This document shows positions 1 to 64,000 of a DNA stretch of 64,000 nt, piece after piece. Every line of letters starts with the position of its first letter. The first letter of the stretch is position 1. The position numbers and the translations under genes were made by a program. Origin of the DNA: Sediminibacterium ginsengisoli (GTDB lineage Bacteria > Bacteroidota > Bacteroidia > Chitinophagales > Chitinophagaceae); assembly GCA_945865545.1 (NCBI GenBank), contig CAMBEQ010000006.1:19007-83006 (forward strand), read 5' to 3'. Under the pieces are notes generated by a model. The model made no database searches and was not told the DNA's origin. It saw only the letters and a list, made by a program, of their open reading frames with translations.

Positions 1-1004
1 CAAAAGCAAAAGCATTCGCGGAACAATGGGGTTATGAAAGTTTTGAAACCGATTGGAGAAAATTAATAGCACGTCCCGATATTGATGCAGTAGATATTTG
101 CACACCCAATGATACGCATGCTGAAATTGCTATTGCAGCAGCTGCAGCAGGAAAAATGATTCTTTGTGAAAAACCATTAGCAAGAGATTTAGCAGAATCA
201 CAAGGCATGGTAGATGCTATTGAAAAAGCGGGGGTTAAAAATACGGTATGGTATAATTATCGTCGCTTGCCAGCAGTGACTTTGGCCAAAGAAATTATTG
301 ATTCAGGAAAATTGGGAAAAATATTTCATTACCGTGCTAATTTTTTACAAGACTGGACCATCAATGAAAACTTACCACAAGGAGGAGAAGGGCTTTGGCG
401 CATGGATGCAGCCGTAGCTGGATCAGGGGTACTGGGGGATTTACTATCTCATTGTATTGATACGGCGATGTGGTTAAACGGCGGTATCAAAGATGTGTCT
501 GCTATGACAGAAACTTTTGTGAAAGAGCGTATGCATCAATTATCAGGGAAAGTGGAAGCTGTAAAAATTGATGACGCTTGTTCTTTTTTATGTCATTTTA
601 ATAATGGTTCATTGGGTTTGTTTGAATCTACAAGATATGCACGCGGCCACAAAGCTTTATACACTTTTGAAATAAATGGTGCCAATGCTTCTATTCGTTG
701 GGATTTACACGATTTAAATAAATTAGAGTTGTATGATAATGCAGATGAGTCAAAATTAAAAGGGTGGAGAACTATACATATTACCGATGGAGATCATCCT
801 TACATGGATAAGTGGTGGGTACCTGGATTGAGTATTGGGTATGAACATTCTTTTGTACATCAAGTGGCAGATTTTTTAAAGAGCATAGAAACAGGAGCGC
901 CATGTTCTCCTACTTTTAAAGAAGCATTAGATACACAAAAAGTTTGTCAAGCAGTGGCCGAATCAGCTGCTACACGCAGTTGGAAAGATTGTGGGGTATT
1001 ATAA
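1..1004 (+). CDS. Gfo/Idh/MocA family oxidoreductase, 5' truncated by window edge
   Basis: The reading frame of the 156..1004 ORF stays open to base 3 ([59 protein letters not shown]). The [11 protein letters not shown] and CEKPLA motifs are typical of the family. Confidence 0.9.
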
Positions 1005-1041
1005 ATAAATATTTTGTAGATAAAAATTAATTAAAAATTGT

Positions 1042-1746
1042 ATGAACCAAAAATTGTATTTCCGTTTTGCCCTTGCTTTAATTATTCTAAGTAATGTATT
1101 AATAGCAGAAGCGCAACAAACAGGTCAGTTTATTAAAATGTTTGATGGCAAGTCTATGAAGGGTTGGGAGGCAGATACTACTTTTTGGAAAGTGAAGGAC
1201 AATAGTTTTGTAGGAGAAGTAACAGCGAAAACGCCTATTAAAACAAATACTTTTTTAATTTGGAGAGGCGGCCTTCCAGCTAATTTTGAATTTAAAGCAA
1301 AATATAAAATTAGTCCCGAAGGAAATAGTGGAATAAATTATAGGAGTGAAGAATTACCAGATATTAAATATGCTTTAAAAGGATATCAAGCGGATATAGA
1401 TGGCGGCAATGTGTATTCTGGACAAAATTATGAAGAACGTGGTCGAGGATTTTTAGCCAAGCGTGGCGAAATTGCTTTATTAAAAACAGATAAGGAACCT
1501 ACTATAACGGGTTCCGTGGGCAATTCAGATGCCTTAAAAAGAAATATCAAAGAAGGCGATTGGAATGAGATACATATAATAGTGAATAATAATCGCATGA
1601 AACATTATATCAATGGAGTATTGATGAGTGATGTGACCGATGAGGATTTAGTTAAGCGTAAAATGAAAGGCCTATTAGGTTTACAAGTTCATGTAATGGC
1701 AACGATGAAAGTGGAATACCGCGACCTATATATAAAGCAGCTTTAA
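1042..1746 (+). CDS. DUF1080 (3-keto-disaccharide hydrolase-like) secreted protein
   Basis: Signal peptide, then FIKMFDGKSMKGWEAD...WKVKDNSFVGE and GNSGINYRS, typical of DUF1080. Confidence 0.85.
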   Translation: MNQKLYFRFALALIILSNVLIAEAQQTGQFIKMFDGKSMKGWEADTTFWKVKDNSFVGEVTAKTPIKTNTFLIWRGGLPANFEFKAKYKISPEGNSGINYRSEELPDIKYALKGYQADIDGGNVYSGQNYEERGRGFLAKRGEIALLKTDKEPTITGSVGNSDALKRNIKEGDWNEIHIIVNNNRMKHYINGVLMSDVTDEDLVKRKMKGLLGLQVHVMATMKVEYRDLYIKQL

Positions 1747-1968
1747 GCAGCACAAAAGCTTACTTCTAAGTCTCATCTATCAAAAAGGGGGGAATTGCTC
1801 AATTTTTTTGAATACCTAGTACAATTTTAAGTAATTGATTTTCAATCATTTAATAGATAATTAGTAAAAAACTAATCAAATTAGCAAAAAAATACTAAAT
1901 ATTTTAGTTTATTAACAATTTATCCCTATCTTCACATAAATATTAAAGAAAACATAAAACGACTAACC

Positions 1969-2985
1969 ATGAGTAACCCAAACGTAGAAAAACTAAAAGC
2001 ATTAAAATTAACCATTGACAAAATTGACAAAGATTATGGCAAAGGAAGTGTGATGATGATGAATGAAAGAAGTCAAGAACCTCAAGAAGTAATATCAACA
2101 GGATCCATTGGATTAGATACCGCACTTGGAATTGGCGGTTTGCCAAAAGGAAGAATTGTAGAAATATATGGACCAGAGTCTTCTGGTAAAACAACAGTAG
2201 CCATTCATGTTATTGCAGAAGCACAAAAAAAAGGTGGTATGTGTGCTATCATAGATGCAGAACATGCTTTTGATAGTGCCTATGCAAAAAAATTAGGAGT
2301 GGATGTAGATAATTTATTAGTATCCCAACCAGATTATGGCGAACAAGCATTAGAAATTGCAGATAGATTAATTTTATCAGGGGCAATAGATGTATTGGTC
2401 ATAGATTCAGTGGCAGCATTGGTTCCAAAGAGCGAGCTAGAAGGTGAAATGGGTGATAGTAAAATGGGATTACATGCAAGATTAATGAGTCAAGCATTAA
2501 GAAAATTAACGGCTACTATTAATAAAACAAATACCATTTGTATTTTCATTAATCAACTAAGAGAAAAAATTGGAATCGTATTTGGTAATCCAGAAACTAC
2601 TACAGGAGGAAATGCCTTAAAGTTTTATGCTTCCGTAAGATTAGATATTAGAAGAATGGCACAAAGTAAAGATGGTGATGAAGCAATAGGAAATAGAGTT
2701 AAAGTAAAAGTGGTTAAAAATAAGGTAGCGCCGCCTTTTAGAGCAGCAGAGTTTGAAATTATTTTTGGAGAAGGCATTAGTAAAATTGGAGAAATAATTG
2801 ATATGGGCGTGGAATTAGAGATTATTCAAAAAAGCGGAAGCTGGTTTAGTTATGATAGCAACAAACTAGGACAAGGTCGCGACTCAGTTAAAACCATATT
2901 ACACGATAATCCAGAGATGGCCAATGAAATAGAAGCAAAAATTAGGGCCAAAATTGCTTTAAAAGCAGAAGAAGCCGCTAAGTAA
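1969..2985 (+). CDS. recA: Recombinase RecA
   Basis: GPESSGKTT Walker [56 protein letters not shown]. Confidence 0.99.
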
Positions 2986-3031
2986 TAATTATAGATCAGC
3001 GAAATATTTGTTTTTTAGGGTTAGTTAGTAT

Positions 3032-3064
3032 AAACCGCATCATTTATGGTGCGGTTTTTTTATA
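3032..3064 (+). terminator. Intrinsic terminator downstream of recA
   Basis: aaaccgcatca-ttta-tggtgcggttt hairpin (one G-T wobble) followed by a T run. Confidence 0.85.
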
Positions 3065-3080
3065 TTTATAAAAAAATAAA

Positions 3081-3953
3081 TTGCTTTATTTATTTAAACA
3101 AATACTTCGAGCTGCACTTTGGATTTTCTGTGCAGAAATTAATATAAAAAATAAGGCTTTATTAAATCAAAAAGGCCCTTTATTAATAATAGCTAATCAT
3201 CCGAACTCTTTTCTAGATGCGGTTATAATAGGATCCAACTACAATAGAAGAATACATTTTCTGGCAAGAGGAGATGTCTTTACAAAAAGACACCATCGTT
3301 TTTTATTAGGATTATTAAATATGATTCCTGTATATAGAATAAGAGAAGGAAAAGAATTCTTACATCTTAATGACTACGCTTTTGAAAAATCAGTAGCGCT
3401 ATTAAAAAAAGAAGAAGCAGTATTAATTTTTATAGAAGGCACTTGTGTCAATAAAAATGAATTACAACCGTTTAAAAAAGGAACTGCAAGAATTCTAGAA
3501 ACAGCGCAGTCGATGGGGGTTAACCCAACCATTCTTTTGGCTGGCCTTTATTATAATAATTTTAGAGGAATTGGAAAACGCGTAAACCTTTGTTTAGAGG
3601 AATTTAAAAATCCACCTAACATCACTTGTTCAAAAGATAGGGTGGTTTTTAATAGTCTTGTTTTTACTGCATTAGAAAAATTAATATTACCAATTACGCG
3701 TCCTGTGATTTACAACAAAAATTTATTTTATTATATTCATCTAAAATATTATAAAATAATAGAAAAGAGGGTTAGTAAGGCAACCCAAGGAACTGTATTT
3801 TATGATTCAGTTTTCTTTAGCGCATTACTTTTTACCTACCCCCTATTTTTACTATTAATTTTTGGTCTTCTTATGCTTTTAAAAATACCACAACCAATTA
3901 TTTTTATTACCTTGTTGTGTATTCCAATATTTGGAAAACGAACTATAGCATAA
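3081..3953 (+). CDS. 1-acyl-sn-glycerol-3-phosphate acyltransferase (PlsC-like); TTG start
   Basis: NHPNSFLDAV (HxxxxD) and FIEGTCVN acyltransferase motifs. Confidence 0.8.
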   Translation: MLYLFKQILRAALWIFCAEINIKNKALLNQKGPLLIIANHPNSFLDAVIIGSNYNRRIHFLARGDVFTKRHHRFLLGLLNMIPVYRIREGKEFLHLNDYAFEKSVALLKKEEAVLIFIEGTCVNKNELQPFKKGTARILETAQSMGVNPTILLAGLYYNNFRGIGKRVNLCLEEFKNPPNITCSKDRVVFNSLVFTALEKLILPITRPVIYNKNLFYYIHLKYYKIIEKRVSKATQGTVFYDSVFFSALLFTYPLFLLLIFGLLMLLKIPQPIIFITLLCIPIFGKRTIA

Positions 3954-3963
3954 AATAAAAAAA

Positions 3964-4422
3964 ATGAGAAACAATAATATTAGAAAACTAGAAAAAAGAA
4001 AAAAAATCGCCCTCATTGCCCATGATAATAAAAAAAAGGATCTAATTGAATGGGCAATTTATAATAAAGTAGCCCTTGCTAAGCATAGCTTGGTGGCTAC
4101 AGGAACTACTGGAAAATTAATTGAAGAAGCACTGGATCAGCCAGTTAAAAAATTATTAAGTGGTCCTCTTGGCGGTGATCAGCAAATAGGCGCAATGATT
4201 GCTACTGGAGACATTGATGTCATATTTTTCTTTTTTGATCCTATGGAAGCACAGCCACATGACAGTGATGTAAAAGCTTTATTAAGATTAGCCGTTGCTT
4301 GGAATTTACCCATGGCCTGTGATAGAACCACAGCCGATTTTTTAATGACTTCTCGATTTATGCAAGAAGTGTATGAATATGAACTTCCTAATTATACCCA
4401 TTATTTAAATAGAAATATTTAA
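3964..4422 (+). CDS. mgsA: Methylglyoxal synthase
   Basis: IALIAHDNKKKDLIEWA, TGTTG, LSGPLGGDQQIGA, FFFDPMEAQPHDSDVKALLRLA. Confidence 0.97.
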   Translation: MRNNNIRKLEKRKKIALIAHDNKKKDLIEWAIYNKVALAKHSLVATGTTGKLIEEALDQPVKKLLSGPLGGDQQIGAMIATGDIDVIFFFFDPMEAQPHDSDVKALLRLAVAWNLPMACDRTTADFLMTSRFMQEVYEYELPNYTHYLNRNI

Positions 4423-4444
4423 GCTCACTTAAAATTAAAATAGT

Positions 4445-6661
4445 ATGAAAAAGCAATCAATTTTATTTTGTTCTGCATTGGTTTTACTTATCGTAGGAAC
4501 TACTTATACAAGCAATGCACAAAATACATTGTTAGGGTTTAAAAATGTAGATAAAGAAAATAAAATAGAAAAAGATTTTGATGCACAGCTTAGTGCAAAA
4601 AGAGTGGGTGAAAATATAAAACTTTTATCATCTGTTCCACACCATATCGGATCCATAGGGGGCAAATTTGTAGCGGAACAAATTGCTAAAACATTTAGAG
4701 AAAATGGTTGGGATACAAAAATAGAAACCTACCAAGTTTTATTTCCAACACCCATTACTAGATTATTAGAAATGAAGGGCAGCACTAATTACAAAGCCCA
4801 ATTAAAAGAGTATGCTGTAAAAGAAGATGCCACTTCTAATCAAGCAGACCAACTACCCACCTATAATTGTTGGAGTGCCGATGGAGATGTAAATGCACAG
4901 CTTGTATTTGTAAATTATGGTTTGCCAGAAGATTATGAAACACTTGCTAAATATGGGATTGATGTAAAAGGAAAAATAGTTATTGCAAAGTATGGTCGTA
5001 GTTGGAGAGGGATTAAACCAAAAGTGGCACAAGAACACGGAGCCATTGGCTGTTTAATTTATTCAGATCCCATGGATGATGGTTATACAGCAGGAGATAC
5101 TTATCCAACAGGAGCGTATAAAAATGATCAAACTGTTCAAAGAGGTTCGATTATGGATATGGTTGTTTATCCGGGCGATCCAACTACGCCTAATATTGGT
5201 TCTATAGAAGGAGTCAATCGAGTAGACCATACCGAAGCACAAAATTTATTAAAGATTCCAGTTCTACCAATAAGCTATGGAGATGCAACTCCCCTATTAA
5301 AAGATATGGCAGGTCCTGTCGCACCAAAAGAATGGGCGGGTTCACTCCCTTTCACTTATCATATTGGACCTAGTAAATCTACCGTTCATTTGAAGGTTGC
5401 TTTTGATTGGAAAATTCGCCCTGCATTAAATGTTATTGCTACTATTAAAGGTTCAGAATATCCCGATCAGTGGGTCATTAGAGGAAACCATCATGATGGA
5501 TGGGTGAATGGGGCTTCAGATCCTATAAGTGGTATGGCTTCTGAATTAGAAGAGGCTATTGCTATTGGTGGTTTGTTAAAACAAGGCTGGCGTCCAAAAA
5601 GAACATTGGTTTATTGTGCTTGGGATGGTGAAGAACCTGGATTGTTAGGTTCTACGGAGTGGGTAGAAAACCATGCAGCCGAGTTACAATTAAAAGCGGT
5701 GGCTTATATTAATTCAGATGGAAATGGTCGTGGGTTTATGGGCGCAGAGGGTTCTCATGCTTTTGCACCTATGATTACAGAAATTAGCAAAGACGTAATC
5801 GATCCTCAAACGGGTGTTTCTGTTTTTGAAAGATCAAAAGCAAAAAGAGCAACTAGCGCGTCATCAAGTAAAGCAAAAAAAGAAGCCTTTGAGTCAACAG
5901 CTTATCCACTTGGCGCCTTGGGTGCAGGCTCAGACTATTCTTCTTTTATTCAACATCTTGGCGTGCCATCTTTAAATATTGGTTATGGTGGTGAAAATGA
6001 TGGCGGTGAATACCATTCTATTTATGATTCTTATGATAACTATATTAGATTTAAAGATCCTGGTTTTGAATATGGTGTAGCGCTAGCTAAAACGACCGGT
6101 CGTGTTGCTTTGCGTTTAGCAGAAGCCGATGTTTTACCTTTTGATTTTAGAAATTTACATACTACTATTAAAGGCTACGTCAATGAGTTAATATCCAATG
6201 TGGATCAAATGCGAGAAAAAGCAAAAGTAGAAAATGAACTTATTGCAAAGAAAGCCTACCTAATTGCAGCCGATCCAAAAGAAGGCTTAAAAACGCCTAC
6301 TGCAGAAGTAGAAGTTCCGTTTATTGATTTCTCTTTAATTTTAAATGCATTATCAAAACTTGAAAAGGCAGCTGCACATATTGAACAATCCAAAACAAGT
6401 GCGGATGTAAATAAAATAACAAATTTAAATGCTAAAATCTTTGCAGCAGAACAGCAGCTTTTAACCACTACAGGACTTCCTCGTAGACCTTGGTTTAAAC
6501 ACAGCATTTACGCACCAGGATTTTATACTGGCTATGGTGTAAAAACCGTTCCAGGAGTTAGAGAAGCCATTGAACAAAAAGATTGGAAAGAAACCAATGA
6601 ACAAATTATAGAAGTTTCTAAAGCAATAGATAGACTTTCCGCCTATTTAGATGCCTTATAG
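4445..6661 (+). CDS. M28 family metallopeptidase (PSMA-like, PA plus M28 plus dimerisation domains)
   Basis: Signal peptide; RGNHHDGWVNGASDP, AWDGEEPGLLGSTEWVE, YGGENDGGEYHSIYDSYD. Confidence 0.93.
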   Translation: MKKQSILFCSALVLLIVGTTYTSNAQNTLLGFKNVDKENKIEKDFDAQLSAKRVGENIKLLSSVPHHIGSIGGKFVAEQIAKTFRENGWDTKIETYQVLFPTPITRLLEMKGSTNYKAQLKEYAVKEDATSNQADQLPTYNCWSADGDVNAQLVFVNYGLPEDYETLAKYGIDVKGKIVIAKYGRSWRGIKPKVAQEHGAIGCLIYSDPMDDGYTAGDTYPTGAYKNDQTVQRGSIMDMVVYPGDPTTPNIGSIEGVNRVDHTEAQNLLKIPVLPISYGDATPLLKDMAGPVAPKEWAGSLPFTYHIGPSKSTVHLKVAFDWKIRPALNVIATIKGSEYPDQWVIRGNHHDGWVNGASDPISGMASELEEAIAIGGLLKQGWRPKRTLVYCAWDGEEPGLLGSTEWVENHAAELQLKAVAYINSDGNGRGFMGAEGSHAFAPMITEISKDVIDPQTGVSVFERSKAKRATSASSSKAKKEAFESTAYPLGALGAGSDYSSFIQHLGVPSLNIGYGGENDGGEYHSIYDSYDNYIRFKDPGFEYGVALAKTTGRVALRLAEADVLPFDFRNLHTTIKGYVNELISNVDQMREKAKVENELIAKKAYLIAADPKEGLKTPTAEVEVPFIDFSLILNALSKLEKAAAHIEQSKTSADVNKITNLNAKIFAAEQQLLTTTGLPRRPWFKHSIYAPGFYTGYGVKTVPGVREAIEQKDWKETNEQIIEVSKAIDRLSAYLDAL

Positions 6662-6670
6662 GATGTAAAT

Positions 6671-8713
6671 TTGCCAATGCCCTTTCAACTACAATCCACC
6701 TATACCCCTTCGGGCGATCAACCCTCGGCCATTAAACAACTTACCGAAGGGGTATTGGATGGGGAGCGCTATCAAACATTATTGGGGGTTACGGGTAGTG
6801 GTAAAACTTTTACCATTGCCAATCTCATTCAACATATTCAGCGACCCACTTTGGTGCTGACACATAATAAAACATTGGTGGCGCAATTGTATGGCGAGTT
6901 TAAACAATTTTTTCCCAACAATGCAGTAGGCTATTTTGTTTCTTATTACGATTATTATCAACCCGAAGCCTATTTACCCACATCTGGGGTTTACATTGAA
7001 AAAGATTTAAGTATTAATGAAGAGCTAGACAAGTTAAGGTTACAAGCCACTGCACAATTATTAAGTGGTCGTAGAGATATTATTATTGTTGCAAGTGTAA
7101 GTTGTATTTATGGAATGGGCAATCCAACAGAATATGAAAAAGGAATTATAAGAATTCAAAAAGGAATGGTAATAGCAAGACAAGCTTTTTTACATGCGCT
7201 CGTCAATAGTTTATATCACCGAACCGTTACCGAATTTGATAGAGGCTCATTTAGAGTTAATGGAGATACCGTAGATATTAGACTTCCCTATGTAGACTAT
7301 GGATATCGAATTACATTTTTTGGAGACGAAATAGAATCTATAGAAAGTTTAGAAATAGAAAGTGGAAAAAGGATTGAAGAAATGGAAAATGCAGCCATTT
7401 TTCCTGCTAATTTATATTTGGCGCCCAAAGAAATGGTTCAAGAAATTATTGCTGAAATACAAGATGAAATGCGTGCCCAGGTAGAGTATTTTAAAAGTAC
7501 TGGAAAACACTTAGAAGCACAAAGATTAAAAGAAAGAGTAGAATATGATATTGAAATGATTCGTGAGTTAGGCTACTGTACAGGCATTGAAAATTATTCT
7601 CGATTTTTTGATAGACGCATTCCAGGTACGAGACCCTTTTGTTTATTGGATTATTTTCCAAAAGATTTTTTATGCGTAGTAGACGAAAGCCACGTGACTA
7701 TTCCACAAATTTCAGGAATGTATGGAGGCGATAGAAGTAGAAAAATGAATTTGGTAGAATATGGTTTTAGATTACCTAGCGCCATGGACAATCGACCACT
7801 CAATTTTAATGAATTTGAAAATATCATAGGGCAATCTATTTTCGTAAGTGCTACACCTGGTGAATATGAATTAGAAAAAACAGGTGGTTTAATTATAGAA
7901 CAAGTGGTTCGCCCTACTGGTTTATTGGACCCGCCGATAGAAGTAAGGCCCACAAAAAATCAAATAGATAATTTATTAGAAGAAATTGCCATGCAGGTAG
8001 AAAAGGGGGACCGTGTTTTGGTGACCACCTTAACCAAAAAGATGGCTGAAGAAATGGATCGTTATTTAAGTCGCATTCAGATTAAGTCAAAATACATACA
8101 TAGTGATATTGACGCATTAGAAAGAGTAGAAATTTTAAGAGAGCTAAGATTGGGTATTATAGATGTTTTAGTAGGGGTCAATCTATTAAGAGAGGGACTT
8201 GATTTACCAGAGGTTTCCTTGGTAGTGGTATTGGACGCGGATAAAGAAGGATTTTTAAGAAATGAAAAATCTCTAACACAAACAGCTGGAAGAGCTGCTA
8301 GAAACGTAGATGGTCGGGTTATTTTTTATGCAGATCAAATCACGAAAAGCATGCAAAGAACTATAGATGAAACCAATAGAAGAAGAGATAAGCAAATAAA
8401 ATACAATGTAGAACACCATATCACTCCTACTACCATCGTAAAGAGTATCCAACAAGTGATGGCTCAATCGGCGGTATTAGATATTAAAGGGTATACGCTC
8501 AATAATATCAATATTAGAACTACAGATAATTTGAATATGGCGGCAGAGGCTGAAAATAGCTATACCACTATTCCACAAATAGAAAAAGCGATTAGTCAAA
8601 CTAAAAAACAAATGGATAAATTTGCTAAAGCCTTAGATTTTATGGAAGCGGCAAAACTAAGAGATGAAATGTATAGGTTAGAAACCCAACTTCAACAAAT
8701 GAAAAACTCATAA
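6671..8713 (+). CDS. uvrB: Excinuclease ABC subunit UvrB
   Basis: LLGVTGSGKTFTIAN, SYYDYYQPEAYLP, GVNLLREGLDLPEVSLV, C-terminal UVR motif. Confidence 0.99.
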   Translation: MPMPFQLQSTYTPSGDQPSAIKQLTEGVLDGERYQTLLGVTGSGKTFTIANLIQHIQRPTLVLTHNKTLVAQLYGEFKQFFPNNAVGYFVSYYDYYQPEAYLPTSGVYIEKDLSINEELDKLRLQATAQLLSGRRDIIIVASVSCIYGMGNPTEYEKGIIRIQKGMVIARQAFLHALVNSLYHRTVTEFDRGSFRVNGDTVDIRLPYVDYGYRITFFGDEIESIESLEIESGKRIEEMENAAIFPANLYLAPKEMVQEIIAEIQDEMRAQVEYFKSTGKHLEAQRLKERVEYDIEMIRELGYCTGIENYSRFFDRRIPGTRPFCLLDYFPKDFLCVVDESHVTIPQISGMYGGDRSRKMNLVEYGFRLPSAMDNRPLNFNEFENIIGQSIFVSATPGEYELEKTGGLIIEQVVRPTGLLDPPIEVRPTKNQIDNLLEEIAMQVEKGDRVLVTTLTKKMAEEMDRYLSRIQIKSKYIHSDIDALERVEILRELRLGIIDVLVGVNLLREGLDLPEVSLVVVLDADKEGFLRNEKSLTQTAGRAARNVDGRVIFYADQITKSMQRTIDETNRRRDKQIKYNVEHHITPTTIVKSIQQVMAQSAVLDIKGYTLNNINIRTTDNLNMAAEAENSYTTIPQIEKAISQTKKQMDKFAKALDFMEAAKLRDEMYRLETQLQQMKNS

Positions 8714-8725
8714 TTTATACAAATC

Positions 8726-9358
8726 ATGCAAGCTTTTCTAGAATCTATATACAATGGCCTACTTCAAACCACTTGGTTAGAATTAATTGCTGTTTTTTCT
8801 GGAATTATTTCGGTGTGGTATAGTCGTAAAGAAAATATATTAGTCTATCCTACCGGCTTACTCAATACAACCATTTATATTTATATTAGTTTACAGGGAC
8901 ACTTAATTGGTGAGGCAAGCGTTAATGTTTATTATACCCTGATGAGCCTATATGGATGGTATTTATGGACTAGGGTAGATCCAGATAAACATACCATTAT
9001 TTTACACATCACAAAAAGCTCATTAAATGATTGGCGAAACCAATTGCTATTTTTTGCAGGATTCTATTTAGTCATCTATTTTTCACTGGTATTTTTAAAA
9101 AAAGAATTTGCACCAGAAGCCATTCCTTGGGCTGACGCTTTAGCCAGCGCATCCGCTTATACAGCGATGTGGTTAATGGCAAAGAAAAAAGTGGAAAGTT
9201 GGTTTTGGTGGATAGTTACGAATATAGCATCGATACCTTTATATTTTATAAAGGGTTATGCATTTACAAGTGTACAATTTATTATTTTGTTAATTTTAGC
9301 CATCGCCGGATGGAAGTCTTGGCTAGATAAAGTAAACGCAAAGCACAATAATGAATAA
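8726..9358 (+). CDS. pnuC: Nicotinamide riboside transporter PnuC
   Basis: GIISVWYSRKENILVYPTGLLNTTIYIYI and SLYGWYLW; overlaps a NadR-like kinase gene. Confidence 0.93.
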   Translation: MQAFLESIYNGLLQTTWLELIAVFSGIISVWYSRKENILVYPTGLLNTTIYIYISLQGHLIGEASVNVYYTLMSLYGWYLWTRVDPDKHTIILHITKSSLNDWRNQLLFFAGFYLVIYFSLVFLKKEFAPEAIPWADALASASAYTAMWLMAKKKVESWFWWIVTNIASIPLYFIKGYAFTSVQFIILLILAIAGWKSWLDKVNAKHNNE

Positions 9359-9899
9359 ACAATCAGCAATCAAAAAAATAGTAGTGCTAGGCCCGGAGTC
9401 TACTGGAAAGTCAACCCTCTGTGCGCAGTTGGCTAAACACTATGATACTATTTATTGTGAAGAGTATGCTCGCACCTACTTATCCAAGGAAGGCACAAAA
9501 TATACTTATGAGAATTTATTAAAGATAGCTCATGGTCAGCTTCAACTAGAAGAAGAAGCTATCAAAAAAGTACAGGTGTCGGCCAAGAATAAATTAATTA
9601 TAGACACCGATATGTATGTAATGAAGGTTTGGTGTGAATATGTTTTTAACAATTGCCATCCATTTATATTAGAACAAATTAATCATAGACAATATGATTT
9701 TTATTTACTTTGTAATATAGACCTACCATGGACCGCAGATGAAATGAGAGAATACCCAGATGAAAAACCAAGACAAGAATTATTTTCTATCTATAAAGAT
9801 ATTTTGATCAATCAAAATACACCCTGGGGCATCGTTGAAGGGATAGGCGAGACGAGAATTAAAAATGCCATTCAATTAATTGATACAGCTTTTTCTTAA
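9351..9899 (+). CDS. NadR-like ATP-binding protein / nicotinamide riboside kinase
   Basis: VVLGPESTGKSTLCAQLAKHY and EEYARTYL; partner of pnuC with 8-nt gene overlap. Confidence 0.88.
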   Translation: MNKQSAIKKIVVLGPESTGKSTLCAQLAKHYDTIYCEEYARTYLSKEGTKYTYENLLKIAHGQLQLEEEAIKKVQVSAKNKLIIDTDMYVMKVWCEYVFNNCHPFILEQINHRQYDFYLLCNIDLPWTADEMREYPDEKPRQELFSIYKDILINQNTPWGIVEGIGETRIKNAIQLIDTAFS

Positions 9900-10594
9900 T
9901 TTTTTAACAAAGCAATAATATCCTCATCTGATGCTAGGTTATTCATTTCTCTTAAAATTTGAGGATAGCGCCATGCTACTCTGCGGGTTAAAGGCCTAGC
10001 TGTAAATTTTTTAGGATTAGGGAAACCCGCTACGATCATGGCGGCTTGTTCGCGTGTTAAGTTTTTTGCATGTTTATGGAAATAATATTGTGCGGCAGCT
10101 TCAATACCAAAACAACCAGGTCCCGTTTCAATCACGTTTAAATACACTTCTAAAATTCTTTTTTTACCCCATATCCATTCAATTAGAAACGTAAAGTAAA
10201 TCTCAGGTAATTTTCTAATATATCTTCCTATCCCAGACCCCTGCCATAAAAAAACATTTTTAGCTACTTGCTGGGTAATGGTGCTGGCACCTCCGCCAAT
10301 GGGAATTTTTGATTTCTTTGATTTCTTTTTAGGGTGTAAGCTTTTTTCAATAGCGTCCCAATCAAAACCCATATGATCTGTAAAAGATTGATCCTCACTT
10401 GCAATGACCGCCAATTTTATATTATAGGACATATCCTTCCAAGTAATATAGTCTCTTTTTAAACCTAAGCCAAAGGAATTGGTTATTTGTGTAATGGTAA
10501 TGGGCGGTTCAATAAATTTTGTAATGAACACATATACAATAGAACTAAGAAACAAATATAAAATTACACGTTGTATTTTTTTTAGCACAAACAA
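9896..10594 (-). CDS. mtgA: Monofunctional biosynthetic peptidoglycan transglycosylase
   Basis: ASEDQSFTDHMGFDWDAIE, GGASTITQQVAKNVFLW, EVYLNVIETGPGCFGIEAAAQYYF (GT51). Confidence 0.96.
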   Translation of the reverse strand: MFVLKKIQRVILYLFLSSIVYVFITKFIEPPITITQITNSFGLGLKRDYITWKDMSYNIKLAVIASEDQSFTDHMGFDWDAIEKSLHPKKKSKKSKIPIGGGASTITQQVAKNVFLWQGSGIGRYIRKLPEIYFTFLIEWIWGKKRILEVYLNVIETGPGCFGIEAAAQYYFHKHAKNLTREQAAMIVAGFPNPKKFTARPLTRRVAWRYPQILREMNNLASDEDIIALLKN

Positions 10595-10598
10595 TAAT

Positions 10599-11165
10599 TT
10601 ATAATATTTCTACAGTAAATCTTTTTCCGATGAGTCTATAATTTGGGTTGGCTTTTTGTATGAAAACACCGCCAGCCCAAGCTAAAACACCCCCTATTAG
10701 TTTTGGAAGATTATCTTTTGCGAAAACTGGATCTTTATTAGATACTGTATTAATAATATTAAGTCCTACATAGCCTATGCCACCAGTTATTAAAAAAGCT
10801 CCATTTGTAAAAACACTATTGTAATAACCTTTTTGTTTAGGAAATGCAATCATCTCATGAATATGAAAAGCTAGTTTTCCAAGTTGTAAAGTATCTTGAC
10901 CATACGTACCAAACATGGATATGGTGGATTGTAAAGCATACTGATTAATTTGAACGGAGTCATTTCTTATCCAATCAATGTATCCCGTTAGCCATTGTTT
11001 ATTACTAAATTCAAAATTAATATGATCACCTACAGTATAAGAATTTACTACTACTCCCTTGTCTTTAAATAATAAAATTTGATTTCCATTTAATTCAGAT
11101 TGTGCCTCTATTTTGCTCAAGAAATAAAGACCTAAGAATAATGATAAAAGTAATTTTAATTTCAC
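10599..11165 (-). CDS. Hypothetical secreted protein
   Basis: 188-aa ORF with signal peptide, in an operon-like run with neighbours; no motif recognised. Confidence 0.65.
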   Translation of the reverse strand: MKLKLLLSLFLGLYFLSKIEAQSELNGNQILLFKDKGVVVNSYTVGDHINFEFSNKQWLTGYIDWIRNDSVQINQYALQSTISMFGTYGQDTLQLGKLAFHIHEMIAFPKQKGYYNSVFTNGAFLITGGIGYVGLNIINTVSNKDPVFAKDNLPKLIGGVLAWAGGVFIQKANPNYRLIGKRFTVEIL

Positions 11166-11218
11166 TTAAGCAATTTACGTTTTTATGTTTATATAATGAT
11201 AGTTCATTTTTTACTTGC

Positions 11219-11863
11219 TTATTTATAATTGAAAGCTCCATAAAAAAGTGCTGCACTAAAAACCAATATGATTAAACCAGAGATACGGTTAATAAGTACC
11301 ATATTTCTTTCGGTCAATTTAGGTCTAAGCACACTGGCCAATGCGACTTTAGCTAAATCAGTTACCAGTACAAACAACAAGCAAGTGCCAAAAACAATTA
11401 ATTTATAGTGTAAGGCATTACTTGTCTCTTCTGCGCTTACTCCTATGGCAGCCGTCCAAGCAAACCAAAATAAAAATACACTTGGATTTAATGTATTCAT
11501 AAAAAAGCCAGATGCAAAAATAGCAAGTAAATCCCTCTTTCTCATTGGCTTATCCTTGTCCTCTTCCCCTGGTTCAAATTTTATTTTTTTAAAAAATAAG
11601 GTATATAGCCCCATGAATAATAAAAACCCAGCCCCCACCATTGCAATAATTGCTTTATGGGTTAATACCATGGTAAATAAGGCAGTAAAAATATTACAGA
11701 TAGTTAATAGGGCTATATCACTTGCAGATACGCCTGCAACAAAAATATAGCCAGCCCTTCGCCCATTGGTTAAGCTTTGTTTTAAGATAGCAAAAATAAC
11801 TGGGCCAATTGAAATACTTAATAAAAACCCAAGCAACAAGCCCTTAAGTAGCGGAGCTATCAT
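11219..11863 (-). CDS. LysE family amino-acid exporter
   Basis: GLLLGFLLSISIGPVIFAILKQSLTNGRRAG, typical LysE N-terminus with multiple TM segments. Confidence 0.9.
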   Translation of the reverse strand: MIAPLLKGLLLGFLLSISIGPVIFAILKQSLTNGRRAGYIFVAGVSASDIALLTICNIFTALFTMVLTHKAIIAMVGAGFLLFMGLYTLFFKKIKFEPGEEDKDKPMRKRDLLAIFASGFFMNTLNPSVFLFWFAWTAAIGVSAEETSNALHYKLIVFGTCLLFVLVTDLAKVALASVLRPKLTERNMVLINRISGLIILVFSAALFYGAFNYK

Positions 11864-11864
11864 A

Positions 11865-13385
11865 TTAAATAGTTGAAATAAATATTTTCCACTCTTCTAA
11901 CAAAGCCCCCTTCAATACTCTTGGAAATTTATGTTGACCACCAATTTTCCCTTTAGTGGTAAGAAAAGTCATAAAGGCCTCCTCTGTTAAAACGGTGATA
12001 CGAACTTGTTTTAATGCCGATTTTCTTTCAATGGCGTAATCATCATTCAATACAATTAATTTTTCGTCAATTTTATTGGCTAATAAAGATGCCTCAATAT
12101 TTTGATCACATGCTACATACCAATGGTGGCCAAAAAAACTACCAACGGATTCTCCCGTAACACAGTATTCTGGAATAGATAAATTTAACTCTTCACTCAC
12201 CAATTGAATGGCTTTGTTCATATTGTCCACACTTAAGTGTTCCCCTACTAAACTTAAAAAATGTTTTGTTCGACCTGTAATTATTATTTCTGCATTGTCT
12301 TTGTCAATAAATCTAATAGTATCTCCAATTAAATAACGCCAAGCGCCCGCAGCCGTACTTATTAAAATCGCATAGTCTTTACCCTCCTCAATCTCATGAA
12401 TTAAAAAAGTTTCAGGATTTTCCACCATTTCTCCATTCGCATCAAAATTAATATCATCAAAGGGGACAAACTCAAAAAAGATATGTTGATTAAATGAAAG
12501 TTTCATGCCCTTGGCATCCTGTTTGTCCTGCCAAGCAATAAAGCCTTCGCTAGCCAAATAAGTTTCTACATACTCAATAGGCTTACCCAATAATTTTTCA
12601 AAACCATGTTTATAAGGCTCAAAGCTTACACCGCCATGTACAAAAAAAGCAAGGTTGGGCCATATTTCATGAATATTATTTAATTGATATTTCGCAATCA
12701 CCATTTCAATACACATTTGAATCCAGGCAGGCACGCCTACAATAAATCCAATATCCCATTGGGGCGCTTTCTCTACAATCTCCATTAATTTTTTATTCCA
12801 ATCTCTTTCTTTTGCAATTTTTCTTCCTGGTTTATAAAAGGGCTGAAACCAAAAAGGGGCTTTTTTAGCGGTAATACCACTTAGGTCACCTGCATAATAG
12901 CCTGGACCTTTTTGTAAATCGGTACTGCCTCCAAGTGTTAAGCAGCCTTTTCCAATGGAGGCTAAGGGCACATCCTGATAATTAAACAAACTTAGTAGCT
13001 GCTTAATCATGATAATTTTATTTCCCCTCAATAAGTCATTGGTGATAGGAATGTATTTGCTTGCCGACTCACTTGTGCCGCTGCTTAAAGCAAAATATTT
13101 AATTTTTCCTGGCCAACATATATCTGGTTTACCTTCTAAGGTCAAATGCCACCAGTCATTATAAATTTTATTATAATTATAGGTAGGCACATTTTTTTGA
13201 AATGCTTTTGCGGGGTGTTTACTTAATAGAATTTCATTAAAATGAAAAGCTTGACCAAAGGCAGTATATCTAGCACGCCGTAATAATTTCTTAAGCACTC
13301 GCAATTGCGCTCTTTTAGGGCTTCTTGGGGGAATGCCAAGTGCTTTATTAATGTTTTTTGGCAAGTTAATCTCAAAAATAGGCAT
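11865..13385 (-). CDS. GH3 auxin-responsive promoter family protein (acyl-amido synthetase-like), copy 1
   Basis: FALSSGTSESASKYIPIT, GGVSFEPY, ASEGFIAWQD, YLIGDTIRF, GQHKFPRVL. Confidence 0.92.
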   Translation of the reverse strand: MPIFEINLPKNINKALGIPPRSPKRAQLRVLKKLLRRARYTAFGQAFHFNEILLSKHPAKAFQKNVPTYNYNKIYNDWWHLTLEGKPDICWPGKIKYFALSSGTSESASKYIPITNDLLRGNKIIMIKQLLSLFNYQDVPLASIGKGCLTLGGSTDLQKGPGYYAGDLSGITAKKAPFWFQPFYKPGRKIAKERDWNKKLMEIVEKAPQWDIGFIVGVPAWIQMCIEMVIAKYQLNNIHEIWPNLAFFVHGGVSFEPYKHGFEKLLGKPIEYVETYLASEGFIAWQDKQDAKGMKLSFNQHIFFEFVPFDDINFDANGEMVENPETFLIHEIEEGKDYAILISTAAGAWRYLIGDTIRFIDKDNAEIIITGRTKHFLSLVGEHLSVDNMNKAIQLVSEELNLSIPEYCVTGESVGSFFGHHWYVACDQNIEASLLANKIDEKLIVLNDDYAIERKSALKQVRITVLTEEAFMTFLTTKGKIGGQHKFPRVLKGALLEEWKIFISTI

Positions 13386-13453
13386 CTAAAGAGTCGGTTT
13401 TAATTTTTAAAGATTATCTGCAAAAATAGGAATGTTATTCCAGCAAACGAACC

Positions 13454-13465
13454 TACTTTTGCCCT
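13454..13465 (+). promoter_or_regulatory. Putative -7 element TACTTTTG four nt upstream of ATG
   Basis: Matches Bacteroidota TAnnTTTG; spacer CCCT then ATG. Confidence 0.5.
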
Positions 13466-14242
13466 ATGATTAAAAATACATTATTAAATGCCGTTGAAGC
13501 TGGAGGCAAAGTATTAAAACAGTTTTTTAACGGTTCTTTTACAATTGAAAGCAAGGGGTCTTTAAACGATCTGGTAACCGAGGCCGACCATGCTTCAGAA
13601 AAAGCAATCTTTAAGGTCATTCAAGACGCCTTTCCCACTCATTTTATTTTAAGTGAAGAAACGGGAGAAATTAAACAAGACTCCAATATTAAATGGATTA
13701 TCGACCCTATTGATGGTACTATTAATTTTGCCAATGGTATTCCTATTTGTTGTGTAAGTATTGGGGTAGAAGAAAATGGAAAAATGATTTTAGGAGCAGT
13801 ATACAACCCCATGATGAATGAACTTTTTATTGCAGAGCGAGGACAAGGCGCTACTTTAAACGGAAATAAAATAAAAGTAAGTGTAAAAGAAAATTTATTA
13901 AATAGTTGTTTAGTGACAGGATTTCCTTATCAATATTTAGATGCGGCCAATGGCCCGCTCCAAATTTTTGATAAATTAATACGTAAGGCCATTCCTGTAA
14001 GAAGATTGGGTAGTGCGGCTATTGATTTGTGCTGGACGGCAGCAGGAAGATTTGATGGATTTTATGAACACAAGTTACAAGCTTGGGATAGTGCGGCAGG
14101 ATTTTTAATGGTAGAAGAAGCGGGAGGTAAAGTAACCGATTTAAGTGGCAACCCCTACAGTCCGTACCAGCCGGGAATTATAGCCACCAACGGGAAAATA
14201 CATGATCAATTATTAGCTGTTATTAAAGGCGGAAATTTATAA
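13466..14242 (+). CDS. Inositol monophosphatase family protein
   Basis: ILSEETGE, WIIDPIDGTINFANGIPICCVSIG, WDSAAGFLMVEEAGG. Confidence 0.95.
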   Translation: MIKNTLLNAVEAGGKVLKQFFNGSFTIESKGSLNDLVTEADHASEKAIFKVIQDAFPTHFILSEETGEIKQDSNIKWIIDPIDGTINFANGIPICCVSIGVEENGKMILGAVYNPMMNELFIAERGQGATLNGNKIKVSVKENLLNSCLVTGFPYQYLDAANGPLQIFDKLIRKAIPVRRLGSAAIDLCWTAAGRFDGFYEHKLQAWDSAAGFLMVEEAGGKVTDLSGNPYSPYQPGIIATNGKIHDQLLAVIKGGNL

Positions 14243-14250
14243 AATATTTT

Positions 14251-15285
14251 ATGTCAACAGAAAGAACCGAAATAGACAAATTGGGTGAGTTTGGATTGAT
14301 TGACCATCTCACTGAAAATTTTGAAACACAAAACGCGTCTACCATTTTATCTATAGGAGATGACGCGGGAGTGATTGATCATTTTGGAAAACAAACTGTA
14401 ATAACCACCGACTTGCTCATTGAAGGAGTTCATTTTGATTTAATGTATACCCCTTTAAAACACTTGGGCTATAAATCGGTGGTAGTGAACCTTAGTGATA
14501 TATATGCCATGAATGCGCAGCCTACCCAAATTACCTTAAGTATTGCTTTTAGCAATCGTTTTAGTTTAGAAGCGCTTGAAGAATTTTACGAAGGCGTAAA
14601 TATTGCTTGTGAAAAATACAATGTTGATTTAATTGGTGGTGATACTTCTACTTCCCAAAAAGGATTTATTATTTCTGTAACTGCATTAGGCGAAGTGGCG
14701 CCAGATAAATATATAAAAAGAAGTACCGCAGAAAGTGGCGATCTGTTATGCGTTTCGGGCGATTTGGGTGCTGCTTTTTTAGGCCTTACTTTAATGGAAA
14801 GAGAGAAAAAAATATTTATTGAGAACCCGCAAATACAACCCAATTTAGAAAACGAAGATTACATTGTTGGTAGATTGCTAAAACCAGAAGCAAGAAAAGA
14901 TATTTTAGAAATATTGGAAACACAAAATATTATACCCACCTCCATGATGGACATTAGTGATGGTTTAAGTAGTGAGGTATTGCATTTATGCAAACAAAGT
15001 AATTTGGGTTGTAGAATTTATGAAGAAAAAATTCCTATTCATGAATCCAGTCGTGCAGCAGCCTTTAAGTTTGGTTTAGATCCTACAGTATGTGCATTAA
15101 ATGGCGGAGAAGATTATGAACTTATTTTTACGATGAAACAATCCGACTATGATAAAATAACTTTACAAGAAGAGATAAGCGTTATAGGGTATATGTGTGA
15201 TAAAGAAGAAGGGGCTAAATTAATTACAAAAGGTAAAAATTTGTTTGATATCACTGCACAGGGTTGGAATGCATTTGGAAAGTAG
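14251..15285 (+). CDS. thiL: Thiamine-phosphate kinase
   Basis: SIGDDAGVID, TTDLLIEGVHFDL, VNLSDIYAMNAQP, GGDTSTSQKG, MDISDGLSSE, GGEDYELIF. Confidence 0.96.
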   Translation: MSTERTEIDKLGEFGLIDHLTENFETQNASTILSIGDDAGVIDHFGKQTVITTDLLIEGVHFDLMYTPLKHLGYKSVVVNLSDIYAMNAQPTQITLSIAFSNRFSLEALEEFYEGVNIACEKYNVDLIGGDTSTSQKGFIISVTALGEVAPDKYIKRSTAESGDLLCVSGDLGAAFLGLTLMEREKKIFIENPQIQPNLENEDYIVGRLLKPEARKDILEILETQNIIPTSMMDISDGLSSEVLHLCKQSNLGCRIYEEKIPIHESSRAAAFKFGLDPTVCALNGGEDYELIFTMKQSDYDKITLQEEISVIGYMCDKEEGAKLITKGKNLFDITAQGWNAFGK

Positions 15286-15314
15286 TTATTAATGGGGCAC
15301 CTAACTGTATATTA

Positions 15315-16397
15315 TTAAGCTACAATCATTTTAATTAATTCACGATCATCGTTTAAGCAAAGCAGGTCTGCTTTTCCACCTATTTCAATAGTACCTACTA
15401 AGTCCTTATTTTGCATCACTTGGGCAGGATAAACACTGCACATTCTAATGGCTTCTCCTAAATCCAACCCTACTTCGTTGACTAAATTATTTACCGATTT
15501 TAATTGTGTCAATGCAGATCCGCTTAAAACTCCATTGCTTTCATATTTATCACCCACTAATTGATGTGGATAGATTCCAGTTTTGGTGGTGGTTACCGCA
15601 TCTGTAATACAGAATAATCTTTCTCCCATTATATTTTTTGCAATTTTAATGGCAGCAAAATCTACATGATATCCATCACTTACTAAACTACACCTGGCTG
15701 TTTTGTGATTAAACAGAGCCCCTACCATACCTGGTGCACGGTGTTGTAAAGCACTCATCGCATTGTATAAATGAGTGGCCACCGTAATTCCATTGTTTAA
15801 AAAATTAGTAGCTAATTCATAAGAAGCATCTGTATGTCCTGCAGAAACTACAATATCATTTTGTTGAATTAAATCAATAATATTTTTATCTACTAATTCT
15901 GGTGCTAAGGTAATCATACTAACATATCCTTTGCCATAGGCAATTATGTCTTCCACTTCCTTAGTAGTAGGAGTATTAATGATACTTCCTAAGTGAGCGC
16001 CTTTTTTGGCAATATTTATCCAAGGTCCTTCAATATGAAGTCCAATACAACCCTTGCCTCCTTTAATTGTATACTCTTTTACCGCATCAATGGCTTTAAA
16101 AATTATTTCATTATTTTGAGAAGCAATAGTGGGTTGAAAATAGGCAACCCCTCCGGCCAATGAATAACGATATATTTTTTCAATAGTAGCTGCTTCTGGG
16201 TATTCAGATAATAATTTATTTTCTGCCCCATAAATTTGAAGATCTATAAGAGCGGGTACTACCAAAGGCATTGCATTATTAGCATCATAACCTTCCTTGG
16301 CTATACTTACTATTTTTTCATTTTCAAATGAAATGACCATTTCTGAAAGCCATTGACTTCCTGTAAATAATTTTTTAACAGACAAGCTGGTATGCAT
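15315..16397 (-). CDS. nagA: N-acetylglucosamine-6-phosphate deacetylase
   Basis: LHIEGPWIN, VSAGHTDASYE, THLYNAMSALQHRAPGMVGAL, ITDAVTTT. Start taken as MHTSLSV at 16397, removing overlap with the nitrilase gene. Confidence 0.93.
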   Translation of the reverse strand: MHTSLSVKKLFTGSQWLSEMVISFENEKIVSIAKEGYDANNAMPLVVPALIDLQIYGAENKLLSEYPEAATIEKIYRYSLAGGVAYFQPTIASQNNEIIFKAIDAVKEYTIKGGKGCIGLHIEGPWINIAKKGAHLGSIINTPTTKEVEDIIAYGKGYVSMITLAPELVDKNIIDLIQQNDIVVSAGHTDASYELATNFLNNGITVATHLYNAMSALQHRAPGMVGALFNHKTARCSLVSDGYHVDFAAIKIAKNIMGERLFCITDAVTTTKTGIYPHQLVGDKYESNGVLSGSALTQLKSVNNLVNEVGLDLGEAIRMCSVYPAQVMQNKDLVGTIEIGGKADLLCLNDDRELIKMIVA

Positions 16398-16413
16398 AAT
16401 GTAGGGTAAGTAA

Positions 16414-17199
16414 TTATTGAATATGAAAAAAATCGGCATCTTTCCAAAAAGGAAATTGTGATCGAGCGTTGGAGATTTCTTCTTTTTGTAAGGTGATGGT
16501 AAAAATATCTTCTTCGTAAGCGCAGTGATAGAGCACTTCTCCAAGGGGTCCAATAATTAAAGAGTCACCACTATGTGTAATATTATTTCCGTCTAATCCC
16601 ACTCGATTAACGCCAATGGTAACACATTGATTTTCTATAGCTCTTGCGGTAAGTAATGTTTTCCAGGCATGATTTCTTTTTTCTGGCCAATTGGCAACAT
16701 ATAATAGCACATCGTATTCCGATTCGGTTCCTTTTGTTTGTCTTGCCCAAATAGGGAAACGTAAATCATAGCAAATTTGTAAATTTATTTTCCATCCTTT
16801 TACGCTAGCAATTAATCTTTTATTTCCAGCAGTATAATGTTGATCTTCTCCAGCAAAAGCAAACAAATGCCTTTTATCATAATAACCTAATTCACCATTG
16901 GGCAACATCCAAATAAGTCGGTTGTAAAATTTGTCTTCTTCTTTAATAATAAGCGATCCGGTAATGATTGCTTTTTTCTTTTCTGATAAACGCCTCATCC
17001 AATCAATGGTAGGCCCATCCATCGTTTCGGCATATAATTCAGGGTGCATGCTAAAACCAGTACTGAACATTTCTGGTAAAACAATAATTTCGGTGAAGGA
17101 TTCAATACCCATTATTTTTTCTGCCAAATTTGCAAGATTAGCTCCCTTATCTTCCCAAAACAGATTAGTTTGTATGATTGAAAAACTGAGTGTTGACAA
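16414..17199 (-). CDS. Nitrilase/omega-amidase family protein
   Basis: VLPEMFSTGF (Glu), YDKRHLF (Lys), LQICYDLRFP (Cys) catalytic triad contexts. Confidence 0.92.
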   Translation of the reverse strand: MSTLSFSIIQTNLFWEDKGANLANLAEKIMGIESFTEIIVLPEMFSTGFSMHPELYAETMDGPTIDWMRRLSEKKKAIITGSLIIKEEDKFYNRLIWMLPNGELGYYDKRHLFAFAGEDQHYTAGNKRLIASVKGWKINLQICYDLRFPIWARQTKGTESEYDVLLYVANWPEKRNHAWKTLLTARAIENQCVTIGVNRVGLDGNNITHSGDSLIIGPLGEVLYHCAYEEDIFTITLQKEEISNARSQFPFWKDADFFHIQ

Positions 17200-17251
17200 A
17201 GCTTTATAATTTTAGTACTATCCTAAAGGTACAATATTCAAATAAAAAACT

Positions 17252-17725
17252 TTATTTCTTGTTTAATAACTGCAAAATGGGCATAATGAGTGCAGATTCA
17301 AAGCCACGTTGATTTAAAAAGGAATTGGTTTTAGCCATTCGGCTCATCCCCCTTTCTCCTTTTAAGGAATTCCATTTTTTGGTAGCCAATGTCAATAGTG
17401 TTTTATGATAGGCCGCCTCTTCAATACTATTTAATGCTTTTTTTATATTAACCGGGCTAACTCTTTTTTGTTGTAGAGCGTATTTTATTTTTTGCTTCCC
17501 CCAGGATTTGATTCTGAAATGTCCCCCTGCAAAACTTTCAGCAAAACGAGCCTCATTTAAAAAATTATCTGTGATTAAATCTGAAATGATTTCCTCCACT
17601 TCGGGTGTAGTCATGCCGAACTCATATAATTTATCTCGGACCTCTTGTTGAGCCCTTTCTTGGTAGGCACAATAATGCCGAATCCTTTGTATAGCCTGCT
17701 CTTTGCCTATTCTAATTTTTTGCAT
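17252..17725 (-). CDS. recX: Regulatory protein RecX
   Basis: Tandem three-helix repeats: AIQRIRHYCAYQERAQQEVRDKLYEFG...DLITDNFLNEARFAESFAGGHFRIKSWGKQKIKYAL. Confidence 0.88.
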   Translation of the reverse strand: MQKIRIGKEQAIQRIRHYCAYQERAQQEVRDKLYEFGMTTPEVEEIISDLITDNFLNEARFAESFAGGHFRIKSWGKQKIKYALQQKRVSPVNIKKALNSIEEAAYHKTLLTLATKKWNSLKGERGMSRMAKTNSFLNQRGFESALIMPILQLLNKK

Positions 17726-17891
17726 TTTGTCGATAAGAATGTCAATAAGAAATGCTAAAATAGCTTTTTAATCTTAAGATTTTGCATTAGTTTCGTTAGT
17801 GTTATTAAGGTTAAATTTTACGACCCAAGCAACTGTATTATGATGCTAAAGTTGGCAGGTTCAACCCCTAAAAATAAAACCACTGAGTATT

Positions 17892-19007
17892 ATGAAATTT
17901 ATAGTTTCTTCCTCTTCACTTTTAAAACACCTACAACAAATTTCTGGTGTTATTAATACGAATACCGTTCTACCTATTTTAGAAGATTTTTTATTTGAAA
18001 TTGAAGATAAAAAATTAAATATTGTAGCTACCGATTTAGAAACGGTCATGCGTGTACAAATGGATGTAGAAAGCAAAGCCAATGGCCGTGTTTGTATTCC
18101 AGCTAAAATATTAATAGACTCTTTAAAAAACATTGCCGATCAACCACTCACTTTTAATATTGATAAAAATTATGCGGTAGAAATTACCAGCGATAATGGA
18201 AAATATAAAGTGATGGGAGAAAATCCTGATAATTTTCCAAAAGAACCCACAGCCGATGATACCACTGGATTTAATATGACCAGCACTGGTCTATTAACTG
18301 CCATTAATAAAACTTTATTTGCGGTAAGTGGGGATGATTTACGTCCAGCCATGACTGGTGTATTTTTTGAATTGTCCAAAGACGGCGTACAATTTGTTGC
18401 TACAGATGCGCACCGTTTGGTGAGGTATAAAAGAACAGATACTAAAGCAAAACAAAATGCCTCTTTCATTGTTCCTAAAAAACCATTGAACTTATTAAAA
18501 AATGCATTACCGGATAATGAGGATCCAATTACCATTAGTTTTAATAGCAATCATTTATTTGTGGATCATGGTTCTACTCAATTAATATGTCGTTTAATTG
18601 ACGCACGCTTCCCCGATTATAAAGTGGTTATTCCTGCCGACAATCCTTATCGTCTAACAGTTAACAAACATGATTTCCAAAATGCATTGCGTCGAGTAAA
18701 TGTGTTTAGCAATAAAAGTACCAATCAAGTGGCTTTAAATATTACTGGCAATGAATTACAGATGGCTGCTCAAGACATTGATTTTAGTTTTGAAGGAAAT
18801 GAGCGCATGAGTTGCGAATACAAAGGGGAAGACATTCAAATTGCATTTAATGCAAAATTTTTAATTGAAATGTTAAGTGCTGCAGATACAGATGATGTTT
18901 TTCTTGAATTGTCAACACCTAGTAAAGCAGGACTTATCAAGCCATCCGAGCAAGCAGCGGGTGAAGACCTTTTGATGTTGGTGATGCCTTTAATGTTAAA
19001 TAGTTAA
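17892..19007 (+). CDS. dnaN: DNA polymerase III beta subunit
   Basis: MKFIVSSSSLLKHLQQISGVI, LEDFLFEIEDKKLNIVATDLET, VATDAHRLVRYKR, DARFPDYKVVIP. Confidence 0.98.
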   Translation: MKFIVSSSSLLKHLQQISGVINTNTVLPILEDFLFEIEDKKLNIVATDLETVMRVQMDVESKANGRVCIPAKILIDSLKNIADQPLTFNIDKNYAVEITSDNGKYKVMGENPDNFPKEPTADDTTGFNMTSTGLLTAINKTLFAVSGDDLRPAMTGVFFELSKDGVQFVATDAHRLVRYKRTDTKAKQNASFIVPKKPLNLLKNALPDNEDPITISFNSNHLFVDHGSTQLICRLIDARFPDYKVVIPADNPYRLTVNKHDFQNALRRVNVFSNKSTNQVALNITGNELQMAAQDIDFSFEGNERMSCEYKGEDIQIAFNAKFLIEMLSAADTDDVFLELSTPSKAGLIKPSEQAAGEDLLMLVMPLMLNS

Positions 19008-19052
19008 TCCCTATCCAATAAAACCAAAGTTTAATTGACTTTGTTTTAAAGG

Positions 19053-19092
19053 AAACCCGATGCCCCAATCAATGGAACATCGGGTTTTTTTA
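19053..19092 (+). terminator. Intrinsic terminator after dnaN
   Basis: aaacccgatg...catcgggttt followed by a T run. Confidence 0.85.
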
Positions 19093-19114
19093 TTTACATT
19101 TATACCATAATAAT

Positions 19115-19942
19115 ATGACCATGCTTGACCTTATAAAAAATTATTTTGAACAAATTCCAAGTTTGCATAGAGCCTTGTTATTGGCTGGTGGAATTACTTT
19201 TTTTTGGATGGTAGAAATAGCTAATCCATTATTCAATTTTAAATACAAAAAGCTTAAACACGCAGGCCTCAATCTCTTTTTTACTTTCACTACCATTATT
19301 ATTAATTTTTTGTTTGCTTTACTGATGGTCAAAGCAAGCTATTGGACTGTAGATCATCAATTTGGTTTATTGCATATAATTCAACTATCTCCTTGGCTGG
19401 AAGCAATTACTGGTTTATTATTACTGGATTTTATAGGAGCCTACTTAGTTCACATGATAGAACACAAAGTAAAATTTTTATGGAAATTTCATATGGTTCA
19501 TCATGCTGACACCCATGTAGACACTACTACAGGCAACAGACATCATCCGGGTGAGTCGGTGGTAAGAGCGGTGTTTGCTATTTTGGCCGTATTTATTTTA
19601 GGTACTCCCATGTGGATGGTGATGTTATATCAAAGTTTAAGTGTAATACTTACTCAATTTAATCATGCCAATATTAAAATTCCAAGCTGGTTTGATCAAA
19701 CTGTTGGATACATCATTGTTTCACCCAATATGCATAGGATACATCATCATATCAAGCGTCCACAAACCGATAGTAATTATGGTAATATTTTTTCTTTTTG
19801 GGATAGATTGTTTGGCACTTACAATTACACCCCCATGAGTGAAATCATTTATGGATTAGATGTATTAGACAACACCAAAGACCAATCATTAACGTATCAA
19901 CTAAAAGTACCTTTTGATAAGTCTATAAAATCTGATTACTAA
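19115..19942 (+). CDS. Sterol desaturase / fatty acid hydroxylase family membrane protein
   Basis: His clusters HMIEHK, HMVHHADTHVD, HRIHHHIKRPQTDSNYGNIFSFWDRLFGTY. Confidence 0.93.
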   Translation: MTMLDLIKNYFEQIPSLHRALLLAGGITFFWMVEIANPLFNFKYKKLKHAGLNLFFTFTTIIINFLFALLMVKASYWTVDHQFGLLHIIQLSPWLEAITGLLLLDFIGAYLVHMIEHKVKFLWKFHMVHHADTHVDTTTGNRHHPGESVVRAVFAILAVFILGTPMWMVMLYQSLSVILTQFNHANIKIPSWFDQTVGYIIVSPNMHRIHHHIKRPQTDSNYGNIFSFWDRLFGTYNYTPMSEIIYGLDVLDNTKDQSLTYQLKVPFDKSIKSDY

Positions 19943-19969
19943 TAGTAATTTAAAAAAGATACAAACCGA

Positions 19970-20689
19970 ATGAAAAAAGTTGGAGCTTTTATTCCTGCTC
20001 GCTATGCAGCTACCAGATTCCCTGCCAAACTAATGCAGCTACTGGGTAATAAAACAGTAATTAGGCATACCTATGACAATACCCTTGCCACTGGTTTATT
20101 TGACGAAGTATATGTAGTAACCGATAGCGATATTATTTACAAAGAAGTAATTGATAATGGCGGAAAGGCCATTATGAGTAAAAGAGTGCACGAAAGTGGA
20201 AGCGACCGAATTGCAGAAGCAATTGAAGGCTTAGACATTGATATTGTGGTGAATGTACAAGGAGACGAACCTTTTGTAAAAAAAGAGCCACTTGAAAAAG
20301 TAATTGCAGTATTTAAAGACGAAAAAGTACAAGTGGCATCACTCATGCAAGTGCTATCCAATGAGGCATTAATTGCAGACCCTAATTATGTAAAAGTAGC
20401 AGTAGATAAAAATTCAAATGCTTTATTTTTTTCAAGAAGTATTATTCCCTATCCAAGAAGTACGGAGGCCCCCATTACTTATTATGAACATATTGGCGTG
20501 TATGCTTTTAAAAAACAAGCACTGCTTGATTTTACTTCTTGGCCAATGACTCCCTTGGAAGCCGCCGAAAAAATTGAATGCCTTCGTTATTTGGAAAATG
20601 GAGTTAGTATTAAAATGGTAGTTACCCATTATATGGGCGTGGAGATAGATACCCCCGAAGATTTAATTAAAGCTGCACAACTTTTATAA
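19970..20689 (+). CDS. kdsB: 3-deoxy-manno-octulosonate (or 8-amino derivative) cytidylyltransferase
   Basis: [45 protein letters not shown]. Confidence 0.95.
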
Positions 20690-20699
20690 TTTAATATAC

Positions 20700-22046
20700 A
20701 TGAATAAAGGAAAACTATTTCAGTCAACGATAGTCGCTGCTTTGGCTGGATTTATTTTTGGATTTGATATGGTCGTTATTTCAGGTGCAGACAAACCTAT
20801 TCAACAGTTGTGGAATACCAGTCCTCTCTTTCATGGATTTTTTATTATGTCAATGGCCTTGTGGGGAACGGTGATAGGCTCTGTATTTGCAGGGGCTCCA
20901 ACCGAAAAATACGGCCGTAAAAACGTTTTAATCTGGTTGGGCCTAATGTTTATTGCTTCCGCTATTGGGTCTGCTTTGGCTCAAGATCCGTATACGTTTT
21001 CTTTTTTTAGATTGATTGGAGGTATTGCCATTGGTATTTCCTCCGTAGCAGCACCCACTTATATTTCTGAAATTTCAAATAAGGGCAATCGCGGTAAATT
21101 GGTGGGCATGTATCAATTTAATATTGTTTTTGGAATTTTAGTGGCGTATTTATCTAATTACTTTTTAGCAGGCTTTGGCGGCGTGAATGATTGGCGTTGG
21201 ATGTTAGCCGTTTTATTAATTCCTGCTGGTATTTATACATTGATGACATTAGGTTTACCAGAAAGCCCAAGGTGGTTGTTCTCCATCAAAAATGATGAAG
21301 CAGGGGCTAGAAAAACTTTAGAAGAAGTAGGAGTTGAAAATATTGAGCAAACGATACAAGAAATTAAAATAGCCAACGAACAAGAAAAAAAACAAGGTGG
21401 CCTTAACTTATTTACGAAACAGCATACTAAAATTATTTCATTGGCTTTTTTTGTAGCTTTTTTCAATCAAGTATCGGGAATTAATTTTCTTTTATATTAT
21501 GCACCTCGAATTTTAGAAGAAGCGGGTTTTGCAAAAAATAATTCTTTATTAAGTTCTATATCTCTAGGGTTAATGAATTTAATATTCACTTTCGTAGGTC
21601 TCTGGCTCATTGACCGTATTGGCCGCAAAACCTTACTAATTATTGGTTCTTTTGGCTACATTATAAGTTTATCTATGGTGGCTTATGGGTTTATTAATCA
21701 CAGCGCTCCTGAGTTTATGCTCACCTTCTTATTGTTATTTATTGCCTCACATGCTATTGGGCAAGGAGCAGTCATATGGGTATTGATATCTGAAATATTT
21801 CCTACTCCAATTCGTGCCAAGGGGCAAGCCTTTGGTGCAAGCATACATTGGATCTTTGCTGCATTAATTACGTTGATTACACCTGTTTTTTTAGATAGTG
21901 AGCATGGTATTTTTAAAGATAATCCATGGCCCATATTTGCTTTCTTTTGTGTTATGATGGCTTTACAATTAGTTTGGATATTACTTAAAGTACCAGAAAC
22001 CAAAGGGGTATCACTAGAAGAGTTACAAAAAAAACTAGTTCAATAA
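20700..22046 (+). CDS. Sugar porter family MFS transporter
   Basis: GFIFGFDMVVISGA, EKYGRKNVL, LPESPRWL, DRIGRKTLL, VPETKGVSLEE. Confidence 0.94.
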   Translation: MNKGKLFQSTIVAALAGFIFGFDMVVISGADKPIQQLWNTSPLFHGFFIMSMALWGTVIGSVFAGAPTEKYGRKNVLIWLGLMFIASAIGSALAQDPYTFSFFRLIGGIAIGISSVAAPTYISEISNKGNRGKLVGMYQFNIVFGILVAYLSNYFLAGFGGVNDWRWMLAVLLIPAGIYTLMTLGLPESPRWLFSIKNDEAGARKTLEEVGVENIEQTIQEIKIANEQEKKQGGLNLFTKQHTKIISLAFFVAFFNQVSGINFLLYYAPRILEEAGFAKNNSLLSSISLGLMNLIFTFVGLWLIDRIGRKTLLIIGSFGYIISLSMVAYGFINHSAPEFMLTFLLLFIASHAIGQGAVIWVLISEIFPTPIRAKGQAFGASIHWIFAALITLITPVFLDSEHGIFKDNPWPIFAFFCVMMALQLVWILLKVPETKGVSLEELQKKLVQ

Positions 22047-22068
22047 AATAAACAATACTATAAAAGTC

Positions 22069-23613
22069 ATGAAATTTTTTTTTAACCTAAAAACGATTAC
22101 AAAGAATATTTTTATTTTTTGTTTGTTTTATATTCTTTCTGTTGTTGTACTACAGAATAAATTAATAGCGCAAGAAAAATTATATCAAGAGCCATACCGT
22201 CCTCAATATCATTTTAGTCCTAAAGCAAATTGGACCAACGATCCCAATGGATTAGTCTATGTTAAAGGGGTGTATCATCTATTTTATCAATATAATCCAT
22301 TCGGAAATGTTTGGGGCCATATGACCTGGGGTCACGCCACTAGTAAAGATTTACTTCATTGGGATCATCAGCCCATTGCAATACCAGAAGAAAAAGATAC
22401 GATGATATTTTCTGGTACTTGTGTATACGATCAGATTAATTCTAGTGGCTTAGGTACCAAAGAAAAACCACCCATGGTAGCCATTTATACAGGCCATATT
22501 AAGGATGTTAATCAATCTCAACATGTTGCATTTAGTATTGATGAAGGCAAAACATGGACGAAATATAATAAGAATCCAATTTTAGATTTAGGCAAAAAAG
22601 ATTTTAGAGATCCAAAAGTTTTTTGGTATGCCCCCAAAAAATACTGGGTGATGTGTGTTAATTTACCACTAGAACATCAAGTACAATTTTATGCTAGTAC
22701 TAATTTATTAAACTGGAAGTTTTTAAGTGATTTTGGTCCAAAAGGCGATACCACAGGCGTTTGGGAATGCCCCGATTTGGTACAAATTCCAGTCCTTAAC
22801 TCAACTAATAAAAAATGGGTATTGCAGGTTTCCATGAGTGAAAAAATGCAATATTTTATGGGCGAATTTAATGGGGTAAATTTTATCTTAGACAGCAATC
22901 AAAAAACAATACTCAGACCCAATGCCGGGCCAGATTATTATGCTGGTATTACTTATGGTCAATTGCCTGCCAACCATCTTCCAACGACTATAGCCTGGGC
23001 AAATAATTGGAGATACGCTGGGAATATTCCCACCAGTCCTTGGAAAGGCGCTATGACATTACCTAGAAATTTATGGGCAGAAAATAATAACGGGGTTTGG
23101 CATTTAATTCAAAGACCCATTACAAATTTAAATAGTTTACGAAAAAAATTAGCCTATCAAAAAATAGCTACAGAGGCCAAAGACGAAACCATATCTTTAG
23201 AATCCATTGGCATTAACGCAGATGTGTATGAGTGTAATTTTGAATTAAGCAGTGCTAGTAAAGAAAAAGTAGGCATTAGCGTGCTCAACGATAAATTTAG
23301 GGGGGTAGAAATTGGCTATGAACCTAGCCTTAAACAAGTGTTTATCAACCGTACCAAAACCAATTCTTTTTCTGAAAAAGAATTTGCTGATATACGTTAT
23401 TTTACTGCACCCATCAATACGGCAACGGACAAAATTAAATTTAAGGTGTTCGTAGACAATAGTATCATTGAAGTATTTGTAAATGATGGAGAATCTGTAT
23501 TTACGGTTCAAGCCTTTCCTGTACATAGTGACAAAAACATTAAAATACTTAATACGACAACACAAGGTTCAGTAAAAAATTTACAAATTTATCTACTACA
23601 ATCTATTTGGTAA
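22069..23613 (+). CDS. Glycoside hydrolase family 32 (fructanase/invertase), secreted
   Basis: YHFSPKANWTNDPNGLVY, FRDPKVFWY, WECPDLVQIPV. Confidence 0.96.
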   Translation: MKFFFNLKTITKNIFIFCLFYILSVVVLQNKLIAQEKLYQEPYRPQYHFSPKANWTNDPNGLVYVKGVYHLFYQYNPFGNVWGHMTWGHATSKDLLHWDHQPIAIPEEKDTMIFSGTCVYDQINSSGLGTKEKPPMVAIYTGHIKDVNQSQHVAFSIDEGKTWTKYNKNPILDLGKKDFRDPKVFWYAPKKYWVMCVNLPLEHQVQFYASTNLLNWKFLSDFGPKGDTTGVWECPDLVQIPVLNSTNKKWVLQVSMSEKMQYFMGEFNGVNFILDSNQKTILRPNAGPDYYAGITYGQLPANHLPTTIAWANNWRYAGNIPTSPWKGAMTLPRNLWAENNNGVWHLIQRPITNLNSLRKKLAYQKIATEAKDETISLESIGINADVYECNFELSSASKEKVGISVLNDKFRGVEIGYEPSLKQVFINRTKTNSFSEKEFADIRYFTAPINTATDKIKFKVFVDNSIIEVFVNDGESVFTVQAFPVHSDKNIKILNTTTQGSVKNLQIYLLQSIW

Positions 23614-23662
23614 TAGTTAACTTTGTTAAATTAATAGTGTTCAAATAATTAATTGAAAATAT

Positions 23663-24736
23663 ATGCAATTTCGTAATTTTAAAATGGTCGACTATGTTGT
23701 GTATGGTCGTGGTTCCTTTAATCAAGTAGATGAAATTATTGCACCCCACCGTAAAGGGAATTTCCCAATGATATTTTTTTTAGATCATTTTTTTATTGGC
23801 AAACCACTGGCTAGTAGAATTCCATTAAGAGGGAAGGACAAAATTGTGTATGTAGATGTTACCCATGAGCCTAAAACAAAACAAGTAGATGCCTTGGCTG
23901 CCGAGTTAAAAGCCGAGTTTGGAGAAGTGAGCGGTATAATTGGTATTGGCGGAGGCTCTACCTTAGATTTAACTAAAGCGGTTTCCTTAATGATGATCAA
24001 TCCAGGGTCTTCCGCAGATTACCAAGGTTGGGATTTAGTAAAATTACCTGGTGTATATAAAGTTGGTATACCTACCTTAAGCGGAACGGGTGCTGAAGTT
24101 AGCAGAACTACGGTGCTTACAGGGCCAACGCGTAAATTAGGTATGAACTCCGATTTTACTCCATTCAGTCAAATTGTATTAGATCCTGAATTAACTAAAA
24201 ATGTACCCGCCAATCAGCGTTTTTATACAGGTATGGATTGTTATATACATTGCATTGAAAGTTTAGAAGGAACTTTTTTAAATGAGTTTAGTAAAAGCTA
24301 TGGTGAAAAAGCATTGGACTTGTGTCAAAAAATATTTGTGCATAAAGACAAATGGGATGAAGAATGTGATGAACAATTAATGATGGCTTCCTTTGCAGGC
24401 GGTATGAGTATAGCTTATAGCCAAGTGGGTGTGGCCCATGCAGTAAGTTATGGCCTTAGTTATTTATTAGGAACCAAACATGGCATTGGTAACTGTATTG
24501 TCATGAATCATTTAGAAGAATATTATCCAGCAGGAGTAAAGGAATTTAAATATATGGTGGAGAAAAATAAAATAGAAATTCCAACCGGTATTTGTGCCAA
24601 TTTAACCGAGGAGCAATTTGATACCATGATTAATGTTTCTCTAGGCATGAAACCATTATGGGAAAATGCATTAGGCCCTAATTGGGAAAGCATTATTACG
24701 AAAGAAAAATTGCGCGAACTATACGGGAAGTTGTAA
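23663..24736 (+). CDS. kdnB: Iron-containing alcohol dehydrogenase, KdnB-like 3-deoxy-manno-octulosonate 8-oxidase
   Basis: MQFRNFKMVDYVVYGRGSF, GIGGGSTLDLTKAVSLM, SGTGAEVSRTTVLTGPTRKLGMNSD, FYTGMDCYIHCIESLEGTFLNEFSK, resembling Shewanella KdnB as I remember it. Confidence 0.8.
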   Translation: MQFRNFKMVDYVVYGRGSFNQVDEIIAPHRKGNFPMIFFLDHFFIGKPLASRIPLRGKDKIVYVDVTHEPKTKQVDALAAELKAEFGEVSGIIGIGGGSTLDLTKAVSLMMINPGSSADYQGWDLVKLPGVYKVGIPTLSGTGAEVSRTTVLTGPTRKLGMNSDFTPFSQIVLDPELTKNVPANQRFYTGMDCYIHCIESLEGTFLNEFSKSYGEKALDLCQKIFVHKDKWDEECDEQLMMASFAGGMSIAYSQVGVAHAVSYGLSYLLGTKHGIGNCIVMNHLEEYYPAGVKEFKYMVEKNKIEIPTGICANLTEEQFDTMINVSLGMKPLWENALGPNWESIITKEKLRELYGKL

Positions 24737-25012
24737 AGAATTTATATAACTATTTCGAAAAATTTATAATTTTTTGAATAAATCATAAAAGGGTATTATA
24801 TAAATTCTTTTATTTAATAAATAAGAATTTATATAACTATTTCGAAAAATTTATAATTTTTTGAATAAATCATAAGAGGTTCAATATTTATTTCTTTATT
24901 TTCTAAAAAAGAAATAAATATAACTATTTTAAAAATTAATAATTTTTGAATAAATCATAAGAGGGTATTATATAAATTCTTTTATTTAATAAATAAGAAT
25001 TTATATAATACC
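24736..25012. repeat. Tandem hairpin-repeat array 1 (three units, spacing 85-87 nt)
   Basis: 53-nt exact direct repeat at 24736-24788 and 24823-24875; third diverged copy near 24919-24965; alternating AT-rich inverted repeats at 24796-24836, 24884-24921 and 24964-25012. Confidence 0.9.
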
Positions 25013-25641
25013 TACTCTGCTTCTGCGACTACTTCTTTTACTTCAGGAATCATGCGTTTCATCATGCCTTCAATACCTGCTTTTAAAGTAACCATACTAG
25101 AAGGGCATCCGCTGCAAGAACCTTGCAACATTAAATTAACGATGCCGTCATTATAACTTTTAAATTGTATAGCACCGCCATCCATTTCAACTGCGGGCTT
25201 AACATAATTTTCTAATAATTCTTTTATACGTTTTACCACATCATCGTCATCGGCATGCACGGTGTTGGAAGCTTCTTGTTTTATTTTTGCAACTTCTTCC
25301 TCATTAACAACGACACCACCTGCTTCTAAATATTCTTTCAAAAAAGTTTTAATGGTAGGAATTACATCTTGCCAATCTTCATTTTCAGTGGCCTTGGTGA
25401 GTGTAATAAAATTACTAGCTATAAAAACACTTCTAATAAAGGGGAAACTAAATAATTCTTTTGCCAAAGGAGAGGCGATGGCTAAACTTTCATCAGCTAT
25501 ATCAATACTTTTTCCAGGATACAATAGTTTGTTGGCCACAAACTTCATCGTTTCTGGGTTAGGGGTCATTTCGGTATAAATGCTTACAATGGTATTGCCT
25601 GTGGTAATCATAGTTTCTCTTTTTGGTAGAATTGAAAACAA
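25012..25641 (-). CDS. NifU family (NfuA-like) Fe-S scaffold protein
   Basis: Nfu_N: YTEMTPNPETMKFVANKLLYPGKSIDI; NifU: VKPAVEMDGGAIQFKSYNDGIVNLMLQGSCSGCPSSMVTLKAGIEGMM. Confidence 0.93.
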   Translation of the reverse strand: MFSILPKRETMITTGNTIVSIYTEMTPNPETMKFVANKLLYPGKSIDIADESLAIASPLAKELFSFPFIRSVFIASNFITLTKATENEDWQDVIPTIKTFLKEYLEAGGVVVNEEEVAKIKQEASNTVHADDDDVVKRIKELLENYVKPAVEMDGGAIQFKSYNDGIVNLMLQGSCSGCPSSMVTLKAGIEGMMKRMIPEVKEVVAEAE

Positions 25642-25715
25642 AATTAATCAAAAAGCTTAGGTTGTAACCTGCTTTGGGCTAGTTAATGCTTTATTTTTCC
25701 GATATCGAAAGAAGA

Positions 25716-28067
25716 TTAAGGGACAATGCTCAATTTGGCATAGTTGAGCATGATCTTTTTCTCTCCATTTTTGTCAAAAAGAATCACTGCTATGGGATTG
25801 TGAGCAGATCCTTCAATTTCTTTGATAACGCCAAATCCAAATTTTTGATGCTCAATTTTACAACCGGCTTCTAAGGAAGACGGATCACAAGGAGTAAAAT
25901 TAGCCGAAGGAATATGATTTTTATTGAGGGTATGTGGAGCTACTACTGGTAAATAGCTAGGCTTAGTTCCCTCCGTTTTTTTACTGGTTGTTTTCTCTGG
26001 ATCATTCCAACTTTTATTATTACCGCCATGCATTCTATCGTAAGCAGATCCCCAACCTGAACTTTGGTTGCGAGCACCGCCACCTGAACTTGTTTTGTCA
26101 ATTTGATCCTCTGGCATTTCATCAATAAATCGGCTTGGATCGTTTTGAACCAATTGCCCATATCGATAACGGGTGTTGGCATAAGTAAGCCACAAATGTT
26201 TTTTAGCTCTCGTTACAGCAACATAGAATAATCTTCTTTCTTCTTCTAATTCCTCACGTGTATTAACACTCATACCACTTGGGAATAAAGATTCTTCTAA
26301 GCCTACTAAAAATACACAAGCAAATTCTAATCCTTTTGCTGCGTGAACGGTCATTAATTTTACTGTATCCTCATTGCCTGTATCATTGTCTGCATCGGTA
26401 ATTAAAGTAATTTGTTGTAAGTAAGCGCCTAAACTAATATCACCTAATTCTCCATCTTCATTGCTGGGGCTTTCTGTCCACTCTTTGATAGAGTTTAATA
26501 ATTCTTGAATGTTTTCGTATCGTGCTAATCCTTCTGTTGATTTATCTGTGAATAATTCTTTAACGATGTTAGTATGTTTGCCTACTTGTACCGCTACATC
26601 ATAGGCATTGTGCTTAGTCAATTGATTTTGAAAATACTTAATCATCGTAACAAATTCTTCAATAGCGGTAAGGGTCCCTGCTTTAAATCCAAAACCTTTG
26701 GCTTTTTCTAACACCTCAAAAAAGGTAATATTCTGCTCTCCTGCAATGACCAAACACTTTTCCATGGTGGTTTTGCCAATGCCACGTGCGGGATAATTAA
26801 TGATTCTTTTTAAACCTTCTTCGTCTTTGGTATTGACAATAATGCGCAAATAAGCGATATAATCTTTTATTTCTTTTCTTTGATAAAAACTAAGTCCTCC
26901 ATAAATTTTATAGGCAATACCTGTTCTTCTTAAGCTTTCCTCAAAGGATCTACTTTGTGCATTGGTTCGGTATAAAATTGCGAAGTCTTTATTGTAAAAA
27001 TGATTTCTTAATTTATTTTCTTGAATGGCGTCCGCAATAAATTTTCCTTCATCATTGTCCGTCATGGTACGCACTAATTTTATTTTATCACCCGCTTCAT
27101 TTTCGGTCCATAATTCTTTTGGAATTTGTCCTATATTATTTTTTATGACATGATTGGCAACACCAATGATAGATTGACTGCTTCTATAATTTTGTTCTAA
27201 CTTCACTAACTTTACATCGTCGTAATCTTTTTGAAACTGTAAAATATTCTCAATGGTAGCGCCACGGAAACTATAAATACTTTGCGCATCATCACCTACG
27301 ACACATAAATTTTCATGCACCGCTGCAAGTAGTTTTGCAATTTGATATTGTACGGGATTGGTATCCTGATACTCATCAATGAGTATGTATTTAAATTTAT
27401 GTTGGTATTTATGTAATACTTCTGGGAAATTGTTTAATAGCTCATGCATTTTAAATAATAAGTCATCAAAATCCATAGCGCCATTTTTAAAACATCTTGC
27501 TGCATAACTTGCATAAATTTCTGCAATGGCAGGTCGATTAGATCTTGCATCTTCTTGTTTCAAAAAAGTATCTACTGCATATTCAGAGGGTCCTACTAAT
27601 GCATTTTTGGCAGCAGAAATTCGGTTGTGTACAATATTAGGCTTGTATAATTTATCATCTAAGCCCATATCATTGACCACCGCTTTAATTACTGACCTAG
27701 AGTCTTCGGTATCATAGATGGTAAAGCTTTTAGGATAACCCAATTTATCTCCTTCCGCTCTTAGTATTCTAGCAAACACACTATGAAATGTACCAATGTA
27801 CAAATTGCGTGCGTCTGTATTACCAAGTGCTTTTTCTACACGCTCTTTCATTTCAGCCGCAGCCTTATTCGTAAAAGTGAGTGCCAATATATTAAAAGCG
27901 TCTACTCCACTATGCATCAAATGAGCAACACGCGTGGTTAACACTTTTGTTTTTCCACTACCGGCCCCTGCTATAATCATCAAGGGGCCCTTTAGATGTA
28001 AAACGGCCTCTTTTTGCTTTTCATTTAAACCATTCAAATACGCTTCTTGCATAGGGCGAAGATACAC
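25716..28067 (-). CDS. UvrD/PcrA-type superfamily I DNA helicase
   Basis: LNEKQKEAV, IAGAGSGKTKVLTTR, DEYQDTNPVQY, VVGDDAQSIYSFRGA, TVHAAKGLEF, RRLFYVAVTRAKKHLWL. Confidence 0.97.
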   Translation of the reverse strand: MYLRPMQEAYLNGLNEKQKEAVLHLKGPLMIIAGAGSGKTKVLTTRVAHLMHSGVDAFNILALTFTNKAAAEMKERVEKALGNTDARNLYIGTFHSVFARILRAEGDKLGYPKSFTIYDTEDSRSVIKAVVNDMGLDDKLYKPNIVHNRISAAKNALVGPSEYAVDTFLKQEDARSNRPAIAEIYASYAARCFKNGAMDFDDLLFKMHELLNNFPEVLHKYQHKFKYILIDEYQDTNPVQYQIAKLLAAVHENLCVVGDDAQSIYSFRGATIENILQFQKDYDDVKLVKLEQNYRSSQSIIGVANHVIKNNIGQIPKELWTENEAGDKIKLVRTMTDNDEGKFIADAIQENKLRNHFYNKDFAILYRTNAQSRSFEESLRRTGIAYKIYGGLSFYQRKEIKDYIAYLRIIVNTKDEEGLKRIINYPARGIGKTTMEKCLVIAGEQNITFFEVLEKAKGFGFKAGTLTAIEEFVTMIKYFQNQLTKHNAYDVAVQVGKHTNIVKELFTDKSTEGLARYENIQELLNSIKEWTESPSNEDGELGDISLGAYLQQITLITDADNDTGNEDTVKLMTVHAAKGLEFACVFLVGLEESLFPSGMSVNTREELEEERRLFYVAVTRAKKHLWLTYANTRYRYGQLVQNDPSRFIDEMPEDQIDKTSSGGGARNQSSGWGSAYDRMHGGNNKSWNDPEKTTSKKTEGTKPSYLPVVAPHTLNKNHIPSANFTPCDPSSLEAGCKIEHQKFGFGVIKEIEGSAHNPIAVILFDKNGEKKIMLNYAKLSIVP

Positions 28068-28132
28068 TCCAAATGCTTGATTATAATTGCTGGTGGAAAA
28101 CTATAAGACGAAAAAATAAAAATTATTTAAAT

Positions 28133-28189
28133 AAAAAGCCCCCCGAAAATTCGAGGGGCTTTTTAAAATAGGGAAAAACTATTTTAAAA
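28133..28189 (-). terminator. Terminator hairpin preceded by an AT hairpin, downstream of the ompA-like gene
   Basis: aaaaagcccc-ccgaaaattcga-ggggcttttt (28133-28164), adjacent to ttttaaaatag-ggaaaaa-ctattttaaaa (28161-28189). Confidence 0.85.
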
Positions 28190-28210
28190 TCTATAGTTTA
28201 ATTGTACCAA

Positions 28211-29101
28211 CTACTTTTTTTCAAGTAATTGAAAGAACTGATCTAATTGAGGAAGAATAACAATTCTTGTTCTACGATTAGCTGCTCTGTTATCAGGTGT
28301 ATCATTTTCTGTTAAAGGAATGTACTCACTTCTTCCAGCTGCAGTCATACGCTTAGGATCAATACCATAAGTTTCTTGTAATATACGAACTATCGTAGTG
28401 GCACGCTTAACACTTAAATCCCAGTTGTCTTCCATTAGGTTGCCTGAACTAATAATTTGCTTAGAATCTGTATGGCCTTCTACCATAAATTCAATATTTG
28501 GTTGTGCAGCCAATACCTTAGCCACTTTTCCTAATACTACTTTAGCTTTATCTGTTATACTAAAGCTGCCACTTTTAAATAATAATTTATCTGAAATATC
28601 TACATAAACTACTCCCTTATCTACTTTAACATTGATGTCTCCATCATTCAAATCCCCAATGGCTCCTTTCAAGTTCATTACCAAATTCATATTGATAGAA
28701 TCTTTACGTGCCATAGAGCTTTGTAAGCCTTGAATGTATAAATCCTTAGCTCCAATATTGTCTAATGACTTTTTAATACTTTCAGCTTGAGCACCTGTTA
28801 CAACAGACATGTCTTTCAATTGGCTTAAAACCACATTGTTATTTGATCTTAAAAATTCAACTTGTTTGTTTAAATCATCAATGGTTGATTGTAATGACTT
28901 TGTTTTATCGCTTGCTTTTTCTGCATCCGACTTGCTTTTTGTAATAGCATCTTGTGCGTCACGATACTTTCCTTGTAATTCTGCATAAGCACCATTTAAT
29001 TGTCCAAATTTGGTTTCTGCCTCTTGTAATTTTTTAGGACTTACACAAGAATAAGCACCTAAGCTAATAACAGCAAGTGCTAAAAAAATTTTACTTTTCA
29101 T
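28211..29101 (-). CDS. OmpA family lipoprotein
   Basis: Lipobox-like AYSC, coiled-coil region, C-terminal OmpA domain (VEGHTDSK...NRAANRRTRIVILP). Confidence 0.92.
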   Translation of the reverse strand: MKSKIFLALAVISLGAYSCVSPKKLQEAETKFGQLNGAYAELQGKYRDAQDAITKSKSDAEKASDKTKSLQSTIDDLNKQVEFLRSNNNVVLSQLKDMSVVTGAQAESIKKSLDNIGAKDLYIQGLQSSMARKDSINMNLVMNLKGAIGDLNDGDINVKVDKGVVYVDISDKLLFKSGSFSITDKAKVVLGKVAKVLAAQPNIEFMVEGHTDSKQIISSGNLMEDNWDLSVKRATTIVRILQETYGIDPKRMTAAGRSEYIPLTENDTPDNRAANRRTRIVILPQLDQFFQLLEKK

Positions 29102-29194
29102 TTTTTTTCTTTTTAATTTATATTAAACATCACCAGTGAGTTGTAAAAATACAAATATTGCTTAAAAAGTTAAACAATATTTTGTTAAAGCACC

Positions 29195-29758
29195 TCAGCT
29201 TTCTATGTCTTCGGTAATCCCTAAATTAGGTATATATCCTTGAAAATCCTTAAAAAATTGGACAATTTTAAACTTATCAGCCTTTTCGTCGTCAGAAACA
29301 AAAAAGGGCTCAGCAAAAACCACTTTGCGACTTTTAAAATCAAGACCCACCATCACTATAGGGACATTGGCATTTTTGGCAATATGATAAAAGCCCGACC
29401 GAAGCTTGGTCACTTTTTTACGGGTTCCTTCTGGAGATAAAGCCAAATGAAAACGCAGCTTTTTATTAAATAGAGCTACCACCTGGTCCACCATATTGTG
29501 CTGCTGCCGCCGGTCCACCGGATAGGCGCCTAAATACCTCATTAACCATCCAAGTGGAGGCCAAAAAAGTTCACTTTTCCCTAAAAAATGTACAAATTCA
29601 AAATGCATTTTTTTACGAATAGCTAATCCTACAAAAAAATCAAAACTATGTGTATGCGGTGCTACTATAATAATAGACTTAGGCAATTCAAAGTGAAATT
29701 TTCCTTCAATTCTCCAACCTCGAATATTAAATAACCACCAAGCTAGTAATTGTTGCAT
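29195..29758 (-). CDS. 1-acyl-sn-glycerol-3-phosphate acyltransferase
   Basis: APHTHSFDFFVG and LSPEGTRKK motifs. Confidence 0.88.
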   Translation of the reverse strand: MQQLLAWWLFNIRGWRIEGKFHFELPKSIIIVAPHTHSFDFFVGLAIRKKMHFEFVHFLGKSELFWPPLGWLMRYLGAYPVDRRQQHNMVDQVVALFNKKLRFHLALSPEGTRKKVTKLRSGFYHIAKNANVPIVMVGLDFKSRKVVFAEPFFVSDDEKADKFKIVQFFKDFQGYIPNLGITEDIES

Positions 29759-29812
29759 AAATTATAAAACTAAAGTTAATGAAAAATTTCAATTCTTAAT
29801 TAATGAGCTACA

Positions 29813-30871
29813 TCACTTATTGAGCTGTTCAATTAACCCTGCATTCAATAAGGGGTCTACTTTTTCAGAAATAATCGGAATTAATTCTATTTTAGGTAAG
29901 GGCTCTTTATTTACATTTTTTTCATACCACTTATCATAGTACTTTAATAAAATAAAAAAGGCCTCTTTGAATTCTCCTTCTATAATATGATTGATAGCGG
30001 TTTTGGTTTCTAGCCCACCCAATCTTTTTTGAATTCTTAAAGTAGCATTCATTAAACTTTGCTTGTCAAATTTTCCATATCCTTCTAAAATAAAATTAAG
30101 CCTTTCTTCAAATGGGATGGTTAAAAAATAACACGTACTATTTCTCATTAAATGAAATAAAGGTGTCGGGATTAAAACGGTTCCAATTCTTTGGCTTTCA
30201 TCTTCAATCCAAATAGGGCCATTATTTTTATTTTGTTCAAGAAGTGAATGAGCTAAACTATTTTCAAACATTTCTTGACTGGGTTGAATGGCTTGTCCAA
30301 TGGCTCCATAGGCAGATCCTTTATGATGTGCCAAGCCCTCTAAATCAATAACGCTATATTTTCTTTTTTGCAATTCTTGTAAAATTTCTGTCTTACCCGA
30401 ACCAGTATAACCACCTAAAACTTTACAGGCATAAGGGATATTAAATTGTGCTAACACCCAATTTCTATAAGCTTTATAACCCCCAGTAAGTTGTATCACT
30501 TTATAGCCATATACATCTAATAACCAGGCTACTGCTGCACTGCGCATACCGCCTCTCCAACAATGAATGTAAATGGTTGGCTTGGCTGAAGCATTGTTTT
30601 TTTGTTTTTCACTCATCCAAGATTCTACTGTTTCAATCATACTAAGCATTTTGTTTCCAAAAAGAGGCAGCCCTGCTTTGATAGCTGCTTCCCTGCTTTG
30701 TTTTTTATAAGTAGTACCAATAATAGCACGCTCTTCATTGGTAAATAAAGGAAGATTTTGAGCACTAGGTATGTGCGCATGATCATATTCTGCTGGGCTT
30801 CTTACATCAATAATGATGCCTGTAGCTGCTTGAATGATAAAATCCTCGATATTAATTTTTTGTACAGCCAT
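29813..30871 (-). CDS. mnmH: tRNA 2-selenouridine synthase
   Basis: Rhodanese IDVRSPAEYDHAHIP and HCWRGGMRSAAVAWLL, then P-loop GGYTGSGKTEIL. Confidence 0.95.
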   Translation of the reverse strand: MAVQKINIEDFIIQAATGIIIDVRSPAEYDHAHIPSAQNLPLFTNEERAIIGTTYKKQSREAAIKAGLPLFGNKMLSMIETVESWMSEKQKNNASAKPTIYIHCWRGGMRSAAVAWLLDVYGYKVIQLTGGYKAYRNWVLAQFNIPYACKVLGGYTGSGKTEILQELQKRKYSVIDLEGLAHHKGSAYGAIGQAIQPSQEMFENSLAHSLLEQNKNNGPIWIEDESQRIGTVLIPTPLFHLMRNSTCYFLTIPFEERLNFILEGYGKFDKQSLMNATLRIQKRLGGLETKTAINHIIEGEFKEAFFILLKYYDKWYEKNVNKEPLPKIELIPIISEKVDPLLNAGLIEQLNK

Positions 30872-30872
30872 A

Positions 30873-31967
30873 CTATAAAGTTAATCGCTTTATGGCAGCT
30901 TCAAGCGCTTCTGTAGAAAATGCTGAAAAGGGAGGCTGTTTAAAATTAAAACGACTTGCTTCTTCTAAAGCTACTTTCAAATTAAAATTTTCTTGATTAA
31001 AACATAGTGCCCAATTTTTTTCTTGCCATAAATTTCCTAAATACAATTGCTCTGTTTGACCTGGCGTAGGAATAAAAATTAATTTTTTTCCAAAGGGGAT
31101 CAGTTCCATCAGCGTGGTATACCCTCCTCTACAAATAATATATTCTGCATTTTGTATTTCTTTCACTAATTCAGTCGCTGCTAAATGCGGATAAATGATA
31201 GACCTAGCTGTTTGTTGATAAGCTTTATTATTATTAGGCGTCCCTGCAATAAGAACAAAAGACAGCTTTAATTCATTGCCCATTTTCCATAATAAATTTT
31301 CTAATAAAGTTCTTTGTGGTTCAGGCCCCGACACGATGCCTAAAAAAATGTTGGTAGAATTAGTTGTAATAGCATTATTTTTGGCTGCTTCCATTAATCT
31401 AGATAAGCAACCCATATACCATATAGGAATGGCCGGCTTATGGGGAGGATTTGATAAAATGCCTGATAAATTATCGTTACCGGCGATATCTGGAATCCAA
31501 CAAGCAGAAAATCGATTTAACCATGCATATACTAATTTTTGAAATAATCTTGTTGCCCATGTAAAATGCATTTGTAAATTTAACTGATGGGTAATAAATA
31601 CAGAGGGAACTTGCTGATGATAAAAACCAAAACGATTGTCTGAAATAATTAAATCAAATTGAAATTGTTGCTGCGCCTTCTTTAGCCAGTAGTATTCGTA
31701 AACAATACTGTAAATAATTTTAGGAACTTGGGTTAATAAAATTATAGGAAGCACATAGCCCCTTTTAGCATATTTGATTCTATAGCCCCTTAAGTTTAAA
31801 AAAGTAGCCGTAGGGAGGGCTTCTTTTAAAATAGTTTCATGATTTTTTTCAGTAGCAATATATACCTCATAGCCTAGGGCTTGTAATGATTTGATGAGGG
31901 TAATACACCTTGTGGCGTGTCCCAAACCCCAATCAATGGGTGAAATACAAACGGAAGGCTTTTTCAT
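30873..31967 (-). CDS. GT-B fold glycosyltransferase
   Basis: SPIDWGLGHATRCITLIKSLQALGYEVYIATE and IICRGGYTTLMELIPFGKKLIFIPTPGQTEQ. Confidence 0.85.
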   Translation of the reverse strand: MKKPSVCISPIDWGLGHATRCITLIKSLQALGYEVYIATEKNHETILKEALPTATFLNLRGYRIKYAKRGYVLPIILLTQVPKIIYSIVYEYYWLKKAQQQFQFDLIISDNRFGFYHQQVPSVFITHQLNLQMHFTWATRLFQKLVYAWLNRFSACWIPDIAGNDNLSGILSNPPHKPAIPIWYMGCLSRLMEAAKNNAITTNSTNIFLGIVSGPEPQRTLLENLLWKMGNELKLSFVLIAGTPNNNKAYQQTARSIIYPHLAATELVKEIQNAEYIICRGGYTTLMELIPFGKKLIFIPTPGQTEQLYLGNLWQEKNWALCFNQENFNLKVALEEASRFNFKQPPFSAFSTEALEAAIKRLTL

Positions 31968-32037
31968 AAAGTGCTAATTTAATCAATATTATACATGTTT
32001 AAAACTGTAAATTTGATTTAGGATTAAAACTACCCCA

Positions 32038-33306
32038 ATGCCTTTATTTACAAAAGATAAATCTATTGCTTTATATGCCGCATTGGTTTCTTTTGGTACC
32101 TATGTTTTTGTTTTTGGATTTAGAAAATCTTTTACTGTTTGCACTTTTGATGGATTAACTTTTGGCCCTATTGCTTATAAAACAGCATTGGTGATAAGTC
32201 AAATGTTAGGGTATCTATTGGCCAAGTTTTATGGTATTAAATTTATTTCAGGCCTACAGAAGGTAAATCGGTATAAAATTATTTTTTTATTAACTGGAAT
32301 TTCTTGGTTCGCTTGGTTGTTATTTGCTATTGTTCCAGCGCCCTATAATGTAGTTTTTTTGTTTTTAAATGGATTTCCTTTAGGCATGTTGTGGGGGATT
32401 GTTTTTTCTTATGTGGAAGGGCGAAAGAGTACCGATTTCATTGGAGCCGCTTTAGCCGTGAGTTTTATTTTTGCTTCGGGTTGGGTAAAATCGGTAGGCG
32501 CTTGGTTAATGGCAGAATATTCTATTACCCAATTTTGGGTTCCTTTTTGTACAGGATTGGTTTTTGCGTTACCACTTATTATATGTGTATATGGTTTAGA
32601 AAAAATACCAGCTCCTTCTGAAGAAGACGAGTTATTAAGAACTAAGCGTATCCCAATGACGGGCACGGATAGAAAAAAGTTATTGAAACAATACTTACCA
32701 GGCATTATTGCCTTTGTAGTTATTTATTTATTTGCCACTATATTTAGAGATATCCGAGATAATTTTTCTGCTGATATGTGGAAGGAGATGGGTTATACAT
32801 CGAGCCCTTCTATATTTACACAAACTGAAACCCCTATTACTATTTTTATTTTAATAATTATGGGCGCTGTGGTGCTGATTAAAAATAGTTTTAAAGCATT
32901 AATGGTGGCCCATGTTTTTATTTTAATTGGATTTATAGTAGCAGGTGTTTCTACGTATTATTTTTCCTATCATTTATTAACTCCTTTTTGGTGGATGATT
33001 TGGGTGGGCCTTGGTTTGTACTTGGTCTATATTCCCTTTAATTCAATTTTCTTCGATCGATTGATTGCTGCATTTTCTATGAAAGGCAACGCTGGCTTCT
33101 TTATATATGTTGCGGATTCGGTGGGTTATGTAGGAAGCGTAACGGTAATGCTAGCTAAAGAGGGCATGAGCTTACAAATTAAATGGACGCAATTTTTTTC
33201 ACAAAGTGTAATGATCCTTTCTCTAGTGGGAATATTCATTACCCTATATGCAATGTATTATTTTTCAAAAAAACATAAGGCAACTCAAGCCATTGCTTCT
33301 TTTTAA
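32038..33306 (+). CDS. DUF5690 family multi-pass membrane protein (MFS-like)
   Basis: Multi-TM protein; GTYVFVFGFRKSFTVCTFDG N-terminus recalled as DUF5690. Confidence 0.7.
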   Translation: MPLFTKDKSIALYAALVSFGTYVFVFGFRKSFTVCTFDGLTFGPIAYKTALVISQMLGYLLAKFYGIKFISGLQKVNRYKIIFLLTGISWFAWLLFAIVPAPYNVVFLFLNGFPLGMLWGIVFSYVEGRKSTDFIGAALAVSFIFASGWVKSVGAWLMAEYSITQFWVPFCTGLVFALPLIICVYGLEKIPAPSEEDELLRTKRIPMTGTDRKKLLKQYLPGIIAFVVIYLFATIFRDIRDNFSADMWKEMGYTSSPSIFTQTETPITIFILIIMGAVVLIKNSFKALMVAHVFILIGFIVAGVSTYYFSYHLLTPFWWMIWVGLGLYLVYIPFNSIFFDRLIAAFSMKGNAGFFIYVADSVGYVGSVTVMLAKEGMSLQIKWTQFFSQSVMILSLVGIFITLYAMYYFSKKHKATQAIASF

Positions 33307-33327
33307 GCATCTAATGATACAACCTTT

Positions 33328-33843
33328 TTATTTTTCTAAAGCAAGGACAACGCCGTTAATGCAATAACGTAAACCAGTGGGTGGCGGTCCATCCTCAAAA
33401 ACATGTCCTAAATGTCCTTTGCATTTTCCGCATTCTACTTCAGTTCTCACCATGCCATGGCTATTGTCGGGAATATAAATAATAGAACTTTTAGTGATTG
33501 GTTCAAAAAAGCTAGGCCAGCCACAACCACTTTCAAATTTGGCGGTGCTTTTAAATAAGGGGTTACCACAGGCTGCACAATGAAAAGTACCCACTTCTTT
33601 ACTTGTTTCAAAAGCGCTACTAAAAGGCCTTTCGGTTCCTTTTTCTCTTGCTATTTGATATACTTCGGGCGATAACACTTGTTTCCAAACACTATCTGCT
33701 AGTACCAGCTTTTCTTTGCTCGTAGTGGAGTAAAACTTATTTTTCATTTCTGACATAGCGGCATTATTTAATTTGCTTTTATTCGGATTCTGAGCGCAGG
33801 CTCCAAGACTTAGTAATAGGAAACAACAGATGATTTTGTACAT
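33328..33843 (-). CDS. msrB: Peptide-methionine (R)-S-oxide reductase, lipoprotein form
   Basis: Lipobox [60 protein letters not shown]. Confidence 0.96.
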
Positions 33844-33966
33844 AGACTCTTATTCGGTAGTAAAAATACTAACAACTATTCATCTTTTTTGTTTAGTTTA
33901 TATTTAAAAAAGGAGATTTTTTATAAATCTACGACAGTTCAGTATATTTGTTGTCAACCCTATAGC

Positions 33967-34542
33967 ATGTTTAATTTAATCTTATTTGGCCCTCCGGGCA
34001 GCGGCAAAGGCACTCAAAGTGAGCACATTATTGAATCCTTTGGATTACAACACCTGAGTACTGGAAATTTATTAAGAACGGAAATTGCCAACCAAACCAC
34101 TTTAGGCATGGAAGCAAAGCGTTTAATGGATGCTGGTCAATTAGTACCCGATGCGGTAGTGATTGGTATGGTAGGAAATTTTATGGATGCGCGTCCTGAA
34201 GCAAAAGGGTTTTTATTTGATGGTTTTCCGCGCACGACTGCACAATGCGTTGCATTAGATGCTTTATTGAAAGAGAAAAAAAGTGAAATTAATGTGGTGT
34301 TAGCCCTTGAGGTAAGTGAAGAAGAATTAGTAAAAAGATTATTGGGTCGTGGTTTAACTTCGGGCCGAAGCGATGACACTAATGAAACAATCATCCGTGC
34401 AAGAATTCAAGAGTATCATGATAAAACTACGGCTGTGGCTACTTATTATGCAAAATTTAATAAAGTAGTAGCGGTAACAGGAGAAGGTACGGTGGAAAGT
34501 ATTTATGCCGATTTGAAAAAAGAAATTGACGCAAGAATTTAA
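33967..34542 (+). CDS. adk: Adenylate kinase
   Basis: MFNLILFGPPGSGKGTQ, HLSTGNLLR, LFDGFPRT, RADDTNETIIRAR-like lid. Start moved from 33889 to 33967. Confidence 0.97.
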   Translation: MFNLILFGPPGSGKGTQSEHIIESFGLQHLSTGNLLRTEIANQTTLGMEAKRLMDAGQLVPDAVVIGMVGNFMDARPEAKGFLFDGFPRTTAQCVALDALLKEKKSEINVVLALEVSEEELVKRLLGRGLTSGRSDDTNETIIRARIQEYHDKTTAVATYYAKFNKVVAVTGEGTVESIYADLKKEIDARI

Positions 34543-34553
34543 TGTTTGCAAAA

Positions 34554-34602
34554 TAGTTGAAATAAAAAAGGAGTCCCATTTATCGGGACTCCTTTTTAGT
34601 AT
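34554..34602. terminator. Bidirectional terminator between convergent adk and fabG
   Basis: aaaaaggagtccc-atttatc-gggactccttttt. Confidence 0.88.
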
Positions 34603-34613
34603 TAAAGAGTTTT

Positions 34614-35369
34614 TTAAATATTTAAACCACCACAAGTACTTATTACTTGACCAGTAATATAGCTACTTAAATCACTTGCTAAAAATAAAGTGGTGTTAGC
34701 AATTTCTTCTGCTTTACCAAAACGTCCCAAAGGAATTTTATCTAAAAAAGCTTTTCCTGCATCCCCTTCATTTAAATAATTAGTCATATCGGTTTCAACA
34801 AAACCAGGCGCGATGGCATTGCATCTTATATTACGACTTCCAATTTCTAAAGCAATTGATTTAGTAAATCCAATAATACCTGCTTTACTTGCTGCATAAC
34901 TACTTTGTCCTGCATTACCTCTAATCCCTATAATTGAACTCATATTGATAATACTTCCCGCTTTAGCTTTCATCATGGGACGAATCACTTGCTTGGTCAT
35001 ATTGTATACGCTTTTCAAGTTGGTATTGATAACATCATCCCATTGCTCTGGGGTCATGCGTAATAATAAATTGTCTTTTGAAATACCTGCATTGTTCACA
35101 CAAATATCTACTGTGCCAAAGCTAGCCACTACGTCATTCACGAAACTTTCACAAGCGGCAAAATCGGCAGCATTGGCTTTATAGGCTTTTGCTTTTACAC
35201 CTAATTTTTCTATTTCAGCTACCAAGTTATTGGCTTTTTCTGCACTACTATCACTTACATAAGTAAATGCAATATGACTTCCTTGTTCTGCTAGTTTTAA
35301 TGCAATAGCTGCCCCAATACCGCGTGCAGCGCCTGTAACTATGGCTACTTTTCCTGCTAATAATTTCAT
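34614..35369 (-). CDS. fabG: 3-oxoacyl-ACP reductase
   Basis: VTGAARGIGAAIALKLAEQG, NNAGISKDNLLLRM, SSIIGIRGNAGQSSYAASKAG. Confidence 0.95.
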   Translation of the reverse strand: MKLLAGKVAIVTGAARGIGAAIALKLAEQGSHIAFTYVSDSSAEKANNLVAEIEKLGVKAKAYKANAADFAACESFVNDVVASFGTVDICVNNAGISKDNLLLRMTPEQWDDVINTNLKSVYNMTKQVIRPMMKAKAGSIINMSSIIGIRGNAGQSSYAASKAGIIGFTKSIALEIGSRNIRCNAIAPGFVETDMTNYLNEGDAGKAFLDKIPLGRFGKAEEIANTTLFLASDLSSYITGQVISTCGGLNI

Positions 35370-35575
35370 TATTTTTTATTTTTAATAAACCAATAAGTAT
35401 GCATTACTATAATACTAATATTCACAAATATAATAGGATTATCCTGTTTTAAAAAACCATAGCTAATCCAAAGAATACTACCGGACATATTAATGATCCT
35501 TAGTTTTCTTTGATCCTGTATTCCAAAGGAACCCACTACAACAGCAGTCGCAATCCAACCTAAGGTATCAATCAT
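35369..35575 (-). CDS. Small two- to three-TM membrane protein (CBU_0592-like)
   Basis: 68-aa hydrophobic ORF directly upstream of fabG; family assignment from memory. Confidence 0.6.
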   Translation of the reverse strand: MIDTLGWIATAVVVGSFGIQDQRKLRIINMSGSILWISYGFLKQDNPIIFVNISIIVMHTYWFIKNKK

Positions 35576-35588
35576 TGTATTTATTTCA

Positions 35589-37103
35589 TTATCCTAATTG
35601 GTGAATTAATTTTAATTCCTCTACAAATTTACGCTCATTGGAGAGTCTGGGCACTTTATGTTGTCCACCTAGTTTTCCTTTTTGTTTGAGCCATTCATGA
35701 AAACAACCCGCTTTAACTGCCGTAATTTGTGGAAGGCCTAGGGCAATATTTTTATGTCTCTTCGCTTCATAATCGCTATTGGCTGCTTGTAAATTTTTAT
35801 CTAATAAAAAGGTAAAGGCTTCTAGATCTTTTGGATTTTCATCAAATTCTATTAACCATTCATGTGCTCCTTTATTTTGATCCGACATATAAATGGGCGC
35901 TGCTGTATATTCCTTAATACTAAGTCCCATAGCAGAACAGGTTTCACTAATCGCTTTATCGCTATTGTCTGCAATCACTTCTTCTCCAAATGCATTGATA
36001 TATTGTTTTAAACGGCCGCTTACTTTTATGCGAAAAGGATATACACTTACAAATTGTATGGTATCTCCCACTAAGTATCGCCATAAACCACCATTGGTAC
36101 TAATGATAATTGCATAATTTTTTCCTATTTCTACTTTATTTAAACCGTAGGTTATAGGTTGTTCTTTTCCATATTCTTCAATGGGCATGAATTCATAAAA
36201 AATCCCATGTTCTAAATACAATAACATTCCTTCTTCTTCAATTCTATCTTGTGCAGCAAAAAATCCTTCACTAGCATTGTATATTTCTAAGTAATTGCAA
36301 TCGGGGCCAATGACTTTATTAAATTGTTCTTTGTAAGGAGTAAAGGATACTCCACCATGAATGTATAATTCGAAATTGGGCCAAACTTCTTTTATATTTT
36401 TCTTCCCCGTTATTTCTAAAATTCTTTTTAACAAGACCAAGGTCCAAGTAGGAACGCCCGCAATAGAAGTTACATCTTCATTGATGGTACTTTGTGCCAA
36501 GCTTTCAATTTTATTTTCCCATTCATCCATTAACGCAATGGAGAGTTCTGGCGTGCGAATAAAGCCTGACCAGAATGGAGAATTTTCTAATAATACAGCA
36601 CTCAAATCTCCATATTGAATATCATCTTTAATGGGATGCACTTGATGACTTCCTCCAATCACTAATCCCTTTCCAGTTAAAAGATCACTATTGGGAAGCA
36701 CATGGTAGTAATTGGTTAAAACATCTTTAGATGCTTGAAAATGATTGTCTTCAATACTTTCTTTAGTAAGTGGAATAAATTTACTTTTATCACTGGTCGT
36801 CCCACTGCTTTTCGCCAACCATTCTACGGGCGTATTCCATAATACCGCTTCCTCTCCATTCATGATTTGTTCTATAAAGGGCTTTAAATCTTCATATTCG
36901 TGAATAGGAACAGTCGCCTTAAATGTGCGAATGTTAAAGATTTCCGCAAACTGATATTTTAAACCAAATTGGGTATACTGGCCATGCGTTATTAAGTCCT
37001 GCAATACTTCGCGCTGTGCCGCAATGGGGTCACTTACCCAATGTTCAATGCGCCAATAACGCATTCGGGCTAATCTGGACAGTGCGGGGCTAAAAATTTT
37101 CAT
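35589..37103 (-). CDS. GH3 auxin-responsive promoter family protein, copy 2
   Basis: LAKSSGTTSDKSKFIPLT, YIHGGVSFTPY, NASEGFFAAQD, YLVGDTIQF, GQHKVPRLS. Confidence 0.92.
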   Translation of the reverse strand: MKIFSPALSRLARMRYWRIEHWVSDPIAAQREVLQDLITHGQYTQFGLKYQFAEIFNIRTFKATVPIHEYEDLKPFIEQIMNGEEAVLWNTPVEWLAKSSGTTSDKSKFIPLTKESIEDNHFQASKDVLTNYYHVLPNSDLLTGKGLVIGGSHQVHPIKDDIQYGDLSAVLLENSPFWSGFIRTPELSIALMDEWENKIESLAQSTINEDVTSIAGVPTWTLVLLKRILEITGKKNIKEVWPNFELYIHGGVSFTPYKEQFNKVIGPDCNYLEIYNASEGFFAAQDRIEEEGMLLYLEHGIFYEFMPIEEYGKEQPITYGLNKVEIGKNYAIIISTNGGLWRYLVGDTIQFVSVYPFRIKVSGRLKQYINAFGEEVIADNSDKAISETCSAMGLSIKEYTAAPIYMSDQNKGAHEWLIEFDENPKDLEAFTFLLDKNLQAANSDYEAKRHKNIALGLPQITAVKAGCFHEWLKQKGKLGGQHKVPRLSNERKFVEELKLIHQLG

Positions 37104-37169
37104 ATCCTCCTCACAATATAAGCATTACGCTTGTATAAATTAATTAATAATGGTAGTATTTAAAGCGAC

Positions 37170-37955
37170 TTATTTTGCTTTTTGGCCCATCTCGATAATC
37201 CAATCTTTTCGCTTTAATTCAAAGTTGGTACCTAAGTATAATCTACGCACCTGGTCGTCTTCGGCTAATTCTTCTGCAGTGCCATGTTTGAAAATCTTTC
37301 CTTCAATTAATAAATAGGCTCTATCACAAATAGAAAGGGTTTCATTTACATTATGATCTGTAATTAAAATACCTATATCTTTTAATTTTAAACGAGATAC
37401 TACTGACTGAATATCTTCCACTGCTATAGGATCCACACCAGCAAAGGGTTCATCTAATAAAATAAATTTTGGATCTACCGCCAAGGCACGTGCAATTTCA
37501 GTACGGCGACGCTCTCCGCCACTTAAACTATCTCCATTATTTCCACGCACCTGATGCAAATTAAATTCATCCAATAAATTTTCTAATTTATACGCTCTCT
37601 CTGCTTTAGTTAATTTGGTCATTTCTAAAACAGCCATAATATTGTCTTCGACAGATAATTTTCTAAACACACTTGCTTCCTGTGGTAAGTAACCTAAGCC
37701 CATTTGAGCTCTCTTATACATAGGAAGTTTAGTAATATCTTCTTCATTCAAAAATACACGGCCTTCATCTGGGGCTATTAATCCAACCACCATATAAAAA
37801 GTGGTGGTTTTGCCTGCACCATTGGGTCCGAGTAAGCCAACTATCTCTCCTTGCTTTACCGAAATACTTACCTGGTCCACTACCTTACGGCCTTTGTATT
37901 GTTTTATTAATTTATCGGTATGTATGGCAAGTATCAATGTAAATAATTTATACAA
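37170..37955 (-). CDS. lptB: LPS export ABC transporter ATP-binding protein (start uncertain; only TTG starts near the N-terminus)
   Basis: [58 protein letters not shown]. Confidence 0.93.
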
Positions 37956-38003
37956 AAATAAGGGTTATTGGGTCTTTTACCCTTACAGCTTAATAATATT
38001 ATA

Positions 38004-38077
38004 TATTTTTGCGCAACAAGGGCCAGCTAGTAGGTTTCAATATAGAAACAGCCAGGGCTCATCAAAGCAAATCGCAT
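38004..38077 (+). promoter_or_regulatory. Putative promoter (TATTTTTG) and structured 5' leader of metF
   Basis: TAnnTTTG match at 38004-38011; leader contains GTTTC-aatata-GAAAC hairpin enclosed by GGC/GCC. Confidence 0.35.
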
Positions 38078-39031
38078 ATGAAGGTTATTGAACATTTGTC
38101 TAATGCCAAGGACACATTGGTATCTTTTGAAGTTTTACCTCCTTTAAAAGGGAAAACCATTGCTTATATCTATGAGCATTTAGATCCCTTAATGGAATTT
38201 AAGCCGTCATGGATTAATGTTACCTATCATCGCAGTGAAACCGTTGTTCGAAAAAAAGAAGATGGAACGGATGAAAAGATAGATGTGCGCAAGCGTCCAG
38301 GAACAGTGGGAATTTGTGCGGCCATCATGAATCATTATAATATTGATGCAGTGCCACATATTATTTGTGGTGGATTTTCTAAAAGAGAAACAGAAGATGC
38401 TTTAATTGACTTACAATTTTTAGGGATAGATAATTTATTGGTGTTAAGAGGAGATGCAGAAAAAAATCAAAAAACTTTTATTCCAGAACCCAATGGCAAT
38501 AAACAAGCCATTGAATTATTACAACAAGTAGTGAGTTTAAATAAGGGCGAATACCTAGATAAAGATATTATTAACGGCAGCAAAACCAATTTTTGTATGG
38601 GTGTTTCAGGTTATCCTGAAAAACATTTTGAAGCGCCTAGTATGGAATTTGATTTACAACGTGCCAAAGACAAAGTAGATGCAGGAGCCGAATACATTAT
38701 GACACAAATGTTTTTTGATAATAAAAAATATTTTGACTACGTGGATGCTTGTAGAAGTATTGGCATTAACGTTCCTATTATTCCAGGATTAAAACCTATC
38801 ACCAATAAAAAGCAATTGACTGTTTTACCCAATATTTTTTACGTAGACATACCTACTGATTTATCTTCAGCTATGCTAGCGGCAACCACTGATGCTGCTT
38901 GTGAGCAAGTGGGAACTGAATGGTTGATTCAACAAAGCAAGGAACTAAAAGCAGCAGGGGTACCAGTTTTACATTATTATACTTTAGGCAAACCTAAGGT
39001 GGTGAAGGATGTCGTGGCTGCTGTGTTTTAG
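38078..39031 (+). CDS. metF: 5,10-methylenetetrahydrofolate reductase
   Basis: VSFEVLPPLKGK, NVTYHRSE, EYIMTQMFFDNKKYFDYV, IPGLKPIT. Start taken at MKVIEHL. Confidence 0.94.
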   Translation: MKVIEHLSNAKDTLVSFEVLPPLKGKTIAYIYEHLDPLMEFKPSWINVTYHRSETVVRKKEDGTDEKIDVRKRPGTVGICAAIMNHYNIDAVPHIICGGFSKRETEDALIDLQFLGIDNLLVLRGDAEKNQKTFIPEPNGNKQAIELLQQVVSLNKGEYLDKDIINGSKTNFCMGVSGYPEKHFEAPSMEFDLQRAKDKVDAGAEYIMTQMFFDNKKYFDYVDACRSIGINVPIIPGLKPITNKKQLTVLPNIFYVDIPTDLSSAMLAATTDAACEQVGTEWLIQQSKELKAAGVPVLHYYTLGKPKVVKDVVAAVF

Positions 39032-39066
39032 AATAAATTTATTTCTATTTTAAAAATAGCTATTGT

Positions 39067-40527
39067 TTATTTCTTTTTATTGGCATTCACTAAAAAATCA
39101 TTGAATTGTTCTAAGCTCAAATTTTTTGCAATAATTTTTTTATTGCTATCTAATAAATAAAAAGTAGGCGTTTTGTATACATCATACAATTGACGAATAG
39201 TAGTGGGCAAACCAGCTTGTATTTCTTTATTTAAATCGGCCTCTGTTTGGTAAGCATGTATCCATTCTTCCAAATGATTTTCTTGTATAAAAGTTTTCCA
39301 AGCAGCCAATTCTTTAAAATTAATATTTACAGAAAATATTTTTACTTGTAAGTCTTTCCAACCTGTTTTATAAAAAGAATCTAGCCTTGGTATTTCTATT
39401 TTACAGTGACTACAAGTGGGGTCCCAAAAAGCCACTATAGTGTAATTTGATTTTTGATCGTATAATGAAATCTTTTTATCATCGGGGGTGTTAATAATCA
39501 AGCTAGGTGCGGCTAAACCCAATTGATTGGCCATCATACTATAGGCTCTTTCTGTAATTGATTTTTTGGAATCCTCATTTAAAAGTACCGTATCGCCTTT
39601 CGCAAAAAAGTTTTGATACAGGTGTAAAAATACTTTATCCTGTCCCATAAATTCTGGCGCTATATATTTATTGGTAAATTTAAAAAGTAAAAAAGGATAA
39701 ATTTCTTTACCTGTTTTAGCCACCGTTAACATGTAATGGACTTCTTCAATAATAGAATCTGGTTCACGAGAAACATAATTTTTGAAATATTCATCTAATT
39801 TATCCTCAAAAAAGGGGGTGCGAACCAAACGGTTGTCATTAAAAATAATATTATCCCAAAAATGATTTTTTACAAAATAATAGGGATATAAAGAATCTGC
39901 TTTTCCTTTAACTATAGGAATAGCTGGTGCTTCTGGCCTTTGCATCACATTTAATAAATAGCTCATCATTGACTTTGGATGCGCCAGTATAAAGGCGTTT
40001 CTTTTTTCTTTTATTTCTTTGTCTTTTCCTAAATACGCCCCTTTAAAAAGTGCCGAATCTGCTGCATTATTTGCTATTTTCAACTGATTTTGTAAATTAT
40101 TTAATTGCACAAAAAGACCATTGATGTCTTTTGAATAGGTTTGGAATAAAGTATTGTCTGGGGATCCTGTTATGGTAACCTTATCTAATGCAAGGGTATC
40201 TGCAACCATTTTGAAATGTTGCTCCTCATCAATTAAAAAATCAAATAAAATTGAATATTTTGGAGAGATAACAAAATAAATACCTGGAGTTAATTTTTGT
40301 TTTGATTCAAATACGCCTTCACTTTTTTCATTCAATAAGCAGGAGTCAGCCAGCACTTTGTTTTTACCATAATTGGTACCAATAAAAATTTTAGTGTTTT
40401 GATAGGGCTTCAAGGTGATTTGAATACTATGACCCATTTTCTTTTTTACTGTAGGTGCAGTTGTTTTTTTGACTTGTGCAAAACCCAACAAGGGCATAAA
40501 AAACAAAATCCATAAAAAATTTCTCAT
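39067..40527 (-). CDS. Thioredoxin-like (TlpA/DUF5106-type) protein
   Basis: Signal peptide; IVAFWDPTCSHCKIEIPRLDSFY. Confidence 0.85.
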   Translation of the reverse strand: MRNFLWILFFMPLLGFAQVKKTTAPTVKKKMGHSIQITLKPYQNTKIFIGTNYGKNKVLADSCLLNEKSEGVFESKQKLTPGIYFVISPKYSILFDFLIDEEQHFKMVADTLALDKVTITGSPDNTLFQTYSKDINGLFVQLNNLQNQLKIANNAADSALFKGAYLGKDKEIKEKRNAFILAHPKSMMSYLLNVMQRPEAPAIPIVKGKADSLYPYYFVKNHFWDNIIFNDNRLVRTPFFEDKLDEYFKNYVSREPDSIIEEVHYMLTVAKTGKEIYPFLLFKFTNKYIAPEFMGQDKVFLHLYQNFFAKGDTVLLNEDSKKSITERAYSMMANQLGLAAPSLIINTPDDKKISLYDQKSNYTIVAFWDPTCSHCKIEIPRLDSFYKTGWKDLQVKIFSVNINFKELAAWKTFIQENHLEEWIHAYQTEADLNKEIQAGLPTTIRQLYDVYKTPTFYLLDSNKKIIAKNLSLEQFNDFLVNANKKK

Positions 40528-40639
40528 ATAAAGTCAATTTTCTTATTATTCTTTATTGTTCAGGTAAAAATAACAATATAAATAACAATCTAGTGTACAA
40601 TTAATGCTCAGTTTTAATCAAATTTAAGGCTTAGCATAG

Positions 40640-40652
40640 TACCTTTGTTACA
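40640..40652 (+). promoter_or_regulatory. Putative -7 element TACCTTTG five nt upstream of GTG start
   Basis: Exact TAnnTTTG match. Confidence 0.5.
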
Positions 40653-42101
40653 GTGAGAAAATTTAAACAAGCCCCCTTACTAGAAAAAGTATTAATTGAG
40701 GATTATGCCGCTGAAGGGAAGGCCCTTGCGCGAGTAAACGGGAAAGTGATTTTTGTTGAAGGGGCGGTACCTGGGGATATAGTAGACATTCAATTACAAA
40801 AAAACAAGGCCGATTGGGGCGAAGGTTTTGTAAAACATTTTCATAGTTATTCGGCTATACGTGTAAAGCCATTTTGTAGCCATTTTGGAGTATGTGGAGG
40901 TTGTCAATGGCAAATGCTTCCCTATGAACAACAATTGGTCTATAAGCACAAGCAAGTAGTTGATAATTTAACACGTATCGCAAAAGTGGCATTGCCTCCT
41001 ATTCCAGCAATTATTGGAGCGCTTGAGACCCAGGGCTATCGCAATAAAGTAGAATATACTTTTGCTACTGAAAAATTTATTCCTTTTGCAGAATTTAAAG
41101 CCATGAAAGCAGAGGCGGAAGAAAATCCAAATGCAATTATCCCGGACAAAGTACCTGGAGTTGCCGGTTTTCATGCAAGAGGCTTTTTCGAAAAAGTAGT
41201 TGAGATAGACCTTTGTTATTTACAATCCGAACCCACTAATGCTTTAAGAAAAACTGTTGTTGAATTTGCACTTGCACACAAGATGCCCTTTTACAATATT
41301 AAACTGCACACTGGCTGGGTGCGCAATATGTTTATTCGTAACACAACCAAAGGAGAGTGGATGGTTAATTTAGTGTTGGGTTATGAAGCTGAAGAAAAAA
41401 GAACAGCCTTGTTTGAAATTTTACTTACTCGCTTCCCCCAAATTACTACTTTGTTGTATACCATTAATGGCAAAAGGAATGATAGCATGCAGGACCTAGT
41501 GCCACAAGTGTATTCGGGCAATGGGTATATTACAGAAATGCTGGAAGATTTTAAATTTAAGATAAGCCCTAAATCTTTTTTTCAAACCAATTCCAAGCAA
41601 GCCGAAAAATTATATCAAGTAACTCGCGACTTTGCCGAGTTAACAGGCAAGGAAATTGTGTATGATTTGTATTGTGGTACAGGAAGCATCGGCATTTTTT
41701 GTAGTAAGCATGCAAAAAAAATAATTGGGGTGGAGATGGTGGAAGAAGCCATTGAAGATGCCAAAGAAAATGCGCTGATGAATCATTTAACCGACACTGC
41801 TTTTTTTGCAGGGGACGTTATTAAAATTTGTGATACCGAATTTTTTGAAACCCATGGGAAGCCAGATGTAATCATTACAGATCCACCCAGGGCGGGCATG
41901 CATGAAAAACTAGTACATAAACTTTTGGCCATGGAAGCGCCCATTATAGTGTACGTAAGTTGTAACCCTGCTACTCAAGCAAGAGACTTATCTTTATTGA
42001 ACGAAAAATATACGGTGACGAAAATACAACCTGTGGATATGTTTCCTCATACCTTGCATATTGAAAATGTTGTACAATTAAAAAGAACCGATTTATTATA
42101 A
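40653..42101 (+). CDS. rlmD: 23S rRNA (uracil-1939) C5-methyltransferase
   Basis: TRAM-like N-terminus, CSHFGVCGGCQWQ, DLYCGTGSIGIF, DPPRAGMHEK, VYVSCNPATQARDL. Confidence 0.94.
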   Translation: MRKFKQAPLLEKVLIEDYAAEGKALARVNGKVIFVEGAVPGDIVDIQLQKNKADWGEGFVKHFHSYSAIRVKPFCSHFGVCGGCQWQMLPYEQQLVYKHKQVVDNLTRIAKVALPPIPAIIGALETQGYRNKVEYTFATEKFIPFAEFKAMKAEAEENPNAIIPDKVPGVAGFHARGFFEKVVEIDLCYLQSEPTNALRKTVVEFALAHKMPFYNIKLHTGWVRNMFIRNTTKGEWMVNLVLGYEAEEKRTALFEILLTRFPQITTLLYTINGKRNDSMQDLVPQVYSGNGYITEMLEDFKFKISPKSFFQTNSKQAEKLYQVTRDFAELTGKEIVYDLYCGTGSIGIFCSKHAKKIIGVEMVEEAIEDAKENALMNHLTDTAFFAGDVIKICDTEFFETHGKPDVIITDPPRAGMHEKLVHKLLAMEAPIIVYVSCNPATQARDLSLLNEKYTVTKIQPVDMFPHTLHIENVVQLKRTDLL

Positions 42102-42118
42102 TAAGCAAATAGAAAAGA

Positions 42119-42952
42119 ATGACTCAATTTAGGCCCACCCGTTTTGAAGTATTACCCACCATTATAAAAAATTTATTAATTATCAATGGCTTGGTCTTTT
42201 TAGCACAAAATACTTTTGCAGGACCCACCAGCGCTTTTTCTATTGAGGATTATTTTGCTTTGCATGCTTGGCAAAGTAGCTTATATAAGCCATGGCAGAT
42301 TATTACACATATGTTTTTACATGGCGACTTTGGACATATTTTAGGAAATATGTTTGCCTTATGGATGTTTGGATCCATTTTAGAAAATGTATGGGGACCC
42401 AAACGATTTTTATTATTTTATTTTTTATGTGGCGTAGGTGCAGCGGTGATTCACTTATTAATCTTATCCTATCAGCTCATTCCTATGACCAATGAATATG
42501 AACAGCTTTTAAGATTAAGTAAGTCCAATGCTCCAGGATTTAGTGATGCCGTTTTGGCATTTTCAAAAGCGCATAATATTCCCTTAGCAAGAATTTTAGC
42601 CGACAATAAGGTAACCTTAACTACCCCTGGTTTAGCACCAGAATTAATGGAACTGATTACGTCCTATCATAATAAAGTATTAAGTACGGCTACCTTAGGA
42701 GCAAGCGGAGCTGTATTTGGCATCTTAATTGCCTTTGTTTATTTATTCCCTAATACCTATATCTATATTTATTTTCTATTCCCTATCAAAGCGAAGTGGT
42801 TGGGGCTATTGTATTTTGCTTTTGAATTGTATAAAGCGATAGAAAATTCAGCGGGGGACAATGTAGCAAGGTGGGCGCACGTGGGAGGCGCTTTGGTGGG
42901 TTTTGTATTAGTGTACCTTTGGAATAAGCGCAAGCATCAACCCTTTGCCTAA
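42119..42952 (+). CDS. Rhomboid family intramembrane serine protease
   Basis: FLHGDFGHILGNMFALWMFG, LGASGAVFGIL (GxSG), WAHVGGALVGF (His). Confidence 0.93.
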   Translation: MTQFRPTRFEVLPTIIKNLLIINGLVFLAQNTFAGPTSAFSIEDYFALHAWQSSLYKPWQIITHMFLHGDFGHILGNMFALWMFGSILENVWGPKRFLLFYFLCGVGAAVIHLLILSYQLIPMTNEYEQLLRLSKSNAPGFSDAVLAFSKAHNIPLARILADNKVTLTTPGLAPELMELITSYHNKVLSTATLGASGAVFGILIAFVYLFPNTYIYIYFLFPIKAKWLGLLYFAFELYKAIENSAGDNVARWAHVGGALVGFVLVYLWNKRKHQPFA

Positions 42953-42969
42953 TTCATTAATAATAGTAA

Positions 42970-43665
42970 ATGCAAGAAATAAATTCACAGAAGCCTATTA
43001 TTGGCGCCGATAACAATTCCTTAATTGCATTAATCTCTATAAATTTAGTGGTATATGCATTCATTGGTTTTTTGAAAGTAGTGTATTATTTAAGTAGTTA
43101 TCCCTTAGAGCAGTTTTATGCGCAAGTAGTTAACCCCACCATTTTATTTTCCAATTTTCAACTGGTACTTCATCAACCCTGGAGTTTATTTACGTACAAT
43201 TGGGTCCATAATGGATTTTGGATTTTATTAAATAACATGATATGGCTCACTGCTTTCGGATTGGTATTGCAATTGTCCAATGCCAACAAGCACTTATTCC
43301 CCATTTATTTTTATAGTGGATTAATTTCAGGGCTTGTATTTTGTTTTGTAGGGGCTAGTGTTCCTCTAATGGGGGCAGGCATTAGTGTTATGGCTATTGT
43401 AGTAGCTGCAGTGGTGCTACAACCACAATATCGATTATTAGAAAATTTAGGAGGTGGAATACCCTTATGGATATTGGGTTTGGTTTATTTTGTAATTCAA
43501 GGTTTTTCCTTAATGCATGCAGAATGGCCTATTATTATTGTCAGTTTCGTTGGTGCAGTAACAGGAGCCTTATATATTTTGTTATTAAAAAAAGGGTTTG
43601 ATATAGGAAAGTGGATGCATCAACTATTACATTTGTTAAACAATAGCCTGGCCCCTAAAAAATAA
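42970..43665 (+). CDS. Rhomboid-like protein lacking catalytic Ser/His motifs
   Basis: Tandem with the active copy; MGAGISVMAIV replaces GASGAVFGI, and no WAHVGG motif (WPIIIVSFVGAVTGAL instead). Confidence 0.8.
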   Translation: MQEINSQKPIIGADNNSLIALISINLVVYAFIGFLKVVYYLSSYPLEQFYAQVVNPTILFSNFQLVLHQPWSLFTYNWVHNGFWILLNNMIWLTAFGLVLQLSNANKHLFPIYFYSGLISGLVFCFVGASVPLMGAGISVMAIVVAAVVLQPQYRLLENLGGGIPLWILGLVYFVIQGFSLMHAEWPIIIVSFVGAVTGALYILLLKKGFDIGKWMHQLLHLLNNSLAPKK

Positions 43666-43677
43666 TTCCAATATCTA

Positions 43678-44790
43678 ATGGCAAAAAAATCAAGAATAAG
43701 AAATTTAGGAAAGCGCATCTTATTCTTAATTAATCTGTTGGTTACCTTATTATTTTTGTACCCAACTTTTTTTACGCCCATCTCTTTAATTTGGATCAAT
43801 GGTTTTTTAGGATTGATGGCGCCTTATTTATTGGCTATTGAAATTTTATTATTAATCATTTGGCTAATAGCCAAGCCGATGGTTTCTTTATTTCCATTAG
43901 TAACATTAGCTATAGGATGGAAAACTTGTTTGGTTTTATTTGCATGGCATCCTGGCATTCCATTTTCTCAGAAAAAGAAAGAGAATACTTTAAGAATTAT
44001 TAGTTGGAACGTAAAAGGATTTAATGGAATGGGTGTGAATACCAATTTAAAATTACGTACACAAGAAATAGCTTATTCTATACAAAAATGGGATCCGGAT
44101 ATTGTTTGTTTACAAGAATATAATACCAATGAACGTCCTAATGATATAGCCAATCACTCAGTTTACTTTACAAAAAAATTACCTTATTATTTTTTTTCAA
44201 AAGATTTTCAGACCATCGAAAAAGATTATTATGCGGGCTGTATCGTTTTTTCTAAATATAAAATCATACATGCGGAACGTGTTGGCTTTTTGAATCAAGA
44301 AAGTCTCCTCTCAGTAACTATTTTAAAAGGAGATGATACCATTCAGGTTTTCACTACCCATTTGGCTTCTTATAGGTTTAAAGCAAATGATTACGAAGCC
44401 ATTGAAGAGCCCGCTTTTTCTAGTACAATGGCTTTAACTGCCAATCGCGGGGTGCTCCGAAAATTGCGCAATTCCTTTGTAGAAAGAGCGGTACAAGCAG
44501 AAATCGTTCAGCATCATTTATCAAAAAGTCCTTATCCAAGCATTATCACAGGCGATTTCAATGATGTGCCTAGTTCTTATACTTATCATACCATCAAAGG
44601 AAATTGGCAGGATGCTTTTTTAGCAAAAGGCTTTGGTATAGGGGCGACCTATTTAGGCATATCACCTACTTTAAGAATTGATTATATTTTAGCCAATGAT
44701 GCCTGGGAAGTAAAGGCCTGGGAGTCGATGGATGAAAATTTAAGCGACCACCATATGATCATGGCCGACTTACTTTTAAAGAAGAATTAA
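43678..44790 (+). CDS. Endonuclease/exonuclease/phosphatase family protein
   Basis: RIISWNVKGFNGM, PDIVCLQEYN, ITGDFNDVPSSY, RIDYILAND, SDHHMIMADL. Confidence 0.93.
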   Translation: MAKKSRIRNLGKRILFLINLLVTLLFLYPTFFTPISLIWINGFLGLMAPYLLAIEILLLIIWLIAKPMVSLFPLVTLAIGWKTCLVLFAWHPGIPFSQKKKENTLRIISWNVKGFNGMGVNTNLKLRTQEIAYSIQKWDPDIVCLQEYNTNERPNDIANHSVYFTKKLPYYFFSKDFQTIEKDYYAGCIVFSKYKIIHAERVGFLNQESLLSVTILKGDDTIQVFTTHLASYRFKANDYEAIEEPAFSSTMALTANRGVLRKLRNSFVERAVQAEIVQHHLSKSPYPSIITGDFNDVPSSYTYHTIKGNWQDAFLAKGFGIGATYLGISPTLRIDYILANDAWEVKAWESMDENLSDHHMIMADLLLKKN

Positions 44791-44833
44791 CCTAGTTTAT
44801 TTAAAATAAAATATCTTTGAGCCAATACTCATT

Positions 44834-46339
44834 ATGGCACTCAAAATATACAATTCGCTTACTAGACAAAAAGAAGTTTTCGAACCCATCAATGCACCAT
44901 ATGTTGGTATGTATGTTTGTGGCCCTACAGTAAGTGGTGAAAGTCATTTAGGGCATGCAAGACCCTTTATCACCTTTGATGTATTGTATCGTTATTTATT
45001 ACATCTTGGTTATAAAGTTAGGTATGTAAGAAATATTACCGATGCAGGTCACTTTGAAGAAGAAGGGAAAGTGGCGGAAGACAAGATTGCCAGTAAAGCT
45101 ATTTTAGAAAAGTTAGAACCCATGGAGTTGGTTCAAAAGTATACGCATTTGTATCATTGGGCCATGGATCAATTTAATAATTTACCGCCTAGTATAGAAC
45201 CTACTGCTACGGGCCATATTATTGAACAAATAGAAATGATCAAAAAAATAATGACAGATGGCTTTGCCTATGAAGCCAATGGGTCGGTTTATTTTGATGT
45301 AATTAAATACAATGAAGTGTATTCTAAAAAGAATCAACCTTATGGAATATTAAGCGGGCGTAATTTGGAAGATCAATTAGACACCACGCGTGAATTAGAC
45401 AATCAAGACGAGAAAAAAAATAAAGTAGATTTTGCTTTATGGAAAAAAGCGCCTGTTGAACACATTATGCGTTGGCAAAGTCCATGGGGCGAAGGCTTTC
45501 CGGGCTGGCATATTGAATGCTCTGCCATGGCCACAAAATATTTAGGAAAAAAATTTGATATACATGGTGGTGGAATGGATTTGCAATTTCCACATCATGA
45601 GTGTGAGATAGCACAAAGTACAGTTTGCAATCATGAACTGCCAGCACGTTATTGGGTGCATAATAATATGATTACCATTAACGGACGAAAAATGGGAAAG
45701 AGTTATAACAATGTGGTGAAGTTAAGTGAGCTATTCGATGGCAGTCATCTAATTTTAACACAGGCCTATAGTCCTATGACGGTTCGATTTTTTATTTTAC
45801 AAAGTCAATACCGCGGTACGCTCGATTTTAGCAATGAAGCTTTACAGGCGTCTGAAAAAGCACTACGCCGTTTAATGGATGCGTATGAATGGTTAAAAGC
45901 TCAAAGTTTTACTAGTGAAAAAAAATCAACCGATACTTCTTTAGACCAACAACTAAAAACATGGGTAAATGAATTACCTGAGTTTATGGAAGATGATTTA
46001 AATACGGCGAAGGTAGTGGCTAATTTATTTGAAATGGTCCCAGTGATCAATTCTCTTAAGGACAAACATATTTCTGCAGAGGCTGTATCAGGAGCTACCT
46101 GGCAATTGGTACAAGCGCAGCTTACTTTATTTATAGAGCAAGTGCTTGGAATAAAAGTAGAATCTGGCGCCAATAAAAAACAATTAAATGGGGTCATTCA
46201 TTTATTAATTGATATTCGTAAAGAAGCAAAAGCAAAGAAAGATTTTGCCACCAGCGATAAAATTCGCAATCAATTATTGGAAATGGGTATTCAGATAAAA
46301 GACGAAAAGGACGGAGAGGTAAGTTTTACTTTTTCTTAA
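44834..46339 (+). CDS. cysS: Cysteinyl-tRNA synthetase
   Basis: [62 protein letters not shown]. Confidence 0.98.
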
Positions 46340-46360
46340 TCTACTAATTTAATTCTATTC

Positions 46361-46756
46361 TTAAGAGTGATCACAATCGTCTTCATGGGCATGATTGTGG
46401 ACGCGACAGCGTAGGTGATTGGAAACATGTGCAAATATGATTAAAAAGGCAGCAGGGAAAAGCAACCAAATTTCTATAGACCTAAATACCATTCTACTTA
46501 ACATGATAAGAATACCCAAGGAAAACAATAGTATGGGTGTATAAGAATGATGATGTTTTTTGTACCCATGGTATAAAGAATAAGCACCTATTGCAAAAGA
46601 AAGTAAAATCATCCCTAGTTCAAATTGGGTATTGTGTAATATATTTATTCCCATTAAAGGCAAACTGCTAAAAAATAAAGGCAATAGTGCGCAATGTATG
46701 GCACAAGCCAATGAAGCTCCAATACCAATGGCGTCCCAATTCCATTTTTTAAACAT
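46361..46756 (-). CDS. MerC domain-containing membrane protein with His-rich C-terminus
   Basis: DAIGIGASLACAIHCALLPLFFSSLPLMG, C-terminal HNHAHEDDCDHS. Start taken at MFKKWNW. Confidence 0.88.
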   Translation of the reverse strand: MFKKWNWDAIGIGASLACAIHCALLPLFFSSLPLMGINILHNTQFELGMILLSFAIGAYSLYHGYKKHHHSYTPILLFSLGILIMLSRMVFRSIEIWLLFPAAFLIIFAHVSNHLRCRVHNHAHEDDCDHS

Positions 46757-46768
46757 AGTGCAAAGGTA
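46757..46768 (-). promoter_or_regulatory. Putative -7 element TACCTTTG four nt upstream of merC-like ATG
   Basis: Minus strand reads TACCTTTG-CACT-ATG. Confidence 0.5.
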
Positions 46769-46839
46769 ATCCAAATACTAGCAAGAAAATAATATTACCT
46801 TTGGGGGGTATTTATAGGACTAATTAAATTTTTCTTTTT

Positions 46840-47451
46840 ATGTCAAAAAAACTGGGGGTTTATTTGTTATTTTTTGCCTTATTGTTGGCAGGCTTTTATT
46901 ATTTTTTATTTAAAGGGACCGATAATTGGAAAGTACAATTACCCGTTTTAAGCTATGTGCAACCTTTTCACTTTACCAATCAGGATGGAAATAGTTTTAC
47001 TGATAAAGAGCTCTTAAATAAAATAACGGTAGTGGAATATTTTTTCACTACTTGTAAAGGTATTTGCCCCAAATTAAATACCAATATGAAAGACATTTAT
47101 GCTATTTATAAAAATGATGCCGATTTTCAAATTGTCTCCCATACTTGTAATCCTAGTACAGACTCGGTTCCCGTACTAAAAAAATATGCCGATTCCTTAG
47201 GAGTCGATACAAAAAAATGGATTTTTTTAACAGGTAGAAAAGATAGTTTATACCAAATGGCCAGAGGCTCTTATTTGTTAGACGACCCTAAAAACAATGT
47301 TGAAAAAATAGAGGATCAGTTTATTCATACCCAATTTTTCGCATTAGTAGATAGAAAAGGAAAAGTAAGAGGAAAAATTTATGATGGGTTGAAATCATTA
47401 GAAATTGAGCAATTAAAACAAGACATTGCTAAATTATTAAAAGATAAATAA
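46840..47451 (+). CDS. SCO1/SenC family protein
   Basis: TVVEYFFTTCKGICPKLNTNM (CxxxC) and FIHTQFFALVDRKGKVRGKIYDG. Confidence 0.93.
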   Translation: MSKKLGVYLLFFALLLAGFYYFLFKGTDNWKVQLPVLSYVQPFHFTNQDGNSFTDKELLNKITVVEYFFTTCKGICPKLNTNMKDIYAIYKNDADFQIVSHTCNPSTDSVPVLKKYADSLGVDTKKWIFLTGRKDSLYQMARGSYLLDDPKNNVEKIEDQFIHTQFFALVDRKGKVRGKIYDGLKSLEIEQLKQDIAKLLKDK

Positions 47452-47458
47452 CAACTAC

Positions 47459-48436
47459 ATGATATTTGTTACAGGGGCTAGCGGTTTAGTAGGATCTCAT
47501 CTAATACAATCATTAGTTGCTAAAGAAAAAAAAGTAACCGCTTTGTATAGAAAGCAAATTCCTCAATTTGATGGCGCCGATAAAGTGCATTGGATCCAAG
47601 GAGATCTATTAGACATTGTGTCTTTAGAACAAGCCATGGAGGGCATACATCAAGTATATCATTGTGCTGCCATTGTTTCTTTTGTGCCAAGTCAAAGTGC
47701 GCGCATGTTAAAAGCCAATCAGGAGGGTACGGCCAATGTGGTCAATATTTGTATCGAGAAAAAAATTAATAAATTGATCTTTGTCAGTTCCGTTGCTGCC
47801 TTGGGTCGTATTAGGGAAGATGCTCCAATAGATGAAAGCATGAGCTGGACACCCGCTACTAGTAATAGTGTCTATGGTCAATCTAAATATTTAGCCGAAA
47901 TGGAAGTATGGCGAGGCATGGCAGAGGGATTAAATGTAGCGATTGTGAATCCTGTAATCATTTTTGGTGCTGGTGATTGGACTAAAGGGTCTTCAGAAAT
48001 TTTTAAATCGGCTTATGACCAATTTCCTTGGTATACTAATGGAGTAAGTGGCTTTGTAGATGTATTAGATGTAATTGATGCGATGCAGTTATTAATGGAT
48101 AGCACTATTACTGGACAACGTTATGTGATTAGTGCAGAAAATTTAAGTTATCAAACTGTTTTTACTAAAATAGCGCAGGCATTTAATAAACGACCTCCTC
48201 ATAGAAAAGTAACGCCTTTATTGGCAGCTATTGTATGGAGATTAGAAGCTATAAAAGGAATCCTTACCCGCAAAACGCCTTTACTTACGAAAGAGACAGC
48301 GGCTACAGCCCAAGCGGTGGTTCATTTTAATAATGATAAATTTTTAAAAGCCTTTCCCGATTTTAAATATCGTACGTTGGAAACTACTATTGTTAGGGTG
48401 TGTAAGGAATTAAAAAAATTACATCAACTAGCCTAG
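47459..48436 (+). CDS. NAD-dependent epimerase/dehydratase family protein
   Basis: IFVTGASGLVGSHLIQSL; YGQSKYLAEMEVW (YxxxK). Confidence 0.93.
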   Translation: MIFVTGASGLVGSHLIQSLVAKEKKVTALYRKQIPQFDGADKVHWIQGDLLDIVSLEQAMEGIHQVYHCAAIVSFVPSQSARMLKANQEGTANVVNICIEKKINKLIFVSSVAALGRIREDAPIDESMSWTPATSNSVYGQSKYLAEMEVWRGMAEGLNVAIVNPVIIFGAGDWTKGSSEIFKSAYDQFPWYTNGVSGFVDVLDVIDAMQLLMDSTITGQRYVISAENLSYQTVFTKIAQAFNKRPPHRKVTPLLAAIVWRLEAIKGILTRKTPLLTKETAATAQAVVHFNNDKFLKAFPDFKYRTLETTIVRVCKELKKLHQLA

Positions 48437-48472
48437 TTCATTAAGTGATGAATTGAATAAGGGATATAAAAT

Positions 48473-49417
48473 TTATTCCATCATTTTTTTCCAAAGTTCA
48501 GGAATGCGTTTAATCCAAACCAGTTCCCTTCTTTTAATACCGGCTTCTTCTGCAGGAAAGCCCATGTATACTTTATTGCCTTCTAAACTTCCCACCACCC
48601 CAGCTCTTCCAAGCAAGGTAGCATTCTCCCCAATGGTTAAGGTTTTACCCACTCCCACTTGTCCCCAAAGGGTTACTCCCGATTTTATTTTAACGCCACC
48701 GGCAACACCTACTTGAGCAGCAAATAAACAATTGGCTTCAATTTGAGTGTCATGTCCAATATGTACCATATTGTCCATTTTAGTACCCATACCAATAATG
48801 GTATCACCACTAACCCCTTTGTCAATGGTACAATTAGCCCCTATTTCTACCTTATCTTCTATAATAACCCTACCGCAACTAGGCATTTTCTTATACCAAG
48901 CCGGCCTATTCTTTTTTGTATTATAATAAAAGGCATCACTTCCAATGACGGTCCCTGCTTGAATGATTACTTCATCTCCTATAATGGTATCTGCTAGTAG
49001 GGTAACATTAGGGTAAATCAAACAGTTTTTACCAATGCTTACATTGGCCCCAATAAAAACACGAGGCATAATGATGGTACCTGCACCAATAAGGGCATCC
49101 TTACTTATTGCTTGATCATTTAATTGTAAAGGTTTAAAATGCTGTACAATTTTTGAATAAGCTTCAAAGGGGTCGGCACAAAATAATAAAGCCTTCCCTG
49201 CAGGAACGCTAACTTCTTTATTATTGATAATGATACAGCTTGCAGCACTATTTAAACAAGTTTCATAATATTTAGGATGATCAACAAAAACAATATCGCC
49301 CATTTCCACTTGATGAATTTCATTCACTCCAGTAATTTCTAACTGATTATTACCTATAATTTCTGACTCAGTGAAAGTAGATAACCATTGTACCGAAATA
49401 GGTGCAGGGAGCTTCAT
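48473..49417 (-). CDS. UDP-3-O-(3-hydroxymyristoyl)glucosamine N-acyltransferase-like (LpxD family)
   Basis: Hexapeptide repeats (VFIGANVSIGKNCLIYPNVTLLADTIIGDEVIIQAGTVIGSDAF, MVHIGHDTQIEANCLFAAQVGVAG). Confidence 0.88.
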   Translation of the reverse strand: MKLPAPISVQWLSTFTESEIIGNNQLEITGVNEIHQVEMGDIVFVDHPKYYETCLNSAASCIIINNKEVSVPAGKALLFCADPFEAYSKIVQHFKPLQLNDQAISKDALIGAGTIIMPRVFIGANVSIGKNCLIYPNVTLLADTIIGDEVIIQAGTVIGSDAFYYNTKKNRPAWYKKMPSCGRVIIEDKVEIGANCTIDKGVSGDTIIGMGTKMDNMVHIGHDTQIEANCLFAAQVGVAGGVKIKSGVTLWGQVGVGKTLTIGENATLLGRAGVVGSLEGNKVYMGFPAEEAGIKRRELVWIKRIPELWKKMME

Positions 49418-49680
49418 ATGTATGTTTTTGGCCTAAATCAAAGGTAACGAGGGTTTTTTGTAAAAAAATCTTTTTACCCATTTTCTCTATAAAAAAAGGG
49501 GTTATCGATTGCAAATAAGTGCATTTCATTACAATTAAATTTATCTAATATAAAAAACGATTCATTTCTGTAATCCTTTATCCATCAATGTTACAAGCGT
49601 TTAATTAAAAATAAAGTAAAAAAAATATTTTATTTATTTCAATAAAATCACCTTCTAATATATTTTTTTAAAATTGACTT

Positions 49681-49714
49681 TTTGGTCTAATTGTGGATAA
49701 CGTCAATAAATTTG
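49681..49714 (+). promoter_or_regulatory. Putative TTTG-N22-TAAATTTG promoter with a DnaA-box-like 9-mer in the spacer
   Basis: TTTG 49681-49684, TAAATTTG 49707-49714; TGTGGATAA (reverse complement of TTATCCACA) at 49692-49700. Confidence 0.45.
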
Positions 49715-49761
49715 TTTAAAATATTTTTTGAATTAGAAAAAAGTATATTTAATATTGTGAA

Positions 49762-49840
49762 GGGAATCTAATTCCCGTACTTACTAACCCATCTATATAC
49801 GAGGTCCTCTTGAGCATTCAGGGGGACTTTGTTTTTATAG
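49762..49840 (+). ncRNA. Candidate terminator-capped leader/small RNA upstream of the RluE-like gene
   Basis: GGGAAT-cta-ATTCCC (49762-49776), then AGGTCCTCTTGA-gcat-TCAGGGGGACTT (49802-49829) followed by a T-rich tract (ttgttttt). Confidence 0.5.
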
Positions 49841-50436
49841 AAACTTTTATTTTTATCAACTACTATTTAATATATAAACCATTTCAGGTGTTAAGTCAAT
49901 TTACCAGTCCCGATGGAAAATTATGCTTAAAAGATATGATGGAGGTACCTAATGATGTTTATCCAGTAGGTCGATTAGATTATGATAGTGAGGGTTTACT
50001 CTTATTAACGAATGATACCAAAATCAATCATCAATTACTAGCGCCACAATTTGAACATAAAAGAATTTATTGGGTTCAAGTTGAAGGAATGATTAATAAC
50101 GAAGCCATTGCAATGCTTACACAAGGCGTAACTATTAATAATAACGGTATCGTATTTAAAACCAAGCCTGCGCGTGTTGCCCTATTAGAAGACGATATAG
50201 CAGTACCTGAGCGAAAACCCCCTATTCGCTTTAGAAAAAACATTCCCACTTCTTGGGTACAGATACAACTAACAGAAGGCAAGAATAGACAGGTAAGAAA
50301 AATGTTTGCATCGGTTCATTTCCCCGTATTGCGCTTGATACGGGCTCAAATAGGGAAATTTACCATTGAGGGCATGCAACCTGGAGATTTAATTACATTA
50401 AGTAATGAGGCGGTTCATGAAGGCTTCTTTCGTTAA
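49810..50436 (+). CDS. RluE/RsuA-family pseudouridine synthase (true start unclear)
   Basis: YKPFQVLSQFTSPDG, YPVGRLDYDSEGLLLLTND, QLTEGKNRQVRKMFA. The only ATG/GTG/TTG candidate upstream of the domain is a TTG inside a terminator-like hairpin. Confidence 0.85.
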   Translation: MSIQGDFVFIETFIFINYYLIYKPFQVLSQFTSPDGKLCLKDMMEVPNDVYPVGRLDYDSEGLLLLTNDTKINHQLLAPQFEHKRIYWVQVEGMINNEAIAMLTQGVTINNNGIVFKTKPARVALLEDDIAVPERKPPIRFRKNIPTSWVQIQLTEGKNRQVRKMFASVHFPVLRLIRAQIGKFTIEGMQPGDLITLSNEAVHEGFFR

Positions 50437-50478
50437 TTGACTGCTAAGTTTTACTTTTGCACTAATAATATATTATCA

Positions 50479-52002
50479 ATGAGTCAATCGCTATCAGAAC
50501 AAGAAATTATAAGACGTGAAAAATTAGCCCAATTAGAGGCAGCGGGCATCAATCCTTACCCGGCCCCTTTATATCCAGTTTCTCATTATTCTAACGATAT
50601 CAAGCAAAATTTTACCGAAGAAAATAAAGATCAATATGCAGCAGTATGTGTAGCCGGAAGAATTATGAGTGTGAATGATAAGGGTAAAGTACTATTTGTT
50701 AAAATACAGGACGACAAGGGCATTCTTCAATTATATATAAAGAGAGATGAAATTTGTCCTGATGAAGACAAATCCTATTGGGAGGTCATTACAAAAAACG
50801 CAATGGACTTGGGCGATATTATTGGTTCTACTGGGTATGTATTTATCACTAAAACAGGAGAGATATCTTTACATTCTAGCACGCTCACATTATTGGCGAA
50901 ATCTTTAAAACCACTTCCTGTGGTGAAGAGAGACGATGAGGGCCATGTATTTGATGCAGTTACCGACCCTGAATTTAGATACCGCCAACGCTATGCCGAC
51001 TTAATTATTAATCCATCGGTTAAAGAAACTTTTGTAAAGCGCACTTTATTAATAGCCACCATTCGTGATTTTTTAAATAGTCATGGGGCTTTAGAAGTAG
51101 ATACACCGGTGTTGCAAGCTATACCGGGTGGGGCAGCTGCAAGGCCTTTTACTACACATCACAATGCATTGGATGTACCTTTTTATTTGCGTATCGCCAA
51201 TGAATTGTATTTAAAAAGATTAATAGTAGGTGGCTTTGAGTGGGTATATGAGTTTAGTAGAAATTTTAGAAATGAGGGAATGGATCGTACCCATAATCCA
51301 GAGTTTACCGTTTTGGAATGGTACACAGCGTATAAAGATTATTTATGGATGATGGAAATAACAGAACAGCTTGTTGAAAAAATTGCATTGACCTTGCATG
51401 GTACTACCGAATTAACCGTAGGCGATAAAACCATTAATTTTAAAGCTCCATTTAGACGCATTAGTATTATAGAAGCCATACAAGAAAATACTGGTATTGA
51501 TATCACGGGTATGGAAGAAGCCGCCTTAAGAGAGGTTTGTAAGAAATTACATATTGATGTGGCGCCTACCATTGGAAAAGGAAAGTTGATTGATGAAATA
51601 TTTGGAGCTACCAGCGAACCTAAATACATCCAGCCTACTTTTATTATTGATTATCCAATTGAAATGAGCCCGTTAACCAAGAAGCACCGTAGCAAAGCAG
51701 GATTGGTAGAAAGATTTGAACTAATGGTCAATGGTAAAGAATTGGCCAATGCCTATACCGAGTTAAATGATCCTATCGATCAACGCAAGCGATTTGAGGA
51801 CCAGGTTGCTTTAATGGAAAGAGGAGATGATGAAGCCATGTTTATAGACCATGACTTTTTAAGAGCTCTAGAATATGGCATGCCACCTACTTCAGGCATT
51901 GGTATTGGAATAGACCGCTTATGTATGATGATGTTGAATCAACCCTCTATACAAGATGTGTTGTTCTTCCCGCAAATGCGCCCCGAGAACACAAATGAGT
52001 AA
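50479..52002 (+). CDS. lysS: Lysyl-tRNA synthetase, class II
   Basis: EIIRREKLAQLEAAGINPYP, FEWVYEFSRNFRNEGMDRTHNPEFTVLEWY, GIGIGIDRLCMMM. Start taken at MSQSLSE. Confidence 0.97.
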   Translation: MSQSLSEQEIIRREKLAQLEAAGINPYPAPLYPVSHYSNDIKQNFTEENKDQYAAVCVAGRIMSVNDKGKVLFVKIQDDKGILQLYIKRDEICPDEDKSYWEVITKNAMDLGDIIGSTGYVFITKTGEISLHSSTLTLLAKSLKPLPVVKRDDEGHVFDAVTDPEFRYRQRYADLIINPSVKETFVKRTLLIATIRDFLNSHGALEVDTPVLQAIPGGAAARPFTTHHNALDVPFYLRIANELYLKRLIVGGFEWVYEFSRNFRNEGMDRTHNPEFTVLEWYTAYKDYLWMMEITEQLVEKIALTLHGTTELTVGDKTINFKAPFRRISIIEAIQENTGIDITGMEEAALREVCKKLHIDVAPTIGKGKLIDEIFGATSEPKYIQPTFIIDYPIEMSPLTKKHRSKAGLVERFELMVNGKELANAYTELNDPIDQRKRFEDQVALMERGDDEAMFIDHDFLRALEYGMPPTSGIGIGIDRLCMMMLNQPSIQDVLFFPQMRPENTNE

Positions 52003-52014
52003 GTGCTAAAATAA

Positions 52015-52188
52015 CAAGGCACCCGTTTATGGGTTGCCTTGAAAAAATCATAAGATAAAATTAAAGAGATTCATTCATTTTTATAATGAATCTCTTTAAT
52101 AACGCACCCGTTTATGGGTTGCCTTGAAAAAATCATAAGAGTTAATAAAATAGAATCATTATTATTTTTAATGATTCTATTTTATTAA
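52015..52188. repeat. Tandem hairpin-repeat array 2 (two units, spacing 85 nt)
   Basis: 37-nt exact direct repeat gcacccgtttatgggttgccttgaaaaaatcataaga at 52019-52055 and 52104-52140. Each copy is followed by a different perfect inverted repeat (52060-52100, 16-bp arms; 52142-52188, 19-bp arms), both with 9-nt loops. Confidence 0.92.
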
Positions 52189-52189
52189 A

Positions 52190-53653
52190 CTAATCTCTAT
52201 AATTTAACGCGGGTTTTATATCACCTAATATCGCTTTGTATTTATAATCTCCTTTAGATTGTTTAAACTCTTCAATAGCTTTTGCAAGTAATACAGGGTT
52301 GCTCATCAAATCAATAGCGGTTAAAGCCATTGTTTTACTGGCTACTAACATTCCCTTCGTTCCAATTTCAGTTCCACCAACAGCTACTGCTTGCCAGCTA
52401 TGTGCAGGGGTGCCTGGTACCCAAGTGGCAGCTCGTAAACCAACAGTAGGTAAGGCATAGCTAACATCCCCCACATCGGTAGAGCCACTATTGCCTTCAT
52501 TGACATAGCTAAGTGGCTTTACTGTAGCTGCAGTGGCAACATCTACTTTTGTACCAATAAAACTAGGCTCAATTTTTTTTGCAAAATTTAATTCAGCTTC
52601 TGTATACATAACACCACCCACTTTTTCTAAATTAGTTTGCATGGCTTCTGCCAAGGTTTTATTAATTAATAAATCGTGTGTTCCACCAATGATATCATAT
52701 TTCATGGTGGTACCTGTGCCTATAGCAGCACCTTCAGCAGCTTTTACCACTCTGTCAAAAATTTCAACTACGTCTTTACGTTTTGGATGACGTACATAAT
52801 AATAAGCTTCTGCAAAATCAGGAACAACATTTGGTGCTTTACCACCACTAGTAATGATATAATGTATTCTAGTTTCTTGCGGAACGTGTTCACGCATCAT
52901 ATTGACCATATTGTCCATGGCTTCTACTGCATCTAAAGAAGAACGACCTTGTTCTGGTTGAGCAGCAGCATGTGCTGAAATACCATAAAATTTAAACTTA
53001 GCCGATTTATTGGCTAAGGCACTCGTAGTGGTTATTGCATTAACATCATCAGGATGCCAATGTATCATAGCATCTACTCCATTAAATAAACCCGCACGCA
53101 CCATAAACACTTTACCACTTCCGCCTTCTTCCGCAGGGCAACCATATACTTTAATAGTACCTTTTAGTTTTCCTGCAACCATTAAATCTTTTATAGCAAT
53201 TCCAGCGCTAACAGAAGCGGTTCCAAATAAATGGTGACCACAACCATGTCCAGCATTTTTTCCTGCAATAGGATTTTTTTCTGTGCTAGCAGTTTGTGAC
53301 AATCCTGGCAGGGCATCATACTCTGCTAAAATTCCAATCACAGGAGAACCAATGCCATAAGTAGCTACAAAGGCAGTAGGAATTTCAGCAACACCAGTTT
53401 CTACTGTAAAGCCCGCTGCTTTTAAATTTTGTACATGCAAGGCGGCACTTTTATTTTCTTTATAACCCACTTCGGCATAATCCCAAATTTGCAAGGCTGT
53501 TTTTTTATCTGCTTCATAGGCATTATTTAATGCAACAAGTGCTATTTCTTTATTAGCATTTATTTGTTGTGTGGCAGGGTCTACTTTATTTTTCTTTTGC
53601 GCAAATACACTTACACTAAATAAAAGTAATCCGGCAATTATAATTGGCTTCAT
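52190..53653 (-). CDS. M20 family amidohydrolase/peptidase (AbgB-like), secreted
   Basis: GILAEYDALPGL, GHGCGHHLFGTAS, IHWHPDD, GNSGSTDVGDVSY. Start taken at MKPIIIAGLLLFSVSVFAQ. Confidence 0.93.
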   Translation of the reverse strand: MKPIIIAGLLLFSVSVFAQKKNKVDPATQQINANKEIALVALNNAYEADKKTALQIWDYAEVGYKENKSAALHVQNLKAAGFTVETGVAEIPTAFVATYGIGSPVIGILAEYDALPGLSQTASTEKNPIAGKNAGHGCGHHLFGTASVSAGIAIKDLMVAGKLKGTIKVYGCPAEEGGSGKVFMVRAGLFNGVDAMIHWHPDDVNAITTTSALANKSAKFKFYGISAHAAAQPEQGRSSLDAVEAMDNMVNMMREHVPQETRIHYIITSGGKAPNVVPDFAEAYYYVRHPKRKDVVEIFDRVVKAAEGAAIGTGTTMKYDIIGGTHDLLINKTLAEAMQTNLEKVGGVMYTEAELNFAKKIEPSFIGTKVDVATAATVKPLSYVNEGNSGSTDVGDVSYALPTVGLRAATWVPGTPAHSWQAVAVGGTEIGTKGMLVASKTMALTAIDLMSNPVLLAKAIEEFKQSKGDYKYKAILGDIKPALNYRD

Positions 53654-53696
53654 AAAATGGGTATTTAAATTGAAATAATTAAAAAGGAATAAAATA

Positions 53697-54515
53697 TTAT
53701 AAAAATAAGTCGTAAAATAATTTAGCACCGGGCACTACCGAATAATGGGCCAAATCGGTAATTCCTTCAGCAGCTAGTACTTCTTCGTCAATAAAAGTTT
53801 TACCCGTATACTGTAATTTTTCTTTACTCAAAATAAAAAATGCTGCGTCTGCAATAATATCCGTGGTGCGACTCATATTAGCTAATGCTTGTCCACCTAA
53901 TAAGTTTCTAACCGCGGCAGTATCAATGGTAGTGCGCGGCCACAAAGAGTTACAAGCAATGTTATCATCTTTAAATTCTTCCGCCCAACCAATGGTCATC
54001 ATACTCATATCATATTTTGAAATGGTATAAGCTACATGTGGTCCTAACCATTTTGGTGCCATATTAATGGGCGGCGATAAAGTTAAAATATGTGCATGAG
54101 CTGATTTTCTTAAATAAGGCAAAGCATGTTGTACCACCAAAAATGTACCACGTACATTAATACTATGCATTAGATCAAATCTTTTGCTAGGGGTGCTCGC
54201 GGTATCGGTTAATTGAATCGCACTTGCATTGTTAATGACAATATCAATGCCCCCAAATTTTTCAACAGTTTGTTGAATGGCCGCTGCAATTTGTGCTTCG
54301 TCTCTAATATCTACTTGTACCGCCAAAGCTTTTACACCCAAGGCTTCTACTTCAGCAGCTGCGGAAAAAATAGTACCTCCTAAACGGGGGTCTTCTTGTA
54401 CCGACTTTGCAGCAATAACAATGTTTGCACCCGCTGCAGCTAGTTTTAAAGCCATGGCTTTACCAATTCCTCTACTCCCACCTGTTATAAAAACAGTTTT
54501 TCCTTGTAATGACAT
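53697..54515 (-). CDS. SDR family oxidoreductase (HSDL2-like)
   Basis: VFITGGSRGIGKAMALKLAAAGANIVIAAKS, VINNASAIQL, YTISKYDMSM. Confidence 0.93.
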   Translation of the reverse strand: MSLQGKTVFITGGSRGIGKAMALKLAAAGANIVIAAKSVQEDPRLGGTIFSAAAEVEALGVKALAVQVDIRDEAQIAAAIQQTVEKFGGIDIVINNASAIQLTDTASTPSKRFDLMHSINVRGTFLVVQHALPYLRKSAHAHILTLSPPINMAPKWLGPHVAYTISKYDMSMMTIGWAEEFKDDNIACNSLWPRTTIDTAAVRNLLGGQALANMSRTTDIIADAAFFILSKEKLQYTGKTFIDEEVLAAEGITDLAHYSVVPGAKLFYDLFL

Positions 54516-54526
54516 AAATTTATTTT

Positions 54527-55123
54527 TTAAGAGTTTACTAAAAATTCATCAATAAGCGCCGCCACTTCTTTACAGGCAATGTCAAGTGTTTCGTTTTTTA
54601 CAATCGCTTTAAATTCATTACTAAAGCTCATTTCAAAAGTAGCTTTCTCTAATCTAATTTTTATAGACTCTGGTGATTCGGTTTCTCTTTTCTCTAATCT
54701 TTCTTGTAAGACTTCAATAGAAGGAGGCATAATAAAAATAGAAAGACAATCCGCTCCCAATTGTTTTTGTACTTCTAAGGCGCCTTTCACATCAATGTCT
54801 AATACGGGTACTTTTTCTTGCTCCCAAATTCGAGTCAGTTCTGATTTAAGCGTACCATAATAAACATCTTTATAGACCATTTCATATTCTAAAAAGTCAT
54901 TTTGATAGATATGTCCTTCAAATGCAGCTGGGGTTATGAAATGGTAGGCAATTCCATCCTGCTCAGAACCTCTTGGTGCTCTTGTGGTAGCTGAAACCGA
55001 AAAAGAAAGATTGGGATAATTCTTTAATAAGTAATTGGTTATAGAGGTTTTACCCGCCCCCGAAGGTGCAGTTAGGATAATTACTTTCTTAACTGCACTT
55101 TTTAATATTGCTGACATCCTCAA
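54527..55123 (-). CDS. gmk: Guanylate kinase
   Basis: IILTAPSGAGKTSITNYLL, SATTRAPRGSEQDGIAYHF, EYEMVYKDVYYGT. Confidence 0.96.
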   Translation of the reverse strand: MRMSAILKSAVKKVIILTAPSGAGKTSITNYLLKNYPNLSFSVSATTRAPRGSEQDGIAYHFITPAAFEGHIYQNDFLEYEMVYKDVYYGTLKSELTRIWEQEKVPVLDIDVKGALEVQKQLGADCLSIFIMPPSIEVLQERLEKRETESPESIKIRLEKATFEMSFSNEFKAIVKNETLDIACKEVAALIDEFLVNS

Positions 55124-55260
55124 ATAGGTTTAATAGGCTTTTGCCAGGACTAAATTAGTGAATTACTTGCTAAATAAATAATTACACTAACGGTTGTTGA
55201 CAAGTTCAAATATGGTGTATATTTATCTCGCTAAAATTATTCCAACCAAAAATTTGAATT

Positions 55261-56820
55261 ATGAAAAAACAATTATTTACTTATTTGTTATTAATAGTAA
55301 CATTATTTGTACAAGCGCAGCGTAACTATGCCGAAACTCAACCTGCAGCTGCTCCTGCAGCTGGTGCAGCCGCTGCCAATGCTCCAGATAAAAATGCTGA
55401 TTTTAAAAGAGAATTGTCTTTAGGACAAAAATCAGAAACAAAAGGAGAAGTGACTATTAAGGGTCAAAAAGTACCTTATAAAGCAACCGCTGCCACCATG
55501 CCCGTTTGGGATGAAAATGGTAAAGCCGTAGCTGCTTTATTTTATGTGTATTATGAGCGTACCGATGTAACCAATAGAGATACACGTCCTTTGCTTATTT
55601 CATTTAACGGCGGACCAGGCACAGCAAGTGTGTGGATGCACATTGGTTATACAGGACCAAGAAAATTAAAAATCGATGATGAAGGATATCCTGTTCAACC
55701 TTATGGATTTGATGAAAATCCTCAATCTTTGTTAGATGCTGCAGATATCGTATACATTGATCCAGTGAATACAGGTTTCTCTAGAATTTTAGATAAAGCA
55801 GTTCCTACTTCTAAATTTTTCGGCGTGAATGCAGATATTAAATATTTAGCAGATTGGATTAACACTTTTGTTTCTAGAAACAAGCGTTGGGCTTCTCCTA
55901 AATTTTTAATTGGCGAAAGTTATGGTACTGCTCGTGTATCTGGATTAGCGTTAGAATTACAAAATGCGCATTGGATGTATTTGAATGGAGTTGTTTTAGT
56001 TTCTCCTACCGACTTAGGATTGAAGCGTGATGAAACAAGTAGCGGTGCTTTACGCATACCTTATATGGCAGCTACTGCTTGGCATCATAAACAATTACCT
56101 GCAGATTTACAATCCAAGGATTTAACAGCAATTTTACCTGAAATAGAAGCTTTCACCATTAATGAATTAATGCCAGCTTTAGCGCAGGGTGGATCTTTGT
56201 CTAAAGAAAAAAGGCAAGAAGTGGCTAAAAAAATCTCTCGTTATACGGGCATTGGTGTGAAAGAAGTTTTAGAACAAAGCCTTTCTATCCCATTTGATTA
56301 TTTCTGGAAAGAGTTATTACGTGATCAAGGTAAAACTGTGGGTCGTTTAGATTCACGTTATATTGGTATAGATAAAAAAGATGCTGGACAAAGATCTGAT
56401 TACAATTCAGAGTTAACTTCTTGGGAGCATTCTTTTACACCAGCCATCAATATGTATTTAAGAGATGAGTTGGGTTATAAAACAGATTTGAATTATTATA
56501 TTTTTGGACCAGTACGTCCTTGGGATAATAACAATAACACTACAGGGGATGATTTACGTCAAGCCATGATGCAAAATCCCTATTTGAATTTATTAGTACA
56601 ATCAGGTTATTATGATGGTGCTTGTGATTATTTTAATGCTAAATATAATTTATGGCAAATGGATCCTGCTGGAAAAATTCAAGACAGAATGTTTTGGGAA
56701 GGCTACCGCAGTGGTCATATGATGTATTTGCGTAAAGAAGATTTGTCTACCAGTACAGATCATTTAAGAGCGTTTATTAAAAAGAGCATACCGAAACCGG
56801 GTACTCCTGCCAGGTTCTAA
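55261..56820 (+). CDS. S10 family serine carboxypeptidase-like, secreted
   Basis: Signal peptide, Ala/Pro-rich linker, SFNGGPGTASVWMHIGYTGPRKL, LIGESYGTAR, GYRSGHMMYL. Confidence 0.94.
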   Translation: MKKQLFTYLLLIVTLFVQAQRNYAETQPAAAPAAGAAAANAPDKNADFKRELSLGQKSETKGEVTIKGQKVPYKATAATMPVWDENGKAVAALFYVYYERTDVTNRDTRPLLISFNGGPGTASVWMHIGYTGPRKLKIDDEGYPVQPYGFDENPQSLLDAADIVYIDPVNTGFSRILDKAVPTSKFFGVNADIKYLADWINTFVSRNKRWASPKFLIGESYGTARVSGLALELQNAHWMYLNGVVLVSPTDLGLKRDETSSGALRIPYMAATAWHHKQLPADLQSKDLTAILPEIEAFTINELMPALAQGGSLSKEKRQEVAKKISRYTGIGVKEVLEQSLSIPFDYFWKELLRDQGKTVGRLDSRYIGIDKKDAGQRSDYNSELTSWEHSFTPAINMYLRDELGYKTDLNYYIFGPVRPWDNNNNTTGDDLRQAMMQNPYLNLLVQSGYYDGACDYFNAKYNLWQMDPAGKIQDRMFWEGYRSGHMMYLRKEDLSTSTDHLRAFIKKSIPKPGTPARF

Positions 56821-56834
56821 TAAGATTGATTTAA

Positions 56835-56872
56835 AAAAAGAGTCCTGCATTTTAAAATGCAGGACTCTTTTT
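56835..56872. terminator. Bidirectional terminator between convergent S10 peptidase and murA
   Basis: Perfect 38-bp palindrome aaaaagagtcctgcatttt|aaaatgcaggactcttttt. Confidence 0.9.
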
Positions 56873-56902
56873 ATTTTTAGTCAGTTATATTTTTAAAAGG
56901 AA

Positions 56903-58207
56903 TTAAATTCTTTTAATATGCGCACCCAGCGCTTGCAATCGGGTATCAATATTTTGATAGCCTCTATCAATTTGTTCAATATTTTGAATCGTACTTTTTC
57001 CTTCGGCGCTTAACGCTGCAATTAATAAGGCTTGTCCAGCGCGGATATCAGGGCTGCTCATGGTAATGCCACGTAATGGATATTTGCGACCTAATCCTAT
57101 CACGGTGGCACGGTGTGGATCACACAAAATAATTTGTGCACCCATATCAATCAATTTATCTGTAAAAAATAATCGGCTCTCAAACATTTTTTGATGAATC
57201 AATACACTGCCTTTGGCTTGAATGGCAGTCACCAATATAATACTTAAAAGGTCGGGTGTAAAACCAGGCCATGGGTTATCATAAATAGTTAAAATACCTC
57301 CGTCCATAAAAGTTTGTATCTCGTAAATATCTTGAGCAGGAATATAAATGTCATCTCCTTTAATCGTAAAATCAATTCCTAGTAAACGAAATTTATCAGG
57401 AATAATACCCAAGTGTTCTACGCCCACATTCTTAATAGTGATTTCACTTTTGGTCATGGCGGCTAGTCCAATGAAAGAACCAATTTCAATCATGTCGGGT
57501 AAAATTCGATGGCTAGTACCATTTAGTTTAGTAACGCCTTCAATTTTTAAAAGGTTACTTCCTATACCTGTAATTTTAGCGCCCATTTTATTCAACATCA
57601 AACAAAGTTGTTGTATATAAGGCTCACAAGCTGCATTGTAAATGGTTGTAATGCCTTCTGCTAAAACAGCAGCCATTAATATATTAGCGGTACCCGTTAC
57701 AGAAGGCTCGTCTAATAACATGTAGGTGCCAATTAAATTTTCAGCTTTTAAAGTAAAGCAAGCAAGCTTATCATCATACGCATATTTGGCACCTAATTTT
57801 TCAAATCCAATAATATGGGTATCTAATCTTCTTCTTCCAATTTTATCTCCACCTGGTTTTGGTAAATATGCAATTTTAAATCGGGCTAAGATGGGTCCGG
57901 CCAACATCACACTACCACGTAATCTTCCACTTTTAGTTTTAAAATCTTCAGAAGCTAAATAAGCAGGATCAATTTTATCAGCTTTGAAACGATATTCGCC
58001 CTCACTTAATTTTTCTACCGAAACGCCCATGGCTTGTAAAAGCTCCATTAATAAATTAACATCAACAATATTGGGAATATTAGAAATGGTAATGGGTTCG
58101 GCGCTCAACACTACTGCAGACAAAACTTGCAGTGCTTCATTTTTTGCTCCTTGTGGAGTGATGCTTCCTTTTAATGCATGACCTCCTATTACTTCAAATG
58201 AACTCAT
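56903..58207 (-). CDS. murA: UDP-N-acetylglucosamine 1-carboxyvinyltransferase
   Basis: GGHALKGSITPQGAKNEALQVLSAVVL, GGDKIGRRRLDTHI, PWPGFTPDLLSI, DIRAGQALLIAALSAEG. Confidence 0.97.
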   Translation of the reverse strand: MSSFEVIGGHALKGSITPQGAKNEALQVLSAVVLSAEPITISNIPNIVDVNLLMELLQAMGVSVEKLSEGEYRFKADKIDPAYLASEDFKTKSGRLRGSVMLAGPILARFKIAYLPKPGGDKIGRRRLDTHIIGFEKLGAKYAYDDKLACFTLKAENLIGTYMLLDEPSVTGTANILMAAVLAEGITTIYNAACEPYIQQLCLMLNKMGAKITGIGSNLLKIEGVTKLNGTSHRILPDMIEIGSFIGLAAMTKSEITIKNVGVEHLGIIPDKFRLLGIDFTIKGDDIYIPAQDIYEIQTFMDGGILTIYDNPWPGFTPDLLSIILVTAIQAKGSVLIHQKMFESRLFFTDKLIDMGAQIILCDPHRATVIGLGRKYPLRGITMSSPDIRAGQALLIAALSAEGKSTIQNIEQIDRGYQNIDTRLQALGAHIKRI

Positions 58208-58243
58208 AACTTGGATTAATAGTTGGGATATAGTTGAGGGATA

Positions 58244-58930
58244 CTAAAAACGCTTCTTGAAATTGCGGTTGTTATTATTTCTTCCACCACCTGGCCCACC
58301 ACCAGGGCCGCGTCCTCCGCGGTTATTATTATTGCGATTATTTTGCCAACGGCCTCCAGCAGGACGATATTCGTCTCTTTCAAAATTCTGGTTGCGATGT
58401 TTAATATAAGGGGTGTTGCTAAATTCTAATTCACCACCAGTGATTGCATTCAATTCATTTCTTATGGCATCATCTTGAACCAATTCTTTATGCCAGTTGC
58501 TATAAGCTAGTTTCATGTAATGCGCAATGGCATGTGCGAAGCCTGCTTTTTTCTCTTCATCTTTTTCCACCATGGCCTTATCAATGACCAGCTCTAAGTT
58601 TTTACCCAAGTGCGCATATTTAATTTTGCGTTTTGGATAAGGCAAAGGATCAGGCTTTTGCTTATAGGTTTCTTTGGTGGGAATTGGATAAGGACTATCT
58701 ACCTCCAATTTAAAGTTGCTCATAAAAAATAGGTGATCCCATAATTTATGCTTGTAATCCTCAATATTTTTAAGTTGGGGGTTCAAAAAGCCCATTAGCT
58801 CAATGACCACTTGGGCTTGTTCCTGTCTTTTGGCTTGGTCTTCAATGGTCATAAGATGGTCTACCATCCTTTGAACGTGACGGCCATACTCCCTCATCCC
58901 CATAATACTTCTTGCTGTATTGTATTCCAT
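58244..58930 (-). CDS. DUF4290 domain protein with Gly/Arg/Asn-rich C-terminal tail
   Basis: MEYNTARSIMGMREYGRHVQRMVDHLMTIED...; tail RPAGGRWQNNRNNNNRGGRGPGGGPGGGRNNNNRNFKKRF. Confidence 0.88.
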   Translation of the reverse strand: MEYNTARSIMGMREYGRHVQRMVDHLMTIEDQAKRQEQAQVVIELMGFLNPQLKNIEDYKHKLWDHLFFMSNFKLEVDSPYPIPTKETYKQKPDPLPYPKRKIKYAHLGKNLELVIDKAMVEKDEEKKAGFAHAIAHYMKLAYSNWHKELVQDDAIRNELNAITGGELEFSNTPYIKHRNQNFERDEYRPAGGRWQNNRNNNNRGGRGPGGGPGGGRNNNNRNFKKRF

Positions 58931-58971
58931 GTAATTATTACTTCTCGAGTAACAAATGTAAGGATTTATTT

Positions 58972-58983
58972 TATCTTCGTACC
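58972..58983 (+). promoter_or_regulatory. Putative -7 element TATCTTCG four nt upstream of pheS ATG
   Basis: One mismatch to TAnnTTTG; spacer TACC. Confidence 0.4.
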
Positions 58984-60021
58984 ATGGAGCAATTGTTAGC
59001 ACAAATCGAATCTATTCAAAAAGAAATCGCAGCCACGGTGGCTACCACCCCGGCCGACGTCGAAGCCTACCGAATTAAATACTTGGGAACCAAAGGTTTG
59101 GTCAAGCAAATTATGGGGGAGATGAAAAATGTGCCAGTGGAGCAGAAAAAAGAATTTGGCCAAATATTGAATGCTTTTAAAATAGTTGCCGAAGAAAAAT
59201 TAGAAGTCTTATTAGCAGCATTGGGAGAGCAAGATGAAACTAATGTAACCATCGATACTACTTTACCAGGTGATCCTATTTTAGTGGGCACCAGACATCC
59301 TTTAAATTTAGTGCGCAATCAAATGGTGTCTATTTTTAAAAGATTAGGTTTTGCAGTAGCGGAGGGACCAGAGGTAGAAGATGATTGGCATAATTTTGGT
59401 GCGATGAATTTACCTGCCGATCATCCAGCGCGTGATATGCAAGACACCTTTTATGTACAAGAAGCAACAGAAAATAATTCAGCGTGGTTGTTAAGAACCC
59501 ATACCTCTAGTGTGCAAGCACGTGTGATGGAAACACAAAAACCGCCTATTCGTGTAATTTGTCCTGGTCGTGTTTATCGCAATGAAACTATTTCTGCAAG
59601 AGCACATTGTTTTTTTCATCAAGTAGAAGGTTTGTATATCGATGAAAATGTAAGCTTTGCCGATTTAAAACAAACCCTTTATTTTTTCGTGCAAGAAATG
59701 TTTGGCAAAGAGGTGAAAGTACGATTCCGCCCAAGTTATTTTCCTTTTACAGAACCTAGTGCCGAAATGGATATAAGCTGTCAAATATGCGCTGGCAAAG
59801 GATGTAATATATGTAAGCACACAGGATGGGTAGAAATTTTAGGAAGTGGAATGGTACATCCTAATGTGTTAAAAAACTTTGGAATAGATCCAGAAAAATA
59901 TACTGGCTTTGCATTTGGTATGGGCGTGGAACGAATTACCCAATTAAAATACCAAGTAAACGATTTACGTTTATACGCTCAAAACGACTTACGCTTTTTG
60001 CAACAGTTTAAGAGTGTCTGA
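58984..60021 (+). CDS. pheS: Phenylalanyl-tRNA synthetase alpha subunit
   Basis: RHPLNLVRNQMVSIFKRLGF, FHQVEGLYID, RPSYFPFTEPSAEMDISC, FAFGMGVERITQLKY. Start taken at MEQLLAQ. Confidence 0.97.
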   Translation: MEQLLAQIESIQKEIAATVATTPADVEAYRIKYLGTKGLVKQIMGEMKNVPVEQKKEFGQILNAFKIVAEEKLEVLLAALGEQDETNVTIDTTLPGDPILVGTRHPLNLVRNQMVSIFKRLGFAVAEGPEVEDDWHNFGAMNLPADHPARDMQDTFYVQEATENNSAWLLRTHTSSVQARVMETQKPPIRVICPGRVYRNETISARAHCFFHQVEGLYIDENVSFADLKQTLYFFVQEMFGKEVKVRFRPSYFPFTEPSAEMDISCQICAGKGCNICKHTGWVEILGSGMVHPNVLKNFGIDPEKYTGFAFGMGVERITQLKYQVNDLRLYAQNDLRFLQQFKSV

Positions 60022-60030
60022 TAAATAATT

Positions 60031-60765
60031 ATGCTACACAACACCAAGGGTATTGTTTTACGCGTCACTAAATATGGTGATACGAGTATCATTATGACGG
60101 CGTATACCGAACTTTTTGGTTTGCAACAATACATTGTAAAAGGAGTGAGGGTCACCAGTAAAAAAGGAGCCAACAAAGGAGTGTTTTATCAACCTGCTGC
60201 TATTTTACAAATGGAAGTGTACCATGCACCTATGAAGCAATTACAAATGGTGAAGGAGGTAAGTTGGGATTATGTCTATCAAAATGTTTATTCCGATGTC
60301 TTACGTAATGCAGTAGCTACCTATATTGTAGAAGTATTGCAACAAACCATGCAACCCGAACCTCATCCAGAATTATTTTATTTAATCGAAGACACTTTTA
60401 AGCAGTTAGATAAAGGGGGTTCTAATTTAGTAGGCAATTTACCTATCTATTTTCTAATTCATTTAAGTCAAACTATGGGCTTTGGCTTACAAGGAAAATA
60501 CAGTCCCACTACTTCAGTATTAGATGTGCGGGAAGGGCAATTTGTTGCCGCGACGCCAATACATCCTTATTTTTTAGAAGGGCAAGAAGCACAAACGGCT
60601 TCTTCTTTTTTACAAGTGCAATTTTATAATGATTTAGACAATATCGTATTAAATGGTATGCAACGAAAAAAGATATTAGAATTATTTCAGCTATCCTTAA
60701 GCTGGCATTATAAAAAATTTAGTGAAATTAAATCACTTCCAATACTGCAAGAAGTATTGAGGTAA
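60031..60765 (+). CDS. recO: DNA repair protein RecO
   Basis: TKGIVLRVTKYGDTSIIMTAYTELFGLQQYIVKGVR (OB-fold N-terminus). Confidence 0.92.
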   Translation: MLHNTKGIVLRVTKYGDTSIIMTAYTELFGLQQYIVKGVRVTSKKGANKGVFYQPAAILQMEVYHAPMKQLQMVKEVSWDYVYQNVYSDVLRNAVATYIVEVLQQTMQPEPHPELFYLIEDTFKQLDKGGSNLVGNLPIYFLIHLSQTMGFGLQGKYSPTTSVLDVREGQFVAATPIHPYFLEGQEAQTASSFLQVQFYNDLDNIVLNGMQRKKILELFQLSLSWHYKKFSEIKSLPILQEVLR

Positions 60766-60840
60766 AAATTTTGATAAATTAATCCAGTTTAGTTTATGTA
60801 AAAACTTTATTTTATTTATATTTAAGTTCATAATTGAACT

Positions 60841-60933
60841 ATGGAAGTACATCACCCACACCAACATCCCCAACACCCCAAAAAGTTAATCGTTGTTTTT
60901 ACTTCTATGGTGTCGGCGCCACATGATAATTAA
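60841..60933 (+). CDS. Possible 30-aa His/Pro-rich ORF or degraded gene 5' fragment
   Basis: ATG...TAA encoding MEVHHPHQHPQHPKKLIVVFTSMVSAPHDN; overlaps the minus-strand small ORF. Confidence 0.25.
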   Translation: MEVHHPHQHPQHPKKLIVVFTSMVSAPHDN

Positions 60934-60969
60934 AATTGCGATGATGCCAAATAATATGGGGAAGGTCAT
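60886..60969 (-). CDS. Possible 27-aa single-TM microprotein
   Basis: ATG...TAA encoding MTFPILFGIIAILIIMWRRHHRSKNND, a hydrophobic segment followed by a basic tail. Confidence 0.35.
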   Translation of the reverse strand: MTFPILFGIIAILIIMWRRHHRSKNND

Positions 60970-61026
60970 AATAGAAATTTAATACCACAATCTACGAAAA
61001 TTGATAGCTTTATTCTAATATAGCCT

Positions 61027-61926
61027 ATGAAATTCAACCTAATTAAGATAGCCGTTATAATGCTTGGGGCAATAACTAGTTGTACAATTATTCAACCAAC
61101 AAGGATAAAAAAAAATAAAATGGATTATCAAGCGCATCGTGGAGGCAGAGGCTTAATGCCAGAAAATACCATTGCTGCTATGTTATCAGTGATGGACAAT
61201 GAAAAAGTAACTACGCTTGAAATGGACTTAGCCATTACTAAGGATAAGCAAGTGGTGGTTTCACATGATCCTATTTTAAATCCTTTAATTACCACCAAGC
61301 AGGATGGCAGCTATATTATGGCAGAGGAAGTAAATAAAAACATTATTTATCAAATGGATTATGCCAGGCTAGAAAAGTACGATGTGGGTTTGAAAACACA
61401 TCCTGGTTTTACAATCCAAAAAAAATTAGCCGCTTCCATACCAAGGCTCGATCATTTAATAGACAGTGTGGAAATAAAGTCAAAGGCTACTAGCAGAAAA
61501 ATGAATTATAATGTGGAGATAAAATCCATGGAGGGTAAAGATGGGATAGAACATCCAGGTCCTGAAGAGTTTGTGGATTTAGTGGTGAGCGTTTTACAAA
61601 AGAAAAATATACTTAACCGAACCAGTATTCAAAGCTTTGATCTAAGGCCTCTTCGTGTTTTGCATGAAAAATATCCCAATATAAAAACCGCTTATTTAGT
61701 ATTTGGTGCAGCATGTGCTGATGCTGAAAAGCAAATAGCTTTACTTGGTTTTATGCCAACTATTTATAGTCCGGAATATAAATATGTAAACAAGGCTATG
61801 ATTGATTACTGCCATCAAAAAAATATTCAGGTCATTCCATGGACGGTGAATACCAAAGAAGAAATTAATTCTTTGATACAATTAAATGTGGATGGATTAA
61901 TTACAGACTATCCTAATTTGTATTAA
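61027..61926 (+). CDS. Glycerophosphodiester phosphodiesterase family protein
   Basis: AHRGGRGLMPENTIAAM, LEMDLAITKDKQVVVSHDP, VDGLITDYPN. Confidence 0.94.
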   Translation: MKFNLIKIAVIMLGAITSCTIIQPTRIKKNKMDYQAHRGGRGLMPENTIAAMLSVMDNEKVTTLEMDLAITKDKQVVVSHDPILNPLITTKQDGSYIMAEEVNKNIIYQMDYARLEKYDVGLKTHPGFTIQKKLAASIPRLDHLIDSVEIKSKATSRKMNYNVEIKSMEGKDGIEHPGPEEFVDLVVSVLQKKNILNRTSIQSFDLRPLRVLHEKYPNIKTAYLVFGAACADAEKQIALLGFMPTIYSPEYKYVNKAMIDYCHQKNIQVIPWTVNTKEEINSLIQLNVDGLITDYPNLY

Positions 61927-61948
61927 TATTATTTTAATCTTTTATTCT

Positions 61949-63118
61949 TTATGTCAATCGTTTAGCGCTGCTAAATTTTGAAAGAAGGCCATTCGTATCA
62001 GCCTGTTTAATTAAAACTACGCCTGGTTTTTTTCCTTTTTCAAAACTACCTAATACTTTGTCCATTTGCAATGCGCGGGCTCCATTGAGCGTAGCCCAGC
62101 CAAGTATTTCAGCCAGTGGAATAGAGGGCTGGTGTTGTTGAATGGTTTTAATTTCATCTAAAATATTTAAACTCCAGTTGCTTGCGTAGCTATCGGTCCC
62201 AATCACCATGTTGGCACCATTAGAACGTAATAATTCAATAGGCGGCATCGTTTGCTCTATGTATTGATTGGCATTGGGACATAAGCACCAAAAAGTATTG
62301 GGCATTTCTTTTTGAACAGCTTTAATATCGGCAGCACTGGTAAAACTATTATGCACTAAAATACTTCTTGCTGCTTTTTTAAAATAAGGTAGTACCGATT
62401 GTAAACTACTTAGTCCTGTGGCTTCAAAAAAATCTAGCGATACTTTTGTTCTTTTGTACATGCCTAAAAAACTTCCTGTCTTTTTTTCAAAGAATTCATT
62501 TTCATCCATCGTTTCTTGGTTGTGCATGGTAATTGTATGCGTACCAAAATGATTGGATAATAATTTCCATAAATTAAAACTCACTGAATAAGGGGCATGT
62601 GGTACTAAAGAAGCGCGAATACAATTTTGTTCAAAAGCTTCCTGTATTTTTAATCCCGCATTTATTTTATCACTAGAGCGCGTTGGATCTAAATCGTATA
62701 ATTCAACAAAACTATAATAAGCAAGCTTGTGTTTTTGTTTTTGTGAAAGGGTGTCCAGGGTATTACAAATATCTCCCACCGCTACCATACCATTATTATA
62801 CATTTCATTTTCTGCCGCAATGATGGCTTCTTGAATGATGGCATCTTCTACTTTTCGCAAACCCACAATTTGTTTTACAAATTCTTGCAACCCAGTATGT
62901 GCAGGAATGATTCCTTTCATGTGAGATAATTCCAAATGACAATGTGCATTAATGAGTCCTGGTGTAAGTATGCCTTCAAAACTTTGAATATCTTCCCCAG
63001 CTTCTTCAATCCCTACCATGGCTTCAATGGTCCCATCTTTTTGGGTGATTAAAACTAACTGGTCCTCTAAAAGCTCAGTTCCGGTAAAAATTTGAGTCGC
63101 TTGAAATTTCTGATACAT
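61949..63118 (-). CDS. Amidohydrolase family protein (chlorohydrolase/SsnA-MtaD-like)
   Basis: GLINAHCHLELSHMKG, PHAPYSVS, TMHNQET, IGTDSYASNWSLNILDE. Confidence 0.92.
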   Translation of the reverse strand: MYQKFQATQIFTGTELLEDQLVLITQKDGTIEAMVGIEEAGEDIQSFEGILTPGLINAHCHLELSHMKGIIPAHTGLQEFVKQIVGLRKVEDAIIQEAIIAAENEMYNNGMVAVGDICNTLDTLSQKQKHKLAYYSFVELYDLDPTRSSDKINAGLKIQEAFEQNCIRASLVPHAPYSVSFNLWKLLSNHFGTHTITMHNQETMDENEFFEKKTGSFLGMYKRTKVSLDFFEATGLSSLQSVLPYFKKAARSILVHNSFTSAADIKAVQKEMPNTFWCLCPNANQYIEQTMPPIELLRSNGANMVIGTDSYASNWSLNILDEIKTIQQHQPSIPLAEILGWATLNGARALQMDKVLGSFEKGKKPGVVLIKQADTNGLLSKFSSAKRLT

Positions 63119-63201
63119 AAAGTCCTTAAAAATAAATCAGATTCTTTGATTTAGAGTATTAAACTTTTACTTAACTTCAAAGTCAAATAGAAAAAATATT
63201 T

Positions 63202-63549
63202 ATGAAAAAATATCTACTTATTCTTTCTCTATCCTTGATGGTATTTGCATGTAGCAAGTCAAATGAAGTTATTTCAGATGAAATTGCCTTGAATGATGCC
63301 ATAGTTATGACCGAGACAATAACTCCCCTTACCGAAACCAGTTTAAGTCAAACAGCCTCTGCGACTATGACCATGGAAGCCAAAACAGCTGGTCCCAAAA
63401 TGACTAAGGAAGAAATCAAATCTTTTATTAAAGGATGGCTTGACTTGTCAAAAGAAGAAAAGAAGGCTAAGTTTAATACATTATCTAAGCAAGAGAAAAA
63501 AACGCTTTTCATTTTTCATAAAATTCATAAGAAGCAAAAAGGGGGGTAA
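63202..63549 (+). CDS. Hypothetical small lipoprotein
   Basis: Signal peptide with lipobox VFAC; charged Lys-rich C-terminus. Confidence 0.7.
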   Translation: MKKYLLILSLSLMVFACSKSNEVISDEIALNDAIVMTETITPLTETSLSQTASATMTMEAKTAGPKMTKEEIKSFIKGWLDLSKEEKKAKFNTLSKQEKKTLFIFHKIHKKQKGG

Positions 63550-63595
63550 TTCAGTCCTATTATTTAAGCAATGGTTCAAATACATGGTTTAAACA

Positions 63596-63635
63596 GAAAA
63601 AAGAGTGTCATTTACGTGGCGCTCTTTTTTATTTA
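63596..63635. terminator. Intrinsic terminator
   Basis: aaaaaagagtgtca-ttta-cgtggcgctctttttt with two wobble pairs, then T-rich sequence. Confidence 0.75.
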
Positions 63636-63751
63636 AAAACGCAACTAATTGATTTTCAGCACCTATTTAGTATCATTAATATTATGATACAAAATTATTA
63701 TTGATAATCAGCTAGTTATAAAGATACGATTTAAAAACAATCTCCAAAATA

Positions 63752-63851
63752 TTGGGAAAACCCGAATTCCCCTCGTACCTTCGCCCTCCCTTATAAAAGA
63801 GGGATATTTTATGGCTGACGGGATAGCGCAGCCTCATTAAAACAAAAGACT
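63752..63851 (+). promoter_or_regulatory. rplM promoter and candidate ribosomal-protein leader
   Basis: TTG-N21-TACCTTCG (63752-63783), then hairpins CCCTC/GAGGG and GGCTG-a-CG-ggatag-CG-CAGCC before the ATG. Confidence 0.45.
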
Positions 63852-64000
63852 ATGAGTAAACTACATTTCACCACGAAGCACGCCAACGCGGCTACCGTTA
63901 AACATGGCTGGTACATTGTTGATGGTACTAATCAAACCGTAGGACGTATCGCTTCAAAAATCGCAGCAGTTCTACGTGGTAAGAACAAGGCTTATTACAC
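63852..64000 (+). CDS. rplM: 50S ribosomal protein L13, 3' truncated by window edge
   Basis: MSKLHFTTKHANAATVKHGWYIVDGTNQTVGRIASKIAAVLRGKNKAYYT. Confidence 0.93.
   Translation, partial: MSKLHFTTKHANAATVKHGWYIVDGTNQTVGRIASKIAAVLRGKNKAYY

Follow-up and report, generated by a model that had tools for sequence, protein, structure and literature searches.

Two gaps between convergent genes in the window (the whole 64,000-nt stretch of Sediminibacterium ginsengisoli DNA that was analysed) are filled by tandem arrays of hairpins, and they raise the question of what these hairpins are and to which genes they belong. On the usual view, a hairpin and a T-tract are enough to make a bacterial 3′ end.

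Anatomy of the two arrays

The arrays lie at positions 24736-25012 and 52012-52188 and consist of three and two units, respectively, each made of a hairpin (A), a linker and a palindrome (B). The units are spaced by 87 and 85 nt in the first array and by 85 nt in the second, and the A–linker–B order was kept in 5/5 units. At up to two mismatches, the pattern TTGAAWAAATCATAAGA was found five times in the window against 0.29 matches expected; one unit (24774-24790) deviates and ends in ...CATAAAA. The constant linker core is AAATCATWAGAG. A reading of the same DNA made from the letters only (the sequence-only reading) had described the linker as starting with TTGAA(T/A); a constant linker was indeed found, but TTGAA is a variable part of hairpin A.

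The first array separates the gene of an Fe-containing alcohol dehydrogenase (23663-24736, plus strand; PF00465) from a NifU-like gene (25012-25641, minus strand; PF08712 and PF01106), and all of its parts were assigned to the minus strand. Directly at the stop of the dehydrogenase gene lies an isolated B half-palindrome (AAGAATTTATATAA, 24735-24749); it is complementary to 24796-24810 and, judging from this match, is a remnant of an outer unit. Unit 1 contains hairpin A (TTCGAAAAATTTATAATTTTTTGAA, 24754-24778, seen in the sequence and in the tandem-repeat result), a linker with one change relative to the core (AAATCATAAAAG, 24780-24791; pattern match, with a covariance model match at 24777-24840) and palindrome B (24796-24836), whose arms (24796-24809 and 24823-24836) are 100% complementary. 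In unit 2, hairpin A (24841-24865) is followed by the linker AAATCATAAGAG (24867-24878; pattern match, model match 24864-24925) and by a palindrome B (24884-24921) with 94% complementary arms. Unit 3 has an imperfect, AT-only hairpin A (24929-24950), hairpin A being nearly all AT in this array, the same linker AAATCATAAGAG (24952-24963; pattern match, model match 24949-25012) and a palindrome B (24964-25012) that extends to the NifU stop codon, with 100% complementary arms at 24964-24981 and 24995-25012.

The second array, also on the minus strand, lies between the genes of lysyl-tRNA synthetase (50437-52002, plus strand; PF00152) and an M20 peptidase (52190-53728, minus strand; PF01546 and PF07687). 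Its outer unit comprises hairpin A (52016-52040), with the minus-strand loop CCCATAAACGGG, the linker AAATCATAAGAT (52045-52056; pattern match, model match 52042-52103) and a palindrome B (52060-52100) with 16-nt arms that are 100% complementary. The gene-proximal unit comprises hairpin A (52101-52125), the linker AAATCATAAGAG (52130-52141; pattern match, model match 52127-52188) and a palindrome B (52142-52188) with a perfect 20-bp stem (arms 52142-52161 and 52169-52188), which adjoins the stop of the peptidase gene.

Further copies from relatives in the genus were used to read the anatomy. The distance from the linker to the centre of B hardly varies (about −24 ± 1 nt), and B has a conserved loop, approximately nnnRAAAWnT. 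Some species carry the linker and A without B, and others the linker and B without A. A known structured RNA class had also been suggested; Rfam 15 gave no match in the window, and a permissive search of six loci gave only matches below the gathering scores. A simple terminator scan did not call the two arrays. Elsewhere in the window, a short tandem repeat with a 15-nt unit (AATGATGGCATCTTG, 1.9 copies) is located at 62819-62847.

Distribution, polarity and conservation

Sequence patterns and a covariance model built on B plus the linker were used to search the own genome, an assembly of 2.26 Mb in 66 contigs that is 92% complete. The genome-wide linker scan, which the sequence-only reading had proposed, gave 15 exact copies of the core and 0 of the reversed control pattern; a few of the 15 are coding accidents and the remainder lie between hairpins, with flanking palindromes at nearly all non-coding matches. 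The covariance model gave 23 matches at E values up to 1. The claim that the two arrays form one repeat family was thus upheld. At a stricter threshold, the model detected the module in 35 of the 61 genomes of the genus. All 35 are of at most 2.3 Mb, and 0/20 genomes of at least 2.5 Mb were positive. Across the order, 2/249 genomes matched, both from the same genus. When matches were scanned by name, almost all came from Sediminibacterium, Chitinophagaceae or freshwater Bacteroidetes assemblies, and the few in other phyla look like chance matches, which suggests that the module belongs to a small-genome, freshwater Sediminibacterium-like clade. Literature searches yielded nothing specific on this element.

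About 20 genes per carrier genome end with the module, and across carriers about 25 gene families carry it. These families include B12-dependent ribonucleotide reductase (RNR), peroxiredoxin, sucC, rplT, NifU, M20 peptidase, lysS and thiolase, as well as EF-P, isocitrate dehydrogenase, aconitase, carB and transketolase (outside the window, gene names were read from C-terminal sequences and not from a database match). Several species of the genus also have another short hairpin repeat, ATCAGNNGCNNTCGCNNCTTCTYCCC, whose stem varies but stays paired (L008, 1602-1627; L274, 1402-1427; L310, 704-729, minus strand; L346, 1292-1317, minus strand); it is absent from the window.

The owner of a module is the gene that has its stop codon next to B. 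Within a non-redundant set of 131 elements, 89 lie within 75 nt of the stop of a sense gene (median 44), a criterion satisfied by 8% of random positions, and 21 more are outer units of tandem arrays; B runs with its 5′ arm into the stop codon or the last codons at 55 of these 89. Followed in the direction of the owner gene, the stop is succeeded by hairpin B, then by CTCTWATGATTT at a median of 44 nt past the stop, and last by hairpin A and the T-tract. Since the gene on the B side owns the module, both window arrays belong to minus-strand genes, NifU and M20 peptidase, and the reading direction proposed earlier, with the short hairpin first, has to be reversed. Placement in a stop-to-stop convergent gap, also proposed earlier, applies to both arrays but is not a general rule, given that 63 of 95 intergenic matches were convergent and 27 co-directional.

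Runs of at least four T followed hairpin A in 59% of cases in the gene direction and in 30% in the opposite direction, against a background of 11%. Hairpin A is thus a stem-loop followed by a T-tract after the stop, as in a Rho-independent terminator. No T-tract excess was found for hairpin B (21% and 8%, against the same background), which in this respect does not look like a Rho-independent terminator. Of the functions that had been suggested at the outset, modular bidirectional terminators came nearest to this evidence, with the reservation that the T-tract of A mostly follows the orientation of the B-side gene.

Loci of the B12-dependent RNR gene were fetched by protein and not by linker, so that retrieval was unbiased. 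The module was present in 22 of 30 clade genomes, and an ordinary terminator stood in the other 8. The linker was exact in 11 of the 22 modules, had one change in 9 and was worse in 2. The stems differed (GCGAA/TTCGC, GTGAA/TTCAC, GGAAA/TTTCC, GAGCA/TGCTC) and changed block-wise on both sides. At the RNR gene of 20 element-free relatives the linker was absent, and mostly a single ordinary T-tailed hairpin was found instead. Covariation in the initial model alignment carried a bias from selection for pairing; in the RNR set, which was retrieved by protein but aligned to the covariance model, the covariation score was 0.80, compared with 0.27 after shuffling and 0.40 after sliding by one column, and 13 of 14 pairs had changes on both sides. 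These values bear out the earlier proposal that hairpins unrelated in sequence yet still paired reflect selection on structure. Near-identical orthologues showed mostly single-sided changes and more distant ones mostly double changes; one-sided changes thus came first and two-sided ones later, as expected of stepwise compensation. The same genes bear the module in many species, with the stems rewritten but compensated and the linker kept.

The gap between the M20 peptidase gene and lysS was compared across about 45 species. Element-free species had one bidirectional hairpin or almost no gap, and clade members had zero to three modules in either orientation, so that either convergent gene may own one; some of these modules had degenerated, as in CTCTGATGATTT, ATCTAATGATTT and half hairpins. 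The proximal B of the own genome (52142-52188) holds AATCATTA in its 5′ arm, a sequence that is the opposite-orientation linker in a close relative (G074, locus L268). This correspondence makes it seem that the proximal B arose out of local sequence, as if its 3′ arm were a fold-back copy. Re-creation of stems by template switching (PMC8794818) was hinted at by this one case, own genome against G074, and was ruled against by the order of one-sided and two-sided changes in orthologue pairs. Local tandem duplication is clear at L160. In the tandem arrays at L028 (own genome, contig C21, ∼38.6-38.8 kb) and L104, one B copy is often chimeric, its two arms coming from different copies that meet at the loop, which is identical in both; this suggests recombination or slippage within arrays.

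Candidate explanations

The explanation that we prefer, and to which we give about an even chance of being correct, is a composite 3′-end or terminator module with a factor-binding linker, maintained by the host and inherited vertically in the small-genome Sediminibacterium-like clade. Read in gene direction, the transcript would contain the stop, the long hairpin B with its perfect stem (the stop codon is often part of it), the 12-nt word CUCUWAUGAUUU, and hairpin A with a U-tract. Hairpin A and the U-tract would end transcription; hairpin B would cap and protect the mRNA body and, in convergent pairs, block read-through from the opposite side; and the linker would be a putative recognition site for an endonuclease cut, an RNA-binding protein or a DNA-bound factor. 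More specifically, and only tentatively, a putative lineage-specific factor (a protein or endonuclease) might read CUCUWAUGAUUU between freely evolving hairpins and so set the 3′ ends or the stability of about 20 mRNAs in each genome, mostly from housekeeping genes, which would make the module a previously undescribed factor-dependent 3′ end.

Among the alternatives, a non-autonomous mobile repeat that inserts behind stops, moved by an enzyme other than a Y1 transposase or reverse transcriptase, with arrays as by-products and hairpins drifting with compensation, is possible though doubtful. It would account for the linker, the B loop and often the A loop CCCATAAACGGG being identical at about 25 unrelated genes, for modules that were gained, lost or turned round in the gap between M20 and lysS, and for the absence from related large genomes. 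It is opposed by the locus-specific stems, by the strict position behind stops and by the linker constraint at fixed orthologous sites, which a selfish copy would not need. The Y1 transposase family PF01797 and the reverse transcriptase family PF00078 (RVT_1) were each found in 0/35 element-bearing genomes of the genus, and PF01797 in none of the proteins of the own genome, the tnpA_REP search proposed earlier. PF01797 occurred in 12 of the 61 genus genomes and PF00078 in five, all of them element-free. Mobilisation by RAYT/Y1 was rejected since Y1 and the element are mutually exclusive across the genus, and the earlier suggestions of REP/BIME elements spread by a Y1 (RAYT-type) transposase and of IS200/IS605-derived ends fall with it; a reverse-transcriptase origin was rejected because RVT_1 occurs only in element-free genomes. 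Within the genus, only large-genome members have Y1 transposases and reverse transcriptases, and only small-genome ones have the module. Loss of SbcCD as the reason for the long palindromes was also considered and discarded: full-score SbcD was found in 3/61 genus genomes, with no correlation.

Less probable still is a DNA-level, BIME-like site at gene ends, acting through extruded hairpins or through a nucleoid, gyrase or replication protein bound at the linker. The stems are nearly pure Watson–Crick: over the 131 elements, B contained 56 G.U and 61 A.C wobbles, without the G.U excess expected for a gene-strand RNA helix. Isolated mismatches leaned to A.C in a filtered count (p 0.01-0.16), and a first, small count had leaned to A.C on the gene strand, although the larger one was symmetric. 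Without a G.U excess, action as gene-strand RNA, on both strands or as DNA is in each case compatible with the counts. Two thirds of the elements lie at convergent ends, where supercoils collide, which would also suit such a site. Against it, the orientation of the elements is tied to the stop codon of one gene, they occur in co-directional places as well, and the T-tract of hairpin A is polar.

It is very improbable that these are ordinary terminators whose linker arose by chance or by local duplication, even though relatives have single ordinary terminators in the same places and tandem duplication clearly occurs (L160), because the genome-wide excess (15 core matches against 0, and model matches in 35/61 genus genomes) and the conservation of the linker at orthologous sites despite rewritten stems already contradict this reading.

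Throughout a whole clade, the same housekeeping genes (RNR, NifU, EF-P, aconitase, isocitrate dehydrogenase, succinyl-CoA ligase and L20) are followed by two hairpins with one fixed word kept between them. If a factor reads this word, it would be a new signal for gene ends, originating inside a single genus among the members with small genomes, and the element-free sister species would serve as natural controls. The set of modules also offers clean data on the evolution of long perfect stems.

Comparison with known systems

REP/BIME elements with RAYT transposases served as the reference system (PMC2817692, PMC3733652). Like them, the module forms extragenic tandem hairpin–linker–hairpin arrays of short palindromes at gene 3′ ends, in dispersed copies, and the ability of inter-REP sequence to bind protein was counted as a further likeness (PMC2817692, PMC3733652). 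Unlike them, its stem sequence varies between loci and the linker is the constant part; it has no GTAG or related tag and about 23 copies instead of more than 100, its carriers have no Y1/RAYT gene, and it is vertically kept at orthologous genes. The CGTC-tagged palindromic repeats, known also from Bacteroidetes, are likewise palindromes without a dedicated transposase, but the module stems were seen without the CGTC tag, and the conserved part is a 12-nt word between hairpins (PMC3733652).

With Rho-independent and bidirectional terminators, including those formed by DNA uptake sequences (PMC1852404), the module shares a hairpin and T-tract past the stop and a fixed short word. It differs from Rho-independent terminators in the second long hairpin, without a T-tract, ahead of the terminator, and from DNA-uptake-sequence terminators in that the word lies outside the stems and has about 20 copies (15 exact cores in the own genome) where DNA uptake sequences have approximately at least 1000 per genome. 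RNase E-type processing sites in 3′-UTRs are also similar in sequence: Salmonella RNase E follows an RNWUU rule, and the linker GAUUU, single-stranded between stable hairpins and near the stop, fits it (PMC5222698). The module word is a fixed 12-mer, unlike those sites, and RNase E-like cleavage at GAUUU may be taken as a lead only, drawn from the likeness of the letters. In its working, the module resembles a terminator/BIME hybrid, but it falls outside the REP/BIME family.
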